Below are positions 1 to 64,000 of a stretch of 64,000 nt of DNA, one piece after another. Position numbers and translations under genes: made by a program. This DNA comes from Effrenium voratum (Eukaryota > Sar > Dinophyceae > Suessiales > Symbiodiniaceae): the NCBI GenBank assembly GCA_963377175.1, contig CAUJNA010003827.1, positions 1,398,646 through 1,462,645 of the forward strand, given 5' to 3'. The notes beneath the pieces were generated by a model that worked only from the letters and a program-made list of their open reading frames with translations, was not told the DNA's origin and did not search any database. How positions within the stretch are numbered: the first letter of the stretch is position 1; every line of letters starts with the position of its first letter.

Positions 1-2540
1 ATGTTGATCTCATTGACCCTCAGCACAAGCTTCATAAACTGCTCTTGCATGTCCCTCGGATTGGGGCCTAAGCTTTTGTCATGAAGGTCCTTGACGCACC
101 TAGCAATACGGGACAATTGAAGCTTGAACTCTTCCTGTTTCTGTGAGTTCTCATTGAGAGCTCCGGACATCCTATCACTGAACTGCTTCAGGTCGGTCGC
201 AGGAACGAGCTGCTGGATATACGTCTCGACGTTCCCACGGATGGTTCTTTCCCTTGAGATGGTTCCCTCAATGTCGATGACACTGCGAGAGTTCGCCTCA
301 ACTTCGTCCTTGATTTTCCGAACCTCAGCCTCAAGGGCCCCGATCTCAGAGAACCTAAGGAGCTGGACCTTGACGTTCTCAAGTGATTCGGCCTGCTCGC
401 GAAGTTCAGCAGCGGATATGACGATCGAGTCAGACCTCTCATCATACATCTTGAAACGCTCATTCATCTCCTTCTCGCTTCGGGCGACCCACTCGTGGAA
501 ATCACGGAACTTGGCCTCGTGTTTTGAGAGAGTTCCGGCAACGGCAGAGAAAGATGATTCAACCTTCTTCTCGAAGGCGTCAACACGGTTATTGATCTTC
601 TTGATCTCACCGACGCAAGCGTTGACATCATCCCTACATGAACGAATCTCGGTTCTGCATCCCTGGATTTCGGCCTTGCACCCCTTTACCTCGTTGTGGA
701 TCGCGAGAAGCAGTCGTTGAAGCTCAGATGCAACAGGATGGCCGCCACTTATGGAAGCAGACGGAGCAGGACGACTATCAGCGTCATGATCTCCGCGCCT
801 ATTTTCTTCCCTGTCAGGAGTGCAGCCCGGAGTTCCAATTTGAAAGAATGCGGGGACGAGGGAGTTGTTGACCGGTTGATTTGACGTAAGCCCTCCATGA
901 CCAGGAGCAACAGTGCTGAGTCCAGGTCTCCGATTCCTGGGCGTAGAGTTAATCCCGTCATCAGTCTCCTTCTCAGACATCGGGGCATTGGAGCTGAGCC
1001 CAGACCCCGCAGAGTGGATAGGAACGTCAATAGGATCGTGATGAGCTGGTGGATTAGATCGCAATCGCAACGCAGCTTCACGTCTCTCGGGTGACTCAGA
1101 GCTCCTCTTTGTGGCTCGTGAGTCAGTGCCGGTTTGTCCCGACATGTTATCAAAAGATGACGACCCGCGAAGTTGAGCTTGATCTGGATCAGGTTGAGTG
1201 AGATCAAGCCGTTGAGCAACGTCACCAATGAGTGGCTTAGGGGAAAGTACTTTGGCAACGCGGCTCGGCGGGAGCGATGTCGTTCGTCTCTCTGGTGTGA
1301 CCTCGGCCTCATCGATTACATCAAGGATTCCAGGGATGGTTTCATCATCTTCATTTCCTCTCCTGGGTGGCTGATGGAAGGGGATGTCGAGGAGGTCAAA
1401 TGGAGTGGAGCCAATACCAGGTGTATCCTGCTCGGATCCATCGCTGGTACGGTGGCTGGACTGCTCCTCGAGGTCGATGATGTCGGGGGCGGACTCTTTT
1501 CGAGTCTGACGCCGATTGAACGCCGCGAAGAGACCGGCATGGCTTCTTGACGAAGAGGAGGAAGGATTTGGGCCTGCTGTTTCGCGGCCCACATCCGATC
1601 GATTAGTACCTGATGTCCGATTTGGCGGATTTGAGCCCGCGTTGTAGCGGTTCGCATCCCGACCTCGGGTACCTGAGGAAAGCGGTGGATTCGGACCAGC
1701 GTTGTAGCGGTCCGCATTCCGGTCACGGGTACCTGACAGGTGAGATGATACTGCATCAGGGATGAAGTCCATATCCGCCGGACTGGGGTGATCGTGAATG
1801 ATGTCAATGTCGGATGAACCTGAGACGGGAGGAGGGCCAGCTATTTGCGGCCAATCCTCAATCGCCCGTTTGCCCACCTCGGGTTGGGCCGAACCTGCAA
1901 CATGAGAAGGGGAGAAATCTTCAACGGGGTCATTTTCTCCATCATGAGGAAAACCCTGAGTAGGCTCATGCGACGGCAGGGCATCAAAGGATCTGTCAAT
2001 TCGGGAAGGCTGAGACCTCCAATCAGCATCAAAAAGGGATTGAAAATCCAGATTCCCAACCGAAACGGGGGCACCCGAGTTAAAGTCGAGCCGACCGAAA
2101 TCAGGCGGTGTAGCCTGCGATCCACTGCCGAGGAGTTGGTCAAACTGATCCCATGTAAGGGACCATGATTGAGCCGGCTCCGGATGAGCAGCATGATGGA
2201 TAGCCCGGTCCTCGATCTGGAGCGCCACGAACGGAACAGTAGGCGAAATCGATGAGGGCACCTGATTTGGAGGAACCTCAGCCTCTTCTAGAGGGGGTCC
2301 GTCCTCGATCTGGAGCACTGCCGCCGGGATAGGGGCCTCCGCATCCTCATCAAACACAACCTGAGAAAGGATCCAATCGTCCGTGATCACCCCGGGATTG
2401 GGCTCTGCGCCCACCATCGGGGGAATGGGCCACAGCCGGCTGTCTAAGCCGGAAGCAGCAGGCGCGGCGTTGCCGCGAAGGGCGTTGGCCTCGTCGTCCA
2501 CGAAGCCCGGCCCACGATGAGAAGCTCCGGGGGACGCCAT
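1..2540 (-). CDS. Gag-like protein of copia-type element 1, partial (runs off left edge)
   Basis: An uninterrupted minus-strand frame starts at ATG 2540-2538 (MASPGAS...) and is still open at base 3, giving at least 846 codons. An in-frame TGA lies upstream at 2579-2577. Residues 1 to about 600 are Pro/Ser/Asp-rich and look disordered. Around residues 265-330 a unit of about 20 residues (SGTRDRNADRYNAGPNPP type) occurs three times with variation. From about residue 610 to the edge the sequence is strongly heptad-like, with Cys-spaced segments (CKAEIQGCRTEIRSC) followed by a long coiled coil. Architecture, strand and upstream signals match the Gag N-terminus of the other copia-like elements here. 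Capsid, protease and pol would lie left of the window. Assignment to Gag is inferred from architecture, because no capsid or zinc finger is visible. The absence of frameshifts suggests a young copy. Confidence 0.75.
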   Translation of the reverse strand, partial: MASPGASHRGPGFVDDEANALRGNAAPAASGLDSRLWPIPPMVGAEPNPGVITDDWILSQVVFDEDAEAPIPAAVLQIEDGPPLEEAEVPPNQVPSSISPTVPFVALQIEDRAIHHAAHPEPAQSWSLTWDQFDQLLGSGSQATPPDFGRLDFNSGAPVSVGNLDFQSLFDADWRSQPSRIDRSFDALPSHEPTQGFPHDGENDPVEDFSPSHVAGSAQPEVGKRAIEDWPQIAGPPPVSGSSDIDIIHDHPSPADMDFIPDAVSSHLSGTRDRNADRYNAGPNPPLSSGTRGRDANRYNAGSNPPNRTSGTNRSDVGRETAGPNPSSSSSRSHAGLFAAFNRRQTRKESAPDIIDLEEQSSHRTSDGSEQDTPGIGSTPFDLLDIPFHQPPRRGNEDDETIPGILDVIDEAEVTPERRTTSLPPSRVAKVLSPKPLIGDVAQRLDLTQPDPDQAQLRGSSSFDNMSGQTGTDSRATKRSSESPERREAALRLRSNPPAHHDPIDVPIHSAGSGLSSNAPMSEKETDDGINSTPRNRRPGLSTVAPGHGGLTSNQPVNNSLVPAFFQIGTPGCTPDREENRRGDHDADSRPAPSASISGGHPVASELQRLLLAIHNEVKGCKAEIQGCRTEIRSCRDDVNACVGEIKKINNRVDAFEKKVESSFSAVAGTLSKHEAKFRDFHEWVARSEKEMNERFKMYDERSDSIVISAAELREQAESLENVKVQLLRFSEIGALEAEVRKIKDEVEANSRSVIDIEGTISRERTIRGNVETYIQQLVPATDLKQFSDRMSGALNENSQKQEEFKLQLSRIARCVKDLHDKSLGPNPRDMQEQFMKLVLRVNEIN

Positions 2541-2618
2541 TGCTCGTACAAGTAGGCGATGGGAGCAGGTAGCGGGTCACGTCCCGCAACCGGATCACCA
2601 GCCCCAGCTTCTAGCTGG

Positions 2619-2632
2619 TACGGCTGATAACC
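2619..2632 (-). promoter_or_regulatory. Primer-binding site of element 1
   Basis: On the minus strand GGTTATCAGCCGTA directly follows a CA dinucleotide (LTR end) and lies 79 bases before the gag ATG. The identical 14-mer sits at the same place beside the LTR of element 2 (44008-44021). Its complement contains CTGATAA flanked by ACGG and CC, which resembles a tRNA anticodon loop and stem rather than an acceptor end. This would fit priming by a cleaved half-tRNA, as known for Drosophila copia. Confidence 0.6.
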
Positions 2633-3055
2633 TGCGGTTTTGGGCGAACACGAAGTAGCCCAGGGAATCAAAGAGGTACACGTGGTTCACGAAGTACCAA
2701 AAGAACCCAGTCCCAAAGCACAATGTAGAGGGTGCCGGTGACCAGATTGTGGGAGTGACAGTTAATGAAGATCAAGTTTGGGGAGGTTAGGAAACTGGTA
2801 GAAGAGGGTAAAGACAAGGGTCGGGCCCGGGAGCACCTCGGCGACCTGCCGCCCACCTCCTAGTGCCGAACAGCTGGAACACCACGGACCTTTTCCGCGA
2901 TGGTGCAGCCAATCGCCGCACTATGGCGAACGCACGCAAATCCAAGGAAGTCCCGACGGGGGATCCAAATCTTGAGCCAAACGGCCATTCGGCCGTTTTG
3001 CCACATGATGAAACAACACGTGAACAAAACACAAAATCAAAACCCGTAACCAACA
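2633..3055 (-). mobile_element. Probable 5' LTR of element 1 (right boundary uncertain)
   Basis: The inner edge is fixed by the PBS: plus-strand TG at 2633-2634 corresponds to an LTR ending in CA on the element's strand. The outer edge is not fixed. I chose CA at 3054-3055 because the element strand would then begin TGTTGGTTACGG, like TGTTAAAACCC in element 2. CA at 2920 (TGCGG/CCGCA inverted ends) is an alternative, but it would exclude the spliced-leader-like motif at 2971. No second LTR copy is visible. Confidence 0.4.
2971..2985 (-). promoter_or_regulatory. Spliced-leader-like motif in element 1 LTR region
   Basis: On the minus strand this reads GGCCGTTTGGCTCAAG, against the dinoflagellate spliced-leader 3' end GCCATTTTGGCTCAAG: one base short plus one substitution. 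It lies on the sense strand of element 1, 431 bases upstream of the gag start. It overlaps a perfect 8-bp inverted repeat (AAACGGCC, loop ATTC, GGCCGTTT) at 2979-2998. Confidence 0.5.
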
Positions 3056-3379
3056 TGGTCGTAATGTTCGGAACCAGAATTGAGTCCTTCACCCCAGTCA
3101 AACTAAACTGGCAACCCCGGAACCATGCTGCAAGAATTAGAAGAAGGCGGAGATCAAGGAAACCATACTGCGGATGGACGAAATCCATTTCGCACCACCG
3201 TTCAGAATCCCTGGAATGAGTCGATTCCCCCGCAAATGCCAACAAACAGTGGTTTCAACCACGGCTTCATTTCGTGGTGTGAAATGAATTTTGTCCATCC
3301 ACAGGGGGGGAAAGGCCACCTGCTGAGCAGCAAGCAAAGAAGGCTTTGGACCTGGCCAACATGTGAACAGCTCAACTTG

Positions 3380-3478
3380 GCTAGGTCCTCCAGTAAAGAG
3401 GTTAGAATAAGGGTGCCGACTTGTTTTTTGTCTATTTTACTAGGGGAACCGAATCTCCCCCCAAAAAAGGGTGAGAAC
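3380..3478. repeat. Dispersed repeat C, copy 1
   Basis: Shares CTAGGTCCTCCAG, then TTAGAATAAG and, about 70 bases on, TAGGGGAACC...CCCCAAAAAAGGGT with copies near 15277, 17869 and 22846. No terminal inverted repeat is obvious. Probably a short mobile or SINE-like unit in introns. Confidence 0.55.
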
Positions 3479-6264
3479 CTAGTTGGAGAGGTCCCGCCGC
3501 CACGACTTGGCTCGCTGGGAGCCAACTTCGGATCGTCCAGGAGCCCACTGTTGGTCGGATGACCATTGCTATCTCAAGGGTGTCACATGTGGGTGTCTAA
3601 AATCCAGGCGCCATTTATCTATTGATTCATTTATGATGATTATTTGTTTCGAGGCTCTATTTATCTATTGATCCATTTATCTTACCTTATTTTTTGAGGG
3701 GGGGCGTCCTCAAGGGAAGCCGCGGTGCTCAAGGGCCACCGAAGGCAAACCGCCCGTCGCGAGCCCTGCTTGGGGCTCGCGGCAGAGTCTCCCGCAGCGG
3801 CTTCGGACTTGGAGTGCTCCTCAGCCGAACCGGGAAGCATCCAGGGAATGCAGAGGTGCATCCCCGCGTCCCCCATTTCTGTACCTGGTGGTATTTCTTC
3901 TTTCTGTTTTTTTGTTTTGTCTTCTTGGATTTTTGTGTACAAAAAAAAACAGGGAGCCTCAGATGGAGGGCATCCCTGACGCGTCCCGATGTTTTGTACT
4001 TGGTGTTACCCTTCCACTAACATAGTTGGGAGGGTACCTGGATCAGTCTCCTCTAAAAGGTACCCCCTGTCAGGATGTCATGGCGGGAGTGGGGGTATTT
4101 CTTCTTTCCTGTCTGTTGTTTGTCTTCTTTTGATGTTGGGTTTACAAGTCTTCTTTTGATTTTGTGTTTGCAAAAGGACAGAGAGATGTTAAATGGAAAG
4201 AAGGACTAAAACCTGCGGTCCAATTCCTGGTGGTTTAAATTTTGACCCATACCCAAATGAATGACTAGTATGGTCCAAAGAAAATGATGCTGGGGGAATG
4301 CGCCGGTCACGGTCTGGATGAATCCGCCTGAGGCATCTTGTGACCCTCGGACCCATCTCGATTAATTTCCGGGAGCCCAACAAGAGGAAGGAGGACGTGA
4401 CTGGACTGGTTGAGCTAGTCAGAGGAGGAGTCTCCTGTTGTCTGCAAGAGGTTCCCTCGATTCTGGACACCAGTCAAAAAGAATCGCGGAGTTGTCAGGC
4501 TTGCTCAAAACGGAACATCCAAACATGAACAAGGAAGTCCTTCAAAACAAAGGGTCGAAATCACTCATCTTTTTGAGAATGCCCAGCTACCCCAAGAATC
4601 GAGCCCATTGTGAAGACACCGGGCGCTCAATGACAAACTCTGCCTCTAGGATTTGGCTGGCGGACCCTTAGGCCTGAGCTTCCATGAGATTGTGTACATC
4701 TGTGTGCTGGTCAGAACTCGGAATTGGGCTGGGGCAAGGAACCAAGTTCTGAACATGGCAAATGCAAAGCGGCCCCCGCTGCTCGCTCCAAACGAACCCC
4801 GCTGTTGAGTCGTTCCCTTTCCCTGCGAGCCAGGGTGCGCCACAATTCCTTCGTTCGGCCTGGCGCATGCTGCCAACAAATCGGCCAGACTTGGGCGCGC
4901 CTTTTATCGAGGGTACCCTTTTGGGTTGGTTTTCAAAGCATACCAAAAGGAAAGCCACCATTTGCAGGCGCCCGATTATAAAACAACACACCCATTTGAC
5001 AAAACTGCTTGCTGATTGGAACGTAACATGCATTGCATTTACTCGGCACAGAGATGCGTCCACAAGGCTTAGAAGGGATGTCCTAAAGAAATGGCAACCC
5101 CTTCTCAATTGGCTTTAAATTTGTTGTTGAATGGGAAACACCACTTGCAGCCAAAAGTCCAGGAAACAAGCAGGTGATCGTTCTTTGGGCTGCCATCTTG
5201 ATTGAGCCCCGCTCAAGCTCAAGTTCCCACTTGAGCTAGGGGGGAAGTTCCTGATTGCCTGATTAGAGAGTTCAAATCATGCCTGAGCGGTTGGTGGTAC
5301 GCAATTGGGGGGAAAAAGGGTTCGGGGTCCTTGACCTTTTGGATGCCGGGTCGGGAAACGAGCATGACTTACATTCTTGAAAGGTGTTGAAACATCTTTG
5401 AGCAACCTCCTTTGGTCCCCCCCCCCTTTTTGAGGGGGCCAGCTATTTTTTCAAACTATGGTTCATGTGAGCGTCGACCACACCATTTGCGTCCTATGAC
5501 CCCTTGTCAAACAATTGGCAAATTCTACAGCCTCGCTTGCCCAAGGTCAACCTGAAATTTGACCTTTGAGCTTCCCCTGGTTGGTCTTTGTTTTGGCCCC
5601 AAAAGGTGAACCCCTGTTTTTTCCCCTGGGTCCTTTGGGCAACGAAGCATTTGGAACCTGATGAGAAACACGATCCTTCGGCTTCAGAAACAGGTAGAAC
5701 CTCTCGCGGTACAGCCAAGCGAAGCTACTGACACCCCTGCAAATGAACATGGAGCCCCCCAAAGGGGCTACCCCAAAAGGGCATTCCTCTACAATTCATG
5801 GATTTGAGTACCTCGTGTCAATTGCCAGTGGAGTAGTTCAAGTTCAATTTCCCCGTTGTAGCTTGGGCATTCCCTTTGAACTTTACCCACTTGTACTATT
5901 GTTGGCCCTGGTGTCGTTCCTTTGCACCTTGTTTTTCTAGAGTGTACCCTTTTGAGATGGTGTTCAAGACAAGCCAACTCCTAAGAATCTTGGGACCTTG
6001 AAAAAGGGGCCCTGTCATAATAGAAACACCAGATGACAAGGCTCTGGCTTCATCCACCCAAGTTTGAATGGTGCATCATCGGTCAATGGGACCGCGGTTT
6101 GACTACGGTGTTGGCTCTTTGTTGCGCTTTTTTTGCAACCAACTTACTCTTTTGGAATCGAGAAAATTGGCAACAAATTGCTGCCCTCCACAAGAATACC
6201 ACCAACATTGTGCTACGTCAATACACCCTACACCCCAAAACTGAACCCAGAAACCCCTAAACAT

Positions 6265-6365
6265 AGGTGGCCTTTTGGAAAAATAGATGGCCCTGGTAAA
6301 TGGAACAACACCTATCTAAACCAGTGCCATCCATTTTTAACCAGGCTCACCTAAAAAGGACACCT
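6265..6365. mobile_element. MITE family B, copy 1
   Basis: This 101-bp unit begins AGGTGGCCTTTTGG and ends AAAAAGGACACCT, so its ends are inverted repeats (AGGTGKCCTTTT) and it is bordered by T and A. The interior (ATAGATGG, CCTGGTAAATGG, AACCAGG) recurs in two other copies. It has no coding capacity, as expected for a non-autonomous DNA transposon. Confidence 0.6.
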
Positions 6366-6664
6366 ATGCCCCTAAACCCTAAGCCCAGAAACCAATGTTC
6401 AGCCCAAACCTGTGCCCCGGCAAGCCCCACCTGATGCTGGGCAGCGCGCGGCTCGCCGGGCGCGAGCCTGTGCAAAATTGTCCGACCTCCGGCCACACCT
6501 TTAAACGTCAATCAGCAAAACACGACCCCCCCCCCCCAAAAAAAAGAAGAAAAGAAGAAAAGGAAAAAAACAAACCACGGCAGGAATGGAGGAAACCAAC
6601 ACCAAAACAAACCAAAAAACACGTTGGAGATGAGTTCCCTACAAATCGGCTTCCTTGCGAACGC

Positions 6665-6782
6665 CTTGAGCTCCCCAATCGGCTTGCGCGCGGCCCGCGC
6701 GTTCGAGCGCCTCGCTCTCGCTTGGGCTTCCTGGGCTTCTCCAGAAAGCGGCCCAGGTCGAAGTAGCCCCGCTCCTCTCGCG
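6665..6782 (-). CDS. Candidate exon of minus-strand host gene
   Basis: A GC-rich island in AT-richer surroundings. In one minus frame it reads AREERGYFDLGRFLEKPRKP followed by a basic Arg/Pro/Ser run without a stop. The upstream boundary fits an AG acceptor (TCGATCGAG|CG). The downstream boundary would be a GC-type donor (CTCAAG|GCGTTC), which dinoflagellates commonly use. The protein family is not recognised. Confidence 0.4.
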
Positions 6783-9269
6783 CTCGATCGAGAACGCGGG
6801 CGCCGAGTGGAGCGAGCGGGTGGGGTGCGCCATAGAAGACGCCCCGGAACAGACGCCGTGGGTGAAAAAAATGGGCGACCCCATGGCAAGCAGCCTGGTA
6901 GGAAACATGCCGTTGGGAGAAGCCAGGCAAAGCAACCTTTGGCCACTCCGACCATGAAAACCGCAAGCGCCACTTGTGAAGTCAATCGACTTTAACCGCT
7001 GTTCACTTCGATTTGGCTTGAGCCCTTCGCGGTGCCTGTGGTCGATTGTCTCTTAATGTCTGTCATGGCTTCTCTCAAATCGGTTCGTCTCCCTTGCTTG
7101 TAGGTTGCTCACCAAAATGTCTACTTTGGACAGCGCTTTTTAAATACTTTGCGTGGCAAGACTGACATGCAATCAACAAATGGAGCTGGCCCTGTTTCTG
7201 TCCACAACTCCCAGGTGTTCTTCACGTACATTGCTCAACAAAATTAAACGGGGGTGTAACCCTTCTACATATACAAAGATGTAGGCACATAGCGCGGCCA
7301 AAACCGGGACCCCCCAAACAGTTCGTGCCGACCTTTTGGGCCCTGACTCCTCAGATGCACCTTCAAATTGTCTGCCTTTACGTTGTTCACATTGTGGTTG
7401 AGGAATGGCTCTCAACTTGTTTCTCAATTTGGCTGCCTTTACTTTGCCAAACTTGATCGGCCTTTAGGAGGAGGGGTCCTTAAGTTCAATTTGGTTGCCG
7501 TTGCTGTGCGCTGGCTGGGGCGGCCTCTGGGAGCAGGGTTCTTTTGGCTTGGCTGCTTGAGCGGTTTTCTCACTTCAAAGCGCCTTAAGCTGAGTTTCTC
7601 CGTTTTTTCTCCGACACGCGACGTGGATCCTGACTTGAACAACGATATCCACTCAATCCGCTCTTGCGACACCCTTGTGAAAAATCAGGCTCCAACGTCA
7701 AACACGCACGATATCCACAACCAAGGTGCAACTACTTCTTCCATTTGCTTTAGGCCCCCAAAGAAACAAAAACCACAGTTGTGATAGATTCCTTTTAAAA
7801 CCAAAAAGGGTGAAACACCTGAATAACATGAGCAAATGGAAGTCTCGTCTATTCTGTCTGCTTGCAACGTGCTCCCCAAGGCAGGGCAAATCCATCTCCT
7901 GGCGGGTCATCGGACGGTCATCCCAGGCGTCCTGGCATTGTAGCCAGGCTTCTACTTGTTGACTACCCCCAACAAGAGTTAAACCTAGGGGCGAGTGATT
8001 TCCCTGAAAGGAAAACCCCTGGGTTAAGTCTACCCTGGTGTAGTCCAAAAGTAGCACCCTGGTTGTAGCTGTCAGTCTTGCAAGGGAAATGGAAAGACAG
8101 GCGGCCTCAAGGGACGAACCCTGCCAATTTGGTTGGAAAAAGGGTTCACCCCATCTTACCTTGGCAGGGACTCTGAGGGAAATGAGTGTTTTCCAGGCAA
8201 AAATGCCTTGACGTACCGAACCGCCGGGAGGTGAAGACATGAGTGGCCTCAACCAAGCGTCAGAAGCGCAAAGCCGACTTAGACACCCTGCGAGAAATGA
8301 AATGCGCGTTGCCCAGGCGGAACCCCAACAGACCAACCTGAAATTTAGAACAAGCAAACCCAACCCAAACCCAAACCCAAACCCAAACGGACAAAATGCG
8401 TTCAAGAACAAGACACAGCAACACAAGCGCACAGTGGCAATTCTGTTGGAATGCAGATCGCAGCCGAGCTGAAACAATCATCTGAAATAAGATGCACGCG
8501 CTAGGCGCCAAATGTCTTGCTTGGATGCTCGCGCGTGCTGTCTCCTAGGTACACCTTGGTTGGCTTCACTGCTTTCATGGCCGCAGAGCTTTCATCGGCT
8601 TTGCCTTCTCCTTCATCAAACTAACCCCACCCCCAAAATCCAACCCCAACCACAACCCAAACCCAAACCCAACCCAAGCCCAAACCCAACCCAAACCCAA
8701 ATCCAAACACCCAAGCCAAACCACCCATAACCCGACCCCTGACCCCGAACCTTGCCTGGATGTCCGGGGTACTGGCAAAGGTCCGTGCGGTGCTCTTTGG
8801 CTGCAGCCTCAGGCAGCCAGGGGCAGGTGGTTGGATTGCACCCGGGTGCTGAAAGGCTCTCCCAAATCATTCCCAGGGTAAGGCATCTCAGGTCAGAGAA
8901 AGAACAGCTCAGGTCGTGAGTGAGCCTTTCAAGGTTTGCCCCTGCAGCACCCCCACCAACAGGCATCTGCACGTTTTACAATCTCAGATTGAGCATTCAT
9001 ACACAAGATCAATGGTAGGAATGGCTCCTTTTTCTTTAGCCGTTCGGGGAGAGTGATGCGAGGGCTCTTTGAGTCTTGGCAGCTGTATTGGGGAAGATAT
9101 TCGTTTGATATTCCGACTGTGGACTCCACCAATTGTAACATTCTACTAGCACTCTTTCACCACCCTTAAGAAACCAAAGCACAAGGTATGCACAGCTGCA
9201 TCCAAGACAACCCCCCCAATGCACCCTCTTTCCACCGGAAGTGGAAACCACTTCGTTGCAGGGGCCCAC
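6783..9269. other. Non-coding, intron-like stretch
   Basis: No gene seen. Contains runs of CCCAAA-type repeats at 8351-8392 and 8621-8715. Apparent open frames over these runs (repeating Trp/Val or Asn/Pro) are products of the repeat. Confidence 0.6.
8621..8715. repeat. CCCAAA-rich simple repeat
   Basis: An irregular array of AACCC/CCCAAA units; a shorter array lies at 8351-8392. It resembles but does not match a TTTAGGG telomeric repeat, so I call it an internal simple repeat. Confidence 0.7.
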
Positions 9270-9449
9270 ATCCCCAGCCGCTGGCGACTCCGCGAAGCGC
9301 ACGAGGGGTTTGGAGCACGGGAGCGCCCCGCGGGTTCTCGGCCCGAGCGGCTGCGGCAGCCTCTTGGCGTCCACGGCGCTGCGGTGCTGCAGCACCTCCC
9401 GCTGGTCGAGGCCCCGAGCGAGCGGGTGCGGGGCACGGGAGGGGGTGGT
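9270..9449 (-). CDS. Candidate exon of minus-strand host gene
   Basis: A 180-bp GC-rich block with one fully open minus frame reading HPLARGLDQREVLQHRSAVD, then AKRLPQPLGPRTRG and CSKPLVRFAESP. The composition is balanced and charged, unlike the opposite strand. Boundaries fit an acceptor CCACGAG|AC and a donor GGGGAT|GTGGGC. The family is not recognised. It lies in line with the other minus-strand candidate exons. Confidence 0.45.
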
Positions 9450-10460
9450 CTCGTGGAAGTCGCGGGGGTGGCTGGTGCTGGAAGAAACCGTCAGCCCCAA
9501 AAAGGTGGGGAGGCCCGTCTCACTGGAAAAATGGAGTTGTTTTTGGGGCTGAAAAGGAAATGGACCTAGCCCAACTTTCCACCAATGGTGGAGGTTTGAC
9601 TTTTCAGGCAGCCAAAAGATGTCGGCACACAGGAGAGGTCTCACAGAAGGCTTCGCAGAGCCTTTCTGCTTTGTTGTGCGGATCCTAATGCCCAACCTTC
9701 CTGGAAAAAAGGTTATGTCCACTCCATGTCTTTCGCAAACAAAACCCGTCATTTTGCAGGCAAAGAGTTGGCCGAAAAGCCCCTTTCAACCTTCCGTCCG
9801 ATAAGGCCTTAAAAGCCTTTCGGGGGCCTTTTGCTCTGTCTTGCAATTTGCCCCTTCATCCTTCTTGACTTATGCTGCTTATGCCCATCATCTTGACTTG
9901 CCGGCTCAAATTCAACAAGATCACTGCAGGACTTGAGCGGAAGGGTTGGAGTTACTGTTGTCGCCTTTCCTTGTCGTCTGGCGGGATGGCAAAACCAGCC
10001 AACACCTCTCTCTCTCACTCTCTTGCTCGTCTGCAACCGCATAACACCTAGGGTCCTCCCTTCAAGAGGAATCTATGTTCCAGGCACCATCCTTCTGTTA
10101 GCGGGCACGGCTTCACTCCGGGGAACGCACCACTCTGCTTCATATCTAGTCCACCCCTAAAATACAACATACTGTGGACGAAATCCTGCACGTTCAAACC
10201 ATGGTTGAACCCATAACGTTTGTTGGTATGTAGCAATTCAACACAATTCTGTGCTTTGCTTTCCCTTCAAAATCCCTTCGCAAATGGGCTTAGTCTCAAC
10301 CAAAACACCCGAACCAGCCGGGAAACCCATCAGCAACCAGGGCTTCCGGCTTCCCCAAAACGGCGCATCCACAGAACAAGACCCCCTCCTCCCCTCCCCG
10401 CCAACCCCCCCCCCAAGCAAGCCCCCCACACCCCCCCCAGAAGGCCACCTTCCGCGCCAC
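9450..10460. other. Non-coding, intron-like stretch
   Basis: Nothing coding recognised. It ends in a strongly C-rich tract (10380-10440). Confidence 0.55.
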
Positions 10461-10508
10461 CTGGGAGCGTCTGGACTTCAGCGCGGCGTGGACCTCGCTC
10501 TCCGAGTC
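10461..10508 (-). CDS. Candidate micro-exon of minus-strand host gene
   Basis: A 48-bp minus-strand block bounded by CTCCAG|G and TCCCAG|GTGGCG. It reads DSESEVHAALKSRRSQ, a plausible amphipathic charged helix. The plus strand of the same block is also open (KATFRATWERLDFSAAW after CCCCCCCCAG), so orientation rests on agreement with the other exons. Confidence 0.35.
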
Positions 10509-10548
10509 CTGGAGCGCGCGATTGCGCGCGCGGAAGCGCCCCCACCCC

Positions 10549-10680
10549 GGCGGGGGGATCACTTTGGTCGCAGTTTTTGGATCACTTTGGTCGCAGCTGA
10601 AATCCACTCACTTTGGTCGTAGTTTGAGCATTTGCGGATCACTTCTGTCGCAATTTGTGGATCACTTCAGGCGCAGTGGA
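10549..10680. repeat. Tandem GGATCACTTTGGTCGCAG repeat
   Basis: About five imperfect units of GGATCACTTTGGTCGCAGTT, each 22-30 bp, decaying towards the right. They lie just before the 58-bp minisatellite. Confidence 0.7.
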
Positions 10681-10702
10681 AGATAGCTTTTTGAGCACTA
10701 AC

Positions 10703-11147
10703 AACAGGACACACGCAAAGGGTGTTGCCTCTCAAACACCTAACAACAAGACATGCCGCGTGGGGTGGGGTCGACAAGGATGTTGCCTCTCAAACACCTA
10801 ACAACAAGAACTGCCGGGTGGGGTGGGGTCGACAAGGATGTTGCCTCTCAAACACCTAACAGCAAGACATGCCGCGTGGGGTGGGGTCGACAAGGATGTT
10901 GCCTCTCAAACACCTAACAACAAGACATGCCGGGCGGGGTGGGGTCGACAAGGATGTTGCCTCTCAAACACCTAACAACAAGACATGCCGGGCGGGGTGG
11001 GGTCGACAAGGATGTTGCCTCTCAAACACCTAACAACAAGACATGCCGGGCGGGGTGGGGTCGACAAGGATGTTGCCTCTCAAACACCTAACAACAAGAC
11101 ATGCCGGGTGGGGTGGGGTCGACAAGGATGTTGCCTCTCAAACACCA
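10703..11147. repeat. 58-bp minisatellite, about 8 copies
   Basis: The 10-mer TGTTGCCTCT recurs at 10723, 10781, 10839, 10897, 10955, 11013, 11071 and 11129, exactly 58 bases apart. Each unit also holds AACAACAAGACATGCCG and GGGTGGGGTCGACAAGG. The first unit is diverged and the rest are nearly identical. Since 58 is not a multiple of three, this is not a protein repeat. There are no unique spacers, so it is not CRISPR. Confidence 0.9.
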
Positions 11148-11157
11148 TAGTCAACGG

Positions 11158-11253
11158 CGAAGAAACTAGGACCGAAGCGAGTAAGGAAACTAGGACCGAA
11201 GCGAGATGAAAACTAGGACCGAAGCGAGCCAGCAACTAGGACCGAAGCGAACC
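11158..11253. repeat. ACTAGGACCGAAGCGA tandem repeat
   Basis: Four copies of AACTAGGACCGAAGCGA spaced 22-26 bases apart with variable linkers, immediately right of the minisatellite. Confidence 0.8.
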
Positions 11254-12231
11254 CGCGACCCCCCACCCCCGGTGTCCTAGGTGTCCTTTGAGGGAAGAAA
11301 AAACCGTTGGACACGTCTACAACAGCTGGTAACATGAAAATATATGAAAATACATGAAAATACATGAACATACATAAAAATCCATGAAAATGCCATGGAC
11401 ATATCTAAAACAGTAAGGTTTTGTAACGACCCCTCTGCAACAAACACATGTCTCACTGTGTTTTTTGTTTGTGGGTTCCATGGAAGACCAACTTGACTTC
11501 CGAATTAAAGTTAAAGTCTAAAGATCCAACCCAATAGCAAAGGATGGCTCTAGGTGCGCCAGATGAGGGGCATCTCTCAAAATAACCCTGACACTAGCTG
11601 AATAGTTGATAGCTTAGTTGGATCACGAACTGCAAATGACGGCGCCAGCGCCAACGGCTTTCCACCAAACTGAACTGTATAGCGGGTTTCGTATTGATGG
11701 CAGAGTTTCTAGTGGAGAAGATGCCGATGTTTGAAGGTTTTGGGCGTGCACACTGAAGTAGTATTCGGGAGGCCTAACAGACTTAAGACATAAAAATCAA
11801 TCATTTTCCTATGTGCCAAAGCTTTCCTCCAACCAAAAGCTGCAGGTGTAGATTCTGATCAAATCCATAACTTCACCTGAAACGCCTCTGTTTTGGTTGA
11901 ACCTTGGGATCTCTGCATCTGGTGGGTAGGTGAGTGGGTGGATGGCTGGCTGGAGCTTTTCCGTTTCCTCTCAAACCGCTTCAAAGAAAGACACGCCCCT
12001 TTTGAGACAGACCATAACTCGGTTGCTTTCTGCTCCCCTGCTAAAAGTTTAACTTTTAGTGGTTTAATACGGAACACCCATCAGTTGGCAAAAAGTTATT
12101 CTGTCCTAACATCCCTTGGCAAAATGCAGCAAAGAGAAGGGAAACCAGGAAAAGTACCTTCAGACTTTCAGACCTCCCGGACTTCCTGGCTTTAAGCCCA
12201 ACCCGTTCCCCAAAAGTCCGGTGGTTCCAAC
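11254..12231. other. Non-coding, intron-like stretch
   Basis: AT-rich segment with short ATGAAAATACAT-type repetition (11335-11400). It contains the first copy of dispersed repeat D (12022-12140). No gene seen. Confidence 0.6.
12022..12140. repeat. Dispersed repeat D, diverged copy
   Basis: Shares GGTTGCTTTCTGCTCCCCTG, then TTTAATACGGA and TTGGCAAAAAGTTATTC with the units at 23.95-24.35 kb. Confidence 0.7.
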
Positions 12232-12319
12232 GCGTCCGACGTCCTTGTCGGGCGCAGCTACGGGCAGCTGTCGGTCGATGGCATGGCGATAGGGCGCCGG
12301 AGGCGCAGGGTGCCTCAGA
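12232..12319 (-). CDS. Candidate exon of minus-strand host gene (weak)
   Basis: A minus-strand GC-rich block bounded by GGCGAG|TC and GGACGC|GTTGGA. It reads SEAPCASGALSPCHRPTAAR and then a basic run. It is Ala/Arg-rich, so the coding signal is weaker than in the neighbouring candidates. Confidence 0.25.
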
Positions 12320-12354
12320 CTCGCCGAAGGAGTCGATGACCCATCCGTGGGTCA

Positions 12355-12632
12355 AAACTTAAAGGACCGCTGGTCTTGGGATATCTCTGGGTCGAAAATG
12401 GAACCAGAACCGCTGGTCCTAGGATATGGCCATCTTAAAGAACCACTGGTCCTAGGATATGGCCTGGTTGACGTTGGAAGGGGAGCAACAAATTAAACTT
12501 TAGCAGCTAAGTGGTTGGATTTCCCACTAAACCACAATAAGCAAAAATGTAAAATGTTTCCCAACAACAACCATGATCAGTGGGTCAAAACTTAAAGAAC
12601 CGCTGGTCCTAGGATATGGCCATGGGTCAAAA
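12355..12632. repeat. Cluster of CCGCTGGTCCTAGGATATGG units
   Basis: Four copies of a unit with AAAGAACCGCTGGTCCTAGG and ATATGGCC. Some are preceded by TGGGTCAAAACTT, the family A MITE terminus. Between them (12465-12561) is a 97-bp sequence that recurs at 26243-26343, where the left LTR of element 2 interrupts it. Confidence 0.7.
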
Positions 12633-13012
12633 GCCAAATCGTACCCCCGGTGAACATCCCAATCCCCACTAAAATAGACTAAAATCGGTGCCTACCCCAA
12701 AGCGGTACCATTGGTTACAGCCATCGAAAATGGAACCAGGCTATGGGACTGCAGGTCTTGATCCACGTTTCCATTGACCAGGGCAAGCCGTTCTTGGGTT
12801 CCCCAGTTTTGACCTGTCGCCTTCTGGCACGTCAGCTGCCCGTTTCATAGCACCTGCGAGTTCATGCACACGAGGGTGCCCATTCTGTCGGGGATGAGAC
12901 TTCAGAGGACTTGAGCCATCCACTCTTACATCACTGTATCTCTGGGGGTCGAAAACCGCGCGCCGTTTGGTCGCCATGTTTGTTTATGTCCCTTAAGCTC
13001 AGCCTAGTTCGC

Positions 13013-13077
13013 CTGGGAGCACTGCGCTTCAGGGGCTGTCCGAGCCACGCAGGAGCCGCCTTGACCGGCAGGGTCCA
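13013..13077 (-). CDS. Candidate exon of minus-strand host gene
   Basis: A 65-bp minus-strand block reading WTLPVKAAPAWLGQPLKRSA. It is bounded by CAGCAAG|TG and a GC-type donor CTCCCAG|GCGAAC. The same frame is open for some distance upstream (FAAAFAEDSK), so the acceptor may lie further right. Confidence 0.35.
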
Positions 13078-14011
13078 CTTGCTGTCCTCGGCAAATGCAG
13101 CCGCAAAAGAATGGGCCGTACCTCTAGGGGTTGATTCCTTGTCCATTCTTTTCAACCATCGTTCTTTCCAAAAGCCGGATTCGTTTTCCCCAGGCTTCCG
13201 GAGGTTTTCTAGAAAGATTTGGATCCCTGGCAAGAATGGAAATGGAAGGTACCCCTAGAGAACCCCCCCTTGAACCTTTTGGAAAAAAGAGGAGGCACTC
13301 CATTCAACCAGCGGCTCACTTCCGATAGATCAAGTGGGCGGGGTTTTTTTTTGCCGCCTTTTGCGAGAAAATGGGCGACCCCCTCAAAACGGAATCCTCC
13401 ACTACGAGGGGGTCGATCATTTTTTCACGAAAGCTGGCAAACACACAAAACTTGCGATCGAGTGGACTGGGCCCATAATAGCCGAACTTTGTGTGTACCA
13501 CTGAAATGGCAACCAAACCCAAACAAGTGACTCAAGCCCTTTGTCCCGGAACTCAGGAAGTGCCCCTTTGAGCCCCCAAAAGGAATCCTCAAACCGATCC
13601 ACCCAAATCAACTCACAACGGATAGGCATTGAAATGAGCAGGACAGCCCTTCCAAAGACCCAGCGCCTGGTTCAAAGAACTTTGGGCGAGTTTGGCAAGT
13701 CCTATTCCGCGTGTCGCCATGCCCAGAATCGACCCAGTCGCGCTTAATTACGTCGTCTCCGCTGAAGGAAAAGCACGCATTGCTGGCTTGCCTCTCACAT
13801 TCTCCGAGCACGCTCATGCTCACTGCCTTGCCCTTGGCAATAGTTGCCCCATGTGCTTGCTTGCTTGAGCGTCCCATAGGCCCGCCGCTTCATTTCAAAC
13901 TCAACTGGCAAAACTTCACGATGACCCAACCTGCAAATCCACTGCCAGCGGATTTGGACAGACTCCAAACCAACGCATTTAGTCCTCAACCACAAGCTTC
14001 AGTAAATAGGT

Positions 14012-14103
14012 GTGGGTCAAAAATAGGTACCCCAAATGGAACCCTGGCAAATGGAAACATGGACTAAAACCTGCGGTCCCCTGGTGGCTTAATTTTGACC
14101 CAC
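14012..14103. mobile_element. MITE family A, copy 1
   Basis: A 92-bp unit with perfect 11-bp terminal inverted repeats, GTGGGTCAAAA at the left and TTTTGACCCAC at the right. The interior (GGTACCCCAAATGGAA, AACATGGACTAAAACCTGCGG, CTGGTGGCTTAA) is shared with other copies. It has no coding capacity. Confidence 0.7.
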
Positions 14104-14121
14104 GGCCAAATCAACACTCAC

Positions 14122-14213
14122 CCAACCAAACAGCAGTCTGGTGTCCTCCTTGTGGTAGATGCTCCAGAACTCGTGGGTGCCTTTTCCATCTCGGCCCTGC
14201 TTCTTCTCCTCCC
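14122..14213 (-). CDS. Candidate exon of minus-strand host gene (strong)
   Basis: A 92-bp minus-strand block bounded by a CGCCCAG|G acceptor and a textbook GTGAGT donor (TTTGGTTGG|GTGAGT). The open frame reads EKKQGRDGKGTHEFWSIYHK and EDTRLLFGW, with mixed charged and aromatic residues typical of a globular domain. The opposite strand has no comparable splice signals. Of all the candidates this has the best sequence and splice support. The family is not recognised. Confidence 0.55.
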
Positions 14214-14554
14214 CTGGGCGTCCGAAGCATCGGGGATGAGCCTCACCGAAGGGGCCTGATCCCAAAGACGTGCTGTCAGCCAGATCTTCCATTTGGTTAA
14301 GACCCCCGGAAAAATATCCAGTAGTGATAAAATCCTCTCAAAACCCACATGGTAAAATAAAAGATATTCATGATATTCCCAAGCGCATGGAAGATATCCC
14401 TAAATCCGGGGGGAACTGACGTACATATGGGGTAGCGCAGGCCTCAATTCCCCCGAAGAAAAACCAGAAACACCCAGACATGCTGCTCACATCCGGTTTG
14501 CGAGCTTGACACGTGTCCCGTTCAAGCCAGGCCCCCCAAAGGCGTGAACCCCTC

Positions 14555-14634
14555 CCGGGGGATGCCCAACGGACAGCATTCACCACCGAGAGGCGCTTCT
14601 CCTGCAACACGGCCCAGAAGGGCGACAGCTCTGC
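14555..14634 (-). CDS. Candidate exon of minus-strand host gene
   Basis: A minus-strand block after the acceptor CTTCGGACAG|G, reading AELSPFWAVLQEKRLSVVN and then AVRWASP. The composition is helix-like and balanced. The downstream boundary is uncertain (CCCCCGGGAG|GGG). It lies 342 bases upstream (transcription sense) of the 14122-14213 exon. Confidence 0.45.
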
Positions 14635-14670
14635 CTGTCCGAAGCCGCACAGGATCCATCCATGCGGGCG

Positions 14671-14815
14671 TGGGTCAAAAATATGTAACCACAGCCACAT
14701 GGACTAAAAGGACAATTAGTACCCATGGGTACTTAGTTGCATCCATTTCAGTCCATGGGTAAAATGAAACATGGAAAACCTGCGGTCCGATTCCTGGTGG
14801 CTTAATTTTGACCCA
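14671..14815. mobile_element. MITE family A, copy 2 (long form)
   Basis: A 145-bp unit from TGGGTCAAAAAT to AATTTTGACCCA, with the same right half as copy 1 (CCTGCGGTCC, CTGGTGGCTTAATTTTG). It carries an extra internal palindromic segment around ACCCATGGGTACTTAG and CAGTCCATGGGT. Confidence 0.65.
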
Positions 14816-15171
14816 TACCCATGTGGGCGTGCCCACGAAAATCGGGCACGTTCTCCTCGATGGGTTGAAAGGGAGCCAGTCTTAAAGAGGAGTCCGCCCT
14901 TGAGGTTGCGGTTTGTATGGAGGCGATGTGAAGTTTGCTCAAGAGGTGATGTTCAAAACTATGAAGGGGAGACACATAGCTTGGTTGCCGTTGACTCCTC
15001 TGCAACAAGTGTTTCTTTTCAACTTGTTGTGGGTCCAATGGCAAATCCGGCCTGTTTCAACCAAAAAAGTTAAAGTCCAAAAGATCTCAAACAGCACAAA
15101 GATAGGGAACCCAAGCGAACGTCTATGGGGAGCGCCCCTTTTTCCCTCTCGTCGCCCGCCTGAAAGCCTAC

Positions 15172-15256
15172 CGCTTTCTGCAGGCCGCAGAGGCGGGTGA
15201 CGACTGACAAGATCTCCTCGGAGCTCGGAGCTCGCAGGCGCTTGGGACTGGGACGC
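15172..15256 (-). CDS. Candidate exon of minus-strand host gene
   Basis: An 85-bp minus-strand block bounded by CACGAAG|GC and AAAGCGG|GTAGG-type donor sequence (GT at 15171-15170). One frame reads RPSPKRLRAPSSEEILSVVT and RLCGLQKA, a basic lead into an amphipathic helix. The family is not recognised. Confidence 0.45.
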
Positions 15257-15276
15257 CTTCGTGAGATGGCCATGTT

Positions 15277-15372
15277 TCTAGGTCCTCCAGATTTGAGAGG
15301 TTGGAATAAGTTGGTACGTCAGGACATGTGTGTTGGAATAAGGAACCCTCCCCTAAAAAAGGGTAAAGGGCA
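15277..15372. repeat. Dispersed repeat C, copy 2
   Basis: CTAGGTCCTCCAGATTTGAG, then GGAATAAGTTGGTACG and GGAACCCTCCCCTAAAAAAG, homologous to the copies near 3380, 17869 and 22846. Confidence 0.6.
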
Positions 15373-16423
15373 CCACTGGCCCTCAAAAGTGGATGGAGAC
15401 CGGTTGGTGGACATAAATTCCCGCCTAAATGCTGTCACCAAGGGCCCCAGGGTCCCCAATAGAAATTCACACCCCACAAGTGACCGAAACGGGTCCCGAA
15501 GCCTACGTCTGCCAACTGTGGGTCACAAAGCTCTAGGCACGACATCCCGTTTCCACCGGATTCAATTCTTAAATTTCGCCCCACCTGTCCTTGACCGCAT
15601 TATTGGTCTTCGAACTGGAGATGAATGAGCCTCTAAAGAAATCCCGACATATACCCAACTTACCCCTCAAGGCTCATTGCTGCGGAAATGCCCAACTTGC
15701 ACGCGGTGATCCGAGACTTGGGTTACTTCGCACTGGAAAGGGCCCACCGGGCCACCCAGTCTTTGGCCCTGGACAAGGTGTCTTGGGGCTAAAACATGGA
15801 CCCAAAAAGAGCAGGGCGCTTTGTGTTGTGCATCCGGCGGTTTTCGCCAGAGGTCACCAGCAGACCAGGGTGCGCCAAGGAAAAACCCTTGGAGGGAAGG
15901 AGTCTTAACCAAGAATACAAACTGTGTCATGGGCCGAGACAAAATGTTGAGACTCCCTGCCTTGCATCAGTTTAGCGACCTCAAGAAATACAAAGTCAAA
16001 GAATTATCCAAGCTAACACTATCTGAACTCTTAGGCCAAAGCAACTTGGATCCTGCATCGCCAAGGACGTTGCATATCGATCAGCCAGCTCGTAGTACAT
16101 TGAAGGATAACCCCGTTTCTCTGGGTGTGTGTGTGTGTGGGCAAAGCTAGCTAGAAGCAGCAGGCAAGGCGAGGCGAGGCGAGGCGAGCAAGAAAGTAAG
16201 AACGAAATCAAGAAAGGGCGAACGAAAGAAAACAAGAAACAATAAAGAAAGACACAGGAAAGAAAGAAAGAAAAACGAAAGAAAGAAGGAAAGCAAGAAA
16301 GAAAGAAAGAAAGAAAGAAGGAAAGAAAGAGAGAAAGAAAAACGAAAGAAAGAAAGAAGGAAAGAAAGAAAGAAAGAAAGAAAGAAAGCAAGCAATAATT
16401 AAAGAAGGAAAGAAGGAAGGAAG

Positions 16424-16455
<32 letters not shown>

Positions 16456-17725
16456 CAAAGAAAGAAAGCAAGAGGGAATAATTAGTTAAATAAGTAAAGA
16501 GTGAAATAATAAGACAATGAGAGAAACTACAAGTGCACGCAAGTCCCTTTGTAAAACGAGCCATGACACTATCAGAAGCTCACGGAATACGAATGCTGCT
16601 GGATCAAACCACACCTCTGCCAATACCGGTGATGGTTACGCCACCCCAAAAAGGGATATAGAAGGAGCGTACGGGCGAACAACCCGGCCCAACCTAACCA
16701 TAGGACGTCCTTTTGGAAAACAAATGGTACTGGCAAATGATTAGAACCAAATGGAAACCAGTGGAATCCTTCTATGCTCATTCCGAAACTGAAACCAAAA
16801 ACTTGAAAGGACCCCAATGACCCAATCCGCTGCATGTTGATCCCCTGCCCATTTTCTCCTACCCCCCACCCACCCCCCGCTCCCTTCCAACTAACTTCCT
16901 GCAACAAGACCTTCACAAGGCCTTTATAAGGACAATCCACTGGTTTCCTTCCAAAATCATGTGAGTGACAATCAAAACCTGGTATTAAAATAGTCGACCC
17001 AGAACCATGTAAAGAATTAAGAAGGCGGCCGCAACTATTTATGGCTGGGACTGTTCCTTACTAACCTTCACTTACCCGGGTTTTGATTGTGACTCATGTG
17101 GCCTTCACCTAGAGTCTCCAACTTGCTCAAGTCTCCGGGGAGAATGATTGCTGCTAGACTGGGGGAAGTCGAACTGCGACCCTCCACGAGAAAATCATAG
17201 ATCCTTCTAGGGTCTCAATATTGGAGGAAACGATTGGGTGTGTCTTTTTTAGGGGACCCCCTCAAAAAAATCGTGCTTCTCCTTTTGGCTTCCTGTAAAA
17301 CCACACCAAAAATGGTACCAACTCCCAAAAAAGACAGACCCACACAGGTGGAACAGGCTTGTGGTTGAAAAACACAAAGTCCCCTGCTCTGACGCGGAAT
17401 CCGATCCAAAGAATGGGCACCATTCAAACCAAAAAAGACGAAAAACAGCCGCTTCAACAGAGACCCTCCTACTGGGGTCATGATTTTGACGGTTTCTGGG
17501 GGTTCTCAAAGTCAGAAAATGGAATCGGTTGTTTCCCTCGAACCCAGCACTGAACGGGGGGTGACGTTGATCATGGTCAAACAATGAGGCCAGTGCTAAC
17601 AGTCTTTCACTTTTAGTGGTTGCATAAGGAAAACCGCATTTGCCTTGCCGCTAGACCCCTATGACTCCCCAACAACAACAACAAAAACGCGGCACGCCGC
17701 GTAAACCCGAGACCCTCCTACGAAC
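15373..17725. other. Non-coding, intron-like stretch with purine tract
   Basis: No gene recognised. The main content is the purine-rich tract at 16163-16480, preceded by a short GT run (16126-16140). Confidence 0.6.
16163..16480. repeat. GAAA/AAAGA purine-rich low-complexity tract
   Basis: About 300 bases of irregular GAAA and GAAAG units on the plus strand. Overlapping long minus-strand frames of Phe/Leu/Ser are artefacts of this tract. It could form triplex DNA or be a slipped-replication hotspot. Confidence 0.9.
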
Positions 17726-17846
17726 CTCCGGGACGGGACCCGTGACCGGGACGAGTGGCTCGCGCTTGGCGCTGGGCGCGCTCGCGGCCGTTGAAGCCAT
17801 GAGGCAGCTGCTCCTCGCGCGGAGCAGCAGGCGGTTTGGTTGGGGG
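17726..17846 (-). CDS. Candidate exon of minus-strand host gene
   Basis: A 121-bp minus-strand block with a pyrimidine-rich acceptor (CCGCTTCAG|CC) and a GT donor (CCCGGAG|GTTCGT). The open frame reads PPTKPPAAPREEQLPHGFNG and then an Arg/Gln/Ala-rich run. It is probably a disordered part of the protein. Confidence 0.4.
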
Positions 17847-17868
17847 CTGAAGCGGGGGGGTTGGTTTA

Positions 17869-17972
17869 CTAGGTCCTCCAGACTTGAGAGGTTAGAATAA
17901 GTTGGTACCAGATGTTTTTCTCTGTAGTCTAGTTGAGTAGGGGAACCCTCCCCCCAAAAAAGGGTAAAAGGC
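17869..17972. repeat. Dispersed repeat C, copy 3
   Basis: CTAGGTCCTCCAGACTTGAG, TTAGAATAAGTTGGTACC, GTAGTCTAGTTGAGTAGGGG and CCCCCCAAAAAAGGGT. The most complete of the four copies. Confidence 0.65.
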
Positions 17973-18965
17973 ACTACTGACACTACTGGGGGCAAAATGG
18001 GAGACCCAAAGAGTGTTGTGCCGGTTTCCCCCATAATTGGTGATTTGGTGCCCTGACTCCAAAACTCAACCCTAAATCAATCTTGAACCCACCAGAAACC
18101 GATCTTCAATCATTACCTGATTCTTCCCAAGGATCATTTTTTTGAGACGGGCAAACAACCTGGCATCGTGGGGGATTCTCCACAAACAATGTGGGTGAAA
18201 CAAATGGAGGATCACAAATTGAAATTGTGGGATTCTAGTTCTGATTTGCAGGATCCTACACTTCAGCCAGGCTGGTACTACTATTGCTTAAACATTTTTC
18301 CTTTGCGTCCTGAAGGAGGCGCAATCCTTCTCTGAAGTATTCGCATTAAGGATTTCTTGGGACCCGGCATCTTCTCACGTAGTATTTGCATTTCGGCTTC
18401 TGATACAAGGAACATGCTAGGAGCCGGAAACTTCGTATTGCCTTCTGGGGCCCAGACTCCCTTTCAGCTTCTCACTAATTGGTGGTGTGGATTGGTGGAG
18501 TTGGATTTGAACCCTTGGCTTTTGCAGAGGGTCAAAGGGAAAGCACCCAACCTTCACACCTCCACACCACGAATCCAAACCCCAGTTGGGGGGAAGCTGG
18601 TTCAAACCATCAATTAAACCAAACCACCAAACCACCAAGCCACCAAACCACCAAGCCAACTGTTGACTGGCCGCGAGTCGTGTTGGGGCATGTGTTTTGG
18701 GTTGGCTCCGGGTGGGTTTAGGGCTATCTTTGTGTTGAGTCTAAATGCGTTTAGGCCGGGGTTGATGGCCAGACCGGACAAGGCCCAGCAAGACACGATT
18801 CAGCTCACCAAACCCGGGAACAGAACTCGGGACCCCAAATAAAGCGAGCCAGCAAGCCAGCAAACAAACAAACAAACAAGCAAACAAGCAAACAAGTCTA
18901 GACATCAAACGAAACAAGCCACAACCAAACCAAATTCAAACCAAAGCAACACAAACAACTCCCTC
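17973..18965. other. Non-coding, intron-like stretch
   Basis: No gene recognised. It has CAAACAAGCAAACAAG-type repetition near 18850-18900 and CCACCAAACCACC repetition near 18620-18660. Confidence 0.6.
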
Positions 18966-19068
18966 CTTCCAGAATTCGCTCACATCATTCCGCAGCCGCT
19001 CGCTGACGTACTCGAAGCACGCAATCTGCCGAGCCCTGCGCCAGAAGGACCGGTCCGAGAAGAGCTGG
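18966..19068 (-). CDS. Candidate exon of minus-strand host gene (strong)
   Basis: A 103-bp minus-strand block, flanked by GGCGCAG|CC and CTGGAAG|GAGGGA (a GA-type donor). The open frame reads QLFSDRSFWRRARQIACFEY and VSERLRNDVSEFWK, with Trp, Phe, Cys and charged residues in helix-like spacing. Length and boundaries fit the roughly 100-bp exons usual in dinoflagellates. The family is not recognised. Confidence 0.5.
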
Positions 19069-20292
19069 CTGCGCCTGTCGGTTTCCCGACCCGCACCAAA
19101 GGAAACACTTGCGGCTCGCACCGCAGTAGCATCAAAGGGCTTTCACAGGCTCACTTTTCAGTAAATCCGCCAGGCTGAGCATTGTGAGGGGTTCTCCAAA
19201 AATTAGTCTTGGAGGTGGGTTCCCTCTGAACCACCATTCAGAGGGTAATCTGGACCCAGAAACAGGCGGAACTTGTTGTGTGCAACACACGGATCTTCCC
19301 AATGGTTTGAAGTTCAGAAACTGAGACGGGCGGTACTGTGCGTAGGGTGGGCCCCCATCTAGAAGTCAAGAATCAATTACATGGCCACGTCTCTTCACAT
19401 TATGACTCCCCGTTCACCGTTAAAGTTGGTTTAGAATCATTCCCAGAGTGGCAATTTGTTGACCTTATAGCCACTCACCCGCCTCTTTACCTCGCTGTTT
19501 CTTTCCTATTGTGATGTTTCCTTCAGTGACACGCCTTTGAGATCACCAATTCCGGTTTGGATTCTGGGATGCAACACACACACACACACACACATGCCAT
19601 TCACAAAAACTCGGGAAATCCCCCCAAACTCAGCGGACAGGTAAATTAGAGACCAGACATGTGTCGCACTGTGCATTGGGCCTTGCAACTGTTTCATGTG
19701 TTTTTAGCTTGTGCAAACTGGTCACAACCAGCTTGTCTAATTTACATTTGGGGTCTGCCTTCGGGCTCTTCCTGTGATTGCACCCCCACGGCCCCGACCC
19801 GCCCATTCCGCTGCCTCCCAGTTGCCTCGACCGAAGCGGCCAGTGCTGAGAGCAACCGCATGGGAGTTGGAAATAAACAGAAGACCCAAAAACTTCCATT
19901 TGCTTCAGAATATGTTTGTTCCTTTGTTGGTTTTACAGAGAATCCAAAAACCTTCATCATCGACTTGTGACAAGCTGGTGCACTTTGCAAAGGGTGCTCT
20001 TTGACCGAAATCGGTGGTTTGGAAGGTAAGGGGATTCGGATAGTCTCCAACGGCCTCCAGCAACAATAAGTTCAAGTCCTCAAACGCAAACCACCACTTA
20101 AGGCTGAACTCCTGAGCAACACCTTGCTTTGGTTTCCTCGAGCAAAAAGCAAACACGGAGGTGGAAACTCATTTTCAGGGGCCGCTCGAGATGGGTCCCT
20201 TCTGGCTGCGAGTCCTGCGCTGGGTTTCAGAACTGCCGGCAGACCACGCACGCCGTGTCAAAAAGAGCCCGCAAAGCCCGCAAGGTGGCCAC
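19069..20292. other. Non-coding, intron-like stretch
   Basis: Contains a CA microsatellite (19572-19594). A weak minus-strand exon-like block near 19770-19846 (LAASVEATGRQRNGR) is not annotated separately. Confidence 0.5.
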
Positions 20293-20463
20293 TTTGCAGA
20301 AGCTCCTCCAGACTCTTGGTGGCTTGGAACAATGGCGACGACGGGGAGCTGTCAAGGTCTTCCGACACCACCGATGCGTCATCACGACATTGACGCACCT
20401 CCACCGTCAAAGAAGATCCAGCGCCACCCCTCTTTGCGCCGCACGCCTTTGGTGGCGTGAACG
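20293..20463 (-). CDS. Candidate exon of minus-strand host gene
   Basis: A 171-bp minus-strand block bounded by CTCTGGCAG|CG and CTGCAAA|GTGGCC. It reads SLTVEVRQCRDDASVVSEDL and then DSSPSSPLFQATKSLEELLQ, an acidic linker and helix. The plus strand is also open but Arg/His-rich. The minus reading has the better composition and a GT donor. Confidence 0.45.
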
Positions 20464-21655
20464 CTGCCAGAGCAGCAAGCACAAATGGCACTGGTATACT
20501 TGCTGTCGTCCAACAGGGGTTCCTGGAAGGGGCCCTGATAGGATCTGCAACTCGCTTGCTTCAGGTCAACGTTCCTTTGGGCAACTTCCGGTTTTTTGAA
20601 TTCAAAGCGTTCAGGCACGAGCTCCCTCCCCTCCCCAGGCTACCCTAGCCTCCCCTTCACAAGCATGGTGTACAGTGCGAGTAAAAGAAATCGGTTGGTC
20701 GAGGCCCAGGGAGGCTGAAGGTCCATTGGGGGGGGCTGGACTTCTTAGCCAATTTCTTCACCTTGTCTTGATTTACTGGGCTGTAATCTCGCGGCTCATG
20801 AAGGACTCCAGGGGGTAGGCAGCCTGAACCGGGTTCAATTTCTGAAGCAATCCCCTCAAAGAAATGGAAGCTTTTTGTTTATTTCTATTTTTCGCCAAGC
20901 AAACTTAGTTATTGAATGTAGTGGATTTCTTACAGGCCCTTCGCTGATGGTCAAAATGCTTTCGGAGCTTTTGGAGCTTTTTAGGAACCCTCCGCACTAA
21001 GAAATTAAGCCCCTGGAATTCTTAGTCGGCACTTCCCTGATTGTCAAAAATGCATTATTCATCGCACAACTTTGCAAAGAACTTGGACGAACAATCCAGG
21101 GGGCTCAATTTCTTCGCACCACATGCAGTTGCAACAGACTTGATTTGGCAATCTCAGCTGCTCAATTTCTTATACAATGGTTTCTTCTACAGTGCTTGTG
21201 CTGTCGTGCACAAGCGCAACTCTTTCCGCAAGTTTCTCCCCGTTCAGGCCCGAGTTGGAGGAAACATGAGGGAAGGTGGGGGTAGAGTAAGGGGCCAACA
21301 AAGCTATCGGTAGGAACCTTTTGCAGTTGCCTAACTTCCCTAAGATGTCCTGACCAGCCCTAAGTACAAGTGTGCTTCGACCAGGAAAAAGGGAGAACTC
21401 TGTTTGCGGCTGGTCGCGGTTGGCAAACCAACGGAACGCCGCGAACACAAACCTTCACAGGCGCCCGTCACGGGCGCCAGAGAAAAAAACGCAAAACGTC
21501 TCTGCCAAAACTGCCCCCCTGTTTGGGTGTGTCTTGTTCAATGGGACCCCCCAAAATGGCCTTTCGGTTTCCTTTTGGTTTCCCTTCGGCCACTCAAAAA
21601 GAGGTACCCTAAACAAAGGACGAGCCCCTGAATTGGACGAGGAGTCGCAACCAAC
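20464..21655. other. Non-coding, intron-like stretch
   Basis: No gene or clear repeat recognised. Confidence 0.5.
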
Positions 21656-21727
21656 CCTCGCGCAATCCAAGATCCAGGCTGCGGCGTCCTCCTTTCTTGG
21701 CTCATCCTCGCTGCCGGAGGAGTCTTC
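21656..21727 (-). CDS. Candidate exon of minus-strand host gene
   Basis: A 72-bp minus-strand block, exactly 24 codons, with acceptor TTGCACTCAG|GA and GT donor GCGAGG|GTTGG. It reads EDSSGSEDEPRKEDAAAWIL and DCAR. Its acidic, Ser-rich sequence fits a phosphorylatable linker. Confidence 0.5.
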
Positions 21728-21769
21728 CTGAGTGCAAGTCTGCCAAGGCATCCAAAAGGGTCCAACCAT

Positions 21770-21885
21770 AGGTGGCCTTTTGGAAAAAGTAGATGGGTGT
21801 CCCTGGTAAATGGAGCAAAACCCATCTCAACCAGGGGTGACCCATCTATCTTTTTATTTCCCAGGCTCACCTAAAAAGGACACCT
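21770..21885. mobile_element. MITE family B, copy 2
   Basis: 116 bp from AGGTGGCCTTTTGGAAAAAG to CTAAAAAGGACACCT. It has the same inverted termini and the same interior words (AGATGGG, CCCTGGTAAATGG, CCAGGCTCACC) as the copy at 6265. Confidence 0.65.
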
Positions 21886-22702
21886 TTGGGTCAAACTGAA
21901 AGCAAGTGGCAAGAGTTGCTGCCGGCGCCCGGGTGGAATTGTCCAGGAAGGGAAGCCAACAACTTGAAAGGAAGATGAACAGTAGTTTGCAGGAAGAACT
22001 TGGCCCGAGCCCTTCCTTAAAGTGGTTCCATTTGAAGGCCCTCTTCGGGACCCAGTGGACGCCCTGTTGAGCCACCATTCAGCTCGGCTCATTGCGAGGA
22101 TGTCGCTTGAATGAACTCATCAAGGCCTGTGTCGACACTGACACATACCTAAACTTTCCAGTCACCCAGCAAGGGGCAAGAGTCTTTGAAAGGCAAGAGG
22201 TTCTTTTGGAATTCTCAAGTCCGACTCCATGTGTCACATGTCCAAGCCAAAGCCCAAGCGTAGAAAACTGGTCCGAATACAGTCATGCCCCAACTGACCG
22301 AACTAACCGCACGGAGAGCGGCATGCAAACGAAGAACCCTCAATCGTCCAAGAACCGTGTTCGGCACCACCTACCAGAGTCAAATTATGGCTTCGCACGT
22401 TTCAAGGACTAAACGCTGCCGAAGCTTAGAGCTGGGTTCCATATTGTTTCCAGAAAGAGAGGGAAGCGGGCTAGAAGTGGAGAGGCAAACCTCCCCGGAA
22501 CAACTGCCTCGACCCAAAGCGAGTAGGCGACGAGAGGCCCTGCAATTTGCACCAAGGGCTTTGTGTTTGTGCAACCCCCGTATGATTTCGCTTGCGAAAC
22601 AAAAACGGCTTGCCATAAATGGAGATCTCCAGAATTCGTGTTCTCCCGCGATCAACATGGGGTGGGTCTGTTAGTAACCTTGCTTATAAACCTATTTGCG
22701 TA

Positions 22703-22792
22703 TGGGTCAAAAGTAAACTACCAGGAAACCGCAGGATGTAGTCCATGTTTCCACTCACCAGGGTTCCATTTGGGCTGCCTCTTTTTGACCCA
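22703..22792. mobile_element. MITE family A, copy 3 (inverted)
   Basis: 90 bp from TGGGTCAAAAG to CTTTTTGACCCA, in the opposite orientation to the 14-kb copies (it holds CCAGGAAACCGCAGG and CCAGGGTTCCATTTGGG). Confidence 0.65.
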
Positions 22793-22845
22793 CCGCCATT
22801 TAAAGGACTGACCAGGAGCTGTAACGCCAGGGTTCCTATACAAGA

Positions 22846-22955
22846 TGCTCCAGTAGAGAGCTTAGAATAAGGGTACCACCTTTTTTCTGTAGTCGATTTT
22901 AGTAGGGGAACCCTCCCAACAAAAAAAGGGGTGAGAAAGGGCACCTAACTGGGGC
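22846..22955. repeat. Dispersed repeat C, copy 4
   Basis: GCTCCAGTAGAGAGCTTAGA, ATAAGGGTACCACC, GTAGTCGATTTTAGTAGGGG and AAAAAAAGGGGTGAG, homologous to the other three copies. Confidence 0.6.
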
Positions 22956-23031
22956 ACCTAGTTATAAACCTATTTAGAGGACTTAGGAGCTTTGACGCCA
23001 GGGTTCTTATACCACTTCCCCGCCCTGCCAT

Positions 23032-23142
23032 AGGTGGCCTTTTGGACAAATAGATGGGCTTCCCTGCTAAATGGTTTACAAAACCCATCTCAACGAGAAA
23101 AAACCCATCCTTTTTTTTAACCATCACCTAAAAAGGACACCT
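23032..23142. mobile_element. MITE family B, copy 3
   Basis: 111 bp from AGGTGGCCTTTTGGACAAAT to CACCTAAAAAGGACACCT. Inverted termini and interior match the copies at 6265 and 21770. Confidence 0.65.
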
Positions 23143-23440
23143 CTGGCTGTGAATCAGGGTCGAAGGTGCTTGATCCCACCTAAACCAGGAACCTCCCCCC
23201 CCAAATCCTCCTTCCGAAGTGGAATCGCTCAGGCTTCCCCGATCCAAATGGAACAAAACTGAAAAACAAAAAAAACAAAAAGACAAAAAAAAACTAAACC
23301 TGGGGAACCCATCTAAACCAGGGCTCCCAAGTAGTGTCTTACTAAAAAAACAAAAACATCTAAACCAGGGGGACCCATCTATCTTTAACCTCTGGGCCAT
23401 CTAAACCTGATGGCTCACCTAGGGACACCTCCCCCCCCAC

Positions 23441-23605
23441 TCTGCCCATTGCGCCCCGATGGATCCGATCCGAGGCCAAGGGGCCAGCAGCCACTTCTCG
23501 AGGTCGCGCTTCCCCAGCAACTCCTCCGCCTCGGCGTCCCTGCGCAGGAAGTCCTCCGAAGGCGACGGGATCGGGAAGGCGAGCCGGGCAAACCCCCCCG
23601 ATAAA
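23441..23605 (-). CDS. Candidate exon of minus-strand host gene (strong)
   Basis: A GC-rich minus-strand block with a fully open frame reading FARLAFPIPSPSEDFLRRDA, EAEELLGKRDLEKWLLAPWP and RIGSIGAQWAE, ending at a GT donor (GCAGA|GTGGGG). Alternating charged and hydrophobic residues give two clear amphipathic helices. The acceptor is uncertain because of a poly-G run; CCCTTAG at 23623 is possible. The family is not recognised. Confidence 0.55.
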
Positions 23606-25762
23606 ACGCGAGGATAAGACGGCTAAGGGTCTTTGGTTTGACACCCTGGGAAATACACCCAGGTATTGATTTTTTCTTTAGGCAGATTTCCGGATGACAC
23701 CGTGTTGTTTTGAACCATTCTGGGTCATGTTTCAAGGGTGTAATCCCAGGGTGTAATACAAACACCCTCAGACGAACGCCCCCGGTAGACGCGAAGCTAA
23801 GACCCCCCCGTCATTGAAACGTTGAGCGATTCATGTCCCATGAAAGGTGAGTTTGGTAAAGGTGATGTTTTAAGGGGACATGTGGATGTGGGTCAAAACC
23901 CTGTACCCCTGCGGTGAACATGAAAATAGGTGCCATCCACCCCAAAATGGAGCCATAGGTTGCTTTCTGCTCTCCTGCTAAAAAAATGTGTTTTAGCGAT
24001 TTAATACAGAAAACCCATGCGTTGGCAAAAAGTTATTCAGTGCTAACGTCCAAGCAAAATGCACCAAAAGGGTAAGGGCCCCGTCATTGAAACGTTGAGC
24101 GATTCATGTGGATGTGGGTCAAAACCCATGGTACCCCTGGTGAACATGAAAATAGGTGCCAAATGGATGTTCATTCACCCCAAAATGGAGCCATGGGCTG
24201 CTTTCTGCTCCCCTGCTAAAAATTTAACTTTTAGCGATTTAATACGGAAAACCCATTCGTTGGCAAAAAGCTATTCAGTGCTAACGTCCAAGCAAAATGC
24301 ACCAAAGGGCAAGGGCCCCGTCATTGAAACGTTGAGCGATTCAAAAGGATGCTCATCCACCCCGAAATGGAGCCATAGGTTATGCCCCATGGCCATGTCT
24401 TGACACGGCCCATCTCTTGGGGGGTGCCTGCCGATATCACATGACTTGAGGAGTGGGATCTTAACCTACAATGAAAGTAATGCCCGGAATTGCGAAGCAA
24501 CATCACTCTTTCTGCAGCTGCACAAGCGAGAAATCAGTTGACAAGTTTGCCCGACGAAAGTGTCGGCTCGGCGCAGCACACACCGTTCGGCGAAAAGGCC
24601 ACATGTGGATATCTGCTGTGAACTGATATTACAACCCTTTTTTGTTTTGTACTCGGAAATATGAGGCCCGGCTTGCAAGAGATGTGGAACTTGGTCCGAC
24701 GCGGGGACCAACCAGGCGAGCTCATCCAACGAATGCGGGCGGAAAAGCAGTGCCCAAATGCTCAGGAAACGCAGGAAGAGAGGGAAAAGGATCAACTGGG
24801 GAGCTTCTTTCTGAAAGGCCCGAAAATCCCCTTTTGGGTGGTGAGCAAAGCAAGAAAACAAAAACCTGGTTTTTAGGGGGTCTGATTCCGAATTTGGGCA
24901 TCGGTTGGTTGGTTGTCTAAGCCCCTGTCGATCAGTCTATCCCACTGAGATCGACCGTGGGATTACTCTGTTTTTGAGGGTCGACCGACGCACAATGGGT
25001 ATCTGGAAGACAGTGTCCATGTATGTTCTGCTTTGCGGGAAGCAAGGATCTCGAAATATCAGACGAGCATGGTTTTGACAGAGGCGCTCAATTTGGATAC
25101 CCAAATCAAAAGTGCAAAAAAAAAACTTCACAAAACTACCCATGTGTGCCCGCAGAATTGAACCTGTTCCCGAAACGGGTGCCTAAGCCTCAAGAGTCTT
25201 GGGCAAGCAGAATCGTTCCCCAAAGAGAGACTCCCTGATTCCCCCACTTTAGAAGCGCGAATGCCAACTCCGGATCCATCCATCCAGACCCACTTTTCCC
25301 CAAAGCCGGCCTTCCTCCCGACTGCCCGGGGGAAGCTGCTCAGCGAAACTCTCATCCAACTTCAAGATCAAACAGGGCAACTGTCCGAGACCCGGAGGAG
25401 GGCAAACTGGGTTTTAATAGCACCAGAGCCTGGCATATGCCATACCAAGCAATTTTCAGGGAAACCAGGGAACCCAAAAGGCTGCTTAAACAAGCTCCCA
25501 GTTGCCCAGCTGTGGGTAATTAGAACAACTCGGGCCCTCGGCGTTGCCAGTTGATACTTTCACTGGGAACAAACCCACCCCATCCACCCAAACTCCCTCT
25601 CCAACACACCTGAAGTCTCCACCTTCCCCAACGCACCCTAAGTCTCCACCTTCTCCAACACACCTTTAGTCTCCACCTCAAAGACCCGAACAAAAAGAGC
25701 AAAACCCCAAGTCTCCCCATCCGCTTCAAAAAAAAATTGTCGAACCAACAGAAACTCCGAGC
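23606..25762. other. Non-coding, intron-like stretch
   Basis: Contains the tandem repeat D block (23807-24380). A block at 24661-24815 is open on both strands (plus: LQEMWNLVRRGDQPGEL; minus: FRPHSLDELAWLVPASDQ) and may be a further exon of unclear orientation. Confidence 0.5.
23807..24380. repeat. Tandem repeat D, about 240-bp unit, 2.4 copies
   Basis: The sequence CCCCGTCATTGAAACGTTGA, GCGATTCA recurs at about 23807, 24078 and 24317. The units between share GTGGGTCAAAACCC, GGTGAACATGAAAATAGG, CCCCAAAATGGAGCCATAGG, GCTTTCTGCTC and TTGGCAAAAAG. Each unit therefore embeds a family A MITE terminus. Confidence 0.8.
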
Positions 25763-25867
25763 TTGCGATCCTCGGGTGTCGCATCCCGCCTGCACCAGGC
25801 CGCCGGTGCGCTCCCGTAGGGCCGTCTCCGTGCCGCTGAGCACCACCTGGCGACTGGCAAGCGGCGG
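25763..25867 (-). CDS. Candidate exon of minus-strand host gene (most 5' seen)
   Basis: A 105-bp minus-strand block after the acceptor ACGCCCAG|CC. It reads PPLASRQVVLSGTETALRER and TGGLVQAGCDTRGSQ, ending at a GC-type donor (CGCAA|GCTCGG). It is helix-like and balanced. No initiator ATG or promoter was identified upstream, so the gene may begin to the right, or its 5' part may have been separated by element 2. Confidence 0.45.
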
Positions 25868-26242
25868 CTGGGCGTTTGGGCGTCCCTTGGCTTGCTGGAG
25901 GCCTTGTTTGGGGGGGGAACCCTTCAAGAACCCTAGCAAATGGGTTTCGTGACCAGCCAAACAACCCTGGAAAAAAAGGGGTGTTTTGACTATAGCACAT
26001 ATTTCAACCATCGCCTTAACCAAGGAGAGTTGAACTAAAAAGGAACCCATGATGATTGAACGTCCCAAAATGCAGACACCTTCTTGGATTTGTCTTCAAA
26101 TGGTTGAGTGTCCTGTAGAATCCAACCCCCCAAAATGGACGGGATTGCCCACGACACCCAAAAGCACATCCTGCAGACTTGGGCCAAAGCCTTATTTTGA
26201 CCCATACCCGTACAGATACCCGAATGGGAGTACCAAAATGCT

Positions 26243-26343
26243 TGGTTGACGTTGGAAGGGGAGCAAAAATTGATTTGTTTTAGCAGTTAAGTGGTTGGAT
26301 TTCAACCACTCAACCACAATAAGCAAAAATGTAAAATGTTTCC
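26243..26343. repeat. Dispersed repeat interrupted by element 2 LTR
   Basis: TGGTTGACGTTGGAAGGGGA through CAAAAATGTAAAATGTTTCC matches 12465-12561. There the sequence continues CAACAACAACC; here it stops at the LTR terminus TGTCAAGAG. The 12-kb copy therefore resembles an empty site and fixes the left edge of the LTR. Confidence 0.75.
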
Positions 26344-26678
26344 TGTCAAGAGACGGCAAGGTGACGTCCCGTGGGACGCTGTGCACCGAACCCTCAAGCT
26401 TTAATACCAACCACGTAGAAAGGTGTATACGGACGATGCCGTTATAGCCGAACCCGTGTAAACGTTGTAAGGAAGAAGGAATGATAGTTACGATGGGTGG
26501 TCCTGACTAATGCGGCAGCGTTGTTTTGCTTTTTAATGCCTGTCTGTACAAGGTCAACGATCTTGAACCTCAATTGTGTCTTGAGCCAAATGGCGATCAA
26601 TGGAACTTGGGAAGCAATACCAACAAGGACCTCAGAACAGCTACCCAATTTCGGCACGGGGCCTAGAGGGTTTTAACA
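26344..26678 (-). repeat. 3' LTR of element 2
   Basis: 335 bp on the plus strand, from TGTCAAGAGACGG to GGGTTTTAACA. The outer parts (about 149 and 117 bp) are about 97-98% identical to the 44-kb LTR, with four and two mismatches by eye. A central block of about 70 bp has no clear similarity to the 80-90-bp block there. Contains the spliced-leader-like motif at 26580-26594. Confidence 0.85.
26580..26594 (-). promoter_or_regulatory. Spliced-leader-like motif in 3' LTR of element 2
   Basis: On the minus strand this is CGCCATTTGGCTCAAG, which matches the dinoflagellate spliced-leader end GCCATTTTGGCTCAAG except for one missing T. It lies in the conserved part of the LTR. Confidence 0.55.
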
Positions 26679-26688
26679 TCCCCCATTT
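26679..26688 (-). promoter_or_regulatory. Polypurine tract of element 2
   Basis: On the element strand AAATGGGGGA immediately precedes the LTR start TGTTAAAACCC. This is the expected position of the plus-strand primer and supports this LTR as the 3' one. Confidence 0.6.
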
Positions 26689-27305
26689 GGGTCGCATCGT
26701 TCATCATGCGGTCCAAACACCACAAAACGTTCCACTGGCCACGGCTTCAACTACGAAATCGTGTCGTGCATTCTTTTATTTGCTATCACTACACCGTTCA
26801 TTCGCTGTGAAACATGCCGGGTTCGATTGTGCGAAAAGTGAAACATTCATCCTCCAATCGAAGCACACATCCATATGCAGGTGTATATATAATACACTGT
26901 GGCCACTTCTCATGACCGCCAGTGAACATTCCAGCTGCCGCATTTGCGCATCGCGCAGCTGTCATCCATAAATGGGTTGGCCACAAATGTCCACCATGCG
27001 CGCCCGCTTGTGATCGGTCTGCATATCTCCGGCAAAGAAACATCGGTGAGTAATCAATGCAAATCATAGCCATTCCAGATACCATGGACAATGCATAAAT
27101 AATGAAAAGATATCATCTATAAGGTAATAATTCCATCCATGAATATCCAGAGCGTCATAGTCGTCGGAATATGTAACCATGTACACATCCATTCATCTTG
27201 GACACATGAATATAAATCATGACATAAGTCGTTCCACCGAAACAGTGTCGATGTGACGCAAGTAACAGATGGGGACTGGCCCACATCGTACCGCAATCAT
27301 CATCT
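26689..27305. other. 3' untranslated region of element 2
   Basis: About 620 bases between the last stop codon and the polypurine tract. AT-richer than the coding part. No frame or repeat of note. Confidence 0.5.
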
Positions 27306-28676
27306 TCACGAAGCATACCTGTCCCCAATGGACAGCCTATGGGTACGTCGGCGGAACTCCTCGTCCAAGTTCTTCTGGGCTTCTCGTGCCCGGACACACT
27401 TCTTGTTGTAGTCCTCTGGCAACCAGTGCCCTTTCCGAAGGCACCAATCCAGCAGGGGTGTGTCGCATTTGTTCGGGTCGACGGCCGAGATGATGGCGCT
27501 CACGTTGACCGTGTAACCATGTTTGCCAAGGTTCAGGCCATCCCTCACGAATGATATATACTTACAGTTGAAAGCTAGTGCAAAACATCTGAAAACAATA
27601 TCACCCACCGGGTGCACTCGGTCCTTGACCAGGAGCTTCATTTCTTCCTTGGTGACATCGAGGATTCTTGCTGCAATCCACAGCTTGTAGAATGTGTATA
27701 GTCCCTCGCATTTGTTCACCATCATACGAATATATTCGTCACGCTCCTCAACCGATCGGAAGGCTCTTGTCCGAACATTCTCCGATTGAGAAATCTTCGT
27801 TATCGTTGATGGCAAAAGTATACCTTCCTGATCGTGCTCAGTGATGTTGGGGTACCTCCTGAAATCATTGTGATAAGGGCAGCCCGGATTCCCTTCGAGT
27901 CCGGCATTCATCGTTCTCTCCTCACCACCTTCAAACATCCCCCACATCTTGGACAGCTGGAGTGCGATAAATCCTGCCATGTATTGAGCCTCACGCGGCT
28001 CGTCAAGGCAGATCGCCATCCGTTGGGAACTTATAATGTCCCGTGACGTCAGATCGGTGTCGCGGTAATGCCAACCGCCGTCTTCTTCTTCTGACGCATA
28101 GCCGGATGTATATCCTTGCGTGTCCATGTCATCATCTTCTCCCGGAACTTCTTCCGCTTCGTCCTCATCCTCCTGTGCTGCCGCATCGTGGTTAGCTTCT
28201 TCCTGCGCACGCCTGGCATCTCCAGAGACGTTGGGGTTTTGGTTGTCCTCCTCGTCATCGGAATTGATGTGAATGCAGTATCTTCCGATGGAGATCAGTT
28301 GTGCCTCGCACTCCAGGCATAAGCAGAAGCAGGTGGGGATCGCGGTCGCACATGATGGACATATCCGGCACCTCAGTCCTTCCCATGTCTCATCATTCAG
28401 GATGACGACTTTGCTGACTTCGTCCCGGACCTCGTTGACCTGTGCGTTGAATTCTTCCATCTTGTTGTTTCGATAGAGTTCGCAAGCACGATTAACCATG
28501 TCAACGATGTAGTGCAGATTATCGGCACCTGTCTCAGTCTCCGGCATCCTCTCGCTGATCTTTGCGACGTTCTGGAGGAACATCGCAGCCGACTCTTGGG
28601 AACGCCCTCTTGATGTCAGCGTACTCCAGGCGCTTCCCTCCATTGCTTTTGCCAATCCAAATGGACTTGACCTCAT
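27306..28676 (-). CDS. Cargo protein: Cys-rich zinc-ribbon-like, acidic (element 2)
   Basis: 456 codons from the first ATG, though the true N-terminus may be fused to the preceding Tpt1-domain frame, which overlaps it by 143 bases in another frame. Residues about 30-95 are helical (MFLQNVAKISER, VDMVNRACELYRNNKMEEFN). Residues about 103-130 hold a cysteine cluster (CRICPSCATAIPTCFCLCLE) that could bind zinc. Residues 140-215 are highly acidic (DDEEDNQ, EDEDEAEEVPGEDDD). The remaining 230 residues look globular and mostly helical with several Trp and Cys. It is the last frame before the 3' LTR. I do not recognise the family. It has no reverse-transcriptase or Env-like features: no signal peptide or membrane segment. 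Confidence 0.6.
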   Translation of the reverse strand: MRSSPFGLAKAMEGSAWSTLTSRGRSQESAAMFLQNVAKISERMPETETGADNLHYIVDMVNRACELYRNNKMEEFNAQVNEVRDEVSKVVILNDETWEGLRCRICPSCATAIPTCFCLCLECEAQLISIGRYCIHINSDDEEDNQNPNVSGDARRAQEEANHDAAAQEDEDEAEEVPGEDDDMDTQGYTSGYASEEEDGGWHYRDTDLTSRDIISSQRMAICLDEPREAQYMAGFIALQLSKMWGMFEGGEERTMNAGLEGNPGCPYHNDFRRYPNITEHDQEGILLPSTITKISQSENVRTRAFRSVEERDEYIRMMVNKCEGLYTFYKLWIAARILDVTKEEMKLLVKDRVHPVGDIVFRCFALAFNCKYISFVRDGLNLGKHGYTVNVSAIISAVDPNKCDTPLLDWCLRKGHWLPEDYNKKCVRAREAQKNLDEEFRRRTHRLSIGDRYAS

Positions 28677-28863
28677 AGAACGGGATCACGTCAAAGACCA
28701 TGAAAGTCCCATTAGCCGCGACTCCAGCCCCATACCGCGCGAGGGTTGCACTGGGAATATAGATGATCGCAATCGGATCTCCTCTCCTCACGTTCCGTAG
28801 CGTTGTCTTCGTCGCCACGTTCATCTCATCCCATGGAGCAAATGCCCCGAAGTGCAGTGCTAG
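28534..28863 (-). CDS. C-terminal part of Tpt1/KptA-like domain (element 2, -1 frame)
   Basis: This frame continues the Tpt1-like domain of the upstream 1224-codon frame after a -1 shift. From CTA at 28863 it reads LALHFGAFAPWDEMN and then RRGDPIAIIYIPSATLARYG, ANGTFMVFDVIPFYEVKSIW. In the Tpt1/KptA family this part carries the His-Leu/Phe strand after the GLxPxxR segment, an Arg-containing strand and the NGV(I)LT(x)xVP-like strand; all are recognisable here. A second shift near 28,610 probably leads on into the zinc-ribbon-like frame. The shift sites are not classical slippery sequences, so mutation or assembly error is as likely as programmed frameshifting. Confidence 0.6.
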   Translation of the reverse strand, partial: LALHFGAFAPWDEMNVATKTTLRNVRRGDPIAIIYIPSATLARYGAGVAANGTFMVFDVIPFYEVKSIWIGKSNGGKRLEYADIKRAFPRVGCDVPPERRKDQREDAGD

Positions 28864-31800
28864 CCTGTTACCGCCATCGATCCCGCCGGGACTAGCCCAC
28901 AGCGTACGATGCTTGGCAGGTTTTCCACATACGTCACATGGAATGCTCCTCCGAGAGTATCACCCATTCTTGCGGAATACCTATTCGCCAGTGCGGATGA
29001 GCTCATGAATCCAAAATCACTGTGACCGGTTGTGACTCGGATGCACCAAGGTCTGTACCATCCATCGCATCCGTTGAACATCCTGTCGATGTCGTCCCGA
29101 TCCACGCCAGCTTCGGTCATTTCCTCCCTGGCTGCCCTCGTGTCGTTCGGGTTCATGATGCTCGGAAACCTTGCTGCCAAAACCTGGAATCTCGATTTTC
29201 TGCTTCCGGATTCCTGCCACTTGATCACCTCCATGATGCCCATGTATCGTTTCGCTCTCGTGGTGTATGGTGGGAACATGTCGTTGTTCCGGTCGTCAAT
29301 GACAGCATCAATGTCGACCCATCCACCCTCGTCGCACCTGAAAGCACTTCCTCGGCAATTGCCGATCTTGTGTCGAAGGACTCTGCATAGGTCGTGAGAT
29401 AGCTGGTTTGCTTGGTCCCTTGTAGTAAATACCGAGCGATCATCGCCAATCCTGCATAGTGGAGCACCGTCGAAAGGAGCAATGCAGAAGTTGACACTCT
29501 TGCCAAGTTGCATCACGTCCACTTGCTCAAGGATTGCACCTTTGGGAAAGTATTTGGGGTCAACGATGGACGCATACGCCCATGGCAAGTGCACATTACT
29601 CACATCGCCATACTTCGGGATGTAGCACGGGATGGTGTCGCATCCCATCTCAAGCGTCTTCTTGAATGTCCTGCTGTCCCCGCACGGGTTGTAGGTGAGG
29701 TCGACGCCACCACATTGTAGCTCTCCTCCCTCAGCCGTGTCAGCCATCTCCACCAAATTAATAGTGTAGCTGTACATCTCAATTGTTTCTTTCCCTGCTT
29801 GTCCTCCTCTCTTTCTTTCCTTGGACGTTGATGAGGACGGTTCCTCCGTATCCCCCATGTCTTCATCAGATGAAACAGGGTCACTGCTGAGTAGCTCACG
29901 GAGCACCTTCATCGCCTTCTCATTTCCAGCAGCCTCCTCAATGTCCTTGCCGTCGCCGTCGTGGGCCAGGTTCGCGCACTTCTTACAGATCCCCATATCT
30001 CCCATGCACTTCTCCATTGACTCCAGGAATCCTAGTGCCGCTCTCCGCCCGTCGATCACTCGCTGCTTCTTGTCTTCCTTCTCAGTATTGGTCTGAGAAC
30101 TTCGACTCGGGTCTGGTGCTTGACCAAGACCCTCGTCTTCGCCCTCCGTGGCCTTTCTCTTGGAACCTTGTGCAGAGGGCTCGGTGATCAGGGATCGTGG
30201 ATGTCTGGGCTTGACCTTGTTCATGATGCCAAGCACCTCCTTCGTGGGCGCGCCGAGCTGTGCGGACGGTTTGTTCCGCTTTCTGTTCTGGCCCGTCGTG
30301 TGGGTCACGTTCCCAGCGAGGTGTCGCACTATTGACTGCTCGAACTCCCTCTTGATCTTCCATGCGTCCTTCCACAGTGGCAGTTCGTGCTGAAAGTACG
30401 ACATCACCTCAAAGAATCCCAACACCATCTCGACGACGTCTCCCAAGGATTCCTCGTTCGTGGTTTGTCCCAGGAGTTCGTACATCGTTCCTTGGTCGAG
30501 CACACTCTTGATCCATGACGAATATGCCACATTGCCGAGATCCTTGCCTATCACGAAGATGGACATCCTCTCCTCGACTCCCTCGGAATTCTTGCACACG
30601 ATCACATCCCGGGATGCGCACAATTGCTTCCCGTGACCGTTGTTGTAAAACTGCGCTGCTTGATCCACAGTCATGCTCACGAATCCCACGTGAGAAAGCT
30701 CCTTCTTCAGCCTTGAGTACGCGAGCTCCCGTATGATCATGATCATGGCCTGGATATTGTTGACGTCCACCATGAGGTTTTGAAGGTCGGGGATTGCCAC
30801 CACGCATTCCGCGAAGAGGCGCGTGTACATTTTCTTCCCCTCGATAGACATTGCAATATCGTTCGTGTCCGCGTTCCAGTTCGCGCAACAGTTCACGCAA
30901 GAAGAGGGATTGTACTTCGAATTCGGTCCGAGCACCTTCGACTTGCTCATCTGCATCTCTTTAGCGCAAAGTTCGCTGATAAACTTGCTGAGCTCCGTGA
31001 TCGTATACCATCGAAGACGTTGATCACCGATATCGGCTTTCCCAAAAGCATCCTGCTCGCCGTGTCCTTCAGCTTGCTGCTCTTGTGTCCTCTTCGACTG
31101 TGCAGTGAAGGTCGGCTTGTACTCGAATTTCACCTTCGATTCCTCCATGTTCTTCGGGATGTTGAATCGAAGGTCGGGCTCGTTTATGCACGTCCCCTCC
31201 AGCTCACACACAAACGTGTTGCTAGGTGCGACCGCATCGATGGATTTCTCGATCAGCAGTCGTTTCAGGAGGAAATGTTGCAAGTTCGAGCTCCCAGGGA
31301 TCTTGTAGTTCTTTCCTGTGAGCGCATGGACCACGCGCCACAGGCGATCGTTCTTGGTCACCAGCGCGCCTGCCGCCTTGCAGATCTCGCTAACCTTGTT
31401 GGCGATCGTCCCCAAGTCCCCTCTTCCACCATGGAAAGCAACATCGCGATTCACGCACACCACGACCAGGCCCTTGCATGTGTTGACGAGGTCAGACATC
31501 GCCTTCTGCAGGGAGTCGATGATGGGGTTGGCGGTCACCTGCCATCCGCATCCTCTCACGCACACCCAATCATATAGCGACATCCAAATGTGCACCGACA
31601 TTGGTGAGTCATCCATGTCTCGCCTCCGCCGTTCAGCGATGAGCTTATCCAGCTTCTGCAATCGGGAGATGATATTCAACGTGTCGTTGGGTGAGGAGAC
31701 TTGCTCACTCGACCCATAGTATGATCTCTCCTTGATGTTTGTCCATCCCTGTTCGTTGACCATCATCTGGAAGGTCTTCGTGCTCCCTTTCGAGTTGACG

Positions 31801-32534
31801 GCCCTCAAGGGCCAATCCAGGACCAAGAAGCTCTTCTTGTGGATCATCATATCGCGAATCGTCGCCTCGCCAATGGGGCTCCTCTTCTGCCTATTGATAA
31901 TCCGGTTCAACTGTCCAGGTGCGTTGTCCGGGTTCTTCTCCGCCTGAATCAACGCGTTGATGGCTTTGGCGCCCGGAAGGCGTCCAGCAATCAAGCATCC
32001 TGTTTGGGCACACAAGAAAGCATACAGCTGTAGCCATGCCGCATTTCCCTTCCCAACATAGGAAAGAATGATCTTCTCCGCGCTGGTCTTCTCCTCGAAG
32101 TGCAATAGCGAAGAGGTCAGGCATCTCAGCATACACTCCCAATATGTTGCGTTCTTGCCTTCCGCAAGACACGGCCCAAATACAGTTTGTATGATTGGGT
32201 ACCCCGTATTGTTGTCTATGTTGAATTTCACATTGACAGTCGCTCCGCCCAATGTGGTACCCCCTTCGAATGAAGTGTAGGTATCGTGTCCAGCAGTTGG
32301 GTTGATAATTACCCATCTGTCGTCGTCACCGCCAGAGTTCATTCGGAAAATGGAGTCGATGATCTCGTTGTCGATCTTGACAGCATCGCTGGCTTGCGAC
32401 CCCCACTTGGAGCTCCCGGCTGGGGGACTGACCCACCAGCGGTTTGACTCCTTTGCCCGGAGCTTGATGCCGACTTCTGCTGTCGCTCCGTCTTCCGTGG
32501 CGGCTCCGTCTTCGATGAGCCCATCACCCACCAT
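28860..32534 (-). CDS. Cargo polyprotein with Tpt1/KptA-like RNA 2'-phosphotransferase domain (element 2)
   Basis: 1224 codons. The C-terminal 184 residues match the Tpt1/KptA RNA 2'-phosphotransferase family, enzymes that use NAD to remove an internal RNA 2'-phosphate through ADP-ribosyl transfer. Visible elements are QLSHDLCRVLRHKIG, CDEGGWVDIDAVI (winged N-lobe signature), IRVTTGHS (for IRAxQGHS) and FHVTYVENLPSIVRCGLVP (for HGTxxxxxxxIxxxGL). The domain is interrupted at TAG 28862-28860 and completed in the next frame. Residues about 310-420 (HIWMSLYDWV, GLVVVCVNRDVAFHGG, SNLQHFLL) loosely suggest a degenerate SGNH-hydrolase-like fold. Residues about 780-930 form a Ser/Lys/Glu-rich linker with a CKKC pair. 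It overlaps the preceding frame by 196 bases. The enzymatic role is inferred from family; whether it is active is unknown. Confidence 0.7.
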   Translation of the reverse strand: MVGDGLIEDGAATEDGATAEVGIKLRAKESNRWWVSPPAGSSKWGSQASDAVKIDNEIIDSIFRMNSGGDDDRWVIINPTAGHDTYTSFEGGTTLGGATVNVKFNIDNNTGYPIIQTVFGPCLAEGKNATYWECMLRCLTSSLLHFEEKTSAEKIILSYVGKGNAAWLQLYAFLCAQTGCLIAGRLPGAKAINALIQAEKNPDNAPGQLNRIINRQKRSPIGEATIRDMMIHKKSFLVLDWPLRAVNSKGSTKTFQMMVNEQGWTNIKERSYYGSSEQVSSPNDTLNIISRLQKLDKLIAERRRRDMDDSPMSVHIWMSLYDWVCVRGCGWQVTANPIIDSLQKAMSDLVNTCKGLVVVCVNRDVAFHGGRGDLGTIANKVSEICKAAGALVTKNDRLWRVVHALTGKNYKIPGSSNLQHFLLKRLLIEKSIDAVAPSNTFVCELEGTCINEPDLRFNIPKNMEESKVKFEYKPTFTAQSKRTQEQQAEGHGEQDAFGKADIGDQRLRWYTITELSKFISELCAKEMQMSKSKVLGPNSKYNPSSCVNCCANWNADTNDIAMSIEGKKMYTRLFAECVVAIPDLQNLMVDVNNIQAMIMIIRELAYSRLKKELSHVGFVSMTVDQAAQFYNNGHGKQLCASRDVIVCKNSEGVEERMSIFVIGKDLGNVAYSSWIKSVLDQGTMYELLGQTTNEESLGDVVEMVLGFFEVMSYFQHELPLWKDAWKIKREFEQSIVRHLAGNVTHTTGQNRKRNKPSAQLGAPTKEVLGIMNKVKPRHPRSLITEPSAQGSKRKATEGEDEGLGQAPDPSRSSQTNTEKEDKKQRVIDGRRAALGFLESMEKCMGDMGICKKCANLAHDGDGKDIEEAAGNEKAMKVLRELLSSDPVSSDEDMGDTEEPSSSTSKERKRGGQAGKETIEMYSYTINLVEMADTAEGGELQCGGVDLTYNPCGDSRTFKKTLEMGCDTIPCYIPKYGDVSNVHLPWAYASIVDPKYFPKGAILEQVDVMQLGKSVNFCIAPFDGAPLCRIGDDRSVFTTRDQANQLSHDLCRVLRHKIGNCRGSAFRCDEGGWVDIDAVIDDRNNDMFPPYTTRAKRYMGIMEVIKWQESGSRKSRFQVLAARFPSIMNPNDTRAAREEMTEAGVDRDDIDRMFNGCDGWYRPWCIRVTTGHSDFGFMSSSALANRYSARMGDTLGGAFHVTYVENLPSIVRCGLVPAGSMAVTG

Positions 32535-35500
32535 GTCGGCTCTTCCCCAACCACGAAATCCTCGGGGTACTTCTCCAGTTCCCTTTCGATTTCATGAATC
32601 GTGCAGTATTTATTCTGGAAGAATTCGATCATGACGTCCTTCTCGGCCTTCTTCTCGATCTCCTTCATCCAGCTTACCCACTTGCGCCGATCTTTGTTCT
32701 CAGCGGCCCTGTCAGCCGCGTGCGGTGCCAAACTGATGGAGTTGATGTTCATCGCAGGCAGCTTCGACTCATAGATCATATCGATGCACCATAGGAAATC
32801 CCTGGCGTACTCAATCTCCCGGTAGAGATCGTTCAGCTCCCTTTTGTCTGGACGGAAACAAGCTGTATACGACTGATCTTTGGAGTCCTTCTCACCGAGC
32901 AATGGCTGCAATCTCCTCATGATGAAAGATACGCACATGAGCGAATTGACCGCTCCGATGCACGCGTCAGAGATGTCACTGGGGGTTGACCCACAGATCA
33001 TCCAGCGCAACAGGTTGTTCTGGCTGGCATTCTCATCCCTCCTCAGTGCATATGCGAGGTTCTTCATCGATGCCTGCAGCTCATTCTGGTAGACCAACCC
33101 AAGGTCCCAATTCTTCTGGTAGTCGTCCTTGGAACCACGACCGTAGGAGTCGATCTTGGGAGACTTGATCACGCTCAACGTGAACACTTTCCCCCAGTTT
33201 CGATCTCTGTACCTTGCGATTCTCCGGTCGTGCCTCTCAAACTCTGCAGTCGTCTGGAACTCCTCGGAGCTCCTCCACCTTCTCGATGACGATGCCCTAG
33301 ATGACTCGTCGCTGATGAATTCCTTGTACACCTCCCCAACCGGGGTGTTCTGGTGGAATGCAGCTTTGAACGACTGTTCATCGTTGTCTTCGGCCACGCC
33401 TAGTGCGAGATCCCAGATGTTCGCGATTGATCTCAACATATCCGCCCCTTCCATGCAGTACTTGGTTACGTTGAGCAACTCGGGGTTCTTCGCCAACATC
33501 GTTGCCTCACCGCAAAGTTGGTTCAGCGCCGACACGATCTTCTTTCCCTTGCTGCAGAATTCCCTCCATCCAAGCATACATTCGTCGGCAGAAAGCCGTC
33601 CGAAAACTTTGCTGATGAACTCTAAGGCAACCCTCATAGACTGCCCTTCACCTTTCATCATCCCGCGGCCCTTGGCAGAGTAGTACGCAGAGTATGCATA
33701 AATAGCGGGGACGCCTATGTCCTCGATCCACTTCACGCACACACCCAGGTCGCTGCTCATCTCCATCCTCTTGGGTATCCTCTTGCCTTCCTCGATGGCG
33801 TTCTTCACCAAATTTCCCAAGAAGATTGCTGCTTGCCTAGATTTCCCAACAGGCACGCAGAAGAATTCATTCGTATTGACGACATTCGGATTGGCAGTCA
33901 TCTTGATGATATTCTCCAGAACCAGGAAAACCCGAAATAAGCAGCTGCAAATGAAGCCACGGAATTGTCCCAATATGATCCCAGCTTCAGATTGAGGTGA
34001 CGAACTCGTCCGGCTCCTTCTTGAATCTTGGGGTTCGGGACTGACCCAGCTCCCCGTATGCACCAGAGGTTCGGGACTGGCCCAGCACCTCGGTTGTGCA
34101 GTTGGGGTGGTGCAGATTTCGCTCGCAGTAGCTTGGTGCTTCCGCGATCTCCTTCGCGTAATGCAAGCAAGAGCGAGTTTCAATGGTGCCGGTTTGAGGC
34201 ACCTTGCTCGAGCACGAAAACGGCGAAGGATCACACCCACAATTATAGACGTGTACAACTGGGTTTCTTTGGTTTCACGACCAGCACAAGGTCCATGCTC
34301 ATGGCTTCCATTGCATTTCTTAGACAACGAGCCACCAAGTTCAAAGTTCCATGATACAACTCTCCATGGTTTCTTGATTGGCATGGGTTTCTTTGCATAT
34401 CTTTGTTTCAAGCCATAGCGACAACCATCAAACTCGTGACTAGTCCCATCATGCACGACCTCATGCAGTCTCTCATCTTTCCAATAATCACAACTTCCAG
34501 GCAACTCAAACAAAATCGCAGCTCGTTTTGTCATGGCACGCCGTTTAATTTCAACGAACCGTTCAAATAATCTCCAAAATTCTCTTTGTTTGGCCTCGAT
34601 TTTCTCTGCGGTGTCAATGCCGCGAGTCTTGTTGAGGCGTGCCCACGATGATCCCCCCGTGCAAGGCCCGGCGAAGAACAACAAATCGGAAGGTTTGGTA
34701 AGCACATGTCTGGCGATTCTCCCCCCGTACTCGCTCAGTAAGTCATCAACCAGGGTTATGGTGACAACCTGCGGCCCGTCGTGGCGGGCAAGAGCAGTGA
34801 ACCAGTTACGTGGTTCGGAGCATGCCATCAGCACGATGGGCCGAGCCAAGTCAACACTGTAGAGAGTGACGACTGTGCGAGTTCTCATACCAGGAAGCGA
34901 GACATGAACAGGAGCGCGAAGCACACCACCGTCGTGTTTGACCATCGCGAGTTCAATACCCGGCGCTAACTGTGGCTTGTGCTTCACCGCAATGCGATAC
35001 GGAACAAAAAAACGACCAGGGACAAGCTGCTCGTGATTGATATGCAGACAACGCATGAGCAATTTCAATCGGAGCAACGTTTCCAAAGCAAGGTCGTTAA
35101 CACACTTCAACTCTATGCGCTCGTTCGACAGTTCTTCAACAAATGCGGCCAGCACGGACTGCATGTCAACATCCCCGGACCCGACGTGAATTGGTCGTGG
35201 TCGTGGAGACCGTTCCCGCGCTGGTGCAGCGACCGGTACGGGATGAAACTGCCAAACTGCGCGTTCAACCCAACCATCAATTCGCACACATTGTAGCCCC
35301 GGGTCAACTCTATCCTCAACTTTGAGCCATGACCCATTCTTCAGAAACCAAGTGGAACGAAGCCACTTGCTCCTAAACGGTGTCATAACCGCGAGTGGAG
35401 GTTTCACACGCATCAATCTGGGTCCCTTGGCAACAACAACCGGATCATGTCCTTCATGCTCATGCAATCCCTCTTTGGATGTTAATCCAGACCACCATAG

Positions 35501-37690
35501 GTCGGGAGGCATGATCGGAATGTGTGTGTACGGAAATGTTGGAACTCCGTCAACCGTCCCCGAAGCGGTCTGCATGGTCCCCTTTATGGGATCACACGTG
35601 GGTGTGAGCGCCTTGAGGGTATCAGGGTCAGACAGCAAGCTCGGGTCAAGTAGACCAATCTGCAAACATGCATGTTTCCATTTGCGCCCATCATTGAACG
35701 CCTTGGTGTAAATATCGGCCGTCATCCTGTCGGTGACCTCATACGCCAAGTACATGTAATCACGTGTGAACATCTCATGCATCCACGAAATGCTAACACC
35801 ATGGCTTCTCTCAAGGTGGCGCATCGTGGGGTTTTTCCCCGATCGCACGACACCGATCATAGCCTTGTTATCGTCATAGAACACAAAGTTCGGTGACTTC
35901 TTGAGAATCCGCTCTACCAGCTTGAGAGCGGGCATACCCATCGATCTCATGGCAACGTCGGCCGCAACAATCTCGGCCTCGGGAGTGGAGTGACTCACAC
36001 AACCCTGTCTTTTAGAGCTGCCAGACAACGGAAACCGGGTATTAGGCCCTTGTATATTCAAGTGTCCACTGGAGGTGGAACGCAGCGAGTCAATGCATCC
36101 CGCAAAGTCAGCGTCCGCATACAAGGCCAAGTGCACATCGTCCATAGGGTCTCCAACCCAACCGACCATGCGCCAATGTTTGGTATGATGCACATAGCAC
36201 ATCAAGTGATGCAAACCCCGATCATCGGAGTCAGTCCACCCATGCACGTTCCGTGCTAGGCGATTCACTTGCCGCAACAAATCGAAGCGAGCAATCCGCG
36301 CACCGTACAGCAACTTCATCAGTACGCTAGCGGCATGCGGAGCAAGGTGTCCACGCACGGGCTCCTTCATGGCCAACTCAGGAGTCCCTCCCCGTTGGTC
36401 TGGCACTGTGGCAGAACCGTCGGTGGGCACAAGATTGTTACACCAATTGCACACGACTGACGGCCCCTCTCTGGCAGGCTTCCGTGAGACGTGATTCTTT
36501 GTTTCTTCATGCAACTCAGGGGTGACAACCTTATTCAACTTCACATCGCCCGCCACTTCAAGAAAGCGGTCGACACAGGAACGTAGGAACTGTTCCATGT
36601 CATAGGTCACCGTTGTTACTCGGTGTCCGTTCCCGAGAGTGACGTTTCCCTTGCTTTGATGGCAACCAAGGTACATGTCAAGTCCAGTCTCGGGCTCAAT
36701 CTTCAAACGTGTACGCAACATGCTCCACCCTTGGGCAAGGTTCTTCTGCGGCCCTGCCATTCTGAAGTCGTCGACATACACAACCAGAACAAGCTGGAGC
36801 TTTTCGTGAATGTACACTGAAGGCCATTCTTCGCCGATGGGCTCAAAACCAACGGCACGCACCGACTCATCGCAGTGCTGCTCCCAAAATGTTCCCGCAT
36901 CTGGGTGTCCGTACAGCGCCTTCCTCAACGGGACGACTGGTCTTCTGTACTTATCCCATTTGTATTCACTTGGCACGGCCTCCGGTGGCAATTCAATCCA
37001 ACACGGCGTGCCTCTCAAGGTGGCCTGTATATACGCCTGAACAGCGTCGGCCATCTGCACATCCCAGCCATCATGACAACCCAGAAAATCCGCCCAACGC
37101 GAGGCTTCAAATGAAGCAGGGGAGTTCCTCAAATCTTGAAACATCGCAGCCTCAAAGCTTTGGTTCTTCACTTGGTTCCCCAGCAACACGCCTCTACCCT
37201 TGAACTTCCTCTTAGGATCACCAACAGGCAACTGTGAGTGCTTTTCAACGCAAATGCCATGTGCGCGAGCCATGTGTATTTCTTCCCCTTTCGCTTTTGC
37301 TTCTCTGGCTACGGCGTCATATTCGCGCACCGCGCCAAGATCGAAGACCCCCTGGTCGATTAATCCCGACCACTCTTTCTTCATTGATGCCAATGCATCA
37401 GGGTTGGTCAACATCTCTTTCCGGCCTACCAGCCTGGATACTAAAGCGTCGAAGAATCGTACAACTTTCACAGCTTTCTCTCTGTGCTGTATTCGCTCAG
37501 AAGTCACGCACGGCATCGATGGGTACTTCTTGGCTTCACCGTCCTCGCCTATCGCAGGCATTGCGAGTGGCACTTTTCCAGAAACTATCTCAGCAGACTC
37601 CTCCCATTCATACCAGGTGAGGTCCGTCGATCCGTCGACCGATGGATCCGTCCCCGATGCTGTCTCAGCTTCGTCTTTATGACTCTCCAT
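32339..37690 (-). CDS. Copia RT-RNase H-methyltransferase-like polyprotein fused in frame to a cargo protein (element 2)
   Basis: 1783 codons. Residues about 100-400 are a copia reverse transcriptase (GWDVQMADAVQAYIQATL, PLRKALYGHPDAG, catalytic YVDD at 305-308). Residues 505-670 are RNase H (LALYADADFAGC, STPEAEIVAADVA, FYDDNKAM, MTADIYTKAF). Residues 940-1155 resemble a Rossmann-type DNA methyltransferase-like domain seen in dinoflagellate copia elements (FFAGPCTGGSSWARLN with a Pro-Cys pair, ILFELPGSCDYW, FDGCRYGL, then a Cys/His-rich end). Residues 1170-1260 are low-complexity with a repeated Ser-Pro-Glu-Pro motif. Met-1264 (ATG 33901-33899) probably marks the true start of a separate 520-residue helical cargo protein of unknown family. 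An insertion with CNWC interrupts the RT-RH connection. Confidence 0.85.
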   Translation of the reverse strand: MESHKDEAETASGTDPSVDGSTDLTWYEWEESAEIVSGKVPLAMPAIGEDGEAKKYPSMPCVTSERIQHREKAVKVVRFFDALVSRLVGRKEMLTNPDALASMKKEWSGLIDQGVFDLGAVREYDAVAREAKAKGEEIHMARAHGICVEKHSQLPVGDPKRKFKGRGVLLGNQVKNQSFEAAMFQDLRNSPASFEASRWADFLGCHDGWDVQMADAVQAYIQATLRGTPCWIELPPEAVPSEYKWDKYRRPVVPLRKALYGHPDAGTFWEQHCDESVRAVGFEPIGEEWPSVYIHEKLQLVLVVYVDDFRMAGPQKNLAQGWSMLRTRLKIEPETGLDMYLGCHQSKGNVTLGNGHRVTTVTYDMEQFLRSCVDRFLEVAGDVKLNKVVTPELHEETKNHVSRKPAREGPSVVCNWCNNLVPTDGSATVPDQRGGTPELAMKEPVRGHLAPHAASVLMKLLYGARIARFDLLRQVNRLARNVHGWTDSDDRGLHHLMCYVHHTKHWRMVGWVGDPMDDVHLALYADADFAGCIDSLRSTSSGHLNIQGPNTRFPLSGSSKRQGCVSHSTPEAEIVAADVAMRSMGMPALKLVERILKKSPNFVFYDDNKAMIGVVRSGKNPTMRHLERSHGVSISWMHEMFTRDYMYLAYEVTDRMTADIYTKAFNDGRKWKHACLQIGLLDPSLLSDPDTLKALTPTCDPIKGTMQTASGTVDGVPTFPYTHIPIMPPDLWWSGLTSKEGLHEHEGHDPVVVAKGPRLMRVKPPLAVMTPFRSKWLRSTWFLKNGSWLKVEDRVDPGLQCVRIDGWVERAVWQFHPVPVAAPARERSPRPRPIHVGSGDVDMQSVLAAFVEELSNERIELKCVNDLALETLLRLKLLMRCLHINHEQLVPGRFFVPYRIAVKHKPQLAPGIELAMVKHDGGVLRAPVHVSLPGMRTRTVVTLYSVDLARPIVLMACSEPRNWFTALARHDGPQVVTITLVDDLLSEYGGRIARHVLTKPSDLLFFAGPCTGGSSWARLNKTRGIDTAEKIEAKQREFWRLFERFVEIKRRAMTKRAAILFELPGSCDYWKDERLHEVVHDGTSHEFDGCRYGLKQRYAKKPMPIKKPWRVVSWNFELGGSLSKKCNGSHEHGPCAGRETKETQLYTSIIVGVILRRFRARARCLKPAPLKLALACITRRRSRKHQATASEICTTPTAQPRCWASPEPLVHTGSWVSPEPQDSRRSRTSSSPQSEAGIILGQFRGFICSCLFRVFLVLENIIKMTANPNVVNTNEFFCVPVGKSRQAAIFLGNLVKNAIEEGKRIPKRMEMSSDLGVCVKWIEDIGVPAIYAYSAYYSAKGRGMMKGEGQSMRVALEFISKVFGRLSADECMLGWREFCSKGKKIVSALNQLCGEATMLAKNPELLNVTKYCMEGADMLRSIANIWDLALGVAEDNDEQSFKAAFHQNTPVGEVYKEFISDESSRASSSRRWRSSEEFQTTAEFERHDRRIARYRDRNWGKVFTLSVIKSPKIDSYGRGSKDDYQKNWDLGLVYQNELQASMKNLAYALRRDENASQNNLLRWMICGSTPSDISDACIGAVNSLMCVSFIMRRLQPLLGEKDSKDQSYTACFRPDKRELNDLYREIEYARDFLWCIDMIYESKLPAMNINSISLAPHAADRAAENKDRRKWVSWMKEIEKKAEKDVMIEFFQNKYCTIHEIERELEKYPEDFVVGEEPTWWVMGSSKTEPPRKTERQQKSASSSGQRSQTAGGSVPQPGAPSGGRKPAMLSRSTTRSSTPFSE

Positions 37691-37750
37691 GACTGATGCA
37701 ACCGCCTTCGTCCAGTTTGGAGTCGACTTTGATCGCTCCTCAGACTTGAA

Positions 37751-38023
37751 CTACCAGGCATAAATTACCACCAGACACTCAAATTCTTTCTCAAGCTGAA
37801 CGTTTCGTCTCATGACGTCTTGGGACTGTTTGGAATCCATGAGAACAACCACCCCGTCGACAGGATTAACAACAATCCTGACCCATTCAAGCTCAGCCAA
37901 GTGCTTCCCATCCATTGGGTTCTTGATCTTTGATGTGTGCTTCCGCAATCCCCAATTGTACTGCCATTCTACTCCACCCCAGCGGTTCCGAAGCATCGCT
38001 CGAATTCTCTTACCACCGGGCAT
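37751..38023 (-). CDS. Integrase-RT linker fragment of element 2 polyprotein
   Basis: A 90-codon frame between the integrase and RT frames (WGGVEWQYNWGLRKHTSK, LEWVRIVVNPVDGVVVLMDS). It has the same strand and order as the polyprotein, so it is most likely the connecting region, out of frame because of two small indels, rather than an independent gene. Confidence 0.5.
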   Translation of the reverse strand: MPGGKRIRAMLRNRWGGVEWQYNWGLRKHTSKIKNPMDGKHLAELEWVRIVVNPVDGVVVLMDSKQSQDVMRRNVQLEKEFECLVVIYAW

Positions 38024-38092
38024 CTGTAATGTCCGTGCCTCTGCCGGCGCGGAAATATCAGACTCTTTACTCTTGGGATCTTCCTCTTTCCT

Positions 38093-39532
38093 TTAGCCAC
38101 CGCCCTTCACCTCGGCCTTCTCTTCCTTGGTGTAATATTTACTCATCATCTTCCATTCTTCAGGAGTGAACTCTGGAGGTCTCGATGTCTTCATTAGCCT
38201 GAATCCGTCCTTCCCAACAGGATACGGTCTCCCGGCCTTGTCGATCTTAACCTCCTTGCCATCGTCGTTGACGTACGTGATACCATCCCCGGGTAGCCCA
38301 ACTGACACGTGTGGAAGGTCGGACTTCGCAACCTTTTCATCGCCCTTAGGGTGTCCATCTCCTTTCCCTTTTGAGGAGCTCGGTCTAGCATCTTCTTCTC
38401 CCGCGTGATCCCCCCGATCTCCGGCGATTACCTCCGGGCCATCGTCGAGCAGTAGACCAGCGATCTGATCGACCTCATCGTCAAGTAGTCGCTTCTCGTC
38501 ACTCTGCAGCAATTCAGGCTCGTAGTCCTCATCTTCGATCAGGCGGTCACGCGCATCCAGACCGATCGCATCGACAGACATTTCTATCCCTTCCAAAGTC
38601 TCGTTGGCAACCTTGTACTTCTGTTGTATTGGGAATGTCAGAGGAGATTTCAGAATCATCCTCTCCGTCTGATGTGGCATTCTCAACCGAGGTGGAACCT
38701 TTGCCTTTTTGATGTTCAGCTCTGCACCCGCAAATGCAGTAAGTGCCCAAGCACGATACTTGTTTGCCCAATGCATACCGGTGCTCAACACATATCCAGC
38801 AAATATACCAGTTTCCCCTCTCGGCTCGAACTTCTCCCTCTTTCCCCCTCGTGATTCGCTCGGCTTGAAGTCCACTAGCGCACCAAAAGGTATCTTCTCG
38901 CCCTTGAACTCCTCGCCATGCAGCCTCATCCATGCACTCGATCCGTTCACCTCTTCGATATTCATGAGATGGCACAGAGTGGTGATGGCCTGCACCCAAT
39001 AACACGTGGGTAGACCGGCATGTACTAGACAAGCCGAAGTCTGGTCAATGATGAATTGATTTGTTCTTTCAGCAAGGGAATTGTTCAGCGGCCGTCCAGG
39101 CAGCGATAGGTCGTGGTTCAGCTTCAGCTCCACGCACGCATTGATCAGTTCCGGGCCGTCATCTGAATATACCTGCTTGATTTTCCTCCTCCCGCAGAAG
39201 TGCTTGATAGCCCTGACGACTGAATCAGTGTCTCTTCTCGCGGTGGGATAAGCCATGATAATTCCGGTATATATGTCCCGGATGATGAGCGCATACCTGC
39301 CTTCCACTTCATGATCTCCTGATGCCGTCACAAAGTCGAACGTCACCAGGTCACCGAACGTCTCCACTTCTCTTTTGAATGCTCCCGTTCGTGATCTGAA
39401 GTGTCTCATCTTTGCCTTGACGCATGATTCGCAGAAGGGATTTCGGTATCTGTGTGTAAGCAAATGAGCTATGGAGTTGGCGTCCTTCTTGAGGACTCCC
39501 TCTTTCCTCTTTATTGATGATCCTTCGTACAC
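38093..39532 (-). CDS. Integrase of element 2
   Basis: 479 codons. The N-terminal zinc-binding part shows HRYRNPFCESCVKAK. The catalytic core shows the three acidic residues in context: TFDFVTA (first Asp), YSDDGPELINA (second Asp) and NNSLAERTNQFI (Glu). The C-terminal part has the copia-type GxFxGYxxxxG segment (ETGIFAGYVLSTGMHW). The last 200 residues are acidic and Pro/Lys-rich and lead towards RT. The first Met is not certain; coding similarity continues upstream in other frames (39533-39700), implying a small frameshift between protease and integrase. Confidence 0.85.
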   Translation of the reverse strand: MYEGSSIKRKEGVLKKDANSIAHLLTHRYRNPFCESCVKAKMRHFRSRTGAFKREVETFGDLVTFDFVTASGDHEVEGRYALIIRDIYTGIIMAYPTARRDTDSVVRAIKHFCGRRKIKQVYSDDGPELINACVELKLNHDLSLPGRPLNNSLAERTNQFIIDQTSACLVHAGLPTCYWVQAITTLCHLMNIEEVNGSSAWMRLHGEEFKGEKIPFGALVDFKPSESRGGKREKFEPRGETGIFAGYVLSTGMHWANKYRAWALTAFAGAELNIKKAKVPPRLRMPHQTERMILKSPLTFPIQQKYKVANETLEGIEMSVDAIGLDARDRLIEDEDYEPELLQSDEKRLLDDEVDQIAGLLLDDGPEVIAGDRGDHAGEEDARPSSSKGKGDGHPKGDEKVAKSDLPHVSVGLPGDGITYVNDDGKEVKIDKAGRPYPVGKDGFRLMKTSRPPEFTPEEWKMMSKYYTKEEKAEVKGGG

Positions 39533-39855
39533 GTCTACTTCGATTCCGGCATCTGGATCATCTTTAAATCAGCCTCTTTCTCGTGAGCTTCAGCATCTTT
39601 CGTATCGTCAGGACGACCAGCATCTACAGATGTTTCCTCCAGCCAGGGAGCAGACACGATACCGGACCAGCCTCCCGCGCGTGGCCCAAGTCAGATGCCC
39701 CGTCGTGGTTGACCGCCCTCCTTCTACGGACTCATTGACAACGGGTGTGGCGTCGTTATAAATAAATCACCTCCTGATCTCATCATTCGTTACCATCATA
39801 ATGTGCTTCAAAAAGTGCTCCCTTTGAGGGTCGTCTTGTGTAGGGCGATACCTTG
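39533..39855. other. Decayed linker between Gag-protease and integrase frames
   Basis: The minus strand still reads like polyprotein linker in pieces (VEETSVDAGRPDDTKDAEAH, then DPDAGIEVDVYEG in another frame). One or more indels separate the two frames. Confidence 0.45.
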
Positions 39856-42800
39856 TTATCGAGTTTCTGCATCATAAACGGGTACAGGTGTCGTCAGCGA
39901 CCTTACAAATTGCACGAATCCCTGCTTTGGCGTAACCATGAAAGGTAGTTTACCAGGCATCCAGTGAAATGCATAACCCATCTTCATGCATCTCCTCCCC
40001 ACTGACAATGCCGTGGGTGTCTCATCCAATACATGCGGCTCGACAGTCTCGTCCAACTCGTCCACGACTATCTTGGCCACATCAGATGTGGAAGTGGAAC
40101 CATTCGCGGTCTGGAACACGATCTCATCGTCATCTTTCACGATGTCGACGCCCAGGCTCTTCGCCTTGGCTCTTCCGATGAGATCATGACCACATCCGGT
40201 GTCCATCAACCATTTCACCCGTTTGCTGATGCACGTTGACATGGCGAAAACGTTCTTCGGCATACCATGCTGCTTCTTCCAGTCGACAGCCGATTCCTTG
40301 ATCTCGTCCTTGTTCCGATCATACTCGAACATTATGCTGCTCTCCTTGGTCACCGGGAAGTAGTGCTTCTTATATATATCATCCACCACTTCTCTCAGTA
40401 TCTTCGCACGTATCAATGATCGTTGGACTTGATAGGCTGATAATTCACGATGATCACTGCTTTTGAACTTCTTCTCGTCGACGTACACGTACTGATAAGG
40501 CTCATTCTCATTGTCCTCATAACCGTACCATTCCCCTTTTCGTTCCCATTGCCTTCTCTCGTCTTCGAGGTAGGTGATCTCCCCATTCTCGTCGACGTCG
40601 AGCACTTCCTTGAACCACACCATTTTCTCGGGGATCTCGGACTCGCCAGACCATCTCGATGATTCGCTCATCGCGTCGTCATCGTGCTCGTGGTAGACAG
40701 TCTCGGCTTCGTCCGGTTCGACCTGATCAACGTCCTTCTTGAAGCTTACCTTCCCTGCAGGAGCCGATTGCTTCAGGACTATCGCGGGCATTGCGATGGC
40801 CCTCCTCGCAATGGCAGGCGCTGCGGCTTTGGCGGCAGCCTTCGACTTGGCTTGCGCCTTGTCATTTGACGTTGCTGGAGCTGAATTGTTCTTGATGAGC
40901 TCATGCCTATACTTGCAAGCGCTTCCCCTATCGCACTTCCCCTTCTGAAACGCGAAGCATGCTCCATCATCTCTCTTTGGTGACGATGATCTGGACTTGG
41001 ATTTGCCCTTTCCTTTCCCCTTGGACATGCTCTCCAACTTGTGCTCCGTCTTCTTGCTGTGGGAAAAAGTGCATTCATTTCCTTTCACGCACCCCTTCGC
41101 CGATTTGAAGTGGTACCAGCAGGGGTTATCCTTGCCTCCGCCCGGACTCTTGCCTCTGTCGCTGGCACCGTCGGACTTGCCGTTCTTGCCAGCGTGGCCC
41201 TTTGCCTTGGCTTTTGGGAGCACAGGAGCGGCATCAGGTCCACCGGGTTTCCCCTTTCTACCCTTGCCACCCTGGTTCTCCTGTTTGCCAGTTGCTGGAG
41301 CCGCATCCTTCCCGCCTGACTTCATCATCGACTTGACCGATTTCTCCTTCATGTCGAGCATCAGGTCTTCCCGATCTGCCTTGATCTGATAGTCGATCAA
41401 CGCCAATAAGAATTCATACGTCTTCTGAGGATGCTTGTCCGGTAGTCTATGGTAGGCATTGAGGCCGAACTCCATCTTCTTGCTCCCTTTGATCTTCCTG
41501 TAAAGGATGTCTCTGAGAGCCAGCTTACTGGGTCTGTCCTCGCTCCTCATCTTCAGCAGCAAATCATACCATTTGTTCCTGAACATGACCAAGTTCTTGT
41601 CGCCAGGAAAGTCAAGGTTGAATAAATGCTCGATGTGGTAGACAAGATCCGTTCTATCGGAAGTTCTGAATGATTGCATAACTAATGCCACCAACTCTCG
41701 TCCCTTCACGATCACCCCTTGTTGATGTCGTAGTTCAGAGTGTCGTGTAGCATCGAGGTATACGTCTTTGGCTTCGTCAGGTGCTTGTTTCAGCATGTTC
41801 TGCATGCCCATGGCCATCTTAATATCTATCGTAGCAAATCTGTCGCCACCTGAATCGCTAAGCGCATTCAGGTCTGGGTTCAACCCAAGAGCCTGTTCCA
41901 ACCATTTCGTCCATGTATCGGTATCTGGATCTGCACATGCGCTCAGAACATTCATCAACAGTTGCATCTTCCAGTTATCAAGTTGGTGGATCTTTGGCCA
42001 AGCCGGAATGGATACCCTCTCAGCCTCTTTCCTCGAGATCCTCGGTCTATCGTTCTTGATCTCCCGATCATCTCTCGATCTTCTTCGTCTCCTCCGTGTC
42101 CGATTGTGATCTTCTTCCTCTTCTTCTTCCTCGTCTTCTTCGTCCTCTTCGTCGTCGTCGTCCCCGTCTTCATCGTCGGGTGGGTCATCCGGAGGTCCTC
42201 CTCCGCCACCTGTGAGGCTCAACTGACGTCGATTTGCTCCCTGCCTATTTCCATTAGGCGAGAATCCACCGTAATCCAATGGGGGCGTAGTACCGTTGTT
42301 TCCCCCTCCATCACCATCACCAGTCGTAGTAGTGGATTGTGGGACATGCCCAACAACCCCTTGCATCTGGGATAGGTGTACATCGATCATTGGATCACCG
42401 AAAGACGGAAAAAGAATCGAACCTGGCATTAGTGACGAATTAGGGTTCAGATTCGAAGACGATGACGGGACTAACCCAGCCACCTTCTTGTCTACCCTAT
42501 TTGAATTAGCTTGGGATCCTCCCTCAGCGCGTTTCACTACTGCTCGTTCACGATGTCCATCTTTGCTGCTGGAGGCTTCCTGTGTCTCCAGCTTCTTATG
42601 TGCACGCAGTTCCTCGTTGTCAGCGTCGAGTTGACGAACAAAACTCTCTTCTTGCTTGAGCTTCGCCTCCCTCTCCTTCAGTTGTCCCTGAAGCTCATGC
42701 ATCTCTTCGAGGTACTCATCGTACATTCCCTTAGCTGTCAATCTCCAGTACTCAGCCTCCTTCGACTTCTCATCCATCGTGCACCGTTCTTCTTGCTTTG

Positions 42801-43923
42801 CTTCTTTGACCTGGGCTAACTCCAAGATCGCATCTTGACGATGACCGCCTTCGACAGCAATCATGTGGTCCTTCATCGACACGTCGGATTCATACTGTTT
42901 GACGATCTCTCCCTTCTCGCGAAGCAAGCAATCTGCTCTCTTTGATTCTTGTTCCGCAAATACTGTAACGTCATTCAGTCTCGCCATCAGCTGTTCCCTG
43001 GAGTCCTCCATGGAGTACGTCTCGGGGCGCTTGACAAGTGCGTGTTCCAACTGTGACTTCAGACTTTGGACCATCTCCTCCTCGTTGAACTTCTCGATAG
43101 ATGTAGATGATTCGATGCCTCTGATTTGTTGCTGATAAACTGATATCTGCTGTGAAGCTTCTCGGTGTATTTGATTTGCACGTATAGCTGACTCCTGCGC
43201 GGCCGACTTCTCGCTTGCCATGTAGGATTTCATCACTGCAATTTCCCGCTTCTGCTCCATGACAGTTCCTTCAGCTTGTCTCATCTGTTGCATTATAATA
43301 TTCGCCTCCATGTCTTTCTTTTCCCCGTACTGAAATGCGTTCATTTCCACCTTGCGCATCTGTTGGGCTTCTTCCTCAAACTTGCGCCATGCCTCAGCCA
43401 TGTGGTGTTGGTGGTGACTCACTAGATGTCCCGACTGCTTGCTAGCAATCTCGCATCGTCTCTCCAGCTCCTGGATCCGGATGGTGCTTCCATAATCTTC
43501 CTGATGAAGATTCGCCATAGCTGCCGACATTTCATCAAGTGTCTTTTGATATTCCCCGATCTCCACCTCCATCTTATTCTTCTCTTTGATCGCGGCGCGA
43601 AACTCCGCACTGGTGGGTGATTTTGACCTCCCACCCTTCGATGTCGATCTCACGCCCTTCTGCGACGTCCGTGGTGTCGCAGGCGAAGATGATGATCTTC
43701 TCGGTGGGGATTCTCTTTTCTTTGACTCCTGATGAACATCGATCTGCTTCCATGATCTTGTGGGAGTGGAAATGTCGCTGAATAGCGCGGAACCTCCGCT
43801 CCCAGGTTCATCCTGTGAATCTGCAATCATATCCATCACCGCAGGAAGAGCCATCAATCCATTGGATCCCTCTGAGCTGCTGTTCCCAAAAGTTGCAGTA
43901 CTTGGGCTCGCCGAAGACGCCAT
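39856..43923 (-). CDS. Gag-protease polyprotein of element 2
   Basis: 1355 codons; the ATG at 43923 is the first after the PBS, 85 bases from it. Residues 1-105 are disordered (Ser/Pro/Arg-rich). Residues about 110-450 form a long coiled coil. Residues 550-600 are an acidic run followed by an Arg-rich run. Residues about 630-850 are a capsid-like helical domain (WPKIHQLDNWKMQLLMNVLS, YHIEHLFNLDFPGDKNLVMF). Two CCCH zinc fingers follow (CWYHFKSAKGCVKGNECTFS, H; CFAFQKGKCDRGSACKYRH), replacing the usual CCHC knuckle. The C-terminus is a retropepsin-type protease with active site WLMDTGCGHDLIG. All parts are in one open frame, which suggests a recent or selected copy. Confidence 0.85.
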   Translation of the reverse strand: MASSASPSTATFGNSSSEGSNGLMALPAVMDMIADSQDEPGSGGSALFSDISTPTRSWKQIDVHQESKKRESPPRRSSSSPATPRTSQKGVRSTSKGGRSKSPTSAEFRAAIKEKNKMEVEIGEYQKTLDEMSAAMANLHQEDYGSTIRIQELERRCEIASKQSGHLVSHHQHHMAEAWRKFEEEAQQMRKVEMNAFQYGEKKDMEANIIMQQMRQAEGTVMEQKREIAVMKSYMASEKSAAQESAIRANQIHREASQQISVYQQQIRGIESSTSIEKFNEEEMVQSLKSQLEHALVKRPETYSMEDSREQLMARLNDVTVFAEQESKRADCLLREKGEIVKQYESDVSMKDHMIAVEGGHRQDAILELAQVKEAKQEERCTMDEKSKEAEYWRLTAKGMYDEYLEEMHELQGQLKEREAKLKQEESFVRQLDADNEELRAHKKLETQEASSSKDGHRERAVVKRAEGGSQANSNRVDKKVAGLVPSSSSNLNPNSSLMPGSILFPSFGDPMIDVHLSQMQGVVGHVPQSTTTTGDGDGGGNNGTTPPLDYGGFSPNGNRQGANRRQLSLTGGGGGPPDDPPDDEDGDDDDEEDEEDEEEEEEEDHNRTRRRRRRSRDDREIKNDRPRISRKEAERVSIPAWPKIHQLDNWKMQLLMNVLSACADPDTDTWTKWLEQALGLNPDLNALSDSGGDRFATIDIKMAMGMQNMLKQAPDEAKDVYLDATRHSELRHQQGVIVKGRELVALVMQSFRTSDRTDLVYHIEHLFNLDFPGDKNLVMFRNKWYDLLLKMRSEDRPSKLALRDILYRKIKGSKKMEFGLNAYHRLPDKHPQKTYEFLLALIDYQIKADREDLMLDMKEKSVKSMMKSGGKDAAPATGKQENQGGKGRKGKPGGPDAAPVLPKAKAKGHAGKNGKSDGASDRGKSPGGGKDNPCWYHFKSAKGCVKGNECTFSHSKKTEHKLESMSKGKGKGKSKSRSSSPKRDDGACFAFQKGKCDRGSACKYRHELIKNNSAPATSNDKAQAKSKAAAKAAAPAIARRAIAMPAIVLKQSAPAGKVSFKKDVDQVEPDEAETVYHEHDDDAMSESSRWSGESEIPEKMVWFKEVLDVDENGEITYLEDERRQWERKGEWYGYEDNENEPYQYVYVDEKKFKSSDHRELSAYQVQRSLIRAKILREVVDDIYKKHYFPVTKESSIMFEYDRNKDEIKESAVDWKKQHGMPKNVFAMSTCISKRVKWLMDTGCGHDLIGRAKAKSLGVDIVKDDDEIVFQTANGSTSTSDVAKIVVDELDETVEPHVLDETPTALSVGRRCMKMGYAFHWMPGKLPFMVTPKQGFVQFVRSLTTPVPVYDAETR

Positions 43924-44007
43924 TGTACTGTGTAGGTTATCGTTCCTTTATTGTCCCTGTACCCGCAATAAACCAGCTGTCTCCCAGTCCAGTGTAGAGC
44001 TTGTAGT

Positions 44008-44021
44008 TACGGCTGATAACC
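44008..44021 (-). promoter_or_regulatory. Primer-binding site of element 2
   Basis: On the element strand GGTTATCAGCCGTA follows the LTR end TTTTGACA directly. Identical to the site at 2619-2632. Confidence 0.65.
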
Positions 44022-44371
44022 TGTCAAAAGACGGCAAGGTGACGTCCCGTGGGACGCTATGCACCGAACCCTCAAGCTGTAATACCAACCACGTAGAAAG
44101 GTGTATACGGACGATGCCGTTATAGCCGAACCCGTGTAAACGTTGTAAGGGAGAAGGAATGATAGTTACAACAGTGGTCCTGACAAATGCAGCGCAAGCG
44201 AAGTGTTTTCCGCTTTCAACGCCGATCACGTATGTATGCAGTCACACATCAGATCTTGAACCTCAATTGTGTCTTGAGCCAAATGGCGATCAATGGAACT
44301 TGGGAAGCAACACCAACAAGGACCTCAGAACTGCTACCCAATTTCGGCACGGGGCCTAGAGGGTTTTAACA
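44022..44371 (-). repeat. 5' LTR of element 2
   Basis: 350 bp on the plus strand, from TGTCAAAAGACGG to GGGTTTTAACA. Outer parts match the 26-kb LTR closely; the central block differs. Its outer end lies within the terminal codons of the element 3 frame, where it supplies the stop codon. A spliced-leader-like motif lies at 44273-44287. Confidence 0.85.
44273..44287 (-). promoter_or_regulatory. Spliced-leader-like motif in 5' LTR of element 2
   Basis: Minus-strand CGCCATTTGGCTCAAG, 350 bases upstream of the gag ATG on the sense strand. Same sequence as in the 3' LTR. Confidence 0.55.
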
Positions 44372-46437
44372 CCGTTTAATCCTATGGCAGGACCAGCAGG
44401 ATACCCGCCAGTGCTGCCGAATCCGTTGACCCCCCTGACGGTTACGTCGGGCTGCTTGACAGTGATCTTAGCGTCAACAATCATGACTCTCTCAAGTATG
44501 AGTTGAGCGATCCTGTCTCCAGGTCGAATTCGAAATTCATAATCAGAATGATTGAAAAGCATCACTCTTACTTCTCCCGAAAAGTCGGGATCGATTACAC
44601 CTGCGCCTACGTCCAGCATGTGTTTAACTGCCAGACCAGATCTTGGCGCAATGCGACCATAAACTCCCTTAGGGAAGGTAAAGGCGCATCCAGCTCGCAC
44701 AAGGGCACTTCCCTTTGCAGGAACCGTGACTTCTTCACTCGAGCTTAAATCTAAGCCCGCAGGTCCAGGCGTCTGCCAAGTGGGAAGAGTGGCGTAATCA
44801 CTCATGATATGGACGAGCAAGGCATCCTTGTCTCGTCTCCATGCACACGGGTCGGCCTCCGTTACCTCAATAGGCGCAGCAGGAGCGTCGTCCTGTTCGC
44901 TCAAGGTAGCGGGGGCAGCCGCATAAGGCTTATTCCCATAGAGACCTTTAATTACAGCTTTACACATCCCAATAGGATATCGTGCAGTCAAGGGCGTAAG
45001 GCTTCCCTCGATCCTGGCGTGGGGGTAACCTGTTTCGTGGCTACATGTGCGCCCACGTAGCTCGTTGGCTAGTTCAGGGCAAGAAGTGGCGATTCGCCAT
45101 TGCTTCCTGATGGGAACACCATCGGATGTTTGCATTCCAAAGTCGCAACCGTCAACATCGACACACCTGATGTCGGGATCGTCGATTAGACGTCTCATGA
45201 ACGGTTGTTTCCACCCAAGGCAGTGCCTTCGGCCATTCGAATGCAATTCTACCTCCTTTAAAACGGACGCGCTTGGCGACACGGAGGAAGGCAGCAAACA
45301 TGACCATTGATGTTCGCCTAGCTTCATTGAGCCGGCGAATTCTGGACCGTACTGCGACAGATTAACATACTGCCAAGTACTCCATGGTCCACATGGGATT
45401 GAGCCCCATAAGTCACACCCAGGGTTCTGGTCGACTATCTCAATCAGTCTGGTCATATCTTTGTTCTTCAAAATGTCGAACGACTCTTTGTGTACGCGAA
45501 TTGCGTCACCCGCCTGTTCCAGCATAGTGGCGGAGAGCTTAGAGTCAGGTTCACATGCAAATTCTATCAGTACTCTTCGCTTTACAGGAGCGGGCCCAGC
45601 TGGATTGGAAGGTGCGGCTTCGCCAGCACGCGCTCGTTTCAGAGCTTCCTCCCTCTCAGCTTCGATGTGTATCCTTCGCATGTTGACGGACATACCTCTC
45701 CAGTCAGTAGAAGAAATGGAGTTGGGTTTGCCAGATCCAGAGTAGGATCTCTCCTTTCTTTCAACCTTCTGGTCATAATTAAGCTCATCCCCGTGTAAGG
45801 TATGAGCCTTAGGCCCACCTGCATCGATGTCTTCGACTTTGTCGAGCCTAGTTTTGAATTTGGTCAGCGTGACCCTCAGAGCCCTAGAAGTGGCATGCCC
45901 TTTTTCACACAAAATCGTTACACCAGTCCAGAATCTATGAGTTCTGATTCGGTGTCCTGGATAAAGGGCTCTTCTATCATCACGGATGCATTGCTGCGTA
46001 GAGTCAAGATACTTTAAATGAGTGACGCGATAGTCATCTATGTCCGCTTGGGACGGGCCTCCTGGAGGCAGTGGGGATGTATCATCCCCGAAGAAAGCTT
46101 GCCTAGCATCGACATGATGTCTGTGCCAAGACTTCGATTCTTCATCACGTACCCAATGGTCCCTTTTTGGAACATCAGCGGGTGCATCGGAGTCAGTATT
46201 CGTACCGTTATTGTCATCACTAGGTTGGCCAAAACCCGGATCATCAGCACCGAGCTGGTTGTCCGGTTCGGCAGGGGCATCCGCTTTGGGAAGACCCTTT
46301 CCTTCTCCCGTATCTAGGAGCTGGACCTCCCTAGTGAGACGCTCATAGGCAGCCAACATGGGAAAACCGTATCCCTCCTCAGGATTCCGCCAAATCCTCT
46401 CGGGAAAATCCGTTTCTGAAGTGCTCAAGATCGGCAA
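44356..46437 (-). CDS. Element 3 pol fragment: methyltransferase-like domain plus dUTPase, truncated by element 2 LTR
   Basis: 693 codons. Residues 1-100 are an integrase-RT linker with a DHWVRDEESKSWHRHH segment. Residues 285-500 resemble the methyltransferase-like domain of element 2 (IEFACEPDSKLS, LWGSIPCGPWSTWQ, DGCDFGMQTSDG, CSHETGYPHARIEG). Residues 550-682 are a complete dUTPase domain with all five family motifs: AGLDLSS, APRSGLA, GAGVIDPDFSGEV, RPGDRIAQLI and RGVNGFGSTG. dUTPase hydrolyses dUTP to dUMP and limits uracil in DNA made by reverse transcription. The catalytic Asp (VIDPD) and the C-terminal glycine-rich motif are intact. The last codons and the stop lie in the element 2 LTR, so the polyprotein once continued, presumably into RT. 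Confidence 0.85.
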   Translation of the reverse strand: MPILSTSETDFPERIWRNPEEGYGFPMLAAYERLTREVQLLDTGEGKGLPKADAPAEPDNQLGADDPGFGQPSDDNNGTNTDSDAPADVPKRDHWVRDEESKSWHRHHVDARQAFFGDDTSPLPPGGPSQADIDDYRVTHLKYLDSTQQCIRDDRRALYPGHRIRTHRFWTGVTILCEKGHATSRALRVTLTKFKTRLDKVEDIDAGGPKAHTLHGDELNYDQKVERKERSYSGSGKPNSISSTDWRGMSVNMRRIHIEAEREEALKRARAGEAAPSNPAGPAPVKRRVLIEFACEPDSKLSATMLEQAGDAIRVHKESFDILKNKDMTRLIEIVDQNPGCDLWGSIPCGPWSTWQYVNLSQYGPEFAGSMKLGEHQWSCLLPSSVSPSASVLKEVELHSNGRRHCLGWKQPFMRRLIDDPDIRCVDVDGCDFGMQTSDGVPIRKQWRIATSCPELANELRGRTCSHETGYPHARIEGSLTPLTARYPIGMCKAVIKGLYGNKPYAAAPATLSEQDDAPAAPIEVTEADPCAWRRDKDALLVHIMSDYATLPTWQTPGPAGLDLSSSEEVTVPAKGSALVRAGCAFTFPKGVYGRIAPRSGLAVKHMLDVGAGVIDPDFSGEVRVMLFNHSDYEFRIRPGDRIAQLILERVMIVDAKITVKQPDVTVRGVNGFGSTGGYPAGPAIGLNGVKTL

Positions 46438-46482
46438 CGTAATAGTCGCCTTTCCACTGACCTCCGGGCTCTAATCGATAGC

Positions 46483-47273
46483 CTAGGAAAATCCCAGGTT
46501 TCGACACTGGCCCGAATTTGGGCGCCTTAGACGCACCGGCATGGCAGGCACATTGCTGTATTCGTCCTCTTTGTGATCGGACGGCCCTGAATCATCAGCT
46601 AGTTCGTCATCTCCTTCGGGCTCGTAATCAGAGTCCTCAAGAGGATCAAATTCTTTTGGCTTTACAGTGAAATATGTCTCGCCAGTCCACGGAGCTTTTA
46701 GCTCCTTAGTTGAATCCGGACCGTATCTCCAGTCTATGGAGTGCATCATTTCTCCATTCTCCTCATCATACTGAACCCATGTATCACGGTCAGCGGTGAG
46801 ACGAATGTGTTCGATTGGAGCATCTACGCTGTCAGCTTTGAACAGCTTTGTTCTCGGTTCAACGTGCACTCTGACGAGTTTGCCAGATTCTTCATCGAAG
46901 ATCCAGTGGTCTTTTGTGGGAATTTCATCATCTTTGTGATGATCGTCCCGTTCGGAGGCGTTTTTGAGCCCCCCCTTTTCGAGCCTACGCGGTTTAGGCG
47001 CGATTGGCTTGAAATCGACAAGACATCCGAATGGGATGAGTTGACCGGGAAAATTCCTGTCATCGTTTCTTCTTCCCCATGCGGTTCCTTCACCTCGATT
47101 TTCGAGATTCCTGGCAGCGCAAAATGCGCGAACGGCAAATGGCCACCACTTGGGCGATAAGCAGCTTGTCTGAGGAGTACTCTTGCTCCATGCAGTACAA
47201 GCTTCACCTTGTTTTCGATAATGCCATTTGTCTTTGGCATTCCAGGTGTGGACATGTGGTGCACCCAAGCCAT
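46483..47273 (-). pseudogene. Element 3 integrase, catalytic C-terminal part (frameshifted)
   Basis: One frame carries the third catalytic residue context (GMPKTNGIIENKVKLVLHGA) and then RQAAYRPSGGHLPFAHFA. A second, overlapping frame carries the copia integrase C-terminal segment (FPGQLIPFGCLVDFKP) and a KDHWIFDEESGKLVRVHVEP segment like the one repeated in the next frame. Both are parts of one ancestral reading frame split by an indel near 47,130. Confidence 0.65.
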
Positions 47274-48079
47274 TCGGCGAGTAGGCTTGATCTGAGTATA
47301 ACAGGTTCTGGACCCATAAATTTGTGAAAAGCCTCTACCGTATTAGGTACAGATCGACTAAACACAGGCAGTACATCTATGTACTTTGTCGCAAGGTCGT
47401 AAAACACGACTGCGTCAGTTTCGCCATTTACACCACGGTCTTTTAAACCGTGCAAGACCATTGTATCTGCAGTTACAATGTCACCGAATGTCGTGCATTC
47501 ATGCGCGTCAGCACCGCCACGGCGGTGCAAGCGCACGTTCTCCATCTTTGCTCGTTGGCAATGCGTGCAAAAAGGATTCCTTGGTAAATGCGTCATCATG
47601 TGCTGAAGCGTCTTAGCTTCGGCACGCAACTGAGCCTCAGTTCTGTACCCCTCAGGGTGCTTGATTTCAATAATCTCACCCCCCTCGTCATCATTTAGAG
47701 CAAGTACTGGTCCGGGCATTGCCGGCATCGCAGGACAAGCGTCTAGATTTGGAGCTCCAAACATGACCGGCCCTGTAGGCAGGTATGGGACGTTGTTTAT
47801 AACGTCGAGCTTTACAGTTCTGCCGGATGGGCAGATCAGAATAGGCACCTCAAAGGCATCCCACCTGAAACTGTATCCAAAATCAACACATCTACGTCCT
47901 ATCGATATGATGGAGGGTGTGTTACCCATGACAAATGCTTCGATGTCCTCATCAAGCGATTCAACAGTTGCATCGGCCCGACCTTGGGTCCCAGCAACGC
48001 CATTGACGGTTTGCAGTGAATGTTGAACTCGCCCATTCTTGATATGGCGATGAGCATCCCAACCAAGTCGAAAGGACAC
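47204..48079 (-). pseudogene. Element 3 protease C-terminus and integrase N-terminus
   Basis: 291 codons. It begins out of frame with the protease and then reads SIISIGRRCVDFGYSFRWDA, typical of the end of dinoflagellate copia proteases. The integrase zinc-binding part follows (HLPRNPFCTHCQRAK), then the first catalytic Asp context (TFGDIVTADTM). The second Asp region is damaged. Ends in a frameshift before the catalytic Glu. Confidence 0.65.
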
Positions 48080-48210
48080 CCAGTGTCAGCAAGCCACCGG
48101 ATTCCTACCTGCGGGCCAGGCATTGCCGGCATCTGATCAGGAATATTTTCCCTGATCATCCGAATGCGACGGGCCCACTTATTGTCCGGCACATACTCAC
48201 CTAGGTACAT
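47899..48210 (-). pseudogene. Element 3 aspartic protease active-site fragment
   Basis: 103 codons with the retropepsin active site WLADTGCPFDLVG at about residues 39-51. The frame is lost shortly after; the remainder continues in the 47204-48079 frame. Confidence 0.6.
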
Positions 48211-48269
48211 CTGTACAATTTGTCGAGTTGTGGCGGCTAGGATTCTAGCGTTTTCCTCGGACGTCGCAA

Positions 48270-48746
48270 TTACCTCCGCCGATGGACAATCGGCCTAGAT
48301 TCACTCCGTATTCTGGTATTTTCAACCTGCAAGATTTCCGCAGTGTCATTGAAGCTCAGCTCGCGAGCACTGAGTGTAACCTTCACCGTGCGCGCGAGCT
48401 CAGAGTTGTACTGACCGCACTTGCCGGGCAGATAATAGAAGTCTGTCCTAATATCCATAGGCCCGGGGATCCGCCTGAATAAGACGGATTTACGAATTGG
48501 TGCATTCATATCAACATCATCAATCAGAGCGTTGTCCGATAGACGAATAGTCTGTCTGCGAACAACAGCCCTGACATTTGGTCCACCCGGACACGTGCCT
48601 TGCAGTGTTCGAGCGCGAATGGTGGTCTTCGACCACTCCATTGTTCCTACCGGACGTTGAAATCCAGCCTTATACTCTTCAAATGCCTTGGCTATGGGAT
48701 GAGCAGGGCAGGCAACAAGCCCAATAGCCTGAGGGTTACGGCTCAA
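48270..48746 (-). pseudogene. Element 3 Gag-protease linker fragment
   Basis: 158 codons between the CCCH fingers and the protease. No domain recognised. Position and strand indicate polyprotein linker (GFQRPVGTMEWSKTTIRART). Confidence 0.4.
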
Positions 48747-49494
48747 AAACCTGCTGACAAATCAGGCGCAGGACTGTATGTCCTGTCGTCAGCAGTGCTG
48801 GTAGGTTCAGCGGATGCGGGCTGCGCATCAGCAGACTCGGTTGCTGGAGCCGCAGTGTGCTTACCTGCATCTTTCAGCAAATGCTCAGGTGGCTTTGCAT
48901 GCTTGTAATCACACTTGTCCCTCAGACACTTGCCATAAGAGATCCATTGGGCACAATACCCTGGAATCAGATAAGGCGTTCCTTGCCCTTGGCATCGGAA
49001 CTCCCAGTCCTGGTGTGTGCGAATTTGCACTCTTGTCCACGCGAGCAATACCCGCGTGTGAAGTCTCTGCATGCATCGATTGCCGGGGCACCGGGTGACG
49101 TGGACCTAGGCCTCCTAGGAGCTTCGTCTTTGGGGCTAGGCGTACGCCTCCTGTCCTGATCCCGATCTATCTCTCTGATACGGACTCGGGGTATTACCAG
49201 TCTTCTTTCTTTGGTCACTAGGAGGCCGACTAGGCCTGTGAGAGTCCCCAAATGGCGACCGTCTCCTGACAGGAGGGCCAGGAGCACCAGGTTTCTGGGC
49301 TCTTTCCCTGGACGGAGTTCGCTCGTAAAAATCTTTGTGCATATTGACTTGATTCCTACGAACTCTCCAACGGTCGATCTCGTTCCTACAACGAGCGCGA
49401 AGCCACTCATAGCTACAAACATCAGGGTTGGATATGTTTCTATCCCACTCCCTGATATCATGCGCCAAACAGTTGAGGTGTCTGACCTTCTCAC
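48743..49494 (-). pseudogene. Element 3 CCCH zinc fingers, two overlapping frames
   Basis: The frame ending at 48967 holds CRDFTRGYCSRGQECKFAH and the next frame holds CAQWISYGKCLRDKCDYKH. These are two CCCH fingers in tandem, as in element 2's Gag, now split by an indel near 49,000. They follow the Arg/Pro-rich end of the capsid frame. Confidence 0.65.
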
Positions 49495-51121
49495 TGAATA
49501 GCGACCGTTTCACCTGTTCGGTCAACGGTTCATCGAGACCCGCAAGAATGTGGTCCCATTTCGCGATGAATCGCTCGAGTCGTTCCTCCTCTGCATAGAA
49601 AGTCGAAACGCTACACCGCAGATTCGAGAGCTCAATTATTCTAAATGATTGCTCTCCGATGTTTGCAGTTCTCAAGTGGTCGTATAAGAGCCACAAGATC
49701 TGCCTACTCTTGATACGGTTGTTGGCGCGTTGAGCAGCCTCAGTGAGATTGATCTTGTCCATGATCGCAACAGTCTTGATGCATTTACGAATGGCTGCAT
49801 TGAACCTGGCTTCAAGAACGTGGTATCTACACTCTCCATTCAGTTCTTCAAAGGACTTTGCCTTCTCAACTTCGGTTAGCCAATTGATGACGTATAGTCC
49901 ATCATAGCTGTAGGCATTGCTAACAGCTTCCTTCATATTGGCTATCCATACCCTCAGACCAGCCGCGTCGGGCTCTGATGGAAGGTCAAAGGAAATACAT
50001 TTAGTCGCAGCTGTACAGCTCGGATCCTGATGGCTACTGTATCCGCCACCACCTGTTCCGAATAGGTGCTGTGGGACCTGTGAACTTCCGATTGACATTG
50101 CACACACAGGGCATAGGCGAGTAGCCTGCGGAATGCAAATGTCGCACGCCCTTTTCATGCATACCCTACAATCCTCAATCTTGCTAGGGTCAGGAATGTC
50201 CCGATTACACATGCGACAATTCCTTTCAGGAGGATCAGGACCACGCATGACTGGCGGGTCAAGGCCCGATGGATCCTTCGGTCTTGCACCATTAGGATCG
50301 TAACCTGGATAATACCCGGTTTCACGCTTATCTAGGGCTGCGGCTGGCGCAGCCTTTGGAGCGCCCTGAGAGCTTGCCGCATTGGGCTGACCCTCAGTAG
50401 GAACATCACGAGACCAATCAACAGGCGGTCGCAGAGGCGGCGAGTACGACCGCGTAGGGTTCGTCTCAGGCGCGCCTCCAGGGGACCTATTCCTGATCCG
50501 AGTAGCATCGGGGTCCCTTCTCCTCCTGCTTTCGTCTCTAAGGCACGCAAGACAACAGGGCCCTTTGACAAACCCAAATCTCCTGTAGTCATCCTGCCCA
50601 GCTGAATGCCTAGTGCAGTAAAAGGTCTTACAAAATTGACAGTTAATTCCCTTGGTCAGGAACGAACTCGCCCTACAGACACCGCATCGGGGTCCGTCGC
50701 GGGAGCATTCTTCACACAAGTCCTCTTTGAACGAGAAACAGTACTCGCAAATTGCACCTTTGCATCCTTTACAACGAAATTCAGCAACAAGGTGGATGCG
50801 CCCATCACCCATGTATTTACATCTGGGTTCTCCAGCGTTGCCAGGATTTCCACCGGCAGCACTCTTGTTCCCCCCTCCTCCCGGGCTTTGCCGATCAGGA
50901 GGAGGCGGTGGTGGAGGATCATTATCAGGAGGACTAGGCGGAGGTGGCCGCTTATCCGGAGTACGGGAAGTGGCACGCCTACCCCCTGCGTGATCATTCA
51001 ATCCACTACTCGATGCATGGCTCGAGTACTTTGATTCGAGAGTGTTAATTTTCTGGGCCGTGCTACTTAGCACGTTGAGCATCTGCTCAAGCTTGCTGTT
51101 GAGCGTAGTCGAAACAGCCAT
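49136..51121 (-). CDS. Element 3 Gag: cysteine-cluster and capsid-like region
   Basis: 661 codons. Residues 1-35 end a coiled coil. Residues 40-95 are Pro/Gly-rich. Residues about 99-205 carry many Cys/His pairs in a RING/B-box-like array (CKGCKGAICEYCFSFKEDLC, CGVCRASS, CQFCKTFYCTRH, CCLACL). A second array follows at about 300-345 (CRMCNRDI, CRVCMKRACDICI, CPVCAMS). Residues about 375-600 are a helical capsid-like domain (FEELNGECRYHVLEARFNAA, FYAEEERLERFIAKWDHILA). The basic tail ends before the CCCH fingers. Zinc clusters upstream of a capsid are unusual for Gag. The assignment to Gag rests on position and on the downstream CCCH fingers and protease. Confidence 0.65.
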   Translation of the reverse strand: MAVSTTLNSKLEQMLNVLSSTAQKINTLESKYSSHASSSGLNDHAGGRRATSRTPDKRPPPPSPPDNDPPPPPPPDRQSPGGGGNKSAAGGNPGNAGEPRCKYMGDGRIHLVAEFRCKGCKGAICEYCFSFKEDLCEECSRDGPRCGVCRASSFLTKGINCQFCKTFYCTRHSAGQDDYRRFGFVKGPCCLACLRDESRRRRDPDATRIRNRSPGGAPETNPTRSYSPPLRPPVDWSRDVPTEGQPNAASSQGAPKAAPAAALDKRETGYYPGYDPNGARPKDPSGLDPPVMRGPDPPERNCRMCNRDIPDPSKIEDCRVCMKRACDICIPQATRLCPVCAMSIGSSQVPQHLFGTGGGGYSSHQDPSCTAATKCISFDLPSEPDAAGLRVWIANMKEAVSNAYSYDGLYVINWLTEVEKAKSFEELNGECRYHVLEARFNAAIRKCIKTVAIMDKINLTEAAQRANNRIKSRQILWLLYDHLRTANIGEQSFRIIELSNLRCSVSTFYAEEERLERFIAKWDHILAGLDEPLTEQVKRSLFSEKVRHLNCLAHDIREWDRNISNPDVCSYEWLRARCRNEIDRWRVRRNQVNMHKDFYERTPSRERAQKPGAPGPPVRRRSPFGDSHRPSRPPSDQRKKTGNTPSPYQRDRSGSGQEAYA

Positions 51122-51713
51122 GTTGTGAGTATTCTGCTTGTCCGTGTAGGACTTGCAGTCCCTTGATTTGACCTCTAAATTGGTCTGCGTTTCGCAGAGT
51201 CTTGATCCACTTAATGCCTTCCTTGTTGGTATGCCAACACTCTTCGGCGTTTTGCATCACCCTGTCAATGTTAGACATCCTGGTGGATAAGTCCTCGATT
51301 TTGAGGTTCACACCACCAATCGCAGGATGATTGGATTGACTTTCCACAAGGGATCTCTCGATTGCTTCAACACGAGTAACAAGCTCGGCAACTCGATCAG
51401 AAAGAGACTCAAAAACAGTTTGGACTTGGACGATCGATCGAGCGACGTCGTCATAGCTGGCCCGTTCATTCAGGGCATCGCCTAAGCTAGTCGTACGATC
51501 GGAAATGATCTTGACTCGTTGGCCAAGCTCGGCTGTGATATCCCTAGCCCCTTGCGACAGCTGCATCGACACGTTGGCAGCCTGCGTACATGTGTTGTTC
51601 ACATGGACGCATGGGTCATATTTGGCTCTCCACGAGTTGACCTCAGTGGTTAGTTGCCTGATGCATTGATCACTTCTATCATTCCTATTCCCAAAGGTCT
51701 TCGACCTTAGCAA
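51087..51713 (-). CDS. Element 3 Gag: coiled-coil segment
   Basis: 208 codons of mostly heptad-like sequence (ELGQRVKIISDRTTSLGDAL, FESLSDRVAELVTRVEAIER). It overlaps the frames before (29 bases) and after (35 bases), so it is the middle of one ancestral Gag interrupted by indels. It resembles the coiled coil of element 1 in position and style. Confidence 0.6.
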   Translation of the reverse strand: MLRSKTFGNRNDRSDQCIRQLTTEVNSWRAKYDPCVHVNNTCTQAANVSMQLSQGARDITAELGQRVKIISDRTTSLGDALNERASYDDVARSIVQVQTVFESLSDRVAELVTRVEAIERSLVESQSNHPAIGGVNLKIEDLSTRMSNIDRVMQNAEECWHTNKEGIKWIKTLRNADQFRGQIKGLQVLHGQAEYSQHGCFDYAQQQA

Positions 51714-52590
51714 CTAGGCGATGAATAATCGCACTTACGGAAGAGTCCACTTTCCCTCTTTCAAGGGCCGTGACAAGATCAGCAACCTCATTGGGCTGAT
51801 CTTCACCCATTGGACTGTGCCTTGATCCACGGTCCCGAGGAGTGGACAGATCAATCATGACTGGATTAAATCTCGGAGGAGTTCTAAAATCATCCTGCAC
51901 GGCCGTTGATGGCCGTGGGAACTCACTCCGATTAGGAGATTGGCTCTGGTATGGCGCAGATCTCCTAGCATCACGAACCGCCGAGATGCCCAGGCCTTTG
52001 GCCACGGACAGTTTAGGAACAATAGGCCTATCAGTTCGCATAGGAACATCAGGTCTCGAGTCAGCAATAACAATGTCATTCAAATCAGTCGCATTGGACA
52101 CTTTAGATTCCGACATCGATTCAATATCAGTTGCATTACTGATGGTGTGATTTCGACTAGAACTTGATGCCATCATGGACTCGGACTCTATCGGAACATT
52201 AGCTCCGTCCATGTCGTCCAGAGCGAAAAAGGAAGCCGCGTTGGGCGTAGGGCGAACACTTTGTGCGTTCAAGCCACTCGACCTATTAAATTCCTCCTGG
52301 AATGCTTCGATCCCATCAAGCACGTTAACGAGTGTGTCCGCGTTTAACGGGTCTCTTGCAATGATCGACGCTGGGTCACCTGATCGACCGCGTCCTGAGT
52401 CCCGCGCACTGGGGTCTCCCCTGTGGGCAGTTTCCCGATCCATCCCCCTAGCCCTATGCGATCCAGTCGAATTTGACCTTGATCGCTTGCTCGGGGTTGG
52501 GCTGGGATGCAAATCCAATCTATCTACGACGTTCCGCTCCCTAGGGCTCTCAAACCCTGAAAGTCCTGGGGGAGGGGACATGTTCCTCAT
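51685..52590 (-). CDS. Element 3 Gag: N-terminal disordered segment
   Basis: The probable start is ATG 52590-52588 (MRNMSPPPGLSGF). The open frame extends upstream to 53085, but that part overlaps LINE debris and the 5' untranslated region and has a low-complexity Cys/Phe/Leu composition, so I exclude it. The 301 codons are Ser/Arg/Asp-rich with short charged repeats, like the start of element 1's Gag. Confidence 0.55.
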   Translation of the reverse strand: MRNMSPPPGLSGFESPRERNVVDRLDLHPSPTPSKRSRSNSTGSHRARGMDRETAHRGDPSARDSGRGRSGDPASIIARDPLNADTLVNVLDGIEAFQEEFNRSSGLNAQSVRPTPNAASFFALDDMDGANVPIESESMMASSSSRNHTISNATDIESMSESKVSNATDLNDIVIADSRPDVPMRTDRPIVPKLSVAKGLGISAVRDARRSAPYQSQSPNRSEFPRPSTAVQDDFRTPPRFNPVMIDLSTPRDRGSRHSPMGEDQPNEVADLVTALERGKVDSSVSAIIHRLVAKVEDLWE

Positions 52591-52994
52591 GGTCGGGTTT
52601 ACCGACAATCCCACCAACAAGAAGAGGTTGTTTAAACCCCCCAGTCCCAAGGGCAAAGTGGTGCCCTTGGCTGGCCGAACACGAGCCAAAACAGGGTGCC
52701 AGTTGTAACAAGGTAAAGAAGCCCAGCAAGGGCAGAGACAAGCGAAAGCAAGCACAAAGCAGCAAACCAAGCAGGCAAACAATGCAGCGAAGCAAGCAAA
52801 GCAAACCAATGCGAAACCAACCCCAACCAGAACCCCCGACCAACCTCCACCGGAAACACCACCACGAGCGCTCAGCAGCGGCACTGCTTGCCGAAGATGA
52901 GCGTGGCGTGCCGCGGTGCGCGGTGACGAGATTGCAGAGTCGAATTGACGGGTTGAAAAGCTTGAGCCAAACGGCGCATTGGCCGTGGCGTTGA
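52591..52994. other. 5' untranslated/LTR-like region of element 3
   Basis: Non-coding, with AAGCAAGC/AAACC repetition at 52735-52830. I could not place an LTR edge or PBS. The spliced-leader-like motif lies at its right end. Confidence 0.4.
52961..52975 (-). promoter_or_regulatory. Spliced-leader-like motif upstream of element 3 gag
   Basis: Minus-strand GCGCCGTTTGGCTCAAG, 371 bases upstream of the probable gag start. Close to the motif at 2971 (both followed on the plus strand by CATT and GGCCG). Confidence 0.5.
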
Positions 52995-54235
52995 AACATG
53001 TTGCGATAAAACTACATGCCCCCAAAAACAGCAGCAAATGCGTGCTGGCAAGGGATTTGGCGCCGATCGTGCTTGAAATGACCAAGTATGGAAACGAAGA
53101 TCTTCACCCATCCGGCGATTTATCTTCCCCAAGCAATTGGAGGCCAGTGGCAATATTGAAGATTTTGTACAGAATATGTTCCAAACTTCTGCAATTAAGT
53201 TTGTGCTTTTTGCTTGACCAGCAACAATCGCATGCTCAAACTGGTTTTCGCCCAACTTCAAAGTCGACTATGCCTTTGCTACATTGGAAGCTGTTTGCCG
53301 AAAGGTTGTGGAGTGGGGATTAGACATGTGGTTTGCAAGCCTGGACTTCAAAAAAAATCCCGCATCGAATAACATTTGTTGTTTCGTGCTTTGTTGCATC
53401 AAGGAGTATCAGAAAAATACGTAGCCTTGCTGAAACATTTGCATGCGCAGCAAACAGAGTCCATACATGGCAGCAGAACGTTTGCCATACAACGGGGTGT
53501 CAAACAAGGTGACGTTTTGAGCCCTAGCTTATTAAATGCGGGTTTTGAAGAGGCCGTTGCCGCGCGGCGAATGTGTTCACAAGGGTTGGACTTGGGAGCT
53601 GCAGAACGCGATGGTTTGATAATGTATGCATTTTTGCTTAAAACGCGTATCATGCTGGAGCTCGCGCGTATTGGACTAGATTTCAATACTCCTAAAACAA
53701 AACTGTTTACCACAACCGAGGGTTGAAGTGCTGTTTGGTGATGCGTTTCGCACCTACCTTGGCAGACGCATATTGGATATTTGCCACGACCAGGCTAGGC
53801 CGAACTCGACCATCCGTGTCGCTTAGCACAGATCCACATTACTGAGCAAACATGTGTTGATCAAATTGCTCTTGCGTTTCTTCATGCAATTGTAACTCCT
53901 GCCCTGCTTTTTGGTGTGCACACGGTGCCGATGTCAAAGGCCGAACTTTCCAAACTGGATGGCTTTTGAGTCTACATCCAGTGCAGAATTCGTCACGACA
54001 ACTAGCGAGACGACCGTTTCACTTTGCAGGAGGGCTGGCGAACGCGCAAGACTTCCACTGCAAAGTCTTGGCTGCATTCACCCAGTGCAGTCTCTGAGGG
54101 GGGAACGTGTCCTTAAAAACAATCTATCATCCCATCTCACTAATGGTCTGTCGACTCTGCTGTGTGGACATTGTGTAAAATTTGTATTTTTCCATCGCCT
54201 GGTTTTGCCCCTCCAGGAGAAACCCTGTAAGTGAT
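52995..54235 (+). pseudogene. Non-LTR (LINE) reverse transcriptase remnant, plus strand
   Basis: Discontinuous plus-strand frames match the order of a LINE RT: NWRPVAILKILYRICSKLL, QTGFRPTSKS, then, after an indel, FAIQRGVKQGDVLSPSLLN (the conserved QGDxLSP block). The YADD box is lost (LIMYAFLLKT) and is followed by LDFNTPKTKLF. Further fragments reach about 54,235. Stops and frameshifts throughout; not functional. Confidence 0.65.
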
Positions 54236-54599
54236 GCCCCCGGTCACAAAGGGTCCTGGCGGCTGTTTTTTCGGAGGCCAGCTCCTTGGAACGGAATCTA
54301 TGAAATGTCGCCCAGGCTCCACGAATCGATTGTCCAATTCAGCTTGGCGCATGTGTGGCCCCCGACCCCACGGCGCCCTGCGACGCAACCTTGTGTGGGA
54401 CATGTCAATGGCGACACAAGGGTGGTAGGCAAGCCGTTGGTCCAAAGGGCAGCCACGGCTCCTAAGGTGCCCTGCCCGACCGGGCGCAGGCTGCACGGTG
54501 GTCGCCAACGGCACAGTGGGGAGAAAGCGGCTGGCGAAAGGGAGAGCTTTGCCACGCCCAGTTTGTGGGGCCGATGCCTCACACGCGCCGCCGTGTCGC

Positions 54600-54760
54600 C
54601 AGACGAAGTGATGGACAGCTGAACCGTTCTGTTGGTGGACGGGTCGGAGCATATGATTATGTCAGTCGCACGACCATGCTGCAAACCCTGGGCGATTGCA
54701 TCGTTTCACTTGCTGGCATGCGGCGGTCGCCCTCTCGACCCCCCGCTTGTTGAACGCGAT
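54600..54760 (+). pseudogene. Second LINE RT fragment, plus strand
   Basis: A short plus-strand frame reads VGAYDYVSRTTMLQTLGDCI, which resembles the DGxGAYDHVxRxAML block of a second RT lineage common in dinoflagellates. No other RT motif follows in frame. Confidence 0.35.
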
Positions 54761-57245
54761 AGGTTTGGCCACTGCCATCCACCCAGGCATAACTGGACGG
54801 CGACCCATACCAGAGGCGCACGTAAGGTAACAACTGGCAAGCTCCGAGGCCCTTGGGAGCACGAACGCGTTTCGTTCAGCCAAACCAAACCCAGAGTGGA
54901 ATGCCGGAGGTGTGGAAGCTCCAGGCCTCGCAGCGGTTGCCCCTAACAGCGCTATCCTATCTGGAGGGGAAGCGCCAAGTTGCCTCTGCATCACCGTGTT
55001 GGGAGCCCCGGGCGGCTTTGATGCATTTGTGCAGGCCAAGCTCGGCACAGGACACTTCAAACAATTGCGCTCCTTGCATGTGGTGCCGGGGTGCCTGGCT
55101 GTGGGGCGGAGCTCGATGTCCTCGACCATGTTGCTGCATGCCACAGCAGTAGCTGCCCCACACACCGGCGCCTGGGGTCGCCGCAGCTGATCGCCGGCGC
55201 GTCCAGGCTTGCAGCGCTTAGTCGTCCTTGGCTGTGAGATCGGCGGGCGCTTTGGTTCCGAGGCGTTCGACCTCGTTCGCGCCTCGTCCACGGGGCCTTC
55301 TCGGCGTCGCCCTTCAGCGCGCTGTAGTAGTGTTCACCTTGTTGGGCGGCGCCTGGCTCTTGCCTGTGCGGCCAGCTGCGGATGTGGGGTCGGACCTTGG
55401 TGACGTCCTCGGCGCGGGGGACGTGCCTTCCCAGCCGCCTCCCCCTGGAGTCGTGGCGCGCTTCCGGCTGCTGTCTCCTATTCCTGGCCTCCTTCGGCGC
55501 TGCCTGTTTCCGAGGGGTACGGCAACAGTGCAAGTGCGGCTGGCCTTGGCAATCTAGGCATAATACCTGCACAGGCCTTCTGAATTTTTGCCCCGTGGGC
55601 AGATCGCAGGCGGGACCCTGCCGTTGCACAAGCAGCGGGTTGTGGACGCTGCGCGCGCTGCGGACCAGAACGTGGGTGGCAGCAAGCACCCTGAGTTTCG
55701 CCAAGCCAGCAATCACTGTGAGGGACTCGCCCCGCGCCACGGTGGCTATGCAGTTGCGCCAGTCTGGTCTAGTTAGTGCCGGCCCACGCCACCCCCTAAC
55801 TGCGCTTGTGTCCTAGTGCCCGGGACTCCCCCTTAAGCACGTGTTCCACGTTGTTGAGCAAAAAAGAATCGTGATTCATTTTTCCTAACGTAGGTTGGAC
55901 TCCGGCCATCCCGTTCTGTTTGCACACAACAGCGCTGACACACACACACACGCAGTTTCCCAACTTATATAATTGCCTGCAACGAAACATGTTCCGGCCT
56001 GGATAAGTGCACGGGCTTGCTTCAGCTCTGCGAGCGCGTCCTGAGGCCAAGCGCGCTGGGCAGTCAACGCGGCGCATTTTTTACCACGCGTTGGCAATTG
56101 AATTTTCTACACCCTCCTCGTTGTAAAGTAGGCCGCTTCTCAATCAGATCCAATTACAATTTTCCAATGATACCGTTGTCTCACCGCATGGTCATTGGTT
56201 TGGTGTCGCGAAAGCTGTCCGTGGGAGTCACACGCTGGGACGTTTGTAGCGGGTTATATGGTTTGATGCGGTCATTTTTTGCGTGTCGCTTGTCCACTCC
56301 CATGTCCCTACACGACTGTAGTGTTTTGTTTTTTTCGCGCTTTTGTGCGTCTGCCCGAGCCCAAGCGCCCATGGGGTGTCCAGGGCACGAGGACGCAGGC
56401 ACAGTTAGGGGGTGGCGTGGGCCGGCGCCAAGGGAGGGGCAGGCAACCAAGAACCGGCACCCAAGACGGGTGGCGAGCCCCTTCGAGGAGGGACTCGGCA
56501 AAGGACAGTTGAGCCGCAGCCCCGGCTCCGGCTCGAATAGGCGCGAAGCAAAGCAAAACAAAAGCGCTCAGTTGAGGCAGCCACGCTTTCAAAAACCATG
56601 CCACCCGCACGACCGGCTGCACGCCTGCGCGCAGCCCGCCCCGATGACGTCCAGGCCGCCTGCCTGTGCTCCGCAGCCCTGAGCCTGGACGTCCATGTGC
56701 GCGACGGGCGAAACACGGAACGACTTCGTTGGACGCCACCATTGTTTGCCCCGCGCCGCAACGACGAGCCGCACCCCCCTTGGCCAGCAACTTGCGCCGC
56801 GTCGTCGTGCTCAGGGTCGGAATGGGGGGCCGTGGGGGCACGGAGGCGGACGCCTTTGTACGCCTGTTGGCTTGGGCGCGCGCGCACACCCAGCCCCAAC
56901 TCCGTGCCGACACAGCGCGCCACAACTGCCTGCCTGGACGGGCGTCCTGGCTGTCGCGGCGCCGCGCGGCGAGCCTTGTCAGCCTGCTACTCTGTGGCAC
57001 TGCCGCCACCGACGGCAACCCGCCTTCTGTGGGGGACCGGACGCTGCAGCGCAGTTTGGGTTAAGGGGGAGTTTTGGTCACCTTCCGAACTTGCCACCTG
57101 GCGAAAACAAAAAAGAAAAGCACGACGTTGGTTTTTAGGCCGCTGCCGGCAAGGAAGCCGTCGGTTGCTGCGGCCGACGGGCAGGTGGCGGGGGTGCGAG
57201 CACCGCGGCACGCTCGACGCGCTGCTCTGCCTCGCCTGACGAGTC
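54761..57245. other. GC-rich stretch with overlapping frames on both strands
   Basis: Several 130-240-codon frames overlap on opposite strands (for example minus 54662-55291 with HPGTTCKERNCLKCPVPSLA, minus 55057-55740 and plus 56598-57239). High GC lowers stop frequency, and none shows a domain I recognise. The stretch lies between LINE remnants and is probably further LINE debris. A CA microsatellite lies at 55938-55950. Confidence 0.4.
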
Positions 57246-57677
57246 TCACCTGTGGTCGGCTGGAGGCGCTGAGCCTGCGCGGGCGGCCTTGGCCAGGAGC
57301 TCGCCCCATTCACCGTCGCAAAAGCGGCGCACGCATGTGTCGAGGCCGTCTCGGCTCACGCGGGCTTGGCCGCGCGAGCGAAAGAGGAGCATGCGCGGGG
57401 AGGATAAGAACAGCTTCCACCCGGCCATCGAGTTCGTCTGGTTCCTCACAATGATGGCCACGGCAACCGCACGCCGCCCCAGGGGGCAAGGCATTGGCCA
57501 ACACACCCCCAGAGCCCCTACATGTGGACTGGTGGGTGTGCACACCCACTGCTTGAGTCCAAGCGCCGATGACAGGCCCATCATGTCTTCGGTGATGGGG
57601 ATGGGGTGGCGAGCTCGAAGTTGTGACCTGAGGTTGGAAAGCGGTGCTCTCTGTTGACGAGGTTTGTGTTTTGACAC
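57246..57677 (-). pseudogene. N-terminal fragment of a LINE-type RT protein, minus strand
   Basis: 143 codons with MAGWKLFLSSPRMLLFRSR and LDTCVRRFCDGEWGELLAKA. This matches the GWKLFxLxPRxLLxRP...W..LL segment that precedes RT in abundant dinoflagellate LINE proteins. The frame breaks near 57,250 and the RT core is not found downstream. Confidence 0.5.
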
Positions 57678-57759
57678 CGGCGGCCACGCTTGAGGCGCTG
57701 CGCGCTGTCCCAGGGGTCAACCGTTGTCTACTGGGCATGTGGCACTCCCGCACCATCAC

Positions 57760-60700
57760 CAGAAGTCAGGAGACTCGGAGCTCCGCTCTCACTGGCGGCT
57801 GGTTTCGAGAAAGCGACGGGCTCTGCCAGGTGGCGTCGGGAACGCGGAGCCGCATCGCGCGCAAGAAGCGCCACAATGGTCGCTTTGGCTGCAAGTTGAC
57901 GTTGGAAATCACCCATTGTCCAAGCCAGGGCAAATGTAACAAGCGTTTCAATCAGATGCTGTTGCCGCCGCTCTTGTGTTGCGAACGCAGCTGCCGAGCA
58001 ACGAGGAAACAAAGGCTCAGAGGCCGCTTGGCCTGAGGGCCATCAAGCCAGCAAATGTCGTGCAATGGTTGGGCACCGGCAAAATTGTTGGCAGTTTCGA
58101 AGTTCACGCATAAACTCTGATAACCGACCGCATAGGGATGCATGTGAGTCCTTTGCACATGTATTTGTATCGGTCGATTGTGAAACGATGAGCACTACCA
58201 AAATGACACACTACGATGACATTGGGTTCAATCAGGGACGATTCTTGATAGAACATCTTAATGCTTTGTTGTAACAAAGAGCTTCACAAAGAAGCCGCCA
58301 AGCAGTTATCCCAATCATGCAGCAATCTGGCGGCATTTCGGATAGGCAAGTCTACTTTCAAGCAAGCTGCACTCTAGCATGACGTCCGTCTTTAATCGTG
58401 GCGACCTCAATGCAGCCGGCCGACCCAACTGAGAAGCCTCCCCCACACCGCACAGAACGCGTCGAAAGTTGTGGTTGCGCGATCGGTTGCAGACTCTGCT
58501 TCCCGCAAGCTCCCGCAATTCAGGGCGGCCCTGCGGCCCGCTCGCCAGCAACGGACTTGCAAGGGCTCGCCCCAAGTCGCAAAGCTGCAATGCGCAAAGA
58601 GAACGACTCAACTCTGAGAGCGGCTCAGGCACCAAGAGGCAAAGGAGCCCTGCAGGAAGGCGGGCTGACAATACAAGGCCGCCGCAGATGACGCAGGGAC
58701 TGGATGCAAGCGCAGACCTTTCAGTGGACTCTTCCCTGGAGGGGTGGGGTTGCGACCGGCAAGCTGTCCAAACGGCGGCAATCACAAGACGTGGTCACCG
58801 TCACCCTCATTAAGTGATGCGCGTCCATCATACATTTCGGATGCAAAGGCAGCACTTAACCTCACAAGACGTGTTTCTTGTAGCTCGCGCAAACGCTAGG
58901 CCAGGAAGTCGAGTGACTCTGATACTGCGGGCATCAGGGCGGAAATTAAAACGCAAGAAGTTGGCGTGCTCTTTTGCTGTGCGATGCGACCCTATATGCA
59001 GCCCTGCACACATACACCACGTGAACAAGTATGAAGCAGCAAACGAAACCCTGCTGCATGACTTGAGATTTCCTCACTGGCTCTCAGAAGTGCAACTACT
59101 TCGTGGAAAGAGAAGCGTCTCTGGTAGCTATGCGCCCTGAATACCAGCGTTCAGGCCAAGATTGCCTGTATGCCAGACAAGTGATTGCGCACAGGAGTCC
59201 GGACCTTCAGTTCTGCTCGTAGAGCAAATACGCAACTCATCTTTGGCCGCAGCGATGCACACTCTCACCGAGGTCCAAAACAGTGACAGCCGCAACTCAA
59301 AAAAGCTGCCAGCTACTGGATTGCCTTGCTGCCTTTCAAGTCGCTCACCTACCAAATATGCTTGTTTACGATGATCGCTCGGTGGAAATACACAATCCTA
59401 CGAGAGGACACGTTGCAAAGCGTACAAAGCAGCACAGTAAATGCTGAGCAATTACTGAAAGCTCTCTTTTCTCGCCTTTCACATTGGCAGCTGTGACTCT
59501 CTCCAAGCATGTCATGCCGACAACTCCATATATCAAACCCCCAACACAACCGACCCTAAGAAGAAACGCATTTCTAACAATGATTCAAGGAAGATATGTT
59601 GGCCATCAGAATCTATCCTTCTTCTCCCCCGATTGAACCAACAAGTCATACCTCATTCAGTACGTAAATCTGAACAATTTTTCCTGTCACATCATCATCG
59701 ACTACCCTGCTCTGCCATGGCCAAAGGAAAGGCTGAATTTCTCTAAAGTCAAGTCCTCCGGAGAATACGCCTTCCGAAAAATGGCAGCCAGAAGCCACAG
59801 AACGGGACCTTATGACGAATTCTTAAAAGCAACCAACTGATGCAGCACCCAAACAAGAGGGTGAAGAAGTTGCAGTATCATCAAACATGTCAGCCTAAAT
59901 CCTAAGAGGGGCAAGGATGTTTTGAAGCAAAAGAGTATGAACTGAGTATTTTGACCAAAGCGGCTCCTCGAGTCCTGCCGTGCCTTCGTCTTCACAAAAA
60001 TTGACAGCCAGAGACACCCATGCCGTGATGCTGAGAACAGCTGGTGGCCAACCAAAACCCAACACAGCTTTCAGGTTCCTCTACAGAAACCAAAGTTTGC
60101 AAACGCCAAGCATGGCAGCCTGCTCCTAGGACGGCAAAGGAGTCGTCCCAGAACAGTGTCGCTTGGCCGCCAAGCATCCTAATTTGGCCTTAAGCCAACC
60201 ACCGGCTTCCACGCCAACACCAAATTGAGTGGGTGAGAGTTGCTACAACATCAAGCATGTGGGTCAGTCAACCTGAACTCGATGTTTTTGTTCCACAAGC
60301 TAGCAAAGCGCGGCAGCAATTTTGTTGTTGTTGTGCAAGTTGTTGCTCTGTCCTGAAGCATCCTACTCCAAGCTACATTCAAAGCAAACCACCCGTCCAA
60401 ACAAAAGACATTACCTTCTTCCAAAACTACCACACTACATTTTGTTCACAGGCCAAGCTTTGATGGAGTCGCGCGTAACCTCAAGCGTGGCAGCCTAAAT
60501 CCTAAGACAAAAAACAATGCTGTAAATTACAGCATTTTAGTAGCCAGGAAAAACAAAAACAAACACGAGACGAAAAAAAACCTAAAAGGAGATGTGATTT
60601 GGGGGTGTTTGGATGGTGTTGTGATGTTGCGACCAAAGAAGATATGCAAAAGGATCCGGGTTGTGTTGATGGTGGTGGGACAAGAGATGGAGCACTGCTT

Positions 60701-61079
60701 TTGTCGTCTTAGGATTCAGGCTGGTATGCTTGACGATGCATCTATGTTTGCTTCGAACCACATGATTTCGCCCAACCGCGTTGGAATATGGTTGCCAGCC
60801 GGACTGCATGTCTCAAGCAGGATTCTTTTGCACGCATACGATGTTGTATGCGTCACAGCAACTTGAGTTGTAAAAAGTAATTTGTTGCGACTTGGGGGCT
60901 TCCAGAGAAGGACTTTCACATTATTTGAACAAGCTTAGAGTGCGTTGATGCAAAAAAGAATAGGCGCTTCCGTCAATTTCGCGGGAAAATGCAGTAAAAT
61001 ACAACATTTTACTGGCCCGGACGAAAAACGAAAAAAAATAAAAGCAAAATCATCCGAAAAGAGTTGCATCATCACGTTT
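57760..61079. other. Non-coding stretch
   Basis: No gene supported. A block at 58315-58785 is open on both strands but without a recognisable product. AATGCTGTAAATTACAGCAT (60518-60537) is a short palindrome with relatives at about 60,990 and 61,888. Confidence 0.55.
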
Positions 61080-61930
61080 TTGATCGTCAGGGGGGCCGCC
61101 GCCCCCCCAACCCCTCGCTAGTTTTTACTTCATCATGGGCATACATAAATGCCTAACTGATGATGCTGAAGATGCAGGATCCTTGGTGATGCTGGGGATG
61201 TTGGCTGGACACGCGGTGGATGTTGAAAACGATGCTGGAATTCCCAAAACAAATCCGCCCCCCCCCCAACCCCCCGCTAGTTTTTGCTTCGATCATCCAT
61301 CATCATGGGGGTGCCGCCCCCCAACCGCCCTCGCCGCTGCGTCTTGGGTGTTTTACAGGGATTAGTTTGCACGTATTTGAATCCTCACTTTTACCATCAT
61401 GAGGGGGACCCGCCCCTCTTTTTAACATGCATACCTACCGCAGAGGAACTGATGATGCTGAAGATGCAGGAAGCCAAGGCCCGATTTGCTGGTGATGCTG
61501 GGGATGTTGGCTGGACATGCGGAGGATGTTGAAAACGATGCTGATGATGTTGACGGACCAGCGTCAACATCCCCAGTATCGTTTTCAACATCCCCCCATG
61601 TCCGACCAACATCCCTAGCATCACCAACAAATCGTGGGCAACAAAATCAAAAAAGTAGCTGCGGGTTGACGGAGTTTCAGTCCCTGTAAAAAAAAAAGAA
61701 AAAGCGGGGGGGGTTGGGGGGGGGGGGGGTGCGCGGCAGCCCCCCAATGATGTTCGCAGAAGTGATGATTCAAACAGGGGTGCAATTACATCTCTGTAGA
61801 AAATCTAAAACGTAGAGGGGGGGTTGGGAGCGGGGGGGAACGGCAGCCCCCCAAGTGGTGTTGCTTCAAGTAAGCAATTTCGCGAGAAAATGCTGCAAAA
61901 TACGACATTTTAGGTATTCTGTACAGTCCG
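61080..61930. repeat. Cluster of G/C-tract repeats and inverted repeats
   Basis: Two plus-orientation units (GCCGCC, a run of C, AACCCC, CGCTAGTTTTT) at about 61088-61131 and 61255-61293 are followed by two reverse-orientation units (a run of G, TTGGG, GGCAGCCCCCCAA) at about 61700-61750 and 61815-61855. Homopolymer runs make the exact length uncertain. Confidence 0.65.
61480..61637. repeat. 158-bp near-perfect hairpin
   Basis: The left arm 61480-61555 (GATTTGCTGGTGATGCTG to GATGATGTTGACG) pairs with the right arm 61562-61637 at close to 90% identity around a 6-base loop GACCAG. A direct copy of part of the left arm (GATGCTGGGGATGTTGGCTG) lies at 61189-61241. Confidence 0.85.
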
Positions 61931-62269
61931 TGCATGCCTGTATGTATGCACTTCTTCGAACATCATAGGGGAAGGTACCCCCGCCAACCCTCTCACTACC
62001 TTTCAAATTCTATCGCACCCTTTCTTGAATCATTTGCACCTCTTGCAAAAGCTTATCCTGATTCAGCGCCCCCGTCCTGTTTAACATGCGCCTTGCGCCT
62101 GCCTGTTGAACCCGAACAAGTCTCCGATTGTTTTACAGATATTTTTTTGCGAGCACAACGCTGGGCTTACCTTACAAAGCAAAAGCACAGCAAATTGCAG
62201 TAGTCTCAACGGCTCGAACTGGCTGTGAGATCTCGCAGCTCCTATTCAGGACATCTTCCCGTTGGCTGC

Positions 62270-62977
62270 TACACCGGGCATGCGCAGGCGGGTCCGTGAC
62301 AGTCTTCCGACTCAACCCTGCATGGGGGTTTTGGCTCAAACAACTTAACACTGGCGCCCCAATGGCCTGCGCTGCGCCTGCCCCGCCGAGGCGCTCTACG
62401 TCGTCGGGTCGACCTATGATCTGCGGAGGTGGCTGTGGCTGCGGTCCTGGGCGGGGCATCACATTTAGGCGCACGTACTCGGCTGCGTCCTGGGGGAGCT
62501 GGGAGCGGAAGGCCTTCGCCGCCGCGAGCCCGCGCCCACGAGGTCCGCTGCTGCCTGCGCTCCGTCGGCCGCGCTGCGCAAGCGGCCTGTGTTCGCCAGG
62601 GCGTCGGCCTCGGGGTCTCCTGCAAGTCGTCCTCGACGAAGCGGTTTCCTCCGTGGTTTTGGCGCATCCGGGCCAAGTCCTCGTCCGTGGCCTCTACATA
62701 AGTGCAAAACCTTCCTTGGGAATTGCACGCAGGGGTGTGTGCTGCAGAGGCGGCGGTTTGGGGTCCTCGCTGGTCCAGGTAGAAGTGACTCGTGACGAAC
62801 GTGGTGGCCTTGCGGTCCGGCTGGTCCAGGGGCAAGGTTGAAGGCCCGCGCCTCCTCCAACTCCCGCTGGCGCTTCAGCAGCAGCGGCTGCAGGTCGTAA
62901 CTGGGGTAAGTCTTGCGGAACCACCGAAGCATCTGCGGCTCGTTGCGGGGTTCAGAGGACATCGTCTTGCTTTTCAT
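62270..62977 (-). pseudogene. Unknown protein of virus-like cluster, frameshifted
   Basis: The start ATG at 62977 overlaps the stop codon of the preceding gene as ATGA (the TGA is reached in the shifted frame of the AT-hook protein). The first 30 residues read MLRWFRKTYPSYDLQPLLLK with a basic-acidic helix after it. Coding-like sequence then continues in another frame (VTSHFYLDQRGPQTAASAAH, YVEATDEDLARMRQNHGG) and later in a third. Family not recognised; position suggests a polinton-like virus gene. Confidence 0.35.
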
Positions 62978-62986
62978 ACTAGTACG

Positions 62987-63337
62987 CTAGCGCCCGCCGT
63001 CAGCCGGTCGTAGGCCGACTGCCTCTCCAGCATGCGCATGGCGCGCGCTCGGCCAAGCTTCTTCGGGCTCGGGCCGCACCTTGGACCGTACCTGTACCTC
63101 GGGCTGTACCTCGGGCTCTGGCCGTACCTCGGGCTCTAGCTGTGCCTCGGGCTCGGGCGCTGCCTTGGGGGCAGGCTTGGGCTTGGGTGTCGCCTTGCGC
63201 TTGGGCGCTGCCTTGGTCAAGGGTGCTGCCTTGGGTGCTGCCTTGGGCGCTGCTTTGGGCATGGGCGCTGCCTTGGGCTTGTTCTTGCTGCCCGGGGGCC
63301 TGCCTCTTGGCCTTGGCGCCGGTTGCGCTTGCTTCAT
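62987..63337 (-). CDS. AT-hook, Ala/Pro/Lys-repeat DNA-binding-like protein
   Basis: 116 codons. Residues 8-22 hold an AT-hook (RPRGRPPGSKNKPK), a minor-groove DNA-binding motif. Then come about 45 residues of KAAP/PKAAP repeats and about 30 of Pro-Glu repeats (PEVRPEPEVQPEV). The C-terminus as read (EEAWPSARHAH) is probably wrong: one base earlier the frame gives PKKLGRARAMRMLERQSAYD and ends in a TGA that overlaps the next ATG. It would be basic and nucleic-acid-binding; a role in packaging or transcription is a guess. Next to a capsid-like gene, it suggests a viral or polinton-like origin. Confidence 0.55.
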   Translation of the reverse strand: MKQAQPAPRPRGRPPGSKNKPKAAPMPKAAPKAAPKAAPLTKAAPKRKATPKPKPAPKAAPEPEAQLEPEVRPEPEVQPEVQVRSKVRPEPEEAWPSARHAHAGEAVGLRPADGGR

Positions 63338-63377
63338 CGGGTTTTTTAATAGGAAGTATGAAGAAAAGACCTTGGGA

Positions 63378-64000
63378 TTAGACGTGATCCAAAAACAGCA
63401 CGAACGACAACGACGACGAGCCCCTCAGTCGGACGACTTGCCCTTCCAGATCGGTCAGCCGGAAGCGCATGTGTCTCAGGGTGATGGGGCCCCTCACAGC
63501 CATGAAGTGCCCGTCATCGGAGCCGGTCTCCACAATGGTGCCCACGTCGCTCTTCAGCGTTATCTTGGACAGGATGTCGTCTCTCAGATTGCCTAACACT
63601 CGACTGGCGTTGGCCAGCTGGGCGCAGCGCAGGTAGACCTCGCTGTATGCCATCATCCTGACAAACTTGAAGACTGCTGCCCGCCTGAGACGAAGCTTGG
63701 GCCGAGCATGTGGTCGACGCTGAAGGGCTTGGTCGGAGAGGCGGCCGGCGAGGTGGGGTGGAACTGCTGCTGCAGCTCCAGGTCGTTCAGAATGAGCCGG
63801 TTGCCGTCGTAGGCAACGCTAGCTGATCCAGGCGGCCAGCCGGGCACCTGTGTAGGCGCCTTCCGGCAGCAGCGCCCAGTTCAGAGTCCCAAGCGCGGCG
63901 TCGAGCCAGTAGAGGTACCGGCCTCGGTCTGTCAAGAGGAAGCTGTCCGCGACTCTGATCTTGTGGACGGCCAGCCGGGTGTCGCTCTGCAGGCGCAGGG
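63378..64000 (-). pseudogene. Penton/minor-capsid-like protein of a polinton-like virus, frameshifted and partial
   Basis: Three consecutive minus-strand frames make one protein. From the edge: RYLYWLDAALGTLNWALLPE and GAYTGARLAAWI (64000-63819); then SVAYDGNRLILNDLELQQQF and FSVDHMLGPSF (63830-63653); then VYLRCAQLANASRVLGNLRD, ILSKITLKSDVGTIV and MRFRLTDLEGQVVRLRG, ending SFVLFLDHV (63656-63378). The order LPxGxYTG...L, YDxxxNxL, LG, YLRCxL, ILxKIxL and RLTDxxGxxxxLxGxxLSFxL is what I know from penton or minor-capsid-like proteins of polinton-like viruses. Two one-base indels break it. The N-terminus lies beyond the window. Confidence 0.5.

What the first reader, a model, noticed from the sequence alone, without database searches (positions are those of the whole stretch)
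26344..44371. Giant copia-like element with about 6.6 kb of non-retroviral cargo including a Tpt1/KptA domain
Between PBS-LTR and PPT-LTR boundaries, the usual gag-PR-INT-RT-RH set is followed by at least three further coding regions (33901-32339, 32534-28534, 28676-27306) on the same strand. One ends in a recognisable RNA 2'-phosphotransferase (Tpt1/KptA) domain. I know of no standard copia element with such a 3' gene block. A retroelement-encoded Tpt1 could act on RNA 2'-phosphate splice junctions, ADP-ribosylated nucleic acid or host defence, but this is speculation.
Basis: partly seen in the sequence, partly recalled or inferred. Interest (0 to 1): 0.9.

Follow-up and report, generated by a model that had tools for sequence, protein, structure and literature searches.

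The report
Giant retrotransposon carrying an RNA-repair enzyme
An abundant 18-kilobase jumping element in what looks like an alga's genome makes one enormous protein that includes an RNA-repair-like enzyme domain, Tpt1, which is a conserved part of the element and may help it copy its RNA.

Summary
Window 26344-44371 (minus strand) is an LTR-to-LTR but decayed copy of an ~18.1-kb Ty1/copia-type retrotransposon. The best sister copies in the same 1.156-Gb genome have one open frame of up to 5,562 codons: gag, protease, integrase, RT, RNase H, a conserved post-RNase-H domain, then ~2,200 aa including Tpt1 and a C-terminal domain.

The cargo belongs to the element: 8 of 12 copies inspected at both ends have 5-bp target duplications; 37 of 51 LTR-PBS junctions have the Tpt1 word 13.8-15.1 kb downstream (controls 0, 1); 62 of 80 RT words have it ~8.36 kb downstream (controls 0, 0). 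Cargo pN/pS (0.16-0.28) resembles pol; an internal linker looks neutral (0.77-1.18). Tpt1's Arg-His-Arg-Arg tetrad is mostly kept in relatives under 60% identical. An older, decayed family has the same order.

Likely function, inferred: NAD+-dependent removal of RNA phosphates in the particle, for priming or genome repair. No structure could be predicted; no activity is shown. My searches found no printed retrotransposon with this domain.

The parts
44022..44371 (-). 5' LTR, 350 bp, TG..CA
   Evidence: termini fixed by target duplications of 8 other copies
44006..44021 (-). primer binding site GGTTATCAGCCGTAAC (extent is my reading)
   Evidence: the LTR-PBS junction occurs exactly 441 times in the genome, reversed control 0
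39856..43923 (-). gag (coiled coil by eye, two CCCH fingers about 41109-40866) and aspartic protease (about 40224-40077)
   Evidence: all below curated cutoffs
38093..39568 (-). integrase (core about 39301-39088)
   Evidence: rve, E 2.7e-4, under the curated cutoff
35600..37690 (-). reverse transcriptase (YVDD) and RNase H; boundaries approximate
   Evidence: RVT_2 above cutoff; RNase H motifs read by eye, no profile match
   Evidence: pN/pS 0.05 on 4 copies; no Pfam match
33902..34198 (-). non-domain linker, evolves about neutrally
   Evidence: pN/pS 0.77, 0.90, 1.18 in the three copy sets
32507..33901 (-). cargo segment 1 (called Nprot here), no known family
30296..32341 (-). cargo segments 2 and 3 (called X and Y here), no known family
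28601..29410 (-). Tpt1/KptA domain, frame-split in this copy
27306..28600 (-). C-terminal domain with a cysteine-rich motif and acidic stretch (by eye)
26679..26688 (-). polypurine tract AAATGGGGGA
26344..26678 (-). 3' LTR, 335 bp; middle differs from the 5' LTR

Best explanation
It is a high-copy giant Ty1/copia-type LTR retrotransposon whose single polyprotein has taken in a Tpt1/KptA domain plus about 1,900 aa of unknown domains, probably before two element families diverged, and keeps them because they help it replicate. Shown: anatomy, copy number, target duplications, conserved order, purifying selection, kept catalytic residues. Inferred: Tpt1 is an active NAD+-dependent enzyme that enters particles with the polyprotein and removes 2'- (or terminal 3'-) phosphates from RNA there. 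That would heal the 3' end of the RNA primer or of nicked genomic RNA so that reverse transcription can start or continue.
For: Target duplications in 8 of 12 copies inspected at both ends. Co-linear spacing: 37 of 51 and 62 of 80, controls 0-1. Exact-word counts of the same order: LTR-PBS 441, RT 592, Tpt1 753. One frame up to 5,562 codons. pN/pS: Tpt1 0.16, other cargo segments 0.19-0.28 (11 copies); INT 0.11, RT 0.31, RNase H 0.19 (4 copies); linker 0.77-1.18. PF01885 34.7 bits against cutoff 26 in the C700 copy. Arg-His-Arg-Arg tetrad aligned with E. coli KptA; in relatives under 60% identical it is kept in 14/16, 12/16, 32/34 and 32/35, against a median column identity of 0.16. A second family at C1215 has RT 70%, the post-RNase-H domain 56%, Nprot region 33%, X 35%, then Y to Tpt1 32% identical, in the same order and strand. 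Tpt1 enzymes remove RNA 2'-phosphates (PMC6333775, abstract and passages); two homologues act on 3'-phosphorylated RNA (PMC9458441, passages).
Against: No activity, expression or particle data. No ligase, 2H or kinase domain was recognised, so it is not a full repair pathway as far as profiles show. The NAD-binding HGT motif is HVT. The NCBIfam RNA 2'-phosphotransferase model gives only 13.4 bits and PDB sequence searches found no Tpt1. The half-tRNA primer idea found no matching host tRNA in the few examined. Four of 12 copies lack a normal target duplication: C1393 and the window have none, C700 has a 38-bp repeat, and at C347 no 3' LTR end lay at the expected place. In the three-copy set Y gives 0.54, on few changes. 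At C1215 about 3.2 kb without similarity lies between X and Y.
Confidence: 0.6

Rival explanations
1. Tpt1 acts against the host: it repairs host or element tRNAs or RNA cleaved by host ribonucleases, or reverses or installs nucleic-acid ADP-ribosylation as a counter-defence.
For: PMC9503650 (passages) proposes this for KptA in phages and a related role for the rare KptA in RNA-virus polyproteins. The cargo diverges more than RT between the two families (28-35% against 70%), as host-facing proteins often do.
Against: No ligase was recognised beside it, no PADLOC match for six C700 pieces, and no host nuclease is known here.
Confidence: 0.25
2. The Tpt1 fold has lost catalysis and serves as an RNA-binding or structural module of the particle.
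For: Low overall score to the family; HGT has become HVT; large insertions against E. coli KptA.
Against: The catalytic residues are well kept in deep relatives: 75-94% against a median column of 16%.
Confidence: 0.15
3. The cargo is a foreign insertion in one or a few copies, or an assembly artefact.
For: The window copy alone lacks a target duplication, has unlike LTRs and is frame-broken.
Against: Fixed spacing in 37 of 51 and 62 of 80 places examined, target duplications, and a second family with the same order.
Confidence: 0.02

Closest known systems
Ty1/copia LTR retrotransposons
   Same: LTR TG..CA, PBS, PPT, protease-integrase-RT-RNase H order, RVT_2, 5-bp target duplication
   Different: About 18 kb with an open frame over 5,300 codons; CCCH instead of the usual CCHC knuckle (usual form recalled); about 2,200 aa beyond the post-RNase-H region, including Tpt1
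Tpt1/KptA RNA 2'-phosphotransferases (PF01885)
   Same: Profile above cutoff; Arg-His-Arg-Arg tetrad; His and Thr of the NAD motif
   Different: Embedded in a retrotransposon polyprotein; long insertions; HVT instead of HGT
DNMT-bearing dinoflagellate retrotransposons SymbioLINE-Dnmt and SymbioDIRS-Dnmt3 (PMC5890265, abstract and passages)
   Same: Retrotransposons of dinoflagellates that took in a nucleic-acid-modifying enzyme and multiplied
   Different: LINE and DIRS classes with a DNA methyltransferase; the paper says copia elements there lack it. Here a copia-type element with Tpt1
KptA in RNA-virus polyproteins (Beihai picorna-like virus, Botrylloides leachii nidovirus; PMC9503650, passages)
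   Same: KptA embedded in the polyprotein of an RNA-copying element
   Different: Positive-strand RNA viruses, called rare there; not LTR elements

Membership tests
Ty1/copia LTR retrotransposon | Two LTRs with TG..CA ends, PBS and PPT at the inner borders | tested here: met
Ty1/copia LTR retrotransposon | 5-bp target-site duplication | tested here: met
   8 of 12 copies inspected at both ends; the window copy itself has none
Ty1/copia LTR retrotransposon | Integrase encoded before reverse transcriptase; copia-type RT profile | tested here: met
   rve (below cutoff) upstream of RVT_2 (36.3 bits, cutoff 31.6)
Ty1/copia LTR retrotransposon | Phylogenetic place of RT among copia lineages | not tested
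   no tree was built
Tpt1/KptA | Profile match above curated cutoff | tested here: met
   Pfam, (31.1 and 34.7 bits, cutoff 26); but the NCBIfam equivalog gives only 13.4 bits against 239
Tpt1/KptA | Arg-His-Arg-Arg catalytic tetrad | tested here: met
   residues as defined in PMC6333775
Tpt1/KptA | HGT NAD+-binding motif | tested here: inconclusive
   HVT: His and Thr kept, Gly replaced
Tpt1/KptA | Winged-helix lobe plus ART-type NAD+ lobe | not tested
   structure queue was full at each of 21 attempts (first, last)
Tpt1/KptA | NAD+-dependent RNA 2'-phosphate removal | not testable with these tools
   needs biochemistry
DNMT-bearing retrotransposons | C5 cytosine methyltransferase domain in a retrotransposon frame | tested here: not met
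   no DNA methylase profile in the ORF or domain scans

The most novel reading that the evidence does not exclude
A retrotransposon lineage carries its own RNA end-repair enzyme as a regular polyprotein domain and uses it to make primer or genomic RNA ends usable for reverse transcription, for example by freeing the 3' end of a cleaved tRNA-half primer such as Drosophila copia uses.
Probability: 0.35. Interest if true: 0.88.

Novelty: new variant of a known kind. Interest (0 to 1): 0.72.

Why it matters
[quoted passage not shown] A high-copy LTR family with a selected Tpt1 domain that keeps its catalytic residues would show that retroelements can internalise RNA end-repair. It offers a direct test of whether damaged or phosphate-blocked RNA ends limit reverse transcription. 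An open frame of over 5,300 codons also asks how so large a polyprotein is made and cut.

Tried and rejected
Of the 11 rows compared at one junction, 5 (window included) share one run-length state, 3 have other single-base losses nearby, and 3 read through. The shared state leaves a sub-group-specific shift not excluded; ordinary decay or homopolymer error is simpler. The search ranked copies with the window's own state first, which inflates that group.

Cargo of viral origin: one viral-contig scan with one protein gave 1 pattern match and 0 confirmed relatives; no PADLOC match for six pieces.

Half-tRNA primer: the 15-base PBS core also sits in other repeats (246 places for the pattern with the next base not T; in 8 of 8 fetched loci the base before it is T, with three upstream groups by eye). 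None of the 30 loci fetched from 63 scored tRNA matches held the sequence: best 10-12 of 16 bases. Many of those loci look bacterial. The anticodon-position reading of the PBS is mine. The next pattern did not complete. Unproven.

Lineage III (P0103): nothing above 33% identity among the 98 places scored of 6811 candidates in this genome, so it probably lies elsewhere, organism unknown.

Structure of the cargo: every attempt met a full queue. PDB sequence searches with the cargo gave no Tpt1 and nothing convincing.

Full report
What was checked. The finding claims a copia-like element with a large block of extra coding DNA, including Tpt1, inside its LTRs. The repeats are there: 26344-26678 and 44022-44371, TG..CA, with a PBS and a polypurine tract at the inner borders. 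Pfam finds CCCH fingers, aspartic protease and integrase core (all below curated cutoffs), and RVT_2 and PF01885 above theirs. RNase H motifs were read by eye only.

Other copies. The host genome held here has 1,155,904,702 bases in 3,699 contigs. The 1224-aa window protein gave 3,476 first-look candidates, of which 38 were scored; these 38 were 95-100% identical. Open frames of 5,562 (C700, C867), 5,542 (C3251), 5,398 (C3330) and 5,339 codons (C3431) are listed. Three were read in pieces. C700 runs LTR, PBS, one frame from gag to the end of the C-terminal domain, PPT, LTR. C3330 has the same parts, but its frame ends within the C-terminal domain. C3251 was read except for about 400 bases around the PBS. 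C867 and C3431 were not read. The LTRs of C700 are identical over 349 bp; those of C3330 are identical apart from a 20-column gap; those of the window copy differ at 30 aligned positions and 17 gap columns. So the family has young copies, and the window copy is an old or recombinant one.

Independent insertions. Of 12 copies inspected at both ends (C700, C3330, C3251, C707, C92, C599, C68, C347, C1393, C3182, C923, window), 8 have a 5-bp target duplication; C700 has a 38-bp duplication instead; C1393 and the window have none; at C347 no 3' LTR end was found at the expected place. C1252 and C3047 were each seen at one end.

The cargo travels with RT. Exact words occur 441 times (LTR-PBS), 592 times (RT) and 753 times (Tpt1); reversed controls are 0. 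Only the first 100 places of each are listed. On contigs C2 to C335, 37 of 51 LTR-PBS places have the Tpt1 word 12-18 kb downstream on the same strand, median 14,961, range 13,809-15,110, 30 of 37 between 14,900 and 15,050; mirror and upstream controls 0 and 1. On the same contigs, 62 of 80 RT places have the Tpt1 word 7-9.7 kb downstream, median 8,356, 53 of them within 50 bp of it; controls 0 and 0. Of 99 Tpt1 places to C339, 62 have RT upstream. The 14 LTR-PBS, 18 RT and 37 Tpt1 places without partner may have a mutated word, an inserted element, a contig end or a real deletion; I did not sort these out. A cargo-free sub-family is therefore not excluded.

Selection. Codon counts (simple proportions, pairs not independent). 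With 11 copies for the cargo: Nprot 0.19, X 0.21, Y 0.25, link2 0.22, preTpt1 0.28, Tpt1 0.16, C-terminal domain 0.20, linker 1.18 (only partly covered in 7 of the 11). With 4 copies: gag 0.09, CCCH-protease 0.26, INT 0.11, RT 0.31, RNase H 0.19, post-RNase-H domain 0.05, Tpt1 0.13, linker 0.90. With the three young copies alone changes are few: most segments 0 to 0.28, Y 0.54, linker 0.77. The low values come from the transmitted lineage, and the linker is an internal neutral control. The 7 extra cargo copies were the best matches to the window protein, which biases towards similar copies.

Tpt1. In C700 the Pfam profile scores 34.7 bits (cutoff 26); the NCBIfam enzyme model scores only 13.4. 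Aligned with E. coli KptA, the tetrad named in PMC6333775 (passages) is kept. The Tpt1-domain query found 97 proteins at E<=10 among 679 candidates, the profile 190 among 5,140, best 120 listed. Of the 167 proteins collected, 44 are under 60% identical over their matches. In those under 60%, the tetrad is kept in 14/16, 12/16, 32/34 and 32/35 and His/Thr of the NAD motif in 31/34 and 33/34, while the median of 264 columns is 0.16.

Deep architecture. P0149 and P0128 align over the end of Y, the linker and Tpt1 at 32%; P0164 over the end of Y and over Tpt1 to the C-terminal domain at 36%; P0142, P0103 and others over Tpt1 and the C-terminal domain at 28-37%. P0128's family is in this genome: 107 matches from 76 scored of 2,585 candidates, up to 96%, many with stops. 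At C1215 two adjoining stretches (L076, L078) hold, on one strand and in order: RT 70%, RT end to RNase H 66%, RNase H to the post-RNase-H border 45%, post-RNase-H domain 56%, the following region with Nprot 33%, Nprot end to X 28%, X 35%, then after about 3.2 kb without similarity Y to Tpt1 32% in one stretch, and part of the C-terminal domain 28%. The other stretch fetched, C1857 (L077), holds RT and RNase H with parts on both strands, so it is rearranged or nested. One clean case of two, then, and that one with an interruption. P0103's lineage was not found in this genome above 33% among 98 scored.

Mechanism. Tpt1 removes the 2'-phosphate of spliced RNA with NAD+ (PMC6333775, abstract and passages); Clostridium and Aeropyrum homologues act on 3'-phosphorylated RNA (PMC9458441, passages, citing Munir 2019, not read), while human TRPT1 showed no such activity there. 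KptA is proposed to clean RNA ends left by metal-independent nucleases, and is found in RNA-virus polyproteins (PMC9503650, passages). Drosophila copia primes from a half-tRNA (PMC5371799, passage). From this I infer RNA end-healing in the particle. Whether the substrate is the primer, the element RNA or host RNA is open. The PBS starts one base short of the usual TGG (usual form recalled), which would fit a primer not ending in a full CCA; this is my reading and is weak.

Host. This is inference; the species is not shown.

Print. Searches for the domain with retrotransposons returned no paper describing it in the rows listed: 1 of 1, 20 of 56, 12 of 141 and 8 of 156. Two papers hold all three terms (Tpt1, KptA, retrotransposon) and were not opened. 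PMC6338049 (passages) names accessory domains of retrotransposon polyproteins and has no 'phosphotransferase'. The library lacks most subscription papers and all preprints.

Noticed in passing
window 44356-48100 (minus strand): The element sits at the C-terminal end of another retroelement frame that carries a strong dUTPase domain (122 bits) behind a region 23% similar (E 0.014) to the post-RNase-H domain, with protease and integrase relatives upstream (37-52%) and no RT match at E<=1 in the right flank.
   Followed up: partly
G000, 246 places; L038-L045: The 15-base PBS core is shared by at least three other repeat groups, which suggests a common primer for several LTR families of this genome.
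   Followed up: partly
G000 contigs C1 and C2223: Multi-megabase contigs dense in bacterial-looking tRNA genes: probable bacterial contaminants in the assembly.
   Followed up: no
L009/L010 (C700 copy ends): This young copy has a 38-bp duplication at its ends instead of a 5-bp one.
   Followed up: no
P0142 (578 aa, from a 6,199-bp NCBI contig), P0093, P0103: Distant relatives of the Tpt1 domain (P0142 and P0103 with the C-terminal domain), origin unknown; P0103 was not found in this genome above 33%.
   Followed up: partly
window 23794-24351: Direct repeats of 48-148 nt spaced about 240-270 nt in the left flank.
   Followed up: no
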